Assembly: GCA_002189035.1 (NCBI GenBank)
Contig: NEEC01000023.1
Coordinates: 806,001 to 870,000 of the forward strand
From: Utricularia gibba
Taxonomy: Eukaryota > Streptophyta > Magnoliopsida > Lamiales > Lentibulariaceae
Reading direction: 5' to 3'
DNA: 64,000 nucleotides
Every line of letters starts with the position of its first letter. Position 1 is the first letter of the stretch. Positions 1 through 64,000 of the stretch are shown in pieces. The notes under the pieces are model-generated. The model made no database searches. It saw only the letters and a list, made by a program, of their open reading frames with translations, and was not told the DNA's origin. The translations under genes were made by a program, and so were the position numbers.

Positions 1-3000
1 CAGTGGTTACACCAAAAGCCACATATGGCATGTACCTGAAGAGGATCACCACACAGACTTAGGAACAGTGCTCAGAAAACTAACTTCAATTGGTAAATGG
101 AAACTCAAGATGGATGCTCACCAAAACAAGACTAGAACATAAACTGCATTTCTGTAAAAGTTATAGAGTAACATGTATGCCATGCGCTGATAATTCCAGT
201 GTCCATGTACCAGCAACAGTGGCACCAAAAATCGGAATTGAGCCATAGCAAAGTCTGATGCCATGACAGCCTGCCTTCCTTCTTGTCCACTGATTCCAAT
301 GCCAACATCAGCCTTTTGAATCATTGAAACATCATTTGCACCTGAGATCAAATAAAAGTGAATCGGTTTCCAAATAGCAATTCGGATTAAGTTGTCAATG
401 TAAAGATGCATACCGTCTCCAATGGCAAGAGTCATATCAGCAGTTCTTTTTTTAACCAGGGCGACAATTCCTGCTTTCTGCAGTGGAGCCACACGGCAGC
501 ATAACACCACTGCACATTTGGTGGCTAACTCAAAAAGCTGCAGTAAAGATCAAAACACGTGAAGTTCTGCCCTTCTTTCCTCCATCATAGGTGGAGAGAA
601 CAAACAGATCAGCACATTACCTTCACCTCAAGTTCTGTGTCAAGAATATGAACAAGGCTTGTTCCATCAATGATTAATGCAAAGTCATTGCTAGTTTCGG
701 TATCAGGAGCATTACTCGGTACCCTCTCTAGTATAAGCAGCAAAGAGTCTTCTATGAGCTTTCTACATGACTCCTTTGAGTTACTGTTTATCAATATCTG
801 AATCATTTGTCTAGTCAACAGCCTAGAAGAAAACCCAATGGAAATCGCTGTTTCTTGTTTGTCACCTGTTAAAACCCACACTTTTATAGCAGCCATCCTG
901 AGGGACTCGATCGCCTCCGGAACGCCTTGCTGCAACTTGTCCTCAATACCAGATGCACCTAATATGCTAGGATGATTTTCTATATTGTTGGCTACACTTT
1001 TTAGCAAAGCTGCACGCCCCAGTAAGGCTGAGGTTGCTGATTCATAAGATGACTGCCACTCCTCAAACTCCGGCAAACTCAATTCCCTCTTACCAATTAC
1101 AAGGGTGCGCAGGCCCTTTGAGGAGTAAGCATGAATATGATCCTTAGTGGCGTTCAAAATGTCCATGTTGGAGGAGGTATCCGCCACACTGAACATTGAT
1201 ACATCAGCTCCCTTAATGAACACTTTCACAGTCCCATCAGGGCATCCTAAAACGACTGACATCCTCTTCCGGTTACTATCGAACTCGTGCATACCTAGAA
1301 CATTGAACCTGTATGGATCAGTGGTAAGTATGACTAGAAGATCAGTTCTAGCAAAACTCCCCTCTAAAGATAGAAATAAAACTTTCATTCACCTCTTCCT
1401 GTTACCCTGAATGTCAATCTGTATGTAACCTGAAGTACGCTCCACAAGCATAAAACCATAGGTGGCGGCTGCATACACCAAAGCCTGCTCATCAGGAGAC
1501 TCCCCCTGATATTCTATTAATCTGAGTTCTGGGACAGATGTGCCAACACTTACAGGCACAATTGTGTTACAAGCAGCCAACGCTAGAAAAAAGTCGTGAA
1601 CATGTCTGCCTTCTGTGCTATCTGATCTTGATAGTACGAGAAGTCTCTGATCAACTTTTACAGTCACCTTTGGCTTGAGCACAACCCCATCAACTACAAC
1701 CAATAAAAAAAACTCTGGGTGAATACATCTTCGGAAATATACAAAAACAGGGGAAGAAGAACAATGATGCATAATGGTTTACCTTCAACGGAGTACCCTG
1801 TAGCGAAATCTTCAATACTCGCTTCTCCATTGTTGTAATCTATTCCTCCAATGGATGCACATTGAAACTCCATCTTGTTCTCGGTCAACGTACCAGTTTT
1901 ATCAGAGAACACATATTTTATCTGTCCCAAATCTTCATTTATGTTCAAGGCCCTACACTGAAACCTTGAGTTGGTGGATTCATCAAACATACTCTTATCT
2001 TGCACCATGAAATATGCTTGACCAAGACGAATAAGCTCCATGGATATGTACAAGGCTATTGGAATCATGACTTGGAAGACAATGATGGCCATGAGTAAAT
2101 CAAATAATATGTTCAGGAAGCCAGAATAATAGTCATAGTTTTCGCCAGACTCATCGCTGGAGTAGTCCATTTTCCTGAAAAACTGCATCAGGTTCAACTC
2201 TTCACTGTGCTTCTGCAGCCAAACACCATAGCAGGTGCAGACTATCACACACAGAACAACAAGGAAAATGGAAAGGTAAATTATTTCTCTGTTCATACGA
2301 CTCTCAAGACGGCTTCGTTTTGAAGGAGCCCCGGAGTTATTAAGCATTGCTTTAGTCTCTTTACCGCAGTAGACAGCAACCCCAATCACCCACTCAGTAT
2401 TCTTCAACTCACAGCCACGCAGAATGATATTGGAAGGTCCCAAGGAGGCAAGCTTTCCCTCAATACTCATGTTTGCATGAAAACCATAAATGTTTCTGTT
2501 TGGCTTTTCACACTTGATCACCCCACTAATTCCCCCTCTGGAGTTCCTATCTGAGTCTCTTGCTTCGCATATCGCGCCTTTAAATTCGACTCCCCATCCA
2601 AATTTGCAGTCTGAACATAAGCTACACCAGTAGAGTCACTAGTGGAAAGCAACACCATGTCACAAGGAATAGTTTCGTTTTTTAAAACTTTTATGATATC
2701 TCCCACACATATCTCCTTCCATTTTTTCGGCTGGAACTGATCTTCAGAAAGCACAAAAGCCAAACGCCTGTTCTCAAACTTGTCTGACCTGTGTCTCCTG
2801 TAATCCTCATATCCATCCTTGACGGCAGAAACAATAAGCACAAAGGCTAAAGGAATAAGGGAAACGCCTCTGCCAAAAACAGCAAGCTGGGGAAGCTGAT
2901 TCAGAACTGCAATCAATAGAAAGTATACATATGCAACACGCCGAAACTGCTCGAATAAATTCCGGGGCAAGAAACTCAGGATGGAATACTTAGATGTCTT

Positions 3001-3246
3001 TATATTGTTTACTGGATAATCAAACTTGTCGTTCGTTCTTCGTGGATCATTTATATAGACCAATCTTGCATCGTCATCATTGATCTCTTTGTTAGAGGCG
3101 GAGCGCCCACCTGAATCCACAGCCCTTGCAGATTTGGATCCAAAATCACTGACGATTATCCCCTTGACGTAGTGAGAAGACAAGGCCCTAAAATCTGCAT
3201 CTTGATGAGGGCTTTCATTAATTTCATTCTGGGCATATGCGTCCAT
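1..3246 (-). CDS. ALA1: Phospholipid-transporting P4-ATPase, ALA1-like (partial, 3' end outside window)
   Basis: P4-type flippase expected to move aminophospholipids across the plasma membrane at the cost of ATP. I read six exons: 3246-1783, 1693-1393, 1308-621, 537-414, 341-122 and 35-1 (cut by the window edge). Visible in order: the N-terminal [13 protein letters not shown] and first membrane pair, the actuator [31 protein letters not shown] before the phosphorylation motif [11 protein letters not shown] (about 1880-1910), [24 protein letters not shown], and [11 protein letters not shown]. The order matches Arabidopsis ALA1 closely. The start at 3246 is the first ATG of the long first exon. 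Oddities: the frame breaks at a C5 run (2532-2536), where one extra base would join GTPEG to [12 protein letters not shown], and the 342-413 intron is 72 nt long with no stop. The C-terminal membrane segments lie left of the window. Confidence 0.93.
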
Positions 3247-4256
3247 CCAGGAAGATAGCTAAAATAAAGGAATCGATAAAACTAAAGAGCGAGGCCAAAT
3301 AAAAAATGGATCTTGTGGGTAGTTGCAGGATCCCAAGCCGGGAAACTCTCTGGGGATTTCAAATTTCATATCAAACAACGGCAGAAAAACACCAAGACCT
3401 GAAAGCCATGTCATATAATGCCCACAAGAATCGCCACAGGCTATCGCTCATTTCAATCGATACTTGAAGAAGCAAAGTGTGGCCCGGATAACGATAAAGC
3501 AATCTCAACCCACAAAAAGCAACGGCACAACAAAAAAGCTTGAAAGAGCCAAAGTCAATCTCTTAGTGAAGAAGAATCCGAGCGCCATAAGAAATGGAGG
3601 TCAAAACCCATCATTTTGTTTCCCAGGAAGATGATCCAGGCGCAGACTCTATCCTGCTCCTGCTCTTGTATCCGTATACACTAAGAACGCCATTTTCAAA
3701 AGGTCAAAGAGGAGATTAAAAGACAGGGAAAACAAGGTGGGATGGAGTTGGCGTAGGTGGCCGGAAAGAATGGTGAGCGTTGGATCGCTCTGACCAAACA
3801 TGAGCTGTGAAAACTTGCAATGCGGAACTGTAAGAAAGTCGTCGGCTTCGCTCAGCATCCGACCCTGCTGCACTCTGTTTCTAGAAGCCCAGAAGGAGTG
3901 ATGAGGTATGGCGCCAAGCATCTTCGCCCTCGCAGTTTAATGTTAATTGCAGTACAAAATGCAACGAACCAGAGACACGTGTCCGTAAAGCATTGGAGGT
4001 GAGAAGTCAACGATTGCACTTCAGTTACGAACACACGTGTGCTCCCTAACAAGTTATTAATCACCTGAATTTTCATTTCAAGAATATTCCATTTTATATT
4101 ATTATCTTAATATAATAATAAAATGGTTGACTTCGTGTGTGTCGGGGGCAAATGTGTACTTATCCACAAATATCATCCTCTTACACGAAAATCGCCTTTT
4201 TTTTTTCTTTTTTTTTAATCTTATCGTGTTCCCAGGCTCTCACCACAGAAAAGAGG
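3247..4256. promoter_or_regulatory. Divergent intergenic region ALA1 / aminopeptidase P
   Basis: About 1 kb between two divergent starts, so it should hold both 5' UTRs and promoters. I see no supported gene. An A/T-rich imperfect palindrome lies at 4089-4126 (arms CCATTTTAT...ATAAAATGG). A T-rich stretch at 4198-4216 precedes the likely 5' leader of the + gene. Confidence 0.5.
4089..4126. repeat. A/T-rich inverted repeat
   Basis: CCATTTTATATTATTAT on the left pairs with ATAATAATAAAATGG on the right, apart from a two-base AT bulge, around a loop of about six bases. It is read directly from the sequence. It could extrude as a hairpin or be a remnant of a small element; no function is shown. 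Confidence 0.6.
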
Positions 4257-7200
4257 ATGCTCTCGCCGTGCTCCTTGGAGCTTCGTTCTTGCGCGCGTTT
4301 CGGCTTCTTCACATACTGCCCCGGATTCCTTGGTAATTATATTTTCCTCCCCAGAATTTCCCAGAGGCTTCACACTCGCCCCGGACTCCGATTATCCGCA
4401 TCCATAACTGCGAAGCCCTCATCGGAGTTCAGGAAGAAGAAACCTACACGCTTAGGAAATGACGATGATAAGATCCCCGCCCTACGAGACCTCTTTCGCA
4501 AGCCAAACATCAACCTTGATGCTTACATCATTCCCTCTCAAGATGCTCACCAGGTTTCTTTTTAATGAATCCTTCGGATACTACCAGTGGCTTTGTTAAT
4601 TTTATAGAATCTTTCTTCGTCGCGCGTTTTTTTTTTTTTTTTTGTGTCATTTGCCAATGGGGATTCATCTGCCATTTGCAGAGCGAGTTCATCGCTGACT
4701 GTTACTCAAGGAGAGCATATATATCGGGTTTTACTGGGAGTGCAGGCACAGCTGTGGTCACAAAAGATAAAGCCGCACTGTGGACAGATGGACGCTATTT
4801 CCTCCAGGTCAAAACCGCTCAATGCTATGCTTCTCCAGGTAGCAGCAGTTCTTACTTAATCATGCTAAAAATGCTTTCTTTTGATAAACAGGCTGAAAAA
4901 CAATTGCATTCGAGTTGGATTCTCATGAGAGCTGGTAATTTAGGAGTCCCATCTCCCGGTGAGTGGCTTAACGATGTTCTGGAACCTGGTTCCCGGATAG
5001 GAATAGATCCAGTGAGTGAGCTTTCTGGTTCCTGTGCTGCATAATCTTATGTGCAAATTTCGTATTTACCAGAACAAACTGAAATCACTGAAAGACTACT
5101 TGGAGATATTTTCTTTTAAGTTCCAGTTGCAGAACATTGAAGAGAATTCTAATACCAGAAACCTTCTGTTGGTTTCTGTGAAGGATCCAGTTCCTGTTTT
5201 CTTCCGATGCTGCAGAGGAACTAGAGCAAGTAATCTCTCTGAAGAATCATGAGCTGGTCTACTTGTATGGTGTGAACCTAGTGGATGAGATATGGAAGGA
5301 GTCTAGACCAAACCCCCCAATAATCATGTCAGAATACATGACCTCAGGTATGCGGGTGTAGATGTATCATCAAAGTTGACATCATTGAGAACTGAACTAA
5401 GGAATGCTGGCGCATCTGCGATTGTCATCTCTATGTTGGATGAAATAGCCTGGCTACTGAACCTGGTAATTCTCTGATATTTGGAATCTTCTAAAAAAAA
5501 TCTTATGATATCCATGTAATTTACCTCAGGGAAAATAGAAGGTTTGATTTTTGTCATTGTAAAATGTCTGATAGATTATTGCAATGAGTCCATATTGTTG
5601 TAATGATGCTGCTTTTTTTCTGGCAGAGAGGCAGTGATGTGCCACATTCTCCAGTCGCCTATGCATATTTGATTGTAGAGCTTGATGGAGCAAAATTGTT
5701 TATTGATGATGCTAAAATTGGACCTGAAGTGAATCAATATCTGAAGAATGCTGGGGTTGAGACAAGAGCTTATGGGGACATTCTTTCTGAAATTGAAAGG
5801 TAATTAGAAAATTCAGCAGCCTTACCGTTCTTCAGTGGTCTGGTTAATTGGCATACCTTTCCATCAGCAATTGAAAAGTACCCTGTTCTGCATAGGTAAT
5901 TACCATGTTGAATGCAGGAGTGGCCTTTGTTTTTCAACACAAAAAATTCGCATACACAGGCATTGCAAAATAGTAAAATGGGAACAACAAGCAAAACGTT
6001 TTGTTTAGAGTATGTGGTGGGACAATAATATCGCTACATGATTCGTTCACTGAGAAGTTGTATTGCCATCACTTTTTTGATACAGGTTGGCTGCAAAAGG
6101 GGAGTCCCTGTTGTTTGACAAGTCATCTGTTAGTGCTGCTGTAGCCAAAACGTTCATATTGGCCTGCGATAAATACTCAGGATCAAAGAGATTTGATAAT
6201 GTCGACAGAGTACCTGCAGTTTTATACAAAAACTCACCTGTTTCTCTTGCGAAAGCTGTGAAAAATGAAGCTGAGTTGGAAGGGATGCGCCAGGCACATC
6301 TAAGGTCAGTGCCTGATGTAGCCGGTTTCCGTACAATGACACATCCTATCTTGAATATGATAAATAGGATCGTAAAGGAACTGATAACAACTGTGCATTT
6401 ATACCAGAAATGACCATGCGAGGACTGACAAGTAAGAACTGATCTTTTACAGGGATGCAGCAGCTCTTGCAAAGTTTTGGGCTTGGCTTGAGGAGGAAAT
6501 CGGTAGCGGAGCAGTGTTGACAGAAGCGGATGTTGCCAACAAACTCAATTATTTTCGTTCTATGCAGGATGGGTTTTTGGAAACAAGTTTTGATACTATA
6601 AGTGGTACTTCATCTCATCTTTGGATAAATGCATAATGCCGGCAGTATAAAATGGGTGTCCACAACTCAAAATATACTACTGTTTGTTTTCTTCTTTTAA
6701 GATTCATTTTATTCATGATCTCTTGATGCACAAATAACAGTGTAATTATCGTGCCCTCAGTTTCTGCTTCATATTAGCAACAATGAGATTCATGTATTTC
6801 TGCATTCCTTGCATGCTTCCATTGGCTCTCCATGCATAAAAGGGATGATAAGCTTATCAGTGAATATTCAGTGAGCTGCATTTTCGAGCCCAAATTTCCT
6901 CTTAATCTGCTTCTCAGTTCACCCACTAGGATCAGTGGATCTCTCACAAGGGACTTTTATTTCGTTAAATTCCATCTGTTTTTTTTTTTTAATCTTTGAA
7001 CATCTTCTTGGGTACTGTTTTCTATTTGCAATCATAAACATTGTAGGAAATCTCAAAATTGACCGCTTGTTGTGGTGTCATATTTCATTTTTAAGTGCAT
7101 AATAGGTGAGAGATTCTCACAGTCTTTACTTTACAGCCTCTGGAGCCAATGGGGCTATCATCCATTACAAACCAGAACCTGGGAGTTGCAGCGTTGTTGA

Positions 7201-8502
7201 AATTGATAAACTTTTCCTACTTGACAGTGGAGCCCAATATATAGATGGAACGACAGATGTTACCCGGACAGCACACTTTGGTCAACCTTCTGCGTGGGAG
7301 AAGGAATGCTTCACAAGGGTCCTAAAGGTACTTTTGCATTACTAGCTTTCGGGGTTAGGTTGAGGGTGGGTACCTGAGAGACCAAAAAAAAATCGTTGCA
7401 AGCTATATCCAGATATATACCAACTATTTTGTAGCTGAAAACGCATGTAATATTTGAGACATCTTCCAGGGTCATATTGCTCTTGATCAAGCCATTTTTC
7501 CTGAAAACTGCCCTGGTTTTGTATTGGATGCCTTTGCAAGATCATCATTGTGGAAGATAGGCCTTGATTATCGCCATGGTACGTACTTGTGTGCTCCACG
7601 TGAAGATTAATGCATATACAATTGCTTGTTGATTTTTTTTTCCTCCAAATCTAGGTACTGGTCATGGTGTAGGAGCTGCTCTGAATGTCCATGAAGGCCC
7701 TCAAAGTATCAGCTATCGGTACGGTAACACGACTGCATTGCTCAAAGGCATGATTGTCAGCAATGAGCCTGGGTACTATGAAGATCATGCTTTTGGCATC
7801 AGGATTGAAGTATGTTGTATTCTTTGCTTCCTTTTTCGATACTCCTTCCCAGTTGTCAATTCCTGTTTTTTAGACTGTTAATTTTTCTTTTTCAAGTTGG
7901 CCTCTCCAGTGGCTGGTACTCAAGTGCATGACATTTTTCTTTCATTTTGCTATATTTGTCCTTCAGAACCTCTCCAGTGGCTGGTACTCAAGTGCATGAC
8001 ATTTTTCTTTCATTTTGCTATATTTGTCCTTCAGAACCTGCTCTGTGTCAAAGAGGCCTGTACACCAAATCGATATGGGGGAGTGGGATACCTCTGCTTT
8101 GAAAAGCTCACGTTTGTTCCAATACAGGTGAAGGCTAGAACTTAGTTATTTTGTCACATATGTGTTAGCCCAAGTGTGCTTACCCTCGCCATGCTCATGT
8201 TCTCGTGATGTCTGCAGACAAAATTGGTGGATATATCTTTACTCTCACCAACAGAGCTGCAGTGGCTGAATGATTACCACAAGCAAGTTTGGGAGAAGGT
8301 CAGTCATCTTTTTTTAACGTCATCTCCACCATAACACGTAAATTCTGGGCTTGGTGGTTGACATGGCAGTTTCATCTTAGCTTCAGATATCTGTGTTGAT
8401 TGATTTTGAAAATTGGATTCTGGCTTGCAGGTTTCTCCATTGCTTGAGGGTTCCGCGTACCAATGGCTCCAGAAGAACACACAACCAGTTCTGATGACTT
8501 AG
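4257..8502 (+). CDS. APP2: Xaa-Pro aminopeptidase P, chloroplast APP2 type
   Basis: Metallopeptidase that removes an N-terminal residue preceding proline. Thirteen exons: 4257-4553, 4682-4807, 4892-5011, 5191-5465, 5627-5799, 6086-6304, 6453-6604, 7137-7327, 7470-7578, 7655-7809, 8035-8127, 8218-8298 and 8431-8502, giving about 687 residues once one missing base is allowed. The N-terminal ~70 residues are basic and Ser/Arg-rich, like a transit peptide. They are followed by [35 protein letters not shown] and WTDGRYFLQ. The C-terminal pita-bread fold has [18 protein letters not shown] (metal Asp), [15 protein letters not shown] (metal His), NEPGYY and GYLCFEKLT. The start is the ATG at 4257, in frame with exon 1. 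Oddities: a one-base deletion at 5311-5318 (A3C6) breaks RPNPP from [12 protein letters not shown], and a 68-bp duplication in the tenth intron copies the acceptor. Confidence 0.92.
7901..8036 (+). repeat. 68-bp perfect tandem duplication in an aminopeptidase intron
   Basis: Positions 7901-7968 and 7969-8036 are identical. Each copy ends in the polypyrimidine tract and TTCAG acceptor used before the exon encoding [16 protein letters not shown]. The functional acceptor must be the second copy (AG at 8033-8034). Using the first (AG 7965-7966) would add 68 nt and shift the frame. Confidence 0.95.
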
Positions 8503-9703
8503 TGCTACAATTTAAAAAACAAACATGGGATTGGGAACACACCGTATGTGTGTGCTGTGAACTTTGACAAGTTATTCATAAATTCGTGTTACAAGATGAA
8601 CACTGGTCTCACCCTGAAGGGATGCAAACAGCAGCCAGCCGGCCATCATTTCTCAACCCAGACAGATGACAACAAATGTATCACTGTGATGAGTTTCGTC
8701 CAACAGTTTCTGACGCCCTCCATGTCGAGCAAAGCTCTCACGACGAATAGACAAGAATCATGCCCCTGTACCACGCAACGTCGCTGTGGAGCAACTTCCC
8801 GCCCGAGTATGTGTGATCGGAAGCAGCACGCCGCCGTTTGAAATTAGGAGCGCAAGGACTTTCCTTCATAATGGATCACGATTCCTGAATCGTCATAGCC
8901 GATAGTAGCAGAAAAAAAGCCCGCCGCCCAGAATTAATAAACCCCAAATTACCAAGATCACCAGAATCTAGTCGCCGCGGTGGATTCCGGAATCCGGCGG
9001 CTGTTGATCGGTTAATCAAAAGGAATAAACATTTTTTCTCTTCATTCTGCAATTTCAAAAGAACCTCTAAAAGAAATCCTTTTTTTTATCCTCAAAGCTA
9101 CAAGATAGGTTTATGCTTGACCTCGTTGGAATGATTATTCCTCCGTAGCTATAAGATAGACCTTCTTTCTTCATCCCCAACTCTATCTCCAGATTGTGGC
9201 ACCTTTCTTTCATAGCCGATGTCTACTTTTGAGTTTTGCCAACAATAGAAAAAAGACCTTCTTTTGAGGTTGCGTTCAAATCCAAAACTCAAGTTTTGAT
9301 TTTTGCATTGGATTCACTGCGATTTGCTTGCAGATCATCGTTCCAATTAAAAGAGTTTTGTTGGTTGGGGATAAGAATAAAAGCATGTTACGTTTACTTA
9401 AGACGTTTGTCGTCTCCTTTCCTTTCCCTCCACTGTCAGCAATGGTAGCACATTTGTGAAGCAAGCAACGCACATTGGGTAACGGTCCCACTTCAGCCGC
9501 CCTGGCTGATGAAGAATAAAAGAGTGTACTTCACGACGATGTGGATTAGTTCTTCAACCCACCAAATTCTTTAAATTAAGGAATGGGCAAAAGCCCTTCG
9601 TAGCCCAGGAGGTGAACTCCAGCAACAACCCCATTTCCTGGCCTAAGCTGTCGCAGATGTGTAATTGATGTTAGTTCTAGTTCCGGTTGTGGGTTTTCCG
9701 AAG
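8503..9703. other. Intergenic region, no gene seen
   Basis: 1.2 kb between the aminopeptidase stop and the heparanase-like start, in the same orientation. It should hold the 3' UTR of the first gene and the promoter of the second. Short open frames here have no recognisable motifs, and no repeat family is apparent. Confidence 0.5.
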
Positions 9704-11955
9704 ATGGAGTTTTTGAAGGAGTTGTCGGTGCTTCTGGGTGTGCTGTGGCTAATTTGTGCTAAGGCTGATTCAACGATTGAAGGGGTCGTTTATATTGGAG
9801 GCTTAACTCCGATAGCGACTACCAGTGAAGAATTTGTCTGTGCAAATCTTGATTGGTGGCCACCTGAGAAATGTGACTACGGAACTTGTGCCTGGGATCA
9901 CGCTTCTTTGCTCAATTTGGTCTCTTTCTGTCTGCTTCTTCCTATTCCGTTGTTGAATAGATGATACTCATTCTGTGTTGTTTCCTTTTTCCTTGTGCAG
10001 AATCTCAAGAATCCAATTCTACTGAATGCAGTTAAAGGTAGATTATATAAACTAACTGGTTTTCCTTCTCATATATGCGAAGCGCTTTTTTAAACTTCCT
10101 TTTTACATATGCAATCTCATAGCATTTGCGCCATTGAAGATTCGATTGGGAGGTAGTTTGCAAAACAAAGTCATCTACCAAACAGAAGATAAACCGCAAC
10201 CATGTACGCCGTTCACAAGGAATCCTTCTCTATTGTTTGGTTTCACTCACGGCTGCCTGCCGTTAGGCAGATGGGATGAACTGAATTCATTCTTCAAAGA
10301 ATCTGGGTAACGAATGCATCTTTATGAATAACATTTTGCTCCCTTGGATCTCGTTAACCTGATGGTAATGGTTAACAAACACCTCAGGGCTCTTGTGATT
10401 TTTGGGCTGAATGCTCTTCATGGAAAAACAATACGTGGAAACATCGCTACAGGGCCTTGGGATCCCACCAACGCCGCTTCTCTGATTAGCTATACAGTCA
10501 AAAAGGGTTACGATATCTATGGCTGGGAACTTGGTAAGAATTGTGTCGGATCTCAACTCCACCTGGGCTTGAATAAACTTCCCTTCCATCACCCTTATCA
10601 TGTATTTTCTTTCCAGGGAATGAACTCAGTGGGACAGGTATCGGGGTTGGAATCTCTTCTGAGAGGTATGCATCCGATACGATCCTTCTACATGACTTGG
10701 TACAAGATGTTTACAAGGAAGTTGAAGCCAAGCCACTGGTCATAGCCCCTGGAGGATTCTTCGATGCTAACTGGTTCCGTCAGTTCCTTTCAAAGACGGG
10801 CGGCTCTCTTAATGCAATCACACAGCATATCTACAACTTAGGCCCAGGTACAACTCCTTGAACCAAACAAGCATTCGTAATTCACAAAAACATGGAATGC
10901 CATCCGGTTTTCATCTTTGTGTAGGAAGCGATCCGCACCTCATAGATAGGATTCTCAATCCTGATGTTCTTGATGGTGGGGCGTTTGTGTTCAGCAACCT
11001 CCAAAACATTGTTAAAAGCTCTGGAACTTCAGCTTCAGCTTGGGTTGGTGAATCCGGAGGAGCATACAACAGTGGCCGCAATGGAGTCACAAACGCATTT
11101 GTGTTTAGTTTCTGGTGAAGTATCGGTATCTTGCTTTTGTTTACAGTCGATTTGTTGAGAGTTTAAATCCCAATGGTTAAACACAGGTACTTGGATCAAC
11201 TTGGGTTGGCATCTACTTATGATCATAAGGTATACTGCAGACAGACATTGATTGGTGGCAACTATGGCCTGCTTAACACAACTACGTTCGCCCCAAACCC
11301 AGATTATTACAGGTAAAATGAAGCTGCACTTGGCCAATCAACCATGGCTTTTAGACAGTACAAAGTGTGCAATTTGCTAAACCATCCTCTCCTTTGTGAT
11401 CAACTGCAGTGCTCTTCTGTGGCACCGGTTAATGGGGAGGCACGTCCTCTCCACCGTCTTCAGTGTAACCAAGAAGCTTCGAGCTTATGCTCATTGTTCG
11501 AAGCTATCCGTAAGTTGTATGCTTGCCAAAATCATGCTGTGCTGCTTGTGATCCTCTTATTATACAAGTGAACGCTTTCCTCGCAGACTGGAATCACCCT
11601 TCTGCTCATCAACATAGATGGAGCCGCAAGTGCTGAGGTGAAAGTTGAGTTCAATGCAACACCCGCGAGCTCGAGCAGGCACAGCAGAAACCGGCATCAT
11701 CGGCATGCATCCAACTTGCATCATACCAAGCAGGTCACTGAAAATGTGAGGGAAGAATACCATCTAACTCCACAGGACGGGAACATCCAAAGCCGGGTGG
11801 TTCTGCTCAACGGTAAAGTGCTTATGATCGACTCTTCCGGGCAGATCCCTGCCCTTGAACCAGTTCAGATGATTGCATCTGATCCCATCAAGGTAGCTCC
11901 TTATTCGATTGTGTTCGTTCATATGCCGAGCGTGGCTCTCCCTGCTTGCAGGTAG
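9704..11955 (+). CDS. Heparanase-like protein (GH79 beta-glucuronidase, AtGUS type)
   Basis: Secreted glycoside hydrolase family 79 enzyme, expected to trim glucuronosyl residues from arabinogalactan proteins in the wall or vacuole. Nine exons: 9704-9919, 10001-10037, 10123-10306, 10388-10533, 10617-10847, 10925-11114, 11187-11312, 11410-11509 and 11587-11955, giving 532 residues, close to the family length. Residues 1-21 (MEFLKELSVLLG...ICAKA) look like a signal peptide, which favours the ATG at 9704 over the in-frame ATG at 9668. Landmarks: EEFVCANLDWWPPEKCDYGTC, KIRLGGSLQNKVIYQ, ELGNELSGTGIGV with the acid/base Glu, and AWVGESGGAYNSG with the nucleophile Glu. Near the end is a His/Ser-rich insertion (SSSRHSRNRHHRHASN), common in this family. 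The reading frame is intact. Confidence 0.93.
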
Positions 11956-13081
11956 ATTGTGAGAAAAAGGGTGTTGTGTATCAGATGTATGCGGATGCTG
12001 TGTGTATCATTCATCAAAGTCATGGCTTCTTCTTCCATGCGTTGGAAAATCCAGACGCATGTTTAACAGTTTCTTCATTTGCAATTATCATGTTTTCTGT
12101 TCACACGGCCGCGCAGGAGGTCGGAGGGGTCCCTGCGTCCTTCTTCTAGATAATTTACATTAGAAAAATAGTTAGTTAATTCCTGTACTTGACTTGCGCG
12201 TGTGTAAGTGGAGCCCGTAAACGCGCCGGCGTCACCACCGTTCTGGAAATGCCACTGTGCGCTGCTACTAAACCATCCACAGCCACGATCCCGGCAACAT
12301 GCGTAGCAATTGTAGAAGTATTCGGCAGTGAAGTGAAGCTCCATAAAACCTTCCCTTTGGCCATAAATGACGCCATCTCCGGCGAAAGAGGGACAAGCGC
12401 GGGAAGTCAGGAGACAACATCTCCACAGCACGTAGTCGTTTCCCAGTTTTCCAGCTAATGCCACATCGTATTCACCGCCTTCCTCTCCGTCGTAGAAGTC
12501 CCCATAACAGTGACAGAAGGAAATGGGCAATGAGGAAGCACGGAATACCAGAGGTTGTCGAGATGAGGAAGAGGAATCCTCTATCACAGTCCCCTCCAGG
12601 ACAGAGGCATGTCTGATTATGGATATGTAGTGAAATGCCATGCTTATGCTTATTAGGGTATATTTAGTGATTTCCGGAAATGCTGATATTGTTTTCTGGA
12701 AATCATTTTTATTTTTTCGGAAATGACTTTTATTCTTGAATTTATATGTCACTGAAACCATTTTAAGGAAATTGAATTTTCTCGTGGAAACTTATTAACG
12801 GAATCCACGTCAGCATTTTCAGAAATTACTAAATATGGCGTGAAGGTAGCGTGACGGGGGAGAGATGAAGATCGGGAGACAAAAACCATGATTTCCGACA
12901 GAGCGTGGCGGGAATTAACCCGCCGCCAATACAGAAGACGACAGCGCAGCTCGCGGCGGTACGTGGCCGAAAGGCCGTCACCATGCATTAGTTTGACGGT
13001 AAACTTTCTCCTCGGGCCAGTTTTCCGACAGCGACGCAGCGTCCGCTCTGATATGCCTGCCCCTTCCCGGGCCGACACTGT
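11956..13081. other. 3' UTR and intergenic region containing a MITE-like repeat
   Basis: Holds the 3' UTR of the heparanase-like gene and, at 12660-12836, an inverted-repeat element. Two long adjoining open frames run on the minus strand (12075-12761 and 12749-13465). They show no family motif, cross the repeat and the IMP4 promoter elements, and overlap the end of the preceding gene, so I do not call them genes. Confidence 0.5.
12660..12836. mobile_element. MITE-like element with 27-bp terminal inverted repeats
   Basis: The left arm 12660-12686 (ATATTTAGTGATTTC...) and the reverse complement of the right arm 12810-12836 (ATATTTAGTAATTTC...) match at 24 of 27 positions. The 123-bp interior is A/T-rich, non-coding, and holds further TTC(C/T)GGAAAT-like units. 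Size and structure fit a non-autonomous DNA transposon. I cannot see a clean target-site duplication, so the superfamily is unassigned. Confidence 0.55.
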
Positions 13082-13249
13082 TGGGCCATATGTGATCGGA
13101 ATATTTATCAGGCCCAATAAGAATTGGACTACCCTTTTTGTCTTCAAGCCCGTGTTATGGAAATGATAGGGAGCCAATAGCAAGGATTCTCCGCATCGTT
13201 GCCGCCATCGCAACTCGCTGGAATCCCGGTAGTGAAGCCTAAACCCTAA
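13082..13249 (+). promoter_or_regulatory. Site II elements and telo-box upstream of IMP4
   Basis: TGGGCC at 13082-13087, its reverse GGCCCA at 13111-13116, and the telo-box AAACCCTAA at 13241-13249 lie 420-580 bp before the IMP4 start. Telo-box plus site II is the known arrangement in plant ribosome-biogenesis and ribosomal-protein promoters, matching the gene they precede. Confidence 0.65.
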
Positions 13250-13665
13250 AGAGGTGATTGCATTGTCACCGCCTCGTATTGTTGTTCCTTGTTGGCCATA
13301 GGGAGGTAAGGGAACGCGCAACATTTTCTTCCTTGAGTATCGTGCGCGAGATTCGAGATATGCGATTGTCAACGTGATACTTGATTTTGGAGAATTTTTT
13401 TTAGTTATAATGTTGTATTTGGAGGCATAATGGTGATTTTTTATTGTCTGAGCATTTGATACCACAGCCTTCTACTCATGCTCAATGCCCCTGCCCCAGC
13501 TCTTCGTGTTTGAAACTGAGTTTCTAGAGGCCTCGTTTGAAAGAAGAGTGCTAGTTTTTTTTTTTTTTGAAGATCTGTGGCAGAAGAGTTTGCTGGCCCT
13601 AGTTATAGATTTGAAATCAAAGTGGTGTCATCCAATGATATTTTTGCGTCTATTCAGTAGGTAGC

Positions 13666-15356
13666 ATGTTGAGGAGGAACGTTAGACTGAGGAGGGAGTA
13701 TTTGTACCGAAAAAGCTTGGAGGGGAAAGAAAAATCACTCTATGAAAAGAAGCTCAAGATTCGGGAAGCTTTGGAAGGTAGTTCTTGCTTCTAGTGGCAA
13801 GCATTCAAAAGTGTGTGAACACCGGGTGTTTTTTTTTTTTTTGTAAATTGATTTTCTTCTCCTTTTCAACAGAGAACAAGCCAATCCCTACTGAGCTTAG
13901 GAATGAGGAAGCAGCCCTTCGCCGAGAAATTGACCTTGAAGATGAAAACACTGCTGGTCTGTATTTGTTTTTTATATAATTTTTTGTGAAATTTAGTGAG
14001 GAGAACATGAGATTTTGGTCTGTTTTTGGGATCTTAACGAACATGTTCATTGTAAAGTTGTCGAGCCTGATTTTCCTATGAATTTTGTTGAGGTGTGAAA
14101 TATTGTTTTCTCATTCCAGTTCCTCATTCATCCATCGACGACGAGTATGCTAATGCCTGTGATAGAGATCCTAAAATTTTGCTAACAACATCTCGGAATC
14201 CAAGTGCCCCCCTTACTCAGTTTGTTAAGGTCTTGAAATCTCAAATGTCATGCACTTTTTGTCCTCGTTTGCTCTTTTTAGTTATTCCATCAAATTGTGC
14301 CCACATAATAATACTATCTTGACTCTGCAGGAATTGAAGTTTGTATTTCCTAATTCTGAGAGGATGAACAGAGGTGGCCAGGTTAGTTTGATCCTCTTCT
14401 TCATATCCTGGTATTAAACGTTAGATTTGATGTATTCCAGAAGCCCATATTTTCCCTCTCAACTGCAGGTGATATCCGAAATTGTTGAAACCTGTCGATC
14501 ACATGATTTCACGGATCTTATCTTAGTTCGTGAACATCGTGGTGTCCCAGATGGCATGATTATAAGTCATCTTCCCTTCGGGCCTACAGCTTACTTTGGG
14601 TTACTCAATGTGGTGAGTGGATGTGAATTTGTGTAATTGTGTACATGGCAGTTCTATGAACTCTTATATATGTCATCCTAATGTAGGTGACAAGACACGA
14701 CATCAAGGACAAAAAGGCTGTTGGAACTATGCCTGAGGCTTACCCACATTTGATTCTTGAGAACTTCTCTTTACATGTTTGTGCTTGATTCATTCTTTTA
14801 GCAGTTACTTGTGTTGCTGGAATAGCTCTTACATCCATGAGATAGCATGATGTGTCTTTCTGGTACGTAAAATACAGAGTCTGTTTCTCCTTTCAGGTAG
14901 GTAAAAGAACCGCAAATATTCTGAAGTACTTGTTTCCTGTACCGAAGCCAGATACAAAGCGAATAGTTACTTTCGCTAACAAAGATGATTACATTTCTTT
15001 CAGGTGGGCATTGGGGTGTAGTGATTGCGCCACATATGGTCATGAGTTTTGTATCTTATCTATTTGCTGTCAAATTTGCAGGAATCATGTGTATCAGAAA
15101 CGAGGAGGTCCCAAGTCCATTGAACTGAAGGAGATCGGACCGCGATTCGAGATGCGACTTTATAAGGTACCCCAGATTGCCATCTCCCTCCCTCTCTGTG
15201 CACACTAAACTCCGCGTTCATGTGTGTCTTATGACGCTGCAGATCAAACTGGGAACGATGGACGATGAGGTAGCTCAAGATGAATGGGTTCTTAAGCCTT
15301 ACATGAACACCACCAGGAAACGGAGGTTTTTAGGCGACTCTCTGCCTCCTGAATGA
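13666..15356 (+). CDS. IMP4: U3 small nucleolar ribonucleoprotein IMP4 (Brix domain)
   Basis: Component of the U3 snoRNP/SSU processome, acting in the nucleolus in early pre-rRNA cleavage to make 18S rRNA. Nine exons: 13666-13777, 13873-13955, 14120-14229, 14331-14381, 14469-14612, 14687-14776, 14896-15003, 15082-15166 and 15243-15356, giving 298 residues, the normal length. It starts MLRRNVRLRREYLYRKSLEG as IMP4 does. Brix-domain landmarks are ILLTTSRNPSAPLTQFVKEL, DLILVREHRGVPDGMIISHL, PFGPTAYFGLLNVVTRHDI, RIVTFANKDDYISFRNHVY and the closing KSIELKEIGPRFEMRLYKI. The donor after ...ENFSLH (GTTTGT) is weak but gives the conserved join to VGKRTANILKYLFP. The frame is intact. Its stop is only about 130 bp from the next start on the same strand. 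Confidence 0.97.
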
Positions 15357-15486
15357 CGAGTTTTGGTATCGAGTGGGCTGATGCGTTGCATTACAATTTG
15401 GGGTGCATTTGCCCCATCCTGTTAGAACGCAAACCGCGTGCTTCTACTATTTATCCACTCCTTTCGACAAGAACGAAAAAAAAATA

Positions 15487-16503
15487 ATGGAAAACATCTC
15501 GATCAGCGGAGCAATTTTTATTTCCTTCATGAAACCTTTCGCTTCGAAATGCAGTTTCCCTTCCCGGATTCGCGTGAGCAGCTCTCTCGGCGACGGCGGT
15601 GAAGTCCCTCCGCCGCCGTCGGACCAATTTCGACCGCTGCAGGCGGTGTTCCGGAGGCGCCTTCTCGCCGGCGCTGGCGCCGCTTCTCTTATAGCTCTTG
15701 GCGCTAATTTCTGCGGTGGCACGAGCTTTCTCCTGGGGTTCTCGCCGGAGGTGGCTCGGAGCCTGAAGCTCGATGCAGTTTATCCGGTCGGTGGATTCTT
15801 CCGGTACATTGACACGAGCCAAGGATTTGGTCGGTAAATTGTAGTTGTCTCTCTTAGGGCTGTACGGAGCTTCACCGCTGTTTTCTGAATTCGAATACGA
15901 TGCAGAGTTCGTATATCCAGAGAGCTGGGTCGGTGATCAGACGTTACTGTACAGAGCCGCTGGAGAAGCGGAACGACCGCTGGATCCTCCTCCTGTGGAA
16001 GGGCGAAAGAAGATGAAGGGGCCGGTGGTGGCATTCGGCCCTCCGGCTTCGACGGGAGAGCTGAACGTGAGTGTCATTGTGTCGTCGGTTCCCATTGGCT
16101 TCTCGTAAGTGGACATGTTCATTTGGAGGAAGCATCATGATCCCACAGTGAAGTGATCTGACGCCGGAGGCATCATCACAGGATGGAGTCGTTCGGTGGA
16201 GCGGGGGAGGTGGGAGACGCCATCGTCAAGACGATCACGGCATCCAGCAGAGGCACAGACGTGAAGGGAAGGCTGCTGGCTGCCAGGCTGAGAGAAGATG
16301 CGTCGAGGAACATCAAGTATTACGAGCTTGAATTTGTTGTTCAGAGCTCAACTTTCCAGCGCCACAACGTGGCTGTTTGCTGCGCCCACAAGGGAAAGCT
16401 CTTCACCCTCAATGCGCAGGCGCCGGAATCTGTTTGGCCTCACGTCAAATCGCAGTTCACTGCCATTGCTCATTCTTTCAACATAGAGGATATGCATGTG
16501 TGA
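15487..16503 (+). CDS. PsbP domain-containing chloroplast protein
   Basis: Member of the PsbP-like/PPD family of thylakoid lumen proteins associated with photosystem II or NDH assembly. Three exons: 15487-15829, 15906-16104 and 16182-16503, giving 287 residues. The first ~60 residues are Ser/Arg-rich. A twin-arginine-like RRRLLAGAGAASLIALGANF follows, as in lumen-targeting bipartite transit peptides. The mature domain begins QGFEFVYPESWVGDQTLLYR, which requires a phase-1 donor at 15829/15830. It continues STGELNVSVIVSSVPIGF, ...YYELEFVVQS and HNVAVCCAHKGKLFTLNAQA, ending near SVWPHVKSQF, all typical of PsbP folds. A second ATG at 15529 is possible. I cannot assign the exact PPD number from memory with confidence. 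Confidence 0.88.
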
Positions 16504-16743
16504 GCAGAAAACAAAGAAATACAAGTTTTTTCTGGCATCAATGGATGGAGAATCTTTGTACTACAGGAGTTCAAGTATTCATTCCCACAACCGCATAATT
16601 AACCTCCTCTCTCACTTTCCAACAGTGACAACTAAAAATTTCAAACAAGGCCTGTGATATATGTACGTAAGATGTAACAACGACTGAAGATAAAGACAGC
16701 ATCCTGGTTTTCTGAAAAATATCACCTGAAGAAGTTGAGGCTG

Positions 16744-19700
16744 TCACTCAATTCGAGCATTCTCAGAAGATGGGGTTCCAGCAAGCCAACCCCATACGCC
16801 ACCTGAGTTCTGCTTTTGCCTTGCCATCACTGCAGCTTGTTCAGAAGCAGCCTTTTGTCGCTGTAGGATTTCGAGTTCCTTCTGAAGTGTCTCCATTGTC
16901 TGTAGCTTCTGCCTCAGCTCTGCAACGTCCACCTATCATTTCAAGCACAAAAGCGTTACTCTCGCAGATCTTTGGCCCAAGCTGTTAATGCTTCCAGCTG
17001 TAGTGACATGCTATAATCCAACATTAATATACATGGAGAGACGCTCATTATAGATTACAATGAAGATGCTGATGAGCCATTTTCAGCATGCATTCAGTGG
17101 GTTTTAAAGCTCTGTATCGCGATGCTGGAAGTTGTCGATCAACCAGAATACTTACCTCGAGTTTGAAACATCTGGACTGTTCAGCAACAAGCTGGCTGCG
17201 TACCGATTGCAGTTCCTGAAAAAAATATAATTTCATATCAGGAAACTTGGATTAGTCGCCAATGTGGAAGGTTTCTCTTCATTCAGAAACTTCCGTTTTC
17301 TAGCATGCGCAAAACGATCAGTAACACAGTAAGATCTAAAATAAAACTTACCTTGTAGGTTTCTGCACTACGAGACTCTGCTTCTCTCAATTCTTCCCTT
17401 AGTTTCTCCGTCTGCATTTTCTCATTGGAGATAGATGATTCTAAATCTTCCTTGTCTGCCTGGGCAGCAGCTAGAAGGCGCTCATTTGTCTCTCCAGCAT
17501 GGGTAATCTGAAAGTGCCACAGATATAATTTTTGAATTCTTAGCTAATATGATCACAATTCTTGACTAAAAAATGCGATCATCCGGGTCTACAGCAACAC
17601 AAAAGTACACAATTGTGTGCATGGATAAAAACGTGGAAGTATCTCATACCTTGGGTTCGTTATCTACATTGTCAACAGAAATTAAACTTATTTTTCCTTC
17701 TTGGCCAGTCTCAGACTCAGATTCCACATCTTTGGGTGCATTTGTGAAATTTTGATTTTCATCAGCATAAACAATGTCACGCTCTAATGTAGACTGTGAC
17801 GTTGATTTACGGCTTGGTTTTAGAACATTGACCTGTTAGCAGAAATTAAGTAAAAACAGCAGAGATTGATGGAACAAACAAACCTATGGAGCAGGAAAGG
17901 CGAAAGTAATACTCATACCTCGTTGTTGTATCTCCCGTTATATCCACCAAAAGAAACAAGGAGGTCTTCTCCATTGTAAGAACTAAGGACTAAACTGGAG
18001 CCCTGCAGATTAGTACGTTGAGTTAGTGAAAAAACTAAAATAATGAAATACTGCCACTTGGTTTCTTGAAGAATGGAATAACCTCACTAGCAAGAGGAAC
18101 ACGTCCTTGGACAGCAGTTACCACTGACCATTCACGTGTAGACATGTTAAGGACAACAGTCTCTGACGACCCTGCAAATGCAATACATGAATGCGCTATG
18201 CAAAAAAGGCATATAGCTTCTTTAAAAGTCAATGCACATTCAAATAGAACTCAATAAAACAATATCTAAACCTTATTCCAACATGGCGAGATCAGAGAGT
18301 AGTTAAAAATTCTTACCACTCTTGTTGTTACCCCCACCGACTATAAACCAGTTCTCTCCAATTGTAACTCCTGCATGGCCTGCACGAGGACTTGGTGTTT
18401 CACCCTTCTGAGTTGGCCTTGACCATTCCATCTACAGAACTCATAAGAACTCAAAGCGTCAAAAGCTACAGATCGAGAACTTGGAAACTAAAAGGATCAA
18501 AATATGTATATAACTCACAGTTTGAAGATCTAGGACATGAAGATCATTGAAGCATGTTGCATGTGAACCCCCACCAAAGATGAAAAGGTAACGGTCTTCA
18601 TGTACTGCTGCAGCATGACCAGATCTAGGAGAAGGTGGCACGCCCCTACAAAAGTAAAAGAGAACCACAAACGAGATTCATTGATCAAGCCAACTAGATG
18701 AAGCTATGTGAACCAAACGTTCATCTTCATGTTACAAAGCTCTTCCAACAATGACCGAATCAATTAAGAACCAAGAGAGATAATGACAACCCACATCAAT
18801 TTAATGCATTCCCAGTTTTCATTGTAACCCAGCACACCATATACTAAGAACACGGCCCAAGATTAAAATCATTCACTGCCTGAAAGATTCAAACAGCACC
18901 AAAAGATGTCCGGAAAAGCTTTTCCAATTAGTTGGAAAGCAGGTTCTTTGAAATGATTGCCAAATAGCATAGCTTCTAGATGATCTCCAGCATGCAATAT
19001 GTTTGGAAACTAGGTAAACAATGGGGAACGAATGTGGATTCGAAGTCAGATTGGGAGGCTTTGGGAAAACCTACACAGTATCCATTTCATCCCACGTCAT
19101 GGTTTCCAAGTCCAAGATGTGCAAGTCATTCAAAAGAGATCGCTTTGCATCTTCTCCACCAAATATCACCAGAGTAGATCCCACAATAGTAACAGACTGC
19201 CCTCCTCGAGATACCTCCACAAGAAGAATACAAAAAAAGGGTAAGATCTTATGCCAATCCTTGAAAAAAAGATGGAAGGAAGAAGAAGTGATACTGGAGG
19301 AGTTCCATATGTCTTCAAGGCTGTCCATGCAGAAGTTTTCAAATCAAGCATCCTCACTAAAAAAACACATAAATCCTTCAGGAGGTTATTACATGTAAAC
19401 TAAAGTTGATTTCAGGAAACCTAAGAGACATAAATGACATACATTATGGGCATGAACTAATACAACAAGAGACTCATCCTCATTCACATCTCTTTAGCAA
19501 ATAGCCAATGTCCTAATAGATGTTGACAAAAAATCTACATTTACAAAAAAAAAAAAAAAAAAAAAAAAAATCTAAAAGACTAGATAGAATGCTCGTTAAA
19601 ATTTGGAATTTATATTTTGCATTGAATTGAGTGATATTTTGTACAACAAAACAGTCGAATATGAATCCAGTCTAATGTACAAGCTAAAATCTAGTCGATG

Positions 19701-22280
19701 CAACTACATGTGTAATCAAGAACCAACTCAAATACAAATAGCCTTGTCCTAACATGATTAACAATAAGGAGATTACATGCAGCCAGCTTTATCACCTTGC
19801 AAAGTTTCCGTAGAATCCTTTGCATGTCCAGCCACTGAAATAAGTTTATGCCCATCCCATGGTATCTGTAAAATGCGCAGTAAATTTAATGACTGAATCA
19901 CTTGCTCAAAATATTAAATGATCAATATAGCATTCCACAGTGTCATTGAAACTTCCCCTCTATTTACAAAATGACAATTAGATGCTGCTACTGAATACAA
20001 TGCACTGAACATCTATCAATGCAGCTAATAAGCCACCATGGTCTCTCTAAATGAGAGGGCTACAAACCAGTGAATGGCCAGCACATGGAGAAATCGTGTT
20101 CCCCTTCTCCAACTTAGCTTCAACTTTGGACCAAGTCCACGTTCTCATATCCAAAACCTAATATAAGCACAGAAAATAAAAACCCATAGTCTGATTTCAG
20201 AGGTAAAAGTGCTAGAAAATCTAAGAAGAGAGGAAGAAAACTGAACAAGAATCCAGGGATTTAGGCTATTTAGGCATAGCCGCACATACAGAGAATGAAG
20301 TTCCTAATGGTTCCAACAACTAGATCAACTATTTTACATTTGCATACAATATATCAACATGCATATGTACATCACATTTTGAAGTAAAAGATCCAGGGGA
20401 CCATTACCTGGATATCATTAAGGTAACGTCCATTGTGATTGCCACCAAATATGTACATTTTATATCCAAGGACAGCTGCTCCATGCTGTTAACATAGAAC
20501 ATAAATTTGAAACTAATGAAAACCATACAAGTTTAAATGCCCTTTCTCACAGATATCAAAATACATGAGAAGCAAAATGTAAGGCATAAATCTGACACCT
20601 CATATCTAGCTTTAGGTAAGGTTCCAGAAATCAGAGGAGCCACCCATTGGTCATAAACGCTAACTGTGCTGGTAACTTCAGATAATACATCTTTATCCTG
20701 AGCATCCGTTAAGTCAAGCTTTTCTGTTGGGACAGCCTTGACTTCTGAGACAATTTCCCCATTAGTCGATATTGGAAGAGTTTCAGGATTATGCTGCACC
20801 AAAAGAAAAAGTGTAAATTTTTGGAAACAAAGCAATTTAAAACATTCTGTAATAGGTTTAAATTTTCTGTCTGAATTAAGAGCACATAGCATTAAGAAGA
20901 AAATAAAAAATTTCAATGGAATCAGATGGGAAAATAATTTAGTAGCACAAAGAGTCTTATTTTCACAGAAGTAAATTGCAAACCATTGTTTGTTAGAATC
21001 GAATGGAACCCGGCCAATGTAGAAATTAACAGCAATACCAAAGTAACATGTATATTTAGTAGCAAACTTACATTCATTTCGACATCTCGAACAGGATCTG
21101 CAACGATATCTGAAACCCTAGAATACCATCCTGGATGTTCTTCCTGTCTTGGGAGAGTTCCAGGTGAATACTCTAATAAGTTTCACAACGAAGATAATGC
21201 AAACAAGTTTATATTGACCTCTAAAATTTTGACAAAAAGCCGCATTGCTTCAGTGGAAGCCAGGTTTCCTAGTCCGTTCCAGCTTCACAAGTAAAAGAGA
21301 AGCTGGCTTTAGTTCCTCTTTTTCTGTTTCTCTTATGCGAAAACATGTCAATGCTAATAAGGGCATCGCTATTTTAGAGCCTAGTGAGTGCAAACCTTGT
21401 CCATTTTCCATGCTCAATGGGACTCCATCCTCTTGGCTTTTGAATATTGCAAGGTCCTACGGTAGCCTTTAACCACCAAACAAACAACCCCATTATTAAT
21501 GACCAAATTAAACTCATCCTGAACTATTTTATCGCCATTTAATTGTTTTAATCAGAAAAAAAGATCCCGCATATAATCCAAAATATCAAATCTCACTATT
21601 CAAGTTGAAATATCTGCATCCAAATTGATGATCAACAGAATTGCTAAATATTTGAAATTGGTACAAATGGATGAAATCCGTTGTACCAATTCAACAAAAC
21701 CCGACTTAAATGAATATAAAAATAATTAGTAGCACGTAACAGCAAACCCGAATGAGATACAAGGATTTCACAATTAAAGCTCCAGATTGCTACAAAAGTA
21801 GGAAGCCTTAGAAGGATTTCCAGCAATGACGATATGTCTGCTTTCGAAGAAACTTCTTAGATCAAGAGGAAAAAACAAAGTTTCCAGAAAGATCAAATTT
21901 GGATGTTGGGCAAACACATTGTTAAGATTATCATTCATCCCAATCCAGAAAACTGATTCAGATAATTTGACGAAAATCAGTCATTATCCAGAGCCTAAGA
22001 CCAAAAGGCGAGCGGATCAAACGCAAATGGATGGACCTAAAGCTCTGGTCAAAATGAAGGCGACAAAAAACTGAAGAGCTGATGAAACAAAAGCGAAAGT
22101 TTCAGAACCTAAGACCTGCTGATATAGAGCATATAGTAGCAATGCGGAGTCATTTGAGAACTTGGAGGTAACGTCTCTTGATGCGGAGGTGGGAGATCCA
22201 CCAAATCCAGCGTACGCCGCCGCCGAATAGAATCTATCCGGATAAGAGAGACCGGTCAATGCTCTTGCCGTCGTCTCCAT
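16744..22280 (-). CDS. ACBP4: Acyl-CoA-binding domain protein with kelch repeats (ACBP4/5 type)
   Basis: Cytosolic acyl-CoA-binding protein of the large kelch class, which binds long-chain acyl-CoA esters and interacts through its kelch propeller. About 16 short exons run over 5.5 kb. Exon 1 (22280-22116) begins METTARALTGLSYPDRFYSA, the start of the ACB domain. It continues ATVGPCNIQKPRGW, GLGNLASTEAMRLFVKILE and EEHPGWYS (about 21470-21080). A linker exon follows at 20795-20600. Kelch units include MYIFGGNHNGRYLNDIQVLD (about 20450), LVIFGGEDAKRSLLNDLHIL (about 19130), YLFIFGGGSHATCFNDLHVL (about 18560) and WFIVGGGNKS. The C-terminal third is a Glu/Lys/Gln-rich coiled coil (about 17510-16750) ending WGWLAGTPSSENARIE. 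The long intron near 18660-19070 and a poly-A run at about 19543-19570 hold nothing recognisable. Internal exon edges are approximate. Confidence 0.93.
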
Positions 22281-22624
22281 CGTCGCCGACCGCTGGCGAT
22301 TTCAGATCGGAATCAAGAAGCAATGGCAGTCGTTGAGATGAAGAAATTGATAAATGAGTACAACGCTATACTATACAAACTTAATTGATGCAGTTATTAT
22401 TTGTCTTGAAATTATTTTACAGCTGTAAATAGTAAAAAAATATTTATGTTTCTTAATGTTCGTTTCATTCCCAATTTCCTCTTCTTCTTTAACCATGTGA
22501 GGGGAAGGTTCAATAACTGCTTCTGCATACTGATGATCGCTCGAGGTTTAAGCTTCTCCGGTTCGTGTTGAGGTTACGTTTTCTGAGACACCTGCGGCTT
22601 CCGAGGTCCAAGGCGGTACCCGTG
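22281..22624. promoter_or_regulatory. Short divergent promoter ACBP4 / PWWP gene
   Basis: Only 344 bp separate the two divergent start codons. Both 5' leaders and core promoters must fit here, so a shared bidirectional promoter is likely. An A/T-rich block spans 22375-22450. Confidence 0.5.
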
Positions 22625-25600
22625 ATGAACGCCGATGAAACTGGCAACGCCGACACTCAACCGCCGCTCGATTGGAAGGATGAACGGGTTAAGGTCGAGT
22701 TTTTTGTGCCTACAGCGAGTGTCTCTTTTTCCGGCACGGCTGTCACTGCTGTCGCTTGTAATGAGGAAGTTGCTAGGGTTTCGCCAGCAGATGCGCATGC
22801 TGATGAAGTGGAAGGCTCGGTGATGTTGAAGACGCCGAAGGAGAATGGTGTAGACGGAAATGTGAGCGAAGGACCCGTGGAGGGTCCAACGATCGCTTCT
22901 CGTTCTGTCCCGTTTGATTATGGTGATGAAGCTGTACAGAATGTGTGCCCGAAAAGTGAGAATAATAAATTAGTTGGGGATTATGCTTCGATGTTGTTTG
23001 AATTTGATCGTTTCGCATACAAGGGAGGTGGTGAAACTGTTGGATATGGGTATGAGATTGGTGATATGGTATGGGGTAAAGTGAAGTCTCATCCATGGTG
23101 GCCTGGACAAATCTTTAACGAGTTGCTTGCTTCTCCTGCGGTAAGGAGAACTAAGCGTGAAGGCCATGTACTGGTTGCGTTTTTCGGGGATGGTAGTTAT
23201 GGGTGGTTTGATCCGGCAGAGTTGATTCCATTTGTAGAGAGCTTTATGGAGAAGTCTCAGCAGTCTCCTTCTCGATCTTTTGTCACCGCAGTGGAGGAGG
23301 CTGTGGATGAGTTGTCGAGAAGGAGGAGCTTGGGAATGGCTTGCCGCTGTAGAAATGAATTTAACTTTTGGCCCTTTAGTGTCGATGGCTACTTCACTGT
23401 TTATGCAGGGGGTTATGAACCTGGTGCTTATTCGATGAGCCAGATCAATAGGGCGAGGGAGGAGTTCCGACCGAAGGAAATGCTTTCTTTTGTCCAACAA
23501 ATGGCGTTGCGACCAAAAACTGACAACAATCTGACCATTGAGTTTTTTAAGAACAGGGCCACAGCTCTAGCTTGCAGGAAAGCTTTTTACGAGGAATTTG
23601 ATGACACATACGCCCAAGCCTTTGGGTCTGCACCAGCACGACCTGCTAAGCCTACTGCTCCATTGTCTGTGGATCCATATGGAGGTGTGGGATATTCCTG
23701 ATTGCAGTTGTTTCTGCAGATCCGTGTTGGTGATGAATGGCAGAAAACCAGTTCCTGCTTCTAAATTTTTTTAAACTGACGTTTATGTCTAGTTGTTAGT
23801 CATTTCACCTTTTTCATATTTAGGTGTCTTAGGGAACCGCTGTTTTTGAAGTGATCATCAAAACTGCTGTGGGATTTATTTGTATTTTACAAAACTGCTG
23901 AAATTTTTCTTGCACAATGGTTTGCATTTCTTTTGAAAATAGATTCTACAATATGATGTGTGAATTCAGTTTCTCAGCAATTGATCTTCTTTGCGTGTTT
24001 TTTTTCTGGAAAAACAACATTGCACATAATGAGTTGCATTCCTGCTCCTATGTTTATGCAGCTTCTTTGAGTGGCCGGCTGGTACTTGCTGAAGACCTTG
24101 GAAAAGGGAAGCCCTTTTTGGCACCGAATCTCATGAAGGATGAATTGGATAAAGAGCAATATTTGTTCAAAAGACGTGATGAACCAGCTATCATGAAAGC
24201 CAATAAAACTTCATCCCATGTCGCAACACTAAGTGATTTTGGAATGCAAGGTCATCTGCAACAGAGCTTTGCTGTATCTGGCGCAAATACTTTCTCTAGT
24301 CAACCGACAAGAGGGGATGCTCGCGTTGCAAGTGGAAATAAAAGTTTGAAGTTACATAAGAAGGATCATGTGCCAATGAGCGATACACGTCCACTGATAA
24401 TTGATCAAAAGATGAAGAGAAAGAAAGAATCAGGCTCTCATGGGGGATCTCTTGATCCTGGTGCCCCAAGAATGACACTGGTCAAGAAGATGAGGAAGAA
24501 GTTGAGAGGTGCAGTGAGTGGTGCTTATATGAGATCAGCTAAAAGTAACACGGCAACATTTGGGCAGCAAGTTCCTCAGATGTTGAGCAGTGGTCCAGTT
24601 GGTGGTGCTAATAATCAAGTTGAAAATCAGCTGGATGTTGTCACGTTCTTGCGAATGGCTCGGTCACAACAACAAGGGCGTGAGATGAGAAATCCAGAGC
24701 TCTTAATGCTTCTTCGAGACCTTCGTGCACTTGCAATTAATCCATTCCATGAAGTTGAGAGGTGCTGCCCAGCTGTTTCTCACCGGGTCTTCTTGAAATT
24801 CAGATCTCTCATCTATCAGAAGAGCTTGGTTTCCTCTTCTCCAGCTACAGAAGAGACAACTGAATCTCATGTGACAAGATTACCTTCTTCTATTCCTCTG
24901 CAGGATCCCGCATATAGAAGCCGTGAAAAATCATCAGTTAAGCTTGCCCGACCGTCAGTGAGGCCTGGTGATCCGACTAGAGGTGGTAAGAAACGCATTT
25001 TATCCGACCAGCTAGACGTTGTTAAGAAAAGGAAGCTGGATGACTCAAAGGAGATTTATCCCAATAGGCTTGCGAATGTAGGGAGTGACATCAAGAAGAA
25101 GGTGATGAATGACTCGAAGTTATCAGCCATGAAGATTCCCCATAAGTCTGCCGTAGCTCAGCGGAGAGATTTGAAGGAATTTCCTGTAAAACCACTGAAG
25201 TCCACAAAATCCGATTCTAGCAGAGGTGAGAAACTGGGAAAAGTACGGCATCGAACTGCACTGATGATGAAGTTTCCAAAGGGTGCATCCCTTCCCTCTG
25301 GTGCAGAACTCGCCGCAAAATTTGCTCGCTTCGGGCCTCTGGAATTCACAGCCACTCGGGTTTACTGGCAAACAGAAACCTGCCGCCTGGTCTTTCAGCA
25401 CAAGGTTGATGCAGAAGCTGCTCTAAAATTTGCTGCTTCGAGCGAGTCCTTATTCGGGTACGAGAATGTGTTTTGCCATCTCAAAGATGCAGCCACGGAG
25501 GGAGCAGAAACCAAGACAGCCAAGGTTCAGAAGGAAGACACGCCCAAGGACATTCCCGTATCCCGCACCGAGCCAGTGCTACAGATCAAGTCAATCCTCA

Positions 25601-25947
25601 AGAAACAGCCCAACGACGAGGTTGGCAATGGCAGCGGTAGAGGTGCAAGGGTGAAGTTCGTTTTGGGTGGGGATGGAAGCCCCAGCACCGATCCCAATCC
25701 TGTTGCCGCCGCAAGGCATTCAAATTCAATGGATTTTAGAACTAAAAACGTTGTTCCCAAGCTAAATCCCCAGCCTGGTGGTGTTGCCGGCCGACTTGGG
25801 AACCGAAAACCGTCGAGCTTGATGCCATCATCGGTGGCGGTGGCAGCGGATATCTCCGGTGAGCTGTTGAGCTTATTGCACCGGTGCAGGGATGTGGTGA
25901 ACGATGTGAGCGGGGCACTGGGGTACGTGCCCTACCATTCCTTGTGA
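22625..25947 (+). CDS. PWWP domain protein, PDP type
   Basis: Chromatin reader of the plant PDP family, known to work with FVE/MSI-type and PEAT histone-modifying complexes in the nucleus. Two exons, 22625-23684 and 24062-25947, join in phase 1 as DPYG-ASLSGRLVLAEDLG and encode 981 residues. The PWWP domain (about residues 140-230) opens with YEIGDMVWGKVKSHPWWPGQ and includes LVAFFGDGSYGWFDPAELIP. The middle is Lys/Ser-rich with nuclear-localisation-like KMKRKKES and KKMRKKLRG. Near residues 755-830 is an RRM-like fold (LMMKFPKGASLPSGAELAAK, FARFGPLEFTATRVYW). The C-terminus ends LLHRCRDVVNDVSGALGYVP, as in this family. The open frame extends upstream to 22565 only through a GTG; the first ATG is 22625. 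Confidence 0.93.
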
Positions 25948-26343
25948 CGAGGCGTTGTGCAGGTTTGCGTTGTATTGTTCTCAGGGACCATGTGTTATGG
26001 ATGAAATGAATTTTGTTGCCCAAAACCCCATCCATCCGTCGTCCATGATGCATCCTCTGCTGCTAACCCTCCTCGCTCCCGTTGTGGAATCCCTAGCTCG
26101 AATGCTTAATGCGACGAAACCAATGGAGGATACTACAGATTTCTCGAGTATCCCCCCGCCCAATTAATTTACAGGATGACGCGTTTCATTCTTTTTCCCG
26201 TGCCTAAAAATTTTTGTGTGCATATATATATAAGCTTTTTATGGGATGGGGGGACTGGACTGGCTGCTTGTTTTCAAGAGAGAGAAACCGAGTGGTCAGT
26301 TTTCAGCAACTCTGCGAAAACCGAGATCCACGAGGAGATCGAC
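25948..26343. other. Intergenic: PWWP 3' UTR and RALF promoter
   Basis: 396 bp holding the 3' UTR of the PWWP gene and the RALF leader. A TATATATATAA stretch at 26223-26233 sits about 110 bp before the RALF start and is a plausible TATA box. Confidence 0.5.
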
Positions 26344-26703
26344 ATGGCCGCCGCCTTCAGATTTCTGCCGGTACTCTGCTGCTTTCTCGCCGCGCTAGCG
26401 CTCTCGAACACGAACGCATCCGGGGGCCGCGATTCATCACCGGCGCTGTGGATCATGCCGTCCGTCAACGACGGGGGGTGCAAGGGGACCATCGGCGAGT
26501 GCGCGGAGTCCGATTTGGACCTGGATTCCGAAACCAATCGGCGAATTCTGCAGTCCACGACTCGCTACATCAGCTACGGAGCGCTGGCCAGGAACAACAT
26601 CCCTTGCTCGCGTCGCGGCGCGTCGTACTACAATTGCCGCGCCGGCGCGGAGGCGAACCCTTACACCCGCGGCTGCAGCGCCATAACGCTGTGCCGCAGC
26701 TGA
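26344..26703 (+). CDS. RALF: RALF secreted signalling peptide precursor
   Basis: Precursor of a rapid alkalinization factor, a secreted peptide recognised by CrRLK1L/FERONIA-type receptors. It is a single exon of 119 residues. Residues 1-27 (MAAAFRFLPVLCCFLAALAL...) are a signal peptide. The propeptide ends in the subtilase (S1P) site RRIL. The mature part begins after it and contains the receptor-binding YISYGAL, PCSRRGASYYNC and NPYTRGCSAITLC, with the four Cys that form two disulfides. It most resembles the RALF1/22/23/33 clade. The ATG at 26344 gives the signal peptide; a longer frame upstream is leader sequence. The coding part is clearly more G/C-rich than its surroundings. Confidence 0.96.
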   Translation: MAAAFRFLPVLCCFLAALALSNTNASGGRDSSPALWIMPSVNDGGCKGTIGECAESDLDLDSETNRRILQSTTRYISYGALARNNIPCSRRGASYYNCRAGAEANPYTRGCSAITLCRS

Positions 26704-27188
26704 TTGGGTGATTGTCAATAATTTCATCGCTGTCAATAATTTTTTGTTAGTTTGTGGTGTGGCGTTTGGGTATAGGAAGGAACAATGGGGTTGGATGTAA
26801 TCATGATTTGCAAGAAAGCGCGTTTAGAGGCAATGGACACGGGCCGGGCAGCCACCAAGTAGGTACAGCTGGATGGGTGACCACTTGACTCAAAATATAA
26901 ATATCTACCTGCCTCATTAATCATCCTGAAGAAGAAGAAGAAGAAGAAGAAGCCATTTAGCTGTAACTTAGGTGTGGAGCGTTTGGCATTTGGGTAAGCG
27001 CCGAGAACGATCCTCAAGCGCAACCCTGTAAGCAGTCTGGAGGCGGCAGATGGAGCTGTAAATGTGACGCCTCTGGTCAGTATCAAGATCCAGATTCGGA
27101 TCGGGTTTTTGCATCAATCCTCGTGTCGGAGACCCGACGGATGTGCATACAAGTGTGGGAAGGAAAAAGCGGAACTCAGGCTGCAATT
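26704..27188. other. Convergent 3' region RALF / PP2C
   Basis: 485 bp between two stops facing each other, so both 3' UTRs. It contains a (GAA)n run of about eight units at 26929-26952. No gene seen. Confidence 0.5.
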
Positions 27189-28572
27189 TTATTTATGTGG
27201 CTTGGGAACGCAGAGCTGGGTAGTTACATGAGGAGCAGATGAAGGGGCATGCAGAAATAGAACAACTGCAGAGATATCATCTACGGCTACCCCCTTCCTC
27301 TTCATCCTCCACGCCTTCACAGCACTCTCCACCAGCCGTTTCGCCGCTTTGCCGCGATCGGGTGTCGCCGATACCAGACTCACCGCCTCCTCATTCGATA
27401 TCACGTCCCACACCTGCCACATAACCAACCAGTCAATGTCTGGAATTCCTCACATCAAGCAACACAGACGCACCCACCCCATCTGTAGCAAGAATGATGA
27501 ACTCGTCTTTGCAGGTCACATGGATGTGTGCAACTTGAGGAAGTGAAATCAGCCCAAATTCCTTGAGACAGTGGTCCCCAAGAGCTCTGGACATCGCAAG
27601 CCCGGGTATCCTCGCGTTTGGGAGCCATACTCTGTGAACTCCTGGCTCCTCCCTCAGGCAGAACACTCGTCCGTTGCACTCTGATATCCGGCTGGCTTCA
27701 TCTGCAAACCCTCCATTCCATCAGGATGCAGTAAAAAAGTGTGATCCCTGTATGTATCCAAAGACTAACCAGGAAGGTCGGGCTTGAAATCAACTGTGAG
27801 CTGTACGGCCATCAAGTTTCCATCATCAGATGCTGTGCCCAGAACTGCACGTGAATCTCCAACATTTGCCACTACAACTTCGTCCCCCTGCAAGAAACAG
27901 ACACACCGAATGCTGTTTTCTCCCCATTCATGTTGAGCTTCAACTGTTGTGTTACCTGTCTAACAGCGGTCAAGGCAGTTGTTCCACTGTAGAAAGAATC
28001 CATCTTACGGTTCTGCGCGAGCTCCTTGTCCACGGCAGCACATGTCTTGATGAAAGAATGCCTCCACACATTGAAAACCATCTTCCCCTCATCTGATTCC
28101 AGACCAAGATCAGGATTCATTGAAGCTACTTCAGCAAGTGCTTCTTGCCAATGGCAGAGGAGAGCTCTCGGCATCGATCTCCGAACACATTTCGCAACGA
28201 AATGCCCCCAAGGTCCATGACCATCGAATACCCCGCAAAATACCATATCTTCCTGGCACCCAAAATCCTGCAGTGGTCAACAGGAAAGCAGATGAAATGG
28301 AAGCCCCTGTGCAAGTAACAACACAATCGTATCCTAACCTCCCAAACAATGCAACAATCTTGATTCACCCCCTTCTCTCCTCTCCTGGAATACACGGAAA
28401 CCAGATTCTTGATCCCTGAAGTCTTCAGTATCAGGTCATTTCTCTTTGCATCTTTTGCCATGGATTCAACTGCTTCTCTCCCATCACAGCTACTGCGAAT
28501 CCTCTTCTGACTTCCATTGATTGACAGGGACCTCGTGATTCCATTCAAGAACATCCATGTCATATGACCCAT
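27189..28572 (-). CDS. Protein phosphatase 2C
   Basis: Mg/Mn-dependent Ser/Thr phosphatase of the plant PP2C family. Five exons: 28572-28339, 28267-27956, 27887-27770, 27701-27478 and 27413-27189, giving 370 residues. Motifs in order: SVYSRRGEKGVNQD, then CGVFDGHGPWGHFVAK with the metal-binding DG, SGTTALTAVRQ, VVVANVGDSRAVLG, LTVDFKPDLPDE, GLAMSRALGDHCLKEFG, FIILATDGVWDVISNEEAV and the C-terminal DDISAVVLFL. These include the Asp residues expected of the metal centre. The start at 28572 (MGHMTWMFLNGITRS) is the first ATG of an exon that continues open upstream. The layout fits the non-ABA plant clades without a receptor-binding extension; I do not assign a number. Confidence 0.94.
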
Positions 28573-30016
28573 TCTTCCTTTCCCCTGCATCAGCAGTGAA
28601 GAAAAAACCCAGTTATCCAGAATGCGGAAAAGAAACCCAAGTAACATTCTCCAGCTTACCTATTCTTATGGTACCCTTCCGAAAACAGATGAAAAACCAA
28701 CCTAATAACGCGCAAGGGCAAACGCAAACACAACCACTGTCGCTCAACTACTCCGTTCCATGGTCTCGGAGCCCAAAGCATAAAGCCCTAGAAAGAGGGG
28801 AAAAAGAAAGGTGCCTCAGCTATGAGGCGAAGGACAAAACAACGAGTACGCCGGAAAATGAGGGGCGGCAAAAAGAAGGAGAGTGCAGGTGGTTCCATCT
28901 CCATGTTCCGGAAGAAGAAGAAGAAGAAAAGAGGGGGGCGAGCAGGAAGTGTACGTAAAGGTGTGTGTATCATAATGTATTGTGTTGCCATATAAAAAGA
29001 GGAATTCGTGGTGATGATGCTACTGCCTACTAATAATTGTATTAAAAAAGTATTAATAATTGATGTTTATTCCTGGGGTTGACATCGGACACGCGTGTGT
29101 GTACGAAGAGGGAGTTCCAGCGAGGAGTAAGTACGTGTCAGGGGGACACGGCACGGCACGGCCCACGGGAGCAGGTGGCAATGTGGGCGGCGCCTCCCCT
29201 CCTATTCGTCAATCAATAATAAATTATGTGTTAAAATTAATATAAAATATAATTAAAAATGAATAACGTGAAATTAAATAAAAAATGATTTGTACACATC
29301 ACGCACGCTCGTTCGCCCGGCTGGAAATCAAAGTTCCAGGGGGACATCGCCCCAGTTTCCGGTGTGTTGTGGCAGATGCCGCAGGTGAGAACTTGTGTGT
29401 TGCATTCCCAGGAACAAGAATGAAAATCCTTTCTTGAAGGCTTTTCTTTTTTTGATTAGAAGAAACAAGTTGTCTTTGCGTTTCTGCCTGCCCTGCATAA
29501 TTACTTTTTGTTGCTCATTAATTAGGGACTGGGACTGGGACTGGGAGGCATAGAGGAATTAAATCATGGATGTAGCGTAGCAGCTGTGCTTGAATGCCTT
29601 TTTTGTGAATGCCGAGAGTTGAACGACATCTTGGTTGCTCGCTCGCTCGCTCTTGAGGTTCAACAATGGCTGACTAATGACTTCCCTCTTGCTGGTCACG
29701 GATTGATCATTTCTCATGCTGCTGATAAAGGGGGCCTGTGGCTGTGTAGTACCGAGAAGCCCCATTTCAGTTCAAATTAAGCTTTTGCTATCGTCTATAC
29801 TCCAAGTCCAATGTGCATGAGGAGGAGGAGTTTGTGAGTGAGGATGGGATTTCCATTCCCCCCCGCCACAAAAATCAATCATGGGGTTCGTATGAAGATC
29901 GTGATGCTTCCTTTTGCTGTTGTTTCAGATTTTTAATATGTGAAAACAAAGCTATCTGGAGCGCATCCTACAAAAGGCAAACCAATGAAAACACCAGGCT
30001 GCGCTGCTGCTGCCTG
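28573..30016. other. Intergenic region
   Basis: 1.4 kb holding the PP2C leader and promoter (minus strand) and the 3' UTR of the PSS1 gene. The sequence has a GAA-rich tract (about 28912-28930), an A/T-rich block (about 29215-29290), and tandem GGGACT units at 29525-29546. No supported gene. Confidence 0.5.
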
Positions 30017-32442
30017 CTAATCCCTCTTTATTCTTGTTATTGATCTGTGCAGTTGCCATGTCCAGCCTCCCAGGAATATCACAAGTCCCGATCCAACACA
30101 CATCCAAAACATCACCAACCATCTGGGCATTGGATCATTAAACAGCCCTGAAACACACACAAAGACTACAGTTTCAGTTCGGTTCAGAATGAGGCCACTG
30201 CTCCGAACCAAACAAACACGGCATTACTCCTCTACCATGCCCAAACTTGATGCAAATCAGCAGCTCCACGATGCAAATGGCTAGTGAAAGCCAGCATATT
30301 GCTCCCACTTTTTTAACTGGTTGTCTGAATTGCCCAACACCAACACCAACACCAACACCAACACCAAACACAAGCAGTGAGTGAGTTAAGAGTTGCTTCT
30401 GGTGAGAGAGAACAACAAACAAGGAGGGCCAGTGTGCAGCAATATACATACCTGTCTTGGAGGTAAGAGTTGTATTCACGTATTGTTGGTAGCGCGATAA
30501 GCCACCATAGGATTAACCTGTATATCACCACAGGGTTGCGAGGTGGTATCCAGAGGCAGAACTTGAGAAAAAAAGTGTTGAGCTCAACCATCATGAAACC
30601 AACACACAGACTTAGAACTTGAATGAATCGCAGTGGGCCGAGAAAAGGATGCCATTCGTCTTTGTCCCACCGGGCAGGTGTGAACTGACTCAGTGTTCTC
30701 TTCACCTGAAAAAAACAAGAAGCTGCTAAGGATCAGCAGCTCCTGCAGAGGGACACAATCGAAACATCTCACTTTTCCAATGATGTTGGGCTGCCTGCTT
30801 ATGCCAACCCACTCATACGTTTTACCATCGAAGTAACGAACGGTGCGCATTCCCGCCCAGATACCTGTGAAAGATGACAATTCACATGCTTGTAGAAGAG
30901 ATTTGGAGAAACAAGTGTTCATTGTCCTACCAAACCAGTTGCAGACAAGTATGTCGAGAATGATGCTATCCCACCAGCACTCGTTGAAATTTGGCAACAT
31001 GTGGCGAAAGGTCAGCTGAGAGAGAACACAAGTTAAGACAAGTAACAAGAATGTCATGGAACTGAAGAGGAGGGAGGCTGACTCACCTCCATTAGCTCGA
31101 ACCCAATCGAAAGTACCCACAGAAGTGACTGGTTTCTGATCATAATGGCTTTCCCCCACCATCCAATTATATGAGCCAACACAAACTCATCAAAAAGTGT
31201 CTCCTGAACACAATATTCCACAAGGATGTTAAAGGGCCACAAGTGCTGAATCCAAATCAAGCCTTTGAAGGAGCAGATAACATACATAAACATTCTTAAA
31301 CCTGTTCTTCGAACTTTCAGGCACATATATTCGGCAATCAGTTCCATAAGATCTTTCAGGAAGCTCTGCATCCAGGAAGCCACCACAGCTAAACACAGGT
31401 ATAACAAAGACCACACTGATCAATGAAATTCATTACCAACTCCGAGGTCAGGATGAAGAAATTTCATAAATTTCCTAGCATCTCCACGATTCTGAAAATC
31501 AGAAGCACGAAGGTGATGCATCATAGTCCCATGAAACAAGTTACAGCAGGTGGTTTCAAGTTGAGGGTTATCTCATTTGGAGGTAGCCACTGCATCTTAG
31601 AATTTCATCATAGAAAACAAAAAAAAAAAAAAAAAAAAAAAAAACATCTTAGCCACTGACCTGAAAGAGCAAAAATGTCAATGCAACAAGATAAATAACA
31701 GCCATTCCATGAACCAGGCGCCATATTGCTGGATGCGGGCGGATAAGCAAGCTGTTCACACAATAGATGAAGCATGCTACATGGTAAACCAGAAATGCCA
31801 AGGGGAGGAACACCCCTGAATATCCAATACTAAGGATCACAAGGAGAATGATTTTAAAAAAAATGGAAAAAAAAGAAACCAGCATACGTCGATGGAGCTT
31901 GCAATAGACTGTAGGCCAGATAAACTGCAATCATTGCCCATATACCTCTGAAATGAAAGACTGAGAATGTTATTTTATCAACGAGTGACCAAAAAAACTT
32001 CAAAACTGAGATAGAAGCAGTGCTACACACCTTTTCACAGGGATAACTGAGTCGCTCTCTGAACTACCATCAGGATGAAGAGCCCCACTAGACCAACTGT
32101 GCAGAAACATTACAGGGTACAAATTAAATAAGGAAATACGCACCATTCTCACTTACAAAAAATCGCCTTTCAAGAAGGTAAGTATGCAAAAATGCAGCAA
32201 ATTTGCTTTACATGGAACATATAACAGAGGATTCAACAACTGATATGAACATTTGAGGCCCAAAACATCACTTACACGAGGAAACATGCACCAATTAGCA
32301 ACAAAGTGATAGTGTGGGGCTTGTACGCCCAGGCAGTCCATGGATCAAGTTCATCTTCCAGGTTCGATTTGCTCGCCTCCCCGTCCCCATTTTGGCTGAC
32401 ACTATCTTTCAGTTTTGCTCTAAGACCATCACTTTCTTCCAT
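30017..32442 (-). CDS. PSS1: Phosphatidylserine synthase 1 (base-exchange type)
   Basis: Multi-pass ER enzyme that makes phosphatidylserine by exchanging serine into existing phospholipids. It has about twelve small exons. The first (32442-32276) encodes [20 protein letters not shown] and [20 protein letters not shown]. Exons 32096-32031, 31947-31888 and 31751-31661 follow, joining to give [20 protein letters not shown] and ALTFLLFQ. Later pieces are [11 protein letters not shown] (about 31460), [17 protein letters not shown] (about 31320), [20 protein letters not shown] (about 31150), [16 protein letters not shown] (about 30980), [18 protein letters not shown] (about 30810), [20 protein letters not shown] (about 30660), [20 protein letters not shown] and a final membrane exon ending at 30017. 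The order agrees with Arabidopsis PSS1 throughout. A (CACCAA)n repeat lies in an intron near 30338-30367. Exon edges in the second half are approximate. Confidence 0.94.
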
Positions 32443-34755
32443 AGCCTATTGCATAGAATCGCCTGAGCTTCAACCGGGAGTCAGTCACAACAGGGAAACC
32501 ATGTAAAGAGAGCTTAATAAACTTTTAACACGTCTACTACTACTAATTGCAGAGGAGGGTCGTATCAATCTACAAATTCGCCAAACACACCACAAGAAGC
32601 AGGTTTTCTATTTGTTACATGTTAAACGCTGCTCAGAAGCATGCATACTGACCTGAGAAAGTAAATGGAACCGAAGAAACGCCCTCCAAGGCCTCACTCT
32701 TCCTCGGAGGGTTGACTATATAGAACGTACGACAGAGCTTTATCATAATGACAAAATGTAGAATGTTGAAAAGAAAGAATTAAATTAGGAAAAACAACTG
32801 TCATCAATTAGATACGGACTAAAAAGTGAAAACAGTGAAACCCGGAAGCCCCTTAAGGAAGAAAACAAGAATCCGAACCAAATTCCATATGCGAAAAGAG
32901 CAGGTTCGGAAAAGGGTAACCCCAATTAAACACAGAGCAAGACAAAACAGTTTTAGACTCTAACAGCAGCGGAGTAGCATGCCAACCTGTTGAAATCTAA
33001 CCAACTTTTAACGGAGGGGTAAAGTCCATGTCTCCATCATCCCTTTAATAGAACAACACGCAATAATGAGTGCGCAAAGCCATTTATTTCATGCAGAAAA
33101 AAAAAAGAATGAAAAAGAAAACAGAGTGAGAGTGGAAAGAAGCAGAAGTTCAAATGAGGAGGCCGGAAGGCAACTGCACGTTCTCTAAGAACCGATTACA
33201 TTTGTCACTACAGGCAGCAACGGGAGTTGTAAGAGAGAGCTAAGAACCCTCGTGATAACCGAAACGACTACCCCACCTATTCTCCATAGACAAAACAGGG
33301 GCCGGCGGGCTACATCTTCGAAAACAAAAAAGAAAAAGAAAAACCAGTGACAGCGATTAATCATGAGGAAATGATTAGTGACAGAGCGGTTCAAAGTACT
33401 ATTTTTTTCTTATTTTCCCTGACTCAACACTGATCCCAGGGGATGGGATGCCACTCTCATTGATTAAGCTCCCAAAAACAACACACAAACAAACACACGA
33501 ACCGGTTGCTTCGCCAGAGTACGTAAAGAAAACTCTAAACCAGGCCAAGATGCCAGCTTTCAACTCAAAGGAGCAAGGGGCTGTAATTATGGAAAGGCTG
33601 CGCGAAGGGAGCATGATGGGTGTGTAAATACGACGCAGTAGGTGCAACAAATACGGAGGGAGGGTGGGGTTGAGAGAGAGAGAGAGCAAGAGTGAGAAGG
33701 GGCGGGGGGGATTGGTAGGCTATTGCGTTGCATATGAATCGGAGGGATGGGGTTCCCTTCCCGAATGTCAGATTGATTTCCCTTTTGGGCGTGGGGACTC
33801 AACTCCGACTCCACTGGGGGACCAACGGCGAGCGCAGCGACGGAGGATGATGACGGTGGCATATCCACCGAGATGATTATTTGATCCTCCCTTACCCAAA
33901 TTACCTTTTTGCCCGTCCAACATTTTAATAATATCCACGATTGGTTTTTTTTTTTGTTTTCTTTAATAAATAAGAAAAAAAAAAGAATTGGAAGAAATAA
34001 ATGAGGGAAACACGCTGACGGCTGACGTGAGTCATCATCATCATCATCATCATCATCATCTTCCCCATCTGCACATGCCTGCCAGACAAGTCACGCAGAG
34101 TACTACCTTTATTACAAAAGCTGGTGGTGTGCTATGCTATGCTATGCTATGCATCTCTCCGGCTTCCTCCTCCACAGTCCATTTACCAGTGCCGGGCGGG
34201 GCTGCCTGAGCTCGCGCCAGCGAGTGCTGCAGAGGAGAGTGTCTGCAGGTGCTGATGAAGAAGATCTCTTGAATTCCCTTGTTGCAATAATAGTGTTCCC
34301 AGACTTCGAGGTCGGTGACACGAGGGGCCCAATGCACAACCTGTACAAAGACTCCTTTATCAGATTCCATTTCGATGTAATGCGTTTCCCACGCACAGAT
34401 AAAGGCTTCTTCTATTCAACCATATTATACTCCTTTGGGGGAATACACCTGGCAAGAGCATGCACATGGCGGTGGCTCCAGAATGATGCAATAACTTACT
34501 TGCTGCGTACATTGATTCGCTCCACCAGTCTGATGGAAGAAAAAGGATAACTTGGTCATGTGATGATGGTGATCTTGCCCCTGCCGGATCCACGGGATAC
34601 TAATGCAGGAGCACTAGAGACATCTGGAGTCGAACAGCAGCCTAGAACTTCACCGACACATCTCCAAGACATGTGAGGCAGCAGCCGTTTCTATTGGGAT
34701 TGTATTAGGCGCTGCCAACTTCTAAGATGTCTCAACATATTATGCTCAATCTTCC
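32443..34755. other. PSS1 upstream region and gap before the helicase pseudogene
   Basis: 2.3 kb. The right flank of PSS1 should hold its leader (possibly with an intron) and promoter. Simple repeats: GA-rich at about 33670-33690, (TCA)n at 34032-34059, and (CTATG)n at 34131-34152. Open frames at 34137-34593 on the minus strand carry no family motif that I recognise and switch frame. They could be 3' debris of the neighbouring pseudogene, but I cannot show it. Confidence 0.45.
34032..34059. repeat. (TCA)n microsatellite
   Basis: About nine uninterrupted TCA units, followed 75 bp later by four CTATG units (34131-34152). Both are read directly and probably length-polymorphic. Confidence 0.9.
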
Positions 34756-37700
34756 CTACTCATCTTCAGCAACATCGAAATCTTGTTTAACATTATCATG
34801 GCTGGCTACACTCACTCCCAACAGCCATTGCAGAGCCTGAGCTTCTGCATCTTTCTCAGAGTGCTTCTTATTGTTGCCCGACTCTCAACATACCATTGAA
34901 CTCCACAGCTGACTGCTAGTGACCATTATTTAACTGCACAGTCTTGTAGCCAGGGAGGCCATGGCCTGCCCGTGTCAGCAATGTCTGTACTTGGCCCTTC
35001 GAGTTCTCCTCCCTAGGCCCAGTTACTGGATTATGCATCAATGCTGATGTTTCTTCATGAGCATCTGTTACTGTTGATAACTGACAGTAGTAGGTATGGC
35101 AAGAGTTGATGGTTTAGCATGAATCTGCCACTACATTCATCCCCCGGAAGGGGAAGGCGTAGAGCAGAACAAATCTCATGATATAACTGCAATGCCATTG
35201 TGGGGTTCAGGAGCTGCACATGACACACAGGAACGAAAACAGTTACATCTATAAGAATTCAAGACTCCGAAGAAAAATGGAATTACACTTGCAGTCCAAC
35301 AGAATTGACCCAAAGCAACTTTTGTTGCAAATAGATCATATGAAAACCCATCAATGATGAAGTGGGACGGCATGTCAAGGAGCTATAACAAGTTTAGCCA
35401 CCTTCGCGGTAATTAACTCATCAAGCTCTTGTCTCACGGTAAAGTACACTTCAGCTACTGAGGCTTCCATAAAGAACTCTAAGTATCAATCCAACATTTT
35501 TAAGTGGCTAAGCCTACGGAATGTAATGATTGAATCAATACTAAATGGTATGGAGCTTCTGAATTAATATAAAGGTCTAAAGATGTAAACTGGGAGCGGA
35601 AATCATTGAAGGAAGTTCAAGCAGATTTTCCCTGGTGATGTTTCCACCAAATAGGAGCAAGATTGAGTCAGAGATAGCTGTCGAATCCCACAGAAACACA
35701 CTGTTTACTTTGACTTTTTCTCGGAAAACATACCATGGATACGGCATTATTGACTGTCGTGTATTTACCGAGTTCTAAAAGAGATCTGAATAAAATGGTC
35801 AGTAGTAATATTCTTCAACCTAATTACCATGAAGAGCACTTTAAGCCTGATACTCACATGAGAAGATTAGCATGCCCATCTTCCATTGTTTTCAGCAAGA
35901 AAGATTTTTTATTGTGCTGCAATGAGGGCACAAACTTGTTAAAAAAACATAAATAAATAGAAACAACTTTTCAAGTAAGATAAATCACTCAGTTTTTCAT
36001 GAGAGAATAGTATGAGTAGAAGGGTTTTACATACAATGTTTTAAAATAAGTTTCAATCTGGTCGGTGAGGAAGAAGCTTTTTAAAATAATTAGGAGAAAA
36101 ACGAAAATGAGGAAAATGGGTCTTCGATATCTAGCTTTCAGAAAGGAAAGAAAAAAAAGGAAAAAATACCTTCATTTATACCCGCTCATGTATTTCATCT
36201 ACGATAACGTGTGTTATGCCCTTCAAGTTTCTGTCTACTAATAAGCAACGCAATAAAACTCCTGTTGTGAAGAAGAGAGGAGCAGTGTGCCACTTCGTTT
36301 CATGCCATCTAGACGTACTTTATACCCAACCTATGAGTAGGAGAGGCATAAAACATATTTGAATCATCATTTAAATGACAGGAAATTTTGTAATGTCCGA
36401 GAAGCTCACCATCTATCCCAACTCTATTGAAATCCTATCAGAAACAGATATCGCATATATTTTCCATGGCTGGGTACCTATTACATTGCACATGGCCCTC
36501 GAGATACTCTCACTCTGATTCTAAAATTTATTGAGGAATCTGAGTGGTCTTCCCACATCCTGTCTCACCATACACAATGACAACCTGAGAAGTGACGCAT
36601 CCATCAACCAACTGTGATTAAGACTGACATATGCTCATTATCCCATTGAAGAAGTGAATAAAATTAGAATGCAAAAATCTAAAACAGAAACATAAGAAAC
36701 CAAATTAGGGAGAAGAGCACAGCTAAAAGATAACTTCATAAAAACTCGGTTCCCAGGTGAGATTTTTGATAATAATACCCGCTTCTCGGAAATGGCTCTT
36801 AATAAAGAATTCTTCTCCTTGTGGGCAGGAAGACTGCAACGAAACTCCAACATTTTCTTTCCTTCAGGAGTATCCTGTAAAAATAGCAAGTTTTGTAGAT
36901 AAATGGCGAGCAAGTATAGCAGTTTCAAAAAAAAAAAAAAAAAGAAAAACCCTACAAGCTCTAGATCACGGACAAAGGATCTTAATTCCAATGACTTATT
37001 TATAAATCCGTAAATTCATCACTTTGACTCATTGCAGGCAGTGAAAACAATTTTATTATAGAAAGAATCATCACTAGCCAACCTGCCAACTGCGTTGCTC
37101 ATTTAGCATCTCTTGACTTCTTTTTGACAATATTTTATGAGCCTAGCTATGTGAAACCTAGCTATGTACTGACGCTCTTGCGTTTTCGAGATATGAAATC
37201 CTTGAGATAAAATTCCACACACCTAAACGAACCAGGAGCAAAATTACCGGAAATCTCAACATAAAACAAAATCAGTAACCATTCACAGAATTAGAGATGG
37301 ATCCGCTACCCAGGATTCTTAATGAGAAAACGACGTACACCTTAACATTCCCGGGAAACAAAACTGCGGTTTAAGAATTCAATTCATGGAATTAATGTTG
37401 CAGGCAAAGAATAGAAACACAAAGAGAAGCACTCGTTTCCATGTTTACTAAAACTCATCTAGAAATAAGATCAGGGGATTACCTCCCTTCTCGGGCACTT
37501 GTCATCAAGGTCAAAACGATAGTCATGAAGTGGAACTTTACTGATAGCAACTGCTTAGCATACAGCTTGCTGAAGAACAGTTACTTGGAGTTAGCCCAAA
37601 AAAGAATTTGAGCGCTGCATATATATGAGCAGATCACACCTATAGAAGCCAAGTCTGTTAGCTAAAGCTGCTAGTTGATGAAAACCAAGTCTATCTTTTC

Positions 37701-37776
37701 TCTCTCTGGATACTATCTCTTGATTGTTTTCATCGTGTGAACAAAGTCTCCAATTTCGATTCCCATACACAAGCAT
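34756..37776 (-). pseudogene. DExH-box ATP-dependent RNA helicase pseudogene (NIH/DExH1-like)
   Basis: A broken, intron-containing copy of a plant DExH-box helicase with a C-terminal OB fold and dsRNA-binding-like end. Pieces in order on the minus strand: RERKDRLGFHQLAALANRLG (about 37710-37640), KVPLHDYRFDLDDK (about 37540-37500), EGKKMLEF...LLRAIS (about 36880-36780), motif I VYGETGCGKTTQIPQ (about 36570), TQPWKIYAISVSDRI (about 36450), [12 protein letters not shown] (about 36330), [16 protein letters not shown] (about 36260), motif [10 protein letters not shown] (36183-36206) and a corrupted LLIILK-PHRPD. The text then jumps to KKSFLLKTMEDG (about 35910), [20 protein letters not shown] (about 35690), LLNPTMALQ (about 35215), QVQTLLTRAGH (about 35000), EKDAEAQALQWLLG, and a stop at 34756-34758. 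Motifs III-VI and HA2 are missing. In-frame stops follow IPQ and ESE, and at least four frameshifts are visible. Any N-terminal exon right of 37776 is uncertain. Confidence 0.9.
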
Positions 37777-38444
37777 CTTCCCAGTATGGCTCGAACTGAA
37801 TTACGAATGAAGTGCAAACAACCATTATAAATAATCTCAGGGTGCCCCAACGTATAACCGCGAAATGGAAACACGCAATGAACTGTAACACATACCTACA
37901 AATGCAAAAAGTTCAAGGACGGAAGGAACGGGAAGAATCAAATAATTTTTCGTCACATTTGCATTTGACATTCGAGCACTCAGCTGTCGAATGAGTGGCG
38001 CCGGAGGTAATCCCCGAAGCTACATTCCCGCTGACAGGAGAAAAAAAACAGCCGATCCTTTATTTTCAAGGACCACCGCGGAAGCGTGGGTCGCAGTTCG
38101 AGGGCGAAATGGGGGTTCCGAGTCGTAAAACAAAGAGATGATGTGGTAAATTGAACAATGAAGGCTCTTAAGTGCTCGAAAGTGAAGCACTGCTGATGTA
38201 CCATTCACGGTGACGGTTGCTCACTTCGTGTCGCCCAAGCTTTTCGCCGGCGGTAGGCGCGTATATTTAATAAATAAAAAAATAAATCTGATGCCAATTC
38301 CGAAGAACTGAAAAATCGTAATTTGCTTGCAAAACCCTAGTTTTCTACATCAGTTCTGCTCCGAGAGCTTCTTCCAGCATCGGGAGTTCCGACTCATTGT
38401 TTCTGTCGCCTGCGGCTGATGCGCTTGCATTTTGAAATCTAACG
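37777..38444. promoter_or_regulatory. Upstream region of PKHD hydroxylase and possible first exon of helicase relic
   Basis: Holds the leader of the + strand hydroxylase, with a telo-box-like AAAACCCTAG at 38331-38340. The minus strand from about 38208 is open with a Phe/Arg-rich text that could be the former organelle-targeting exon of the helicase, but nothing in it is diagnostic. Confidence 0.45.
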
Positions 38445-41023
38445 ATGGGTTTGGACGACGGGCCTGCGCAACAGACATTAGATGCGGGACACGGAACAGC
38501 CGATGTGCCGGAGTCGGGCCATGCAAATGTTGGTGGTAATGGTGTAGCTCAGATGGAAGCGGACGCGCTTCCAAATAACTTGGCTCAAAAACTCAGGCTG
38601 AATCCGGATACAGATCATGAGCCTGATAACTACGAGGATTTGGAACTGGAGTTCAGCCCGTTGATCTTCAGCTCATTGGAGCGGTATCTTCCTCCTGACC
38701 TTATCAATCAGGAGCGCGATGTGAAGGTCAACTTCTTGCGTGAAATTCTTCTTCGCTACTATCCTGAAAGCGAGCGGATTTGGGTTAGTGCTTCATGGAT
38801 ATCCAAGGCAAAGTATCACTTCTTATAGCCTTAATATTTCTGTCAAATGCACCTTGTTTGTGGCTTCCTTATCCAGTAAACCATGCAATAGTCTCTTCCT
38901 TTCATTCGTCTTAAGTTTTGTTGATTGAATGGAAATTGCTTTTTCTGTATGTTAGTGGGGTAATCTTTTCTAGTTTTTATTAGAATTGATTTCCCCGGAA
39001 GGCATGGGTTATCTTTGTGGCTTGTGCTGTGAATGTGAAGTTAGAGTGAGGAGAAAGTATGAGCCTTGGTTTTAGTTATGGTGGATTACGACATTTTAAT
39101 AGTTCTTTGCCTTTTTATCATTTACTGGAATTTTAAACGTCCAGCATTTTCTTTCTGGTGCATTGTTATCCTATCTACCATACTTTCATGTATTTCTAAA
39201 TGAAGTGCTCCCATTTGTGTATTTATGTTCCGCCTACTGCAACTGAGATTCTGCTGTTACGCAATGGAACAGTCTCAGAAGCTGAGGGAGTATCGACGGA
39301 AGATCATGACAAACTATCAGGTTCTTTGTGTTTTGAACAAATATATGCTATCATTTCCTTTCCCTCTATGACGTTTTAATGCCTCTCCATCAGCGTCTAC
39401 ACGAGGATCTGTACAGTGTGAATGCTGAAAAGTTTTTTACCCCCACATTCCTTAGAGCGATAAGGGATAACACTGAACAGGGTTTTAGAAATATTATGTC
39501 TGAACCCCATCCAGGTGTATTTGCATTTGAAATTTTCAACCAGCAGTTCTGTCAAATGATGATTTCAGAGGTGAGCTGTTAGTTCACATTTGTTACACCA
39601 TCTCATATATTTACTTTAGGTTTATTTTTCAATCGGTTTTGAATGACATAGGTAGAAAACTTTGAAAGATGGATAAATGAGACAAAATTCAGGATTATGA
39701 GACCTAATAAACTGAGTAAGCATGGTGCTGTACTTGATGATTTTGGGTTCACCAACATGCTTGATAAGCTTCTCAGAGATTATATACGCCCTATATCAAA
39801 AAGTAAGAATCTAATCTGATCCGCTTCTTACTCCAGTATCTGTTGAGGGAAAAAAGTGGAAACTTTAATTAGTCACAATCTCTGATGCGTGCAGGCAAAT
39901 GTTGATGTTTTTTTTTTTTTTTTTGCAGTTTTATTCCCTGATGTTGGTGGTGCGACACTCGATACACATCATGGATTTGTTGTTAAGTATGGGATTGAAA
40001 AAGATGTGGATTTGCGTAAGTGGCAGTTTCTGAGGATGCAGTCTCTCTCTCTCTCTTTTTCTCTTTTTCCCCTTTTTCATGCCCAAATCGTTTCCTGAGT
40101 AATTTGTCTTGCCATTTCTTTAAATAGTTTAGTCGTCCATTGCATTCTTGTACCCATTCTTTAACATGATTGTTTGCATGCCTCATAAAAAAAGTTGATT
40201 AATCCCACTGCTGGTGTCACTCTTTCCCCTAATCTGCATGGAGTTACAGTCCGTGAAGATTTTAATTCCGTACTTTTTTTTTTATTTTACCAAGATTGAG
40301 TTTCTCAGCTGCTTTTCACGTGGATGACTCGGAAGTCACTCTAAGCGTTTGTCTTGGTTCAACATTCTCTGGTGGTGGACTTTGTTTTCGTGGTTCACGC
40401 TGCGAAAAACATTGGTATTCAGATGCACAGCTGGATGTGAGTTTTTCTTCTCGACCCCTTTCACCGTTCCCATACGAATAAGTTCACATTTTCAGGAGGC
40501 TTTCGACTACCAGCACATCCCTGGACGTGCCATTCTTCATCGTGGTTCCATTAGGCATGGTGCTAGGGCGACCACTTCAGGAACGAGAATCAATCTCGTG
40601 CTGTATTGTAGAAGGTGAAGAACACTGACTCTGCTTCTCTTTTTTCATTAGCCTTTTCCTTTCGGGGCATTTTTAAAAACAATCTGAGTTGGGGAAACCT
40701 AGGCCTTATATGCATCAACTTAAAGGGTAGAGGCAGTGTGGCTGGCTGCCATGTAAACTCATGCATTCATCTTTTTCTCGTACCTGCAGCTCTGCATTCA
40801 GGCAACTGATGACGAATCAGCAAGATTTATCTGCTCTGTGCGCGGAGTGTCGCAGGCAGAAGGAAGAAAGGCAGCGTCAGGCTATAGCTGCCACGAAAGG
40901 GGTAGGTTGATCTTTTTGTTCTGCTCCACATCCGTTTTAGATGCCTCGAGTGTGGTTCCCACATGGCTCTTTCATGTCATCCAGGAGTTGCTGAGGCAAG
41001 ACCCCTACCACCCTGCTGCTTGA
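38445..41023 (+). CDS. PKHD-type 2-oxoglutarate/Fe(II) dioxygenase (At1g22950-like)
   Basis: Predicted prolyl-hydroxylase-like oxygenase of the PKHD class; its substrate in plants is not established. Nine exons: 38445-38783, 39273-39320, 39394-39570, 39652-39802, 39929-40015, 40309-40436, 40496-40614, 40790-40901 and 40985-41023, giving 399 residues. An acidic N-terminus is followed by LEFSPLIFSSLERYLPPDLI, then SVNAEKFFTPTFLRAI, FNQQFCQMMISEVENFERW and LFPDVGGATLDTHHGFVVKY. The iron site is FHVDDSEVTLSVCLG (H-x-D), and the 2OG/third-ligand region is IPGRAILHRGSIRHGARATT. The C-terminus is a Gln/Arg-rich helix (CRRQKEERQRQAIA). The join at 40015/40309 gives DLPAFHVDD, where family members usually have LGFHVDD, so that acceptor deserves checking. 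The frame is intact. Confidence 0.9.
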
Positions 41024-41235
41024 CAAGAAGCCCCCATATCATATGGTAAACCCGTGCTTTTCGTTTCCGCAAAGTGAAAGAATTACCAGCGTGTAAATAC
41101 ATACAAACAGACACATGCAACAAGGTCTGGACATATTCAGATTCTGAGTGACCAGGAAGGATGTGTTGAAGATGGAAAGCAAGAGGCAGCAGTAATTTAT
41201 TAGAGCATGGGCGTAGGCAGAGTCTCATCGAGGCC

Positions 41236-43438
41236 TCAATCCAAGGCGCGAAGTTTTCCTAGAGCATCCAAAACATGCCTCATGGAAGGTCTTTTGTCAG
41301 GGCTGGTCTGTGTGCAGCTGACTGCAATCTTGAGAGCTGCTGCGATCACCTCGTCGTCCCCATCATGACCTTGGGACAGATGTGGATCCAGTACATCGCG
41401 AAGGGGCCTCTTCTCCACCATCCACGTGTGCATCCAGTGAACCACATCCGTTTCGGAGCTTCCGCCTTGAACTGATGCTGCTGATCTTCCCGTGATCATC
41501 TCAATCAAGATCACCCCGTAGGAATACACATCCCACTTCTGAGATGGCTTCCGTGTCTTGGCTACCTCTGGGGCTTGATGACACTGGCTGTAGGAAGACG
41601 TCGACGACAATGTCGCAACGTCAGAGGGCCCTCCTATCCCCCCCGCACCAGAGGCCATGCGACTCAGGTGTCGAGCCGGCGACCCATCTGCAATGTAAGC
41701 CAGGTGGCCGAGCCCGAAGTCCGAGATCTTTGGCTCCATGTCCTGGCCGAGCAGGACATTGGATGGCTTGATGTCACCGTGGACATATTTCTTAAGACTG
41801 AACTCGTGAAGAAACACCAGGCCTCTGGCAACTCCTTTCATTATTTTGAGTCGAAGGGGCCACGAGAGCGGCAGGAAAGGCGGCATCCCTAAACCCCCCG
41901 GGTTCCCTGCGTCAGACAGACCAAGGCCTGGTTACCACCAAACATGACAAGGAAGGGGGGTACAAGTAAGAGAACAAACCATGAATTGCATGAGCCAGGT
42001 TCCCATTGGGTATGAAGTCATATATCAGCAGCTTCTCATCCGCAGAGCAATAGTACGCCCTCAGCCTCACAACATTGGGATGTCTCAGCTTCCCAATTTG
42101 CTCAACTTGGTGCTGAAACTCCCTGAACCTTTGACACCCTCCTCCCAGTCTTCTCACAGCCAGAGTCAGCCCATCTTCAAGCACCACTTTGTACACAATC
42201 CCGATCCCGCTCTTGCCCAGAACGAATGCAGATGCCTTGAGAAGTTCATCCAGATCGAAGGTCACCTGTGCATCCAATGCCACCAGATCATACTGCTCGC
42301 CATTCTCGGACAAAGTGTCAGAGTCGTCCTTCTGGAAGCATGAGCATTCGTTCCTTGCTTTAACTCCCTTCTCTGCGTTTTCCTCCTTGCCCTTCCCACA
42401 AGGGGATAACCTGGAGTAGCAGTACGAGAACAACAGCCCAATGAAACATATTCCGATTACGTCCCCGGTGATGACAGCAATCAACCCGAGTTTGCTCAAA
42501 CTCGGGCCACCAGCAGCTCTTCCACTTGACGCTGGTGGATGACCATTGGGTAGTGTGTACGGTGAATTAGCTTCATCAACAGCAGCGCAAGGATCCTTCA
42601 ATGGCGGACCACAAAGATCCGGATTTCCAATGAATGCTGTTGGCCCCCTGTTGATCAACGCTCCATTTTGCGGAATGGGCCCACTTAGACTGTTGTACGT
42701 GAGATCAATGTACACCTTTTCGGGTAGATTTCCGAGACTCGGTGGGATTGAACCGGTAAACTTATTGTGAGATAAATCCATGGTTTCCCGCATGTTGGAA
42801 AGATAGCCCATGTCTTCGGGAATGGAACCACCAAACTGATTCACAGAAAGATCAAGTTTTTCAAGTAAAGCCAAGTTTTTACCAAAACCATTAGGCAAAG
42901 AACCGGTGAAGTTATTTTGACTAAGAACCAGAATCCTTAACCTTCTGCACTGAATCAAGGAAACTGGCAACGACCCATTCAAGAAATTCTGTGACAAATC
43001 TAAAGTTTGAAGGTAACCAAGATTGCCAACTTCATATGGGAGCGGCCCAGAAAAGGAATTCCCGTAGAGCACCAAACTTTGCAAACCTCTGACGTTGAAT
43101 AGCTCCGATGGCAATCCTCCAGAGAGCTTATTATTCCTCAAATTTACATGACGAAGTTCAGATAGAGACCCAAGTGAGGAAGGTAAAAAACCCGATAGTT
43201 TCTTCTTAGGAATGCTGAGAGAGATAACTTTCTGCTCTTTGCACACAATGCCATTCCAGGAACAAGGGGTTTCATCGGAACGGTTCCAGTTGTTGAGAGA
43301 GTCCTCAGGGTCTTCAATGAGCGAACTCTTGAAAGATAACAATGCCATACCCTCATCATTCAGAGAGCTTGCACACATAAAGTTGTAAACCCCAAATGAA
43401 ACGATCACCACAGAAGCCCAATAGAATAGCATCCCCAT
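41236..43438 (-). CDS. ZAR1: LRR receptor-like kinase, ZAR1-like
   Basis: Plasma-membrane LRR receptor kinase of subfamily III, close to ZAR1, which acts in zygote division signalling in Arabidopsis. Two exons, 43438-41980 and 41906-41236, encode 709 residues. In order: signal peptide, LRRNT ([30 protein letters not shown]), about seven LRRs (for example [20 protein letters not shown]), [17 protein letters not shown], one membrane helix ([20 protein letters not shown]), and the kinase [20 protein letters not shown]. The usual VAIK Lys is Arg (LAVRRLGGG), the HRD Arg is Gly ([10 protein letters not shown]), and DFG is kept; this is typical of ZAR1-like atypical kinases. The frame is open to 43528 without an ATG; the ATG at 43438 gives a good signal peptide, and the 5' UTR likely has an intron. 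It converges with the hydroxylase gene, with 212 bp between stops. Confidence 0.93.
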
Positions 43439-44648
43439 GGAACCCAGGAAAGCAGCAATATCTGTTCTTCTGAACACTCTCAGTTCTGCTTTGCACTTTG
43501 CAACAGAAAAAAAAAGGAAAAAAAACAATCAGCAAAAAAGAGGGTAGATGAAATGGGGTAGCTTACAACCAGAGGAAGTAAATAGACGAAGTGGCGGAGG
43601 CTTTGACAGTAAGGGAGACTACGAAAGGTGCTCCCGTAGCGAAGGTGAAGTTGCTTTCGGCTTAACAGCACGGTGCCATTGAGAGGAGAAAAAACATCAA
43701 TTTCAATGGTAAGTTCTGGTTTTACAACTGCAGATTAACTAAATACAAGACTTGTGTTCATCCCCAAAAAAAAAAAAGAATCAGAAACCTTACAAAATAA
43801 TCCTCTCTGTTTCAATTTCTGTCCACTGGATATAGCTCCTTGAAGAAAAAGATAGAAATGACGTTTCCGTGAATACAAACAAATGTATGAAGGCTTTTAC
43901 TAATTGAGAATCATTACTACAAAGCGACATTAGACATAAATAAAAAAAAAATGTCCATCGGAAAGTACCCTTTATCAGCAGAGGCCATTAGAAATAGTGA
44001 TTCAATGAACTTACCATACGTGCCTGCCTTGTATTAATTAACGTAAAAGGAACTTTAAATGTAGGTGCCTTGTATGTCTGACTGGAAATTGAACATAAAA
44101 AATTCTGGAGAAGAAATTTGCCTGTTCCAAGAAGAAGCAGCACAAGATGTATTTGATGACTGGTGAAATTACAAGTGCCGAAACGCATTCCCATTAGTGT
44201 GGCAGCTGTTGCTGTTGGTCTGCTCTCGACTGGCCAGTCGCGAAGACAAAATGAGAATCAGAATCATCCCAACAAATAGCTTCGATTGCTGGACATTAGT
44301 CCTGAAAGTAAGAGACTCGTTGCAGCACCGGTGCTCCCTCAGAAGTCTAGTAGTAGCCCGACCTCGTCCCCTGTAATTGGGCCGCCATCTTGATTGAACG
44401 CGGCCCAACATGATTGGAAAATACTAACAAGCAGGAAGGTCGCCATGGCTCAAGGGGCCGGGCCCCGCCACTTGCTGCTGCTGCATTCCAAAGGACTGGC
44501 AGTAACGTCGTTCATTCTCCCTCCTCCTCATACTAACCGCCGTTTCTCTTCTCCGGCGTCCCCGCTGGTGAGTGGTGCCACCTTCCATTTCCAACAATAC
44601 CTCGAGGACCAAGGACGCTGCATCGCCTTGGAGGAGCAGCATTCATTT
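43439..44648. promoter_or_regulatory. Divergent region between ZAR1-like kinase and thaumatin-like gene
   Basis: 1.2 kb with both leaders. TGGGCC-type elements occur near 44377-44406. The frame before the thaumatin start is open upstream to an ATG at 44445; I treat that part as leader. No separate gene is seen. Confidence 0.5.
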
Positions 44649-45858
44649 ATGGCATCTCCGCTCTTCCTATTGGCTCTCCATCTCTCTCTGCTTTTTTCTG
44701 GAGGTATATAACTAGCCGTCAAGCTTTTCTTCGGTTGCTGTACTGGATTCCTTAGGGAGTGAAATGAAAAAGGCATTAGTGTGCCCATTTTCTATGTTGA
44801 TCTGGGGTTTGGTTTCAGGAGTACTTGGAGCCAAGTTCACATTTGTGAACAAATGTGAATACACGGTGTGGCCAGGGATACTGGCGAACGCCGGTAGCCC
44901 CAAGCTCCAGAGCACCGGATTCGAGCTCCGGCAGGGCTCTTCCAGAACTCTTGCTGCACCAACTGGATGGTCCGGTCGATTTTGGGGGCGAACGGGGTGC
45001 TCATTCTCGGCCGGATCCGGTTCTTGCCAAACCGGTGACTGTGGCTCTCGCCAACTAGAATGTGACGGTGCGGGTGCGGCACCTCCGGCAACGCTGGCGG
45101 AATTCACCCTCGGAACAGGTGGATTGGACTTTTACGACGTTAGTCTCGTCGACGGCTATAATCTCCCGATGATCATCGAGCCGAGTGGGGGATCCGGCAC
45201 CTGCGCCGCCACCGGCTGCGCGACGGATCTAAACCAACTTTGCCCCGAAGAGCTCCGGGTTGGCAGGGGGGAAGCTTGCAGAAGCGCGTGCGAAGCCTTC
45301 GGTAGCCCGGAATATTGTTGCAGCGGCGAGTACAGCACACCCAACTCCTGCCGCCCGTCGGTTTACTCCCAGATGTTCAAAACAGCCTGCCCCAAATCCT
45401 ACAGCTACGCATACGATGACCCAACTAGCACTTTCACCTGCTCCGGCGCGGATTATACGGTCACGTTTTGCCCCTCTTCCCTGAGGTACCTAAAACTTTA
45501 CTTTCCCCATTTTCCGGTAGCTTTTGCTTCATAATTTCACATTCCGCATCTCCCCATCTGCAGTCAGAAATCTTCAATGGATCAAAATCCAACGGAAACG
45601 ACTGCGACTACTACCACCGGTGGGTCTCTATCTGGGTCTGATCCAATCAGCATCAGCTATTCCGGAGCTGTATCCGGCTTTGGTGTGACCGGGCCGGACC
45701 TTGCATTGGATCCGGAATCAGATTCACATGACTCCCTCGCCGATGGATCAATGGTGGCTGACTTAGCCATGGGGAATGCTGCGAAACTCTTGAGTCCGCC
45801 TGTTATCCGTTCATGGGGATTCATTGTCTCCATCATTTTCCTCTGCATTCCTATATGA
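44649..45858 (+). CDS. Thaumatin-like protein (PR-5 family) with C-terminal hydrophobic tail
   Basis: Secreted thaumatin-like protein; family members bind or hydrolyse beta-glucans and act in defence and development. Three exons, 44649-44703, 44819-45485 and 45564-45858, encode 338 residues. Residues 1-18 (MASPLFLLALHLSLLFSG) are a signal peptide split from the mature part by the first intron, which is typical for this class. The thaumatin domain runs from AKFTFVNKCEYTVWPGILAN through GRFWGRTGCSFSAGSGSCQT, the signature DFYDVSLVDGYNLPM, and CPEELRV...FGSPEYCCSG to YTVTFCPSS. The conserved Cys and acidic-cleft residues are present. A Ser/Thr-rich stalk follows, then SWGFIVSIIFLCIPI, which suggests GPI anchoring. 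The frame also reads upstream to 44445 (68 extra residues), but that would hide the signal peptide. Confidence 0.94.
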
Positions 45859-46330
45859 ATGGCCACTATACCGCAGTAGTAATTGAATGTCTAAGTAGAG
45901 CAGTTCATCTTTTTGGTATTGTTGTTACTATGACCTGTTGGCTTGTCTATATTGATGAAATAATGCATCTCTCTTTGCCCCACATATCAAAGTTGGTGCC
46001 TTGGAGATTTTTGTTGCCATGGGGATGCAAAAACCACAAAAGCAGATGGGGGATGGTGAACAGGGAAAAGGCTAAAGACCACGCCTTTGCTGAAATGGCA
46101 AGCATTATCTACAGCCATCCCCTGTCTGATGCTCCCTCCTGTGGAAGCCATTCAAAACTGAGTTGAGTACAAGCAAGGAATCTAGAGTCATATAACAGTG
46201 ATGAATGAACCAGAGAATGATGAGAAATCCTTGTAAACTTGCTGGTTCTTCTGAATTTATGTGCTGGAACCTATATGGATTTAACATCCCCTCCTTATTC
46301 AGCAGACATTGCAGAGACTACAAGTGGAGT
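45859..46330. other. Convergent 3' region thaumatin-like / NFD4-like
   Basis: 472 bp between facing stops, so both 3' UTRs. Nothing else seen. Confidence 0.5.
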
Positions 46331-48208
46331 TCAATCCCGAGGCTGAGGCACTACCGGTGCTTCCTTCTCGGTCCGCTCGTCATAGATCTTCTGATAAACG
46401 CCCCTGGTTCTAAAGGATAACAGGAGGTCCAATCCAAACCCAACCACGCAGGCGATGGCCATAACAACATAAACGAGGCGGTAGCAGTGGGCACCGAAAC
46501 AGGTGTTACCTCCTTCGGCAGTTCGTGTGGCCTGGGAGTCGTACAGAAACCCGGCAAGTAAGCCGGAGAAGAGGAAGGAGCCGAGTGGGAGGTTGAGGAT
46601 GAGAATGTTGTAGACAAGTCCGTAGAACTTGAGGCCAAAGAGCTCCGAGGCTGTAGGGACGGTGATGGCGAGACGGAAGCCGTAACAGATTCCAACGACG
46701 ATGGAGCCGACGTAGAGCGATCCCGGCAGGGCCACCGCCATGAGGACGTAACCGACCGCCATGAGAATTTGTGAGGCTGCGTTCCATATCGGCCTCGGGG
46801 TCCCCGCTCGCCTACACGCCACAACCCCCCAATACAAAAATTAGTAATTGGAGGTGCAATGAGAAATCTATTTATAAAAAGGGCCGGCGGCCGGCAATCA
46901 CGTGCCGGGCTCAGAAGAATGAGAAAAATTCACTTTACACAAAAATCAGTGCCGGAGAAGACGAAGTGGAGAAAAAAGGGGCTCACTTGATGAAGAATTC
47001 TGAAAGCGATCCCGACAAAATTCGGCCGAAGAATCCCCAGATGCTCGTCAACGACACGAAAATGGAGACATCGGAGTATCCCATCGCGACGCCCATTTGC
47101 CCTAGATTGTTCATAACCGTCAGCCCGGTGCCCACTCCGCACAAGAACGACGTGAACAAGATCCAGAAGTCCAGGCTCTTCAGAACCTCAACCACCGTGT
47201 GTTCTTCGCCGAGTACCGGCGGGCGTGCCCCCTTGACCTCGTCTGGAGTGCGCTGTTTCGCCGCCGCATCCTTCAAGAGTAGCGCCTCCCTGGCGTCCCT
47301 CTCGGTATCTGTGGATGGGGAGGAGGAGCGGAGGAAGTCTTTGACGGCGAGGTGAATCGGGATTGAGACGGGGGAGAGGAGTAGGATTACGAGTATTACG
47401 GCGAAGATTTGGGAGAAGAGGCGGCCGTGGGTGCCGGAGATGTCGTACCCTAGCAAATAGAGGGCGATCACGACTGAGAGGGTGTTGATGACCGCGAAGT
47501 ATTTGGTCTCTTGGGCGTCGGAGGACGACGACGGCGCTTCCCGGAGGAAAGCGATGGCAGTGAGGCAAACAAAGAAGGGAATAATTGCGAGCATGAGGAG
47601 GAACTTGGCCGGGTCGCTTGCGAATAGCGCAGAACAGAGATCCGTGAAAATGGCGGTGCTCAAGCCGATATACCCCTTGAGAATCCGGTGACGGGGCCGC
47701 GATTCTTACGGAAATTACGAAGGCAGGTTACCAGAACTGCGGTGTTCATCCACGTCGTGCTGTTTCCTCCCATACACAGAAACACACACATCTGAAATGG
47801 AAATCAAACCCTGAAAATTAACCCCAAGTCCAACCATGGGAGGGAGAAAGACCGTAACTACTATTGCGTCTGACTTACAGCCCAGTAGGGTAAGGGTTGA
47901 ATCCGGCGGCTGACGACGAGCCACTGAGCGCCGTAGCCGATGAATCCTTCAATGGCGCCGATTAAGAGTATGAGGGGGGTGGGGACGGTGTCGGATGCGA
48001 GGCCGGCGAGTAGACCGAAGGCCTTGCCCAGGTCCTTGGCGACGGAGAGGCTGTTGAGTTGCAATTGAGTGAGGGCCATGAGAGTCTTCAAGGCGTCGGA
48101 GTAGTTGGAGAAGGTGTAGTTGTTTCCCGAAATCGATTGCACCCAGAGGGCGGCGACGAGTCCCAGCCATTTCCCCGCAGTGGAGGCCGGCGCGAAGTTG
48201 AAGCCCAT
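46331..48208 (-). CDS. NFD4/nodulin-like major facilitator transporter
   Basis: Twelve-helix membrane transporter of the Nodulin-like/NUCLEAR FUSION DEFECTIVE 4 family; substrates are mostly unknown. Three exons, 48208-47879, 47791-46987 and 46811-46331, give about 538 residues if one base is restored. Exon 1 holds KWLGLVAALWVQSISGNNYT, VAKDLGKAFGLLAGLASD and LIGAIEGFIGYGAQWLVVSR, and joins to MCVFLCMGGNSTTWMNTAVL. Exon 2 has ten membrane-like stretches including DFWILFTSFLCGVGTGLTVM. Exon 3 has the conserved ASELFGLKFYGLVYNILILN and LPLGSFLFSGLLAGFLYD. Oddity: near 47678-47685 the reading passes out of frame between GPVTG and LKGYIGLSTAIFTDL, and one added base repairs it. It diverges from the kinase at 49141. 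Confidence 0.9.
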
Positions 48209-49140
48209 CTTGGTGGCGGCGGAGTTGCAGTAGTTCCTGGTTGGTTAGTTATTTAAAGATGATATTTTCGGACTCTCTTCTTCTTTAATTCCATCTAATT
48301 CAAGACCGGGACCGGGACCCGGACCCGGACCGGGTTGCTTATTTCCTTCCCTTAGGGCTCCGCGGCTCGGGACTTGGCAATTGGGAGGGGCAGGGCATCC
48401 TCCTCGTCCCATTTCTTTCTTTTTAATTGGCAAATAATGCTGGAAAGGGAAACGAGACAGGACTTATCATCCCAAAAGGTGCGATACGCAGGCGGACACG
48501 TCCCCTGTGGGCCCCGCCCAACGACTAACAACTTCAAATCCACTAGCGCTTACTTCACTATTCTCGACCCAGCCCAAATTATGTGGGCCGGAGCCTTCAA
48601 ATCCCGGCCCATTTAACAGACGCTTGCTTGTCTGCTGTTGGGCCGGCGCCTTTGACGCGTAATTAACGCCGTCCTCCGGAGGTGCAAAAACCGTTTGTCG
48701 GCGGGTCAGATTCTCCCGCCGGTCCTTCGCACGAACACGCCAACCACAATAAACATTAATTTTGTTCTCGGACCACCGACGATTCTCGTTAGTTAATGTA
48801 CAGACAAAGCTTTCGCTGTCCAGCCGTCCGGGCAGGCCATATTTCCTATTATTTTCTTTACCCACATGCCTGCTTCCTCATCGAAATAATGGAGATAAGA
48901 ATATGTTCCTTCTTCCTGACTAGTTCACCCATGATTTAGATATCAGAACCACTCGTTGGTTGTGGTCGTGGTGCTGTCTGCTTTCTTCTGCTCAAGTGTC
49001 GTTTCGGGACGGTTTCGCCTTCGATTGGGATTACTTAACAAGCACTTATACTTGCTTAAGGTGAACCTTTATAAACAATCCTTGATCTTCTTCTGGATTC
49101 GGGTTGTGCAATAAAATAAGCACCAGAGTTTCATGGAGAA
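48209..49140. promoter_or_regulatory. Divergent promoter region NFD4-like / USP-kinase
   Basis: Contains a CCGGGA/CCCGGA repeat block at about 48303-48334 and a cluster of site II motifs: TGGGCC at 48584-48589, GGCCCA at 48606-48611, and TGGGCC at 48639-48644. A three-codon upstream frame (ATG GAG AAA TGA at 49132) overlaps the first base of the kinase start codon region. No gene. Confidence 0.5.
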
Positions 49141-51759
49141 ATGACGGTTGCCAGAAGGAAAGTTGTTGTCGGCATAAAATACGATGAATGCTGCGCTAAC
49201 CAGCTGCTTCGCTGCGCACTCAACAATGTTGTGAAGCCCGGAGACGATGTTTTGGTCCTTCATATGTCTCCCAATTCGGGTACTTGTTACCTCCTACTCT
49301 TTCATTCTGTCTGAAACTTTGTTCCAAAGGTTCCAATTCCATGAGTGCAGGTTGTGTTTCCAAACGGAAGGCACTGTTGGATTGTCATATGCAAGAGTAC
49401 AAAAGCTTGTGCTCTGAGTTTCAGGTTCCTTTTCATGCTTCAATCTCTTTCCCATGTTTTTATCTTCTTCTTTTGAGATTGAATTATGGGGGTTTCCATA
49501 GGTTGATCTTAAGGTAGAGCTCTTGGTCGGAACTTCATACAGAAAGGTTCTTGTTAAGGAAGCAAATAAGAGATTAGCTTCTGCTGTCATTGTGGGAGTA
49601 ACTAAGCAAACTGCTCTCAGGTTACAGCTTTAGAACTGGTTTCTGTTCTTTGGGTTTCAGGTGATTTAAAGGATTGTTTTTTTTTTTTTTTTCTTCTGCA
49701 GGGGATGGGCATCAGTAGCTGTGTATTGCATCAAAATGCTACCTCGAGCTACTGACATTATCCTGATTTACGATGGGAAGATCGTATACCGCAGGTGTCC
49801 CCCTCTCGATTCGGAAGGTCTGGAGACGACTTCGAACTTGAAACAAGTTTTGAGCTTTGCAGGGCGGTCTGAAGACAAGGGTTTGGATAAATCTCAACAC
49901 CATGAAGCAGAAGGGCCAAAGATATGTGGCTACACCTCGGAAGAAAAAGCTGATGATCGGAAGGCGAAATACGAGACGCTGAGCGCCGTCGGACGGAGCA
50001 GGAGACGCGCGTTGACATGTGTTTCACTTCCACCGGAAGACTTCTCCCAGGAGATCCCTGGCTGGCCATTGCTTAGGACAGCGAGTTTAACCCCAACAAG
50101 GAGGACTGCGGAAGATGCTAGGAAGATGTCTGTGGTGAAATGGGCCATGAGCTTGCCAAGGCGTTCGCTCTCGATGGCAGCTGAGGCGATTGGGAGTGAT
50201 CTGGAATCCTGGGGAGATGAGACCTTGAAAGGCAGACAGCAGGAGGCGAACGATGAATTGAAGCTTACATTGATGAAAAAAGGCCTACGCTGCAAGGTTT
50301 TCAGCTACAACCTTCTCAAAAAAGCCACATCTTGCTTCTCAGCAGGTTGGTTACTCTTCCATCGACATCTTTATGGGTGCTCCTTTTCATGTTGTCTGAA
50401 AGCCGTCTGCTACTGAATCTATCAGAAAATTTGATTGGGAAGGGAGGATGTAACTCGGTGTACAAAGGAGTTCTCTCTGATGGCAAGAAGATTGCGGTGA
50501 AGGTCAGATTATCATCAAAAGAGGCACAGAAGGACTTCGCAAGGGAAGTTGATATAATGACTGCAGTTAGGCACAAGAGAATCACGCCCATTCTCGGGAT
50601 ATGCATCCACGACGATCACTTGATTTCTGTTTATGAGTTTTTAGCACGAGGAAACTTGGAGCAGAATCTCCAGGGTAAGTAAAGAACAAGGAAAAGGATC
50701 TGGAGTTTTTCTTTTTCTTACCTCCATTCATCTGCATTCAGGAAGAAACAGAAAGGAGAAAAGCTGTTCACTCCCGTGGAAAGCCAGATTCAAGATAGCC
50801 CATGGGATTGCACAAGCACTTGACTATCTGCACGGTGCAAGCCCCAACCCCATCATTCACAGAGACATCAAGTCTTCGAACATTCTACTGAATGATGACC
50901 TAGAACCACAGGTGCATACACTCGACATGTTTTCGTGTTGATCAAAAGCACCCTAAATGACCATTTTACCGGGTTGAACTTGGCGCAGCTTAGTGATTTT
51001 GGACTAGCAGTGTGGGGATCACGGTCATCACCTTTCTTGGTGGACACTGATGTAGCAGGGACATTTGGCTATCTTGCTCCCGAGTACCTGATGAATGGTG
51101 AAGTAAGCGAAAAGGTTGATGTATACTCTTACGGGGTAGTTCTTCTAGAACTGCTCTCTGGAAAGAAACCCATAAACTGTGACCCTACAAGAAGTGGAGA
51201 AAGCCTGGTGATGTGGGTAAGAAACAAGGACTAACTAGATTCGCATGTGTTCCAATCATTCATATGAAGCAGCAGTAACATAAGAGCTCACATATTTTTA
51301 CCAGGCAAGGCGTAAACTTGAAAGTGCTGATGTAAGGAGCATATTGGATCCAAAGCTGGATGGTAAGGTTGATGATGATCAAGTGCAGAAACTCGGTCGA
51401 GCAGCAAAACTATGTCTTGCACATGCTGCGAGGCTTCGTCCCCAAATGAACCAGGTAAGTTCAGTTCTGTAATGAATGCTTCAGGAAATGTTGAGCTGCA
51501 TCCCTCAAGCCATAGCTACGTATTATTTGTTTTGCTTCAGATCCTGTGTGTGCTGGAAGGGAAGGATGCACGGACGGGCGTCGAGAAAATAACTTGTGAT
51601 GATGATGAACTTTATCCGGACTCAAGCGTGGAATCACATATCAGTGTTGCATTTGTGGATGTAAACGAGGACTCTGAATCATGTATGAGCAGCAGCAGCC
51701 CTATCCGTATGGAGGATTATCTGAAGAGCAGATGGAGCAGGTCATCAAGTTTTGAGTAG
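49141..51759 (+). CDS. Receptor-like cytoplasmic kinase with N-terminal USP-like domain
   Basis: Soluble Ser/Thr kinase of the plant group that joins a universal-stress-protein (adenine nucleotide alpha-hydrolase-like) domain to a kinase. Nine exons: 49141-49279, 49351-49424, 49502-49620, 49702-50345, 50426-50674, 50742-50911, 50989-51216, 51305-51454 and 51541-51759, giving 663 residues. The USP part begins [20 protein letters not shown] and includes VLVLHM and [21 protein letters not shown] charged linker of about 200 residues follows. The kinase has [32 protein letters not shown] (VAIK-type Lys), [23 protein letters not shown] and [20 protein letters not shown], so all catalytic residues are present and it is an RD kinase. 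The C-terminal tail is Ser-rich. The ATG at 49141 follows a tiny upstream frame. It resembles At2g16750/At1g77280-type proteins. Confidence 0.92.
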
Positions 51760-51980
51760 TAGCATTCCTCCCTGATGAGGAGGAGGTCATGAAGGCATCA
51801 CGTTACTTCAATCAGTTCTGCCTCGTGGCGATAAATGCAAAGATAAAGCAAGCGTACAGAATAACTTCATACACAGATCAAATGAGATAGATCTTCAGAG
51901 TATCAACAAGGATTCTGGATAACATATGTACTTAGAAAGAAGAGCCTCAATCAATTGGAGTTCGAGAACCACCTAGAACG

Positions 51981-52719
51981 CTAAAATGATTTTTCATTAT
52001 CTCGAATGGTGCGAACCTCTTTTTCTTCCTCTGGAGTAAAGTCATCCTTTATGTTTAAGATCTTGCGAATTTCCTCCTTCCCGTTAGCACGCCGACCACG
52101 GGCTGGGCTGTCAGGCGCAGCATGCCTTGATACCTAGATAATCTGCAGCCTGAAAGGAAGTTTATCAGTAAAAAAAAGGGAATGCCAGCACTACCATGGA
52201 TTCTACTGCAGAAAGCATGAAAGAAAACGTTCAATGTGAAAATATTCAAAAAATGTACATTGAAAAAAATACTGAAATCAGCAACAGAACAAATGCATAT
52301 ACATGACCAAAAATCATGTCGAAAAACCACTTCAAAAATCAGAAACCATTGGAAACTTTGCAGAGTAAATAACAGGAATCAGAAGTACAAAAAAAAAAAA
52401 AAACAGGGAAGGGGGATAACGTACCCTGATCAGGGTAGACAGTGTTCCCCGATCAACCCTCACGAAATCACCATCGAAGGCTTTCAACTCCTCAGCCTCG
52501 ACATGAGGCTTGCATTACTCACTCACCTTGGCGAGAATCCTGGCGTTGACGTTGAGCATCGGAATGGCGTTTTCGGCACAGTTTATCCTCAATCATGGGA
52601 GGGCCTTATCGTGATCATCGATTCCAGCGCCCCGCCTCCTCCACCTCGAAGCACTTCCCATCGGAACTCTTCAGCAAGATCATCTTATGCGGCGCGGCGT
52701 CGGTCGATGATGATGCCAT
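51981..52719 (-). pseudogene. SKP1-like (ASK) pseudogene
   Basis: Decayed copy of SKP1, the SCF ubiquitin-ligase adaptor. Exon 1 (52719 to about 52425) starts MASSSTDAAPHKMILLKSSD and GKCFEVEEAG, then loses frame. In other frames it continues MIED, DNCAENAIPMLNVNARILAK, a TAA where the family has the Tyr of EYCK, CKPHVEAEELKAFDGDFV and RVDRGTLSTLI. After an intron of about 280 bp, exon 2 (about 52150-51981) reads ADYLGIKGML..., EEIRKILNIKDDFTPEEEKE and stops at 51981-51983, without the normal REN-WAFE ending. At least three frame changes and one internal stop are visible. The retained intron argues for a DNA-level duplicate rather than a retrocopy. Confidence 0.88.
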
Positions 52720-53598
52720 AGCTGTGCAAACTTGGATGGATCAGCTATGGATGTGTTCATTTCTCGTCACACGAAAACTAGGGCTGAGTTCATCCATGAA
52801 CATAATCAACAAAGGCACAGAAAGAATGGGTACCAATACAGGCCCAAAAAACATATAAAAAAGAAAGCAAGTGCACATTGGGCCCCACCATCCAGCCCTA
52901 ATGTGGTTGGGCTACATTTCGTGGGCTGAATAATATGGGCCGATGCCCAAAATCTTAGCCTAGGGAGAACGTTCGTAAGAGCCTTTCATAAGAAGCTCAA
53001 ATGGAAACCACAGCAATGGCCCAGAAAGGGATTTTTTTTTTTTTTACTTTTCAGGAAGGGATTTTTTTTTTAGAGGGGGTTGGCGGAAGTGATAGAATTC
53101 AAGTTAATTTTTTTGGGTCGTGAGGTTTCTTTCCTCAGCGTTATCGCGGCCACCGCCCTATCTTGTTCGCCGGCGTAATCCAAGGTTAGTTGCTTAGATG
53201 TTAACACAGCATGGATAGAGAATTTAGGGTTTGGAATTTAGTTTTCTGATGAAATTAATATGCATACTGCTTTCTTATTGGTAAAACTGATGCTGATTGT
53301 CTCTGGATGTCATGCGACTTTGTAGTTGGCCAATTGAAGAAACCACGTTGGTTACAATTCTATTTTTTTTTTTATGGTAGTGGAATTTTGGGGGAAAACT
53401 AATCCTCTCTGGATGTTAATGAGGGCTAGAAAGTTGTCTCATCATGATTTACGCGATTGGTGGAATCCAAATAAATTGTGATTCGTAAGCTTGTTCGCTC
53501 CTTTTGTTTCTGGTTTCGTTTCCTCCTCTAGTGATTTCAGTATTTTGTTCTCCTAACCGAAATTTGCACGGTAGTGCAGGTGAGGATTAGTGGGTGAT
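52720..53598. promoter_or_regulatory. Upstream region of the DNAJC17-like gene
   Basis: Holds GGGCCC- and TGGGCC-type site II motifs (for example 52937-52942), T-rich runs at 53032-53045 and 53063-53071, and probably a 5' leader with an intron (a GGTTAGTTG donor-like site near 53183 and a TGCAGGTGAG acceptor-like site near 53576). No other gene. Confidence 0.45.
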
Positions 53599-54655
53599 AT
53601 GGAGGCAGAAGTGGATCATTATTCTGTGCTGGGTCTGCCTTCTGGTGAAGAAAGTGCGAAGCTTTCTCATCAAGAGATCAACAAAGCTTTTAGATCTAAA
53701 GCCAGAGAGCTCCATCCCGACAAGAGACATGATGATCCTAAGGCGCATGAAAATTTTCAAAAGCTTCAAGCTTCTTATGAAATTCTCAAGGACGAAAAGG
53801 CCAGGAAGTTATTTGATGATCAACTGAAATTGCAAAGGGAGAAACTCAAGCGTCAAGAACAGCAAGACTCCAAGCGGCAGAAGATGATGTCTCATCTTGA
53901 TAGAAGAGAAAAATACTCATCTATTGATCCCAAGTTGAAGAAGCAGCAAGAGGAATTGGAAAGAACTTCTCGACAATTAAGAGAAGAATTACAAGGAATT
54001 CAAGCAATGCAGAAGGCTAAAAGGATGTCAGGCGCTACGGCATCAGCTAAAAAGGACACATCGGGTGTTGGAAAAGGAAATAAACGTGGCAGCGCTACAG
54101 ATTTGGACACCGAGAAGATTCTTAAAGTTTCATGGGAGAAGATTGGTCATGACTACACCGCACAGGCGCTGCGGGAAATTTTTGAAGAGTTTGGTGTTGT
54201 AGAGGATGTGGTAAAGCGGGACAGGAAAAGATCAGCTCTTGTAGTAATGGAATCCAAGGATGCTGCCGTAAGTATTTCTTACTATGTTTGTCGGCCAGTT
54301 CTTTTTTTTTTTTTTTTCCAGTTCTCATGAACGGTTCTTGGTGTTAGGTTGCGGCTGTGGGTATGGTCTTGGGCGATCTATCGAATCCACTTCTAATCAA
54401 ACCCTTTAAACCCATTTCTTCACCAGTTGTTTCTATCGATGAGAAAAATGAGTTAGATGGCCCAAACTTGAGCAGTGTCGTTGGTTCTGGATATCAGGCT
54501 TTTGAGAATTCAGTACTTGAGAAACTCAGAAAGGTCAGCAGTCTTGTTTGCGTATGATTTGTTTTCTTATTTTCTTTTTTGGAACCAGTCGAGGTAGTTT
54601 TGATTGGCTGGTTTTTTACTTTGTATCCTTGCAGGCTGCAGAGAAACAAAAATGA
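53599..54655 (+). CDS. DNAJC17: DnaJ homologue subfamily C member 17-like (J domain + RRM)
   Basis: Nuclear J-domain protein related to DNAJC17/Cwf23, linked to spliceosome function in animals and yeasts. Three exons, 53599-54267, 54348-54533 and 54635-54655, give 291 residues, the usual length. The J domain (residues 1-75) has HYSVLGLPSGEES, INKAFRSKARELHPDKRHDD with the HPD motif, and FQKLQASYEILKDEKARKLF. A long charged coiled coil (EEL...RQLREELQGIQAMQKAKR) leads to an RRM-like part, ILKVSWEKIGHDYTAQALRE to VVKRDRKRSALVVMESKDAA. The last exon encodes only AAEKQK. The open frame begins at 53590 with GTG; the real ATG is 53599. Confidence 0.93.
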
Positions 54656-55002
54656 TCATCTTGTGGGTGGGTAGTCAATGAAGGCTCTAAATCAGTCTTC
54701 CCATTAGTTATGAGGCGTATGTGTTGCGCTCTCGCTCTGTTGTCAGATGCGGACAAGGAAATCAAATCGGGTAAATTTGAAGAATGGCCATCTCTCTTTT
54801 TTTCTCTGTAAATGAGCAATCAAAACCCTTTGATACAACTCGTCCAATAGAAATGGCGTCCCGACTCCACAGCGGAGCGTATGAGCATCTAACTATGCGG
54901 ACAACGGCCAGTTCCTCCCTGAAACTACCCACTAGCTAGCTGCGCTACTGTCTTATTAGTTGTGCAACAACTACTGTCTTATTAGTTGTGGAATTCCAAC
55001 GC

Positions 55003-56039
55003 ATGCTCTTCATGGCCGGATTATTCCAACTGCTCCTCCTCCTCCTCATCCCATCCTTCTCCGCCGCAGCGCTGCCGTCAACGTGTCTCTCATCCTCCGC
55101 ACTCTTGCGAAGCTACGGAAACATGATCGACACATTCAAGATTTTCATTTACGCACCCACAGATCCTGTCGACTTTTCCGACGACACCGCCGACCTCTTC
55201 TACCACACCCTCCAACACAGTCCGTTTCTCACGGTGGACCCGGCCAGAGCCCACCTCTTTTTCGTACCCCTTCCCGGGGACGCCTCCGCTCGTTCTCTGG
55301 GACGCGTGGTCAGAGAAGTCAGGCACAATTTCCCCTTTTGGAATCGCACTCTCGGTTCCGACCATTTCTTCATATCGCCGGCGGGTATTGGCTTTTCCTC
55401 GGATCGGAATGTTTTAGAGCTGAAGAAGAATTCGATCCAGGTGTCGGTCTTCCCCGTTATCTCCTGTAACTTCATCCCCCACAAAGACGTTACCCTGCCT
55501 CCAATCGCCGCGTTTCCCCAGTTCTCGCCCCGGGGAATTCGACCGGAGCATTGTTTCTGGGTTACATGAACTGGGATGGAAAATCTGATGCCGCTTTGGT
55601 CAGGGAATTGAAGGCAGAGGAGGGTTTCTTGGTGGAGGAGAAGTCTGAACCTTTGACTTACATTCAGCGTGCTCAAGAGAGTAAATTCTGTTTATTTCTG
55701 TATCGCGGCGATTTGACTGGAATGACCGCAGCGATGGCGTCCGGCTGTGTTCCGGTGGTGATTGTGCACCGCCCCATCCAGGACTTGCCGTTGATGAAAA
55801 TCTTGCGGTGGTCCGATTTCGCATTGTTCGTGGCCGGCGGCGCAGATAGCTTGAAGCGGGTTCTGAACGGAGTGAGTGAAGACAAGTATGGGGAGATGAA
55901 GCAGTTGTGCAAAAGAGCAGCAACCCATTTGAGATGGAGCCGGGGCAGGGCTCCTGAGCCATTTGACGCCTTCCATATGGTGATGCATGAGCTCTGGCTC
56001 CGCCGCCACGCCGTCCGATACACCCGCCGCGATGCTTGA
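55003..56039 (+). CDS. Exostosin-family (GT47) glycosyltransferase, with one frameshift
   Basis: Type II Golgi glycosyltransferase of the plant exostosin/GT47 family, acting on cell-wall polysaccharides or glycoproteins. No intron is seen. Allowing one added base it encodes about 345 residues. A membrane anchor (MAGLFQLLLLLLIPSFSAAA) is followed by FKIFIYAPTDP, HSPFLTVDPARAHLFFVPLP, DHFFISPAG and PHKDVTLPPIAAFPQF. After the break it continues STGALFLGYMNWDGKS, then YIQRAQESKFCLFLYRGDLT, MTAAMASGCVPVVIVHRPIQ and DLPLMKILRWSDFALFVAGG, the family's nucleotide-sugar region. The frame changes within TCGCCCCGGGGAATTC (about 55525-55540). The first frame runs to a stop overlapping the second (55567-55569). 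Both halves are otherwise perfectly conserved in character, so a sequence error or a recent lesion is likelier than old decay. Confidence 0.85.
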
Positions 56040-56888
56040 TGATTACTTATGGCACATCACATGTCTGTGTTAGCTCTGCTTCCTCCTAATCTGTGGATTG
56101 AAATTTGAGTAACCCGTGCAGTGCGTGTTTCCATTCCATTCCATCATGTTCTTCATCTTCCTACTCCTACTCCTACTCCTACTGCTACTGTGTGGTACTG
56201 GTATTAGTGAGCTCTACTGAGAGGAGAGGCGAGCAGGCAGGCAGCTTCACTGCACTGTAGTCATCCAAGCCGTCGGAATTGGAGCAGCAGATGCTTGTTA
56301 GATAGGCAACAGGATTAGTGGGGGGGAGGGGAATCAAAATGTCGGCGCGGTACGTGAGCCGGAGCCCACAACGAATTAAAAGCAGAGAAACACAGGTAGA
56401 TGCATACAGCGGCTGATCCAACCCACACACAAACACACACACACACACACACACACGCACGCGAAGGAAGGAAGGAAGGAAGGAAGCTTCAAGCCTGCCT
56501 TCCAACAAATCCCGATTCTCCATGTCACAACACAAACAGCACAATTTTGCGTGGGAGAGATCTGGTTGGAGGCCGTGATTTGGCAGGACGAGGGGCGAAC
56601 CCGAAAGGAGGCCACCAATACTCGACTCGAGTTTATCCAATAATAATTTGTGACCATTTTGCCCTCCACGTGGCGACATTTCATTAGTTTGGCGCGAGGA
56701 AGCTTCTGAGGCCGACCCCAAGGCCAAGGGGAAGCCCGCCCACCCACCGCCCCCGGGATCCCCTCTCATATAACCTTTTTTATTTTCCGAATATCGATCG
56801 CTTAATTTGCGCCTTGGGCTGGATTTCTCCTCTCTTCCCCTTTTGCTGTTGTGTAATTAGGGTTCCTGATCGCTCGACTTGGAGATCC
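56040..56888. other. Intergenic region rich in simple repeats
   Basis: Contains (CTACTC)n at about 56159-56185, (AC)n at 56424-56456 and (GGAA)n at 56464-56485. It should hold the exostosin 3' UTR and the DSK2 promoter. No gene supported. Confidence 0.6.
56424..56485. repeat. (AC)n and (GGAA)n microsatellites
   Basis: A dinucleotide run of about 14 AC units, then CACGCACGCGA, then about five AAGG/GGAA units. Read directly. Confidence 0.9.
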
Positions 56889-59559
56889 ATGGGAGAGGAG
56901 CGAGAAGTTAAATTGAATTTGGGGAGGGGGAGGGGGAGCTCGTCAATCTCAATATTCGTTCCTCTAATGGTTCTAAGTTTTCGGTCAAAGCAAGCCTCGA
57001 TTCCACCGTCGGGGAATTCAAAATCTTGTTGGCCAACAATTGCGATGTTCCTGCCCAACAGCAGCGTCTGATCTACAAGGGTCGGATCTTGAAGGATGAC
57101 CAGACCTTAATCAGCTATGGTACTTTGTATTTTCTGTTAACCTAATTTTTTTTTTCTAGTTCAGCTGCTTTCTTGGCCATGATTTCAACAATAAGAATGA
57201 TAACAATGTCTTCTTCGATTTATCTGGAGGAAGGGAATGTTGCTCTAGATTTTCGTGTGTTCCCTGATCTCGCACCGAAAGAAAGGATAAAACTTTGTTG
57301 TTGACATAATGATCTTGGCAATTTCTTCTTTATCAGGGTTACAGACTGATCACACGGTTCACATGGTACGTGGTTCTGCACCTGTTACACCCCCTCCATC
57401 TGATGCTCCTTCAAGTGTAGGAAGTACGGGTAGTGTTCCCGCTACTGGTCAAGACCCCAATGCAGCGGTGACTGGACTACCTGGTACAGGCGCATCCCTC
57501 TTTCCGGATCTCAATTTAGGTTCGTTTGGGAGAGCCGGGGCTCCTGGATTGTTTGGAGCTGGGCTGCCCGACTTTGAACAGATGCAGCAACAACTGACTC
57601 AGAATCCCAACATGATGAGAGACATAATGAATATGCCTGCAGTTCAGAGCCTTATGAATAATCCTGAGATCATGCGCGGATTAATTATGAATAACCCTCA
57701 GATGCGTGAGATTATTGACCGAAATCCTGAGCTTGGTCACATCCTTAATGATCCTAGCATTCTTCGGCAGACACTAGAAGCTGCTAGGAACCCAGAAATC
57801 ATGCGTGAGATGATGCGAAACACTGACAGGGCAATGAGCAATCTTGAGTCCTCTCCAGAAGGATTTAACATGCTAAGACGTATGTATGAAAATGTCCAAG
57901 AACCTTTCATGAATGCAACAACAATGGGTGGTGCTACAGCTGCCTCCGGAGCAAATCCATTTTCAGCTCTTTTGGGAGGTCAAGCTGGTTCCCAACATAG
58001 AGATGGCTCTAATTCAATTCCTGGATCCGAAAATAATACAGGAGGAGATGTTGCTCCAAACTCTAACCCACTTCCAAACCCATGGAGCAATGGTAAGATA
58101 AACCGTGTTGCACATTCTTAATTTATTCTGTTTGTTGTTGTTTCATGAATCAGGAATGACCTTCAGAATCTGTGGGTTTTCCTCTTTTAAATTGCACACA
58201 ATCTTTTCAATATCTCAGTTGAATGGTTTTCCTGCTTCCATTTCACGTCTTGTGGTTGTTTTTTATTATTATTATTATTTACTCATCTTGTCCAGACAAT
58301 ATACTCCTGTTGTGCATGACATTTCAGAAAGAATAATTATTTAAACAACGGATTTTGTAGGAGCTCCTCAAGCAAACAGTGCTCCTAGAACCAACACAAG
58401 ATCGTCCAATGTCACCGGGTTGGGAGGACTTGGTCTACCCCAGTTAGGCGCTAGTGGAATGCCAGATCCATCTGCATTTAGTCAGTTATTACAAAATCCT
58501 GCTGTGGCACAGATGATGCAAAGCTTGCTTTCCAATCCTCAATATGTTGATCAAGTACTACAGCAACTTTGAGAATCATTCATCGTTTTTGTTTTTTGTT
58601 TTTTTGTTTTTTTTTTTACTTGGGTTTGTGTTCAAATCATGATCTATTGCAGGTTCTAGGTCTTAACCCTCAGCTTCGGAGCATGATGGATATGAATCCT
58701 CAATTAAGAGAAATGATGCAAAACCCTGAATTTCTACGAGAGTTGACCTCTCCTGCCACCATGCAGGTATTTCGGCTTTCATATCCACTTCATTTTCAAG
58801 TTGCCTTCCTGAGCCTACAGAACCCCAAACAGTGATGTTTTTAAGCCGTTTTCCAAGGTCTATGCATTACAAATTTGTGTTCAGTGCTTGTCTTTAGCAA
58901 GTCATACCAAGAGAAGTCTGTATGCTGACCTACTTGTGAACTTATTATCTCAGCAAATGCAAGCTCTGCAGCAACAACTTTCGCAGCTTAGTCAGCAGTC
59001 CCTGTGAGTTTCAAGAGTTCAGTTTTTTTTCTTTTTGTCTCCTTAATATATGAAGTTATGCGATGATTTCTGACCGTAATACTCCTCCATGCTTTTTTTT
59101 TTGTCAGAGATGGAGCTCAATCTAATCAAGTTAGAGGTACTACACTAGTAGTTTTTTAGAAGGGTCATGCATCAATTACAGTCAAGTATTTTAATCTGGA
59201 TCAATCATTTTGATGCACTTCAACTTCAGGTTCTCAAAACAACTTTGGTTTGGAGATGCTAATGAATATGTTCGGTGGACTTGGAGCTAACGGCCTGACC
59301 CCAAATCAAGCCAATGGTCGGCATTCTCACAACCTCCTTCATCATCCATGTTAAATCCTTTAGATGATGCTAACTTGTTAAATTGGTTTCGACCCTTGTC
59401 GCTCCTCCAGTGCCCCCTGAAGAGCTGTACGCAACTCAACTCTCCCAGCTTCAAGAGATGGGCTTCTTTGACACCCAAGAAAATATCAGAGCACTCCGAG
59501 CTACTTCCGGAAACGTTCATGCTGCAGTGGAACGCCTCCTCGGAAACCCTGGTCAGTAG
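56889..59559 (+). CDS. DSK2: Ubiquitin domain-containing protein DSK2 (ubiquilin)
   Basis: Shuttle factor that carries ubiquitylated proteins to the 26S proteasome and, in plants, to autophagy. Eight exons: 56889-57119, 57337-58092, 58361-58554, 58653-58766, 58954-59003, 59108-59136, 59230-59316 and 59411-59559, giving about 536 residues once one base is restored. The N-terminal ubiquitin-like domain reads [40 protein letters not shown] and [11 protein letters not shown]1 repeats follow: [20 protein letters not shown] and [20 protein letters not shown]. The UBA domain is [20 protein letters not shown] to [11 protein letters not shown]. The start [16 protein letters not shown] is out of frame with the ubiquitin-like domain unless one G is added in the GGGGA repeat at about 56922-56937; the alternative frame has a TAA just upstream, so no other ATG serves. 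Confidence 0.92.
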
Positions 59560-60229
59560 TAGCGGGGCAGCTGCAGTGGAATACATGATGGGATAGAGCC
59601 GGCAGCGGCAAGGAAGTGTGAAAGTGAGTCATCCCTGTCCTTGAAATGCGTTTGTGTTGGATCACTGGTGGCGCTGAACCATACGCTATTTTACTTATTT
59701 GTTTGTTACACTGCGCTGTGGGCCTGTAGACGAAGGAGGTTGAATTGATTTCGTGGACCCTCTGCCTGTGCACATATGGAATCCCTTTTCTTTTTTGGTT
59801 GGTTGTGTCGCAAAGGCAGTGTGTTGTGGGGGAGGAGGGCGGAGACGTGGGAGAGGAAGACAGTGTTGCTGTCTGTGTACGGACATGACCTCCGAGAACC
59901 AGTCCCAGAACCCTCTCCCAAATGCTTGGGAAGCTCATGAAAACGTGGTGGTGAGTGGTGACGTCACCCGCCCTTCAATTCAATGAAATGAAAAATAATA
60001 AACCCTAGTAACTCGTTGGGGAGCGTATGGGCAGAAGTGTAATTTACTCCAGAATCCGCAGAGTGCAAGTGGAGTTCGTGGCTGCTAGGTTGGAAACGTG
60101 GCCCATTGCCAATGTTCCAGATTCTCTCCGTAGAGCCCGCCCGCCCCCAGCCCCCCCCTACTTCTTGGAGCCGTCTCCAAGCTCCAGATTCGATTTTCGG
60201 CTGCTGAAGATTTCCTGTGTGTGCTCTGG
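59560..60229. promoter_or_regulatory. DSK2 3' UTR and phosphate carrier promoter
   Basis: 670 bp. A telo-box-like AAACCCTAG lies at 60000-60008, about 220 bp before the carrier start. No gene seen. Confidence 0.5.
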
Positions 60230-61869
60230 ATGAACATGAGCGGTGCCGTGGAGGAGTTCACGGCGGGCTATTACGGCGTTTGTGCAGCCGGGGGGTTGCT
60301 CAGCTCCGGAGCTACGCATTTGGCTATCACCCCTTTGGATGTCTTGAAGGTTAACATGCAGGTCTGATCTTTTGCAACCAGCTTCGTGGTTTTTCTCTTG
60401 TTTTGGTTTATGGGAGATGCCATATTCGATTTGAGTACCCGTGCTCCATCTTTCCTTCCTTGTTTTTTCTTTTACGTTGTAGTAGTTCAGCAGCCTTTGT
60501 AGGTTGAAATTAAGTGATGCTGAAAATCCATAGAGGGTGCTCGACTTTCTTGATCGAAAATAACTGCGTGGTCATGACCGGTTTTGATCTAATTGTTATG
60601 AGACAACTATGCTGGAGCAGTTTTATCAGGATAAATTTCCTCCCTGGTGAAAACTTTAACCTACCACAGCTTCATTCACCGTTCTTTAAGAATCATTGGT
60701 TGTTTCCACCAGTCATTGTGCTTTACTTGTAATCGAGGATTGCGGTTAAGCGGTAGCTCTGTTGATTTTCCATGATAAGGGGATAACAAACCACCAAGGG
60801 GACTGCTCTGAGTTCGGAGTTCAATTTGTGCCCATCTGGTGTATATGCTAATGTATGCATATGAAAATTTCAGGTCAACCCACTCAAATATAGTGGGATC
60901 TTATCTGGTTTTGGTACCCTATACAGAGAAGAAGGCTCTGCTGCACTTTGGAGGGGTTGGTCCGGCAAGCTTATAGGCTATGGCATACAAGGGGCATTCA
61001 AGTTCAGTCTTTACGAATACTTCAAGAAGATGTATGGTGATCTATTGGTTGATCTGAGCAAGGGAACCATCTTCTTCATCAGCAGTGCATCTGCTCAAGT
61101 ATTTGCTGATGTTACCCTTTGCCCATTTGAAGCTGTGAAGGTTCGAGTCCAAGCCCAGCCGAATTTTGCCAAAGGCTTGGCCGATGGCTTTCCAAAGCTT
61201 TATGCTACTGAAGGTCTCCGCGGGTAATTGACGCATATCAAAATTAGCTAAGGTTGTATCGAGTAGATGCACTCTGAGGCTGAAGTTGTGCTCTTTCTTT
61301 TGTTCCTGCAGATTCTACAAGGGACTTCTTCCGCTCTGGGGTCGGAACCTTCCATGTAATGTCCTCACCGGCGTTTTCTAGGATTTTGTTTTTATCATCT
61401 GCTAAGATATCCTTCAACTGGTTTTGCAGTCTCCATGGTTATGTTTTCGACTTTCGAGCATTCTGTAGAGTTCATGTATGATAAGATATTGAGGACGAAA
61501 CGGGAAGATTGTTCCAAGGCCGAACAACTTGGTGTGTCATGTATAGCTGGCTATGCAGCTGGGTCTGTGGGGACTGTAATCTCCAATCCTGCCGATAACA
61601 TCGTCTCCTCTCTATACAACAAAAAGGCCACAAATGCAATTCAGGTAAAACCCAGCTTCCTCCTCTCTGCAACACCTTACCTTGATAAAGGATCTCAACA
61701 TCCTGGTTTTCCTTTTTCCTTTTCAAAAACTTTCCATCAGGCTGTGAAAAATATTGGGCTTGCAAATTTGTTCACCAGAAGTCTTCCCGTCCGAATCGCC
61801 ATCGTTGGCCCCGTTGTTACCCTGCAATGGCTTTTCTATGATAGCATCAAGATGCTCAATGGACTGTAA
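60230..61869 (+). CDS. MPT1: Mitochondrial phosphate carrier (MPT1/PHT3-type)
   Basis: Inner-membrane carrier of the SLC25 family that imports phosphate into the mitochondrial matrix. Five exons, 60230-60361, 60874-61223, 61312-61355, 61430-61644 and 61741-61869, encode 289 residues. The three mitochondrial carrier repeats are visible: PLDVLKVNMQ, then CPFEAVKVRVQAQ, then NPADNIVSSLYNKK. Other matches to phosphate carriers are YYGVCAAGGLLSSGATHLAI, YREEGSAALWRGWSGKLIGY, GIQGAFKFSLYEYFKKMYGD and RIAIVGPVVTLQWLFYDSIK. It has no long N-terminal targeting extension, like Arabidopsis MPT1 (At2g17270). The start MNMSGAVEEF has a second ATG two codons later. The frame is intact. Confidence 0.95.
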
Positions 61870-62572
61870 TGATCTTCATTTTTTTCCTCTTGATATTATG
61901 CATGGGTACAGTTTTATTGACAGCAGTCTGTAATCGTCTCCACAGGCCGAGCAGTGGAGGACTGAGAACGTGTGTAAAGGGTGCGCAGTAACTAGGCGCT
62001 GAGGCCATACCTTGAGTAGTCGCGTATAGAGATGGATGACCAGGAGGGTGGTGCTTTGCAGAACAAGATCATCAAAGCATGTATGCATGCATCTTCCTTA
62101 TTCTATGGGCATCCGCTCACATTGACGGAGAATGAACTGTTTTTGTACATGGCTAAGAAATACATCACGTTCAAAGCATGCAAATTCTTACGTGGTGGAT
62201 GGAGGAGATGCACTAGAAATGTAGTTCATGGCCAAGGTGCCTGCGAGGTACGACGAGTATCTTCGCTATCCCACGAGCGGCAGAAGACATTACAAACATC
62301 GAACGAACTTGGCGCTGCTGTTTTCCCGATCATCCACGCCTACTTTTTTAGTGAAGGTCCCCGGTGCAACGTCAGGAAGAGTTCTGCCATCTCAGCAAGC
62401 AAGCATGCACCATTTCTGATCCGCATCGCCCTGCTTCGGTCACATGGAGGCAACGAGATTACCGATTTTCCCGCAGTCCTCTCAAGCAGTCTAGCTGCAT
62501 ATTCCCTAAACCCTACGAAACATCAATCCTCCCAAGGATGTTGCGCAGTGCACAACATAGTGGAGAGTTTAA
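61870..62572. other. Downstream region with an unassigned open frame
   Basis: Holds the 3' UTR of the phosphate carrier. From 62033 an open + frame runs 212 codons to 62670, starting MDDQEGGALQNKIIKAC. It has no recognisable domain and reads antisense through the tRNA-like element, so it is probably not coding. Confidence 0.4.
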
Positions 62573-62652
62573 GGATCCAGGCGGAATCGAACCGCCATCC
62601 TCTCGACGCATTAATGCGACGGAGTGCTCTTCCAATACGAGCTCATGAATCC
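62573..62652 (-). other. tRNA-like element with extended anticodon arm
   Basis: On the minus strand, 80 nt can fold much like a tRNA. The acceptor is GGATTCA with TGGATCC (six Watson-Crick pairs and one G-U). The D arm is GCTC/GAGC with GG in the loop. The T arm is GGCGG-TTCGATT-CCGCC, and an exact Pol III B box GGTTCGATTCC is present. The 28 nt between D and T arms do not give a standard 5-bp anticodon stem with a 7-nt loop. They form a longer interrupted hairpin around CGCATTAATGCG, so no anticodon can be assigned. It could be a decayed tRNA gene, a tRNA-derived SINE head, or an organelle t-element copied to the nucleus. Confidence 0.5.
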
Positions 62653-64000
62653 ATCCCTTCGTGGTTCTAGAGTTACCCCATCACCCAACAAAGAAACAGA
62701 GCTTCAAACTCAGAAAACAAAATCAACGAGGGATTACGCTTACTGATAAATGGGATAACGTTATAAGAAGTACTTTTACTTGAGGACCATCTAGTGAAGA
62801 CTGGGTAAACCCCCACGTGCCACACCGGTGGGTAGACAACATTAGCCGCAACCAAGGCTACCCAAACCTGCTGCATTGGAATAAAATCGAAAAAACACAT
62901 CCAGAGCAGTGAACTACCATGGCAACGACTCGAGGCAGCCTTGATCCCTCCAAAGCAGGATCAAATACCACTTACATGCAACGATATGGCGATTGGATTA
63001 AATAACTAGGGTAACAAAATTAAATGCAACAAAACCCAATCAACCTGCACATGTTCGCGCATCCGAGCGTCCAGCAACCCCGGGCAGGCCTCGTGTTAGC
63101 GCGCCGAGCGACCACCACGGAACTCCACGCCGGCAAAACAGACCTCCGAATATATACACGCTTCACGCCTCCATCGGTGCCTCTGGACGCCAACCCTGTT
63201 CCGCAGCCAGCAACCAACCACTAACGACGACAGGGATACTAATACAACCCAACAATGGCAGGAAGGCTTACAATACCCACAACCCTAAACGATGAGGGCC
63301 AAGGAAAATGAAAAGGAACAGCGCATGCGCAACCATGAAGCAACATAATGATGAATAGAAGGAAGAATGTTACGCCGATGTTAAGTCGGGCGATTTCGAG
63401 ATGTTTGATTCGCGCTGCTTTAAGATACAAATTACAAGGGAATCGCAAGTTTAAATACGCAGTACCTTTACTGATGATGCTCCCGACCGGTTGAGATAGA
63501 TTTGTTGATGACTGTTTGAATGGACCTGGATGGATTGTGCAGTCCCTACTTTATTATGTAGGACTTGGCACAGCCCATCCAGGAGCAAACAAATCGATTG
63601 CAGTGAGTTTTCCGTGCGCGGGAAGGTGCAGGATAACGCGACACACGACACAATCGAGGGGAGAGCCGGGCTGAAACCCCGTGCCATCTCCCCACCAAAT
63701 CCAAAAAACAGTTATTTTATTAGACTTTGACCTGCCATGCGAGCGCACCCAACATGGCAAAGGTCTCTGACATCCTCACCACCCACCCGTAAAGACAAGC
63801 AACGATATTCTCTACGAACCCGCAGCAAAGACAACCCAACAAAATGATCAAATACACAACGAGTAATTCCTGAAAGATAACTTCCCTTAAATCCATTCTC
63901 GGTCGGAATAGAGGCGCCTCTGAAGGGACTCCTAGAGTGGCAAGTTCACTGAATCTCGAACCGGATCACCAGCAAAAGCGCTTGGCGCAAATTTAAGAAC
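62653..64000. other. Unassigned right end; possible 3' end of a minus-strand gene
   Basis: 1.3 kb without a supported gene. On the minus strand, 64000-63935 is open and ends with a TAG after ...FAPSAFAGDPVRDSVNLPL, which has the look of a real C-terminus. If so, 63934 leftwards would be its 3' UTR. I do not recognise the family, and the segment is too short to decide. Confidence 0.3.

Follow-up and report, generated by a model that had tools for sequence, protein, structure and literature searches.

Residual errors of PacBio assemblies made with HGAP and Quiver have been described in bacteria: the indels that remained in Streptomyces albus SM254 after Quiver were 'nearly all' in G or C homopolymers (PMC4832174), and single-base homopolymer deletions were noted after Quiver in Enterococcus faecium ATCC 700221 (PMC4888979). 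Gene-fragmenting errors of long reads have also been treated in the work on Kastor, where most indel errors of the Pss508 test assembly were false deletions after homopolymers of 2-8 (PMC12007338). The frame breaks reported here are similar to the latter in that false frameshifts come to resemble pseudogenes (PMC12007338); the Kastor errors, however, were more often at A/T runs (PMC12007338), whereas the runs at our breaks are of G or C only. The likeness to the S. albus SM254 and E. faecium ATCC 700221 errors lies in the single-base indels in homopolymers, but those cases are bacterial and were found via Illumina reads, whereas ours are in a plant and are inferred from reading frames.

The carnivorous plant Utricularia gibba has been studied because its genome is compact. 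We scanned an assembly of 100.09 Mb in 516 contigs, which we infer to be the PacBio/HGAP assembly of U. gibba (a PacBio assembly of the species was built with HGAP; PMC5793159), and analysed in it a stretch of 64,000 nucleotides, C411:806001-870000, referred to as the window; positions given without a contig are counted from its first base. The evidence on breaks in the window came from paralogs in the same genome, Pfam profiles and PDB homologues. Paralogs of the window genes are found on C505, C412 and C402, in duplicated blocks of the genome, and were compared with the window copies over about 11.6 kb of coding sequence using a symmetric frameshift aligner.

Five genes in the window each carry one frame break

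The original prediction was that five genes, coding for ALA1, aminopeptidase P, an NFD4-like transporter, an exostosin and DSK2, are each interrupted by a single frame break, are otherwise conserved, and would each be repaired by exactly one added base. All five breaks were found at the predicted places, with no space for an intron, and the frame was open and conserved on both sides of each break over the stretches compared. No further breaks were detected in the window copies across the approximately 11.6 kb of coding sequence compared with paralogs. The repair by one added base held for four of the genes, by paralog, Pfam or solved homologue evidence, but not as stated for DSK2, which fits a surplus of two (or five) bases as well.

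The ALA1-like P4-ATPase gene (1-3246, minus strand; its 3' end lies beyond the window) is one base short at a run of five C, or five G on the coding strand (2532-2536), by comparison with the intact paralogs on C412 and C402; these are 73-75% identical to it, keep one frame through the site and have one base more there, modulo 3. Against these paralogs, dN/dS came to 0.11-0.15 for the part upstream of the break and to 0.07-0.12 for the part downstream of it, with dS near saturation. Judged by these ratios, ALA1 is under purifying selection on either side of the break.

In the aminopeptidase P gene (4257-8502, plus strand), presumably of the APP2-like, plastid type, the frame breaks at a run of six C (5313-5318). 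Solved aminopeptidases, including 4s2r, align in register across the joint once one missing base is allowed for, and the Creatinase_N_2 domain follows directly 3' of the break. From 4681 onward, 13 exon pieces were examined, and they are open apart from this break; a second candidate break, at about 5190, involved no shift and proved to be the end of an intron (5013-5190).

The break in the NFD4-like transporter gene (Nodulin-like/NFD4_C; 46330-48215, minus strand), near 47682, is placed at 47680-47685 by Pfam and by paralogs, and has no homopolymer of four or more. The two frames cover positions 98-134 and 135-250 of the Pfam Nodulin-like profile, with neither gap nor overlap, and comparison with each of four paralogs independently puts one missing base there. 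The exostosin GT47 gene (55003-56039, plus strand) breaks at CCCCGGGG, about 55529-55536, in a C4G4 context (55525-55540). Both halves match the same Pfam GT47 domain, and at CCCCGGGG the paralog on C505 is one base longer than the window copy. This paralog (C505:3333341-3333733) is itself decayed, with large deletions, and the window copy is the better preserved of the two.

The DSK2 (ubiquilin) gene (56889-59560, plus strand) is broken inside GGGGAGGGGGAGGGGG, in a G-rich stretch just 5' of the ubiquitin-like domain, at runs of the form G4-A-G5-A-G5 (56921-56936). An intact paralog is found at C505:3334226, against which one base too few and two (or five) too many fit alike; loss and gain are indistinguishable here because the C505 copy is without the G-rich repeat of the window. 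For this gene, 'exactly one added base' would thus be just the simplest reading. The dN/dS for DSK2 was 0.18-0.21.

Runs of G or C at the breaks

The prediction that four of the five breaks lie at homopolymers of at least four was borne out, against an expected 5% (P = 3e-5), but these runs are specifically of G or C, with runs of A or T at none of the five sites and no run at the NFD4-like site. The background was taken from about 21.8 kb of coding sequence, scored for a G/C or A/T run of at least four within 6 bases. By the same measure, 10 of 18 sites outside the window were near a G/C run (P = 3e-9, against the background of 5%), giving 14 of 23 for all sites. In contrast, A/T runs of at least four were found within 6 bases of none of the 23 breaks, with 8% expected from the coding background. 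At the NFD4-like site and at the remaining 8 of the 18 outside ones, any G/C run of at least four lies more than 6 bases from where the break was placed.

The common direction of the breaks had also been taken as evidence. All five are compatible with loss, but this is weak by itself: on the assumption that deletions make up three quarters of natural indels, P is ~0.24. In the coding sequence of the window (coding status judged by eye), the majority of G/C runs with five or more bases are intact, so that such a run adds to the risk of the error but is not enough for it, and the error is occasional. In the G/C run-length spectrum, no clear truncation was seen among run lengths up to 7.

The same lesion in GRAS and HSP70 genes

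If the breaks were artefacts, essential genes of unrelated kinds in other parts of the genome would be predicted to carry the same lesion, one base short, at runs and with no other damage, and this was found. Breaks in GRAS genes, which are mostly intronless, and in HSP70 genes were listed wherever a profile match was taken up again in a different frame, either at once or after a very short gap. After introns, multi-lesion loci and ambiguous loci were dropped (the HSP70 genes on C241 and C304, the GRAS gene on C414 and the GRAS gene at C244:2105), a clean count of 16 breaks was left, 14 in GRAS and 2 in HSP70 genes. All 16 read as one base short. Ten of them were also placed against an intact paralog, with a gain equally allowed, and each of the ten gave one missing base. 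Ohnologs of window genes add two one-base-short breaks, in the PP2C gene on C505 and the DSK2 gene on C1, and in all the breaks recur on many contigs, in GRAS, HSP70, PP2C and DSK2 copies. The matched GRAS and HSP70 sequence amounts to about 79 kb, which gives a rate of about one break in 5 kb; in the window it is similar, with 5 breaks in an estimated 29 kb or so of coding sequence.

In several GRAS genes, among them a pair of close DELLA-type paralogs, the frame is lost within the conserved GGPP motif, exactly at the point at which a run of five to six C arises from its codons. In 20 sampled GRAS paralogs that read through the GGPP region, the run is interrupted or shorter through synonymous codons. 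Codon choice should be irrelevant to the death of a gene but relevant to the calling of run length.

The GRAS splits at C4:1155502 and C1:1229491 are both introns, and the C244 GRAS locus, with a step of 1 mod 3 that would suggest a one-base gain, has two separate one-base losses. The near-identical HSP70 pair on C241 and C304 (L112 and L113) has a common break at a run of five G, which the aligner reads as two surplus bases; we considered whether the two are replicate assemblies of one locus, but they are 99.3% identical over 2.5 kb and differ mainly by substitutions, as expected of diverged copies. A scan of UGT genes gave two seamless splits by coordinates alone, both with a step of 2 mod 3. 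Among P450 genes, no seamless splits were seen in the 92 scored of 269 candidates, too small a share to show absence.

Discussion

We consider it very probable, from the reading frames and their context, that the five breaks arose as errors in the consensus of a long-read assembly, the genes of the plant itself being unchanged. Single-molecule reads would under-call the length of short homopolymers, above all those of G or C; the polished consensus would sometimes settle one base short, and a coding sequence that is well conserved in all other respects would then appear with its frame broken once. The underlying reads presumably carry one base more at these sites. The original prediction had favoured systematic deletion error over pseudogenisation, and the 16 of 16 clean GRAS and HSP70 breaks and the two ohnolog breaks, all one base short, together with the selection on ALA1, support it; it is the test outside the window that turns this reading from supported to strong.

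True duplicate pseudogenes are similar to the window genes in having a broken frame and a relative elsewhere in the genome, but those of this genome have several lesions, in both directions, and stops. An SKP1-like relic (52420-52720, minus strand) shows an in-frame TAA besides several shifts, which go in both directions, and by these features is a genuine pseudogene among genes that would be falsely broken; a DSK2 copy on C255 has shifts of +1, -2, -1 and +1. Within the stretches examined, each window gene has one break, without the several lesions or stops of a pseudogene, and dN/dS, which covered ALA1 and DSK2, gave no sign of relaxed selection in either. That the five are nonetheless recent true pseudogenes, or carry frameshift alleles truly present in the plant through slippage at G/C runs, seems to us very unlikely. 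A very recent event would also leave one lesion per gene, and single copies in the duplicated blocks (shared with C505, C412 and C402) could be expendable; but the 16 clean breaks are always one base short, none of the breaks is at an A/T run although such runs are commoner in the coding background, purifying selection flanks the ALA1 break, and the SKP1-like relic and the C255 DSK2 copy show what real decay looks like in this genome. It is likewise highly improbable that the plant itself undergoes frequent recent one-base losses at G/C runs of functional genes, through a replication-slippage mutator or widespread frameshift heterozygosity, such that part of the breaks are biological.

To two other readings we attach next to no probability. 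Real shifts might be corrected by programmed ribosomal or transcriptional slippage, for which the slippery runs are present, but the shift is not conserved: the two paralogs of ALA1, the four of the NFD4-like gene and that of DSK2 keep to a single frame across the site, as do the solved homologues of aminopeptidase P, and one mechanism would need to act on unrelated genes. The changes of frame might instead be unrecognised introns or exon ends, as the two GRAS introns met in the genome scan illustrate (C4:1155502 and C1:1229491). This is hardly credible for the window, where the conserved residues run on without spare sequence, NFD4-like Pfam position 134 being followed by 135, and where ALA1 and the exostosin are continuous against their paralogs. 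A natural gain of two or five bases in the GGGGGA repeat of DSK2 alone, with the rest of the set artefactual, is less remote but still unlikely. The aligner prefers two surplus bases against the C505 copy, from which the repeat is missing; on the other side, with three neighbouring runs of G, the error to be expected most often is the loss of one base, and selection persists over the rest of the gene, with a dN/dS of about 0.2.

Read as consensus errors, the five breaks are uninformative on the biology of the plant and of technical interest only. Gene counts and claims of gene loss would be distorted by a spurious break in roughly every 5-6 kb of coding sequence. If the assembly is the public U. 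gibba reference, automatic gene models would split or truncate many intact genes, and claims of gene loss or truncation would need a check against reads or transcripts. For U. gibba, 12 RNA-seq libraries and bisulfite data with a mean coverage of 26x have been described (PMC8333044). The GGPP motif of GRAS genes may be usable as an internal marker of the same error in similar assemblies.

Two further observations concern the window and the assembly. An element of 177 bp at 12660-12836 of the window carries terminal inverted repeats of 27 nt, which are 89% complementary; it has more than 20 relatives across the genome, at 72-87% identity, and looks like a member of a MITE family. Four of the roughly 25 contigs seen, C1 (8,500,000), C2 (6,192,500), C505 (3,452,500) and C507 (642,500), have lengths that are exact multiples of 2,500. 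C1 and C2 have plant telomere repeats at their start, and their far ends lie in ordinary sequence, as if cut at the border of a processing chunk.
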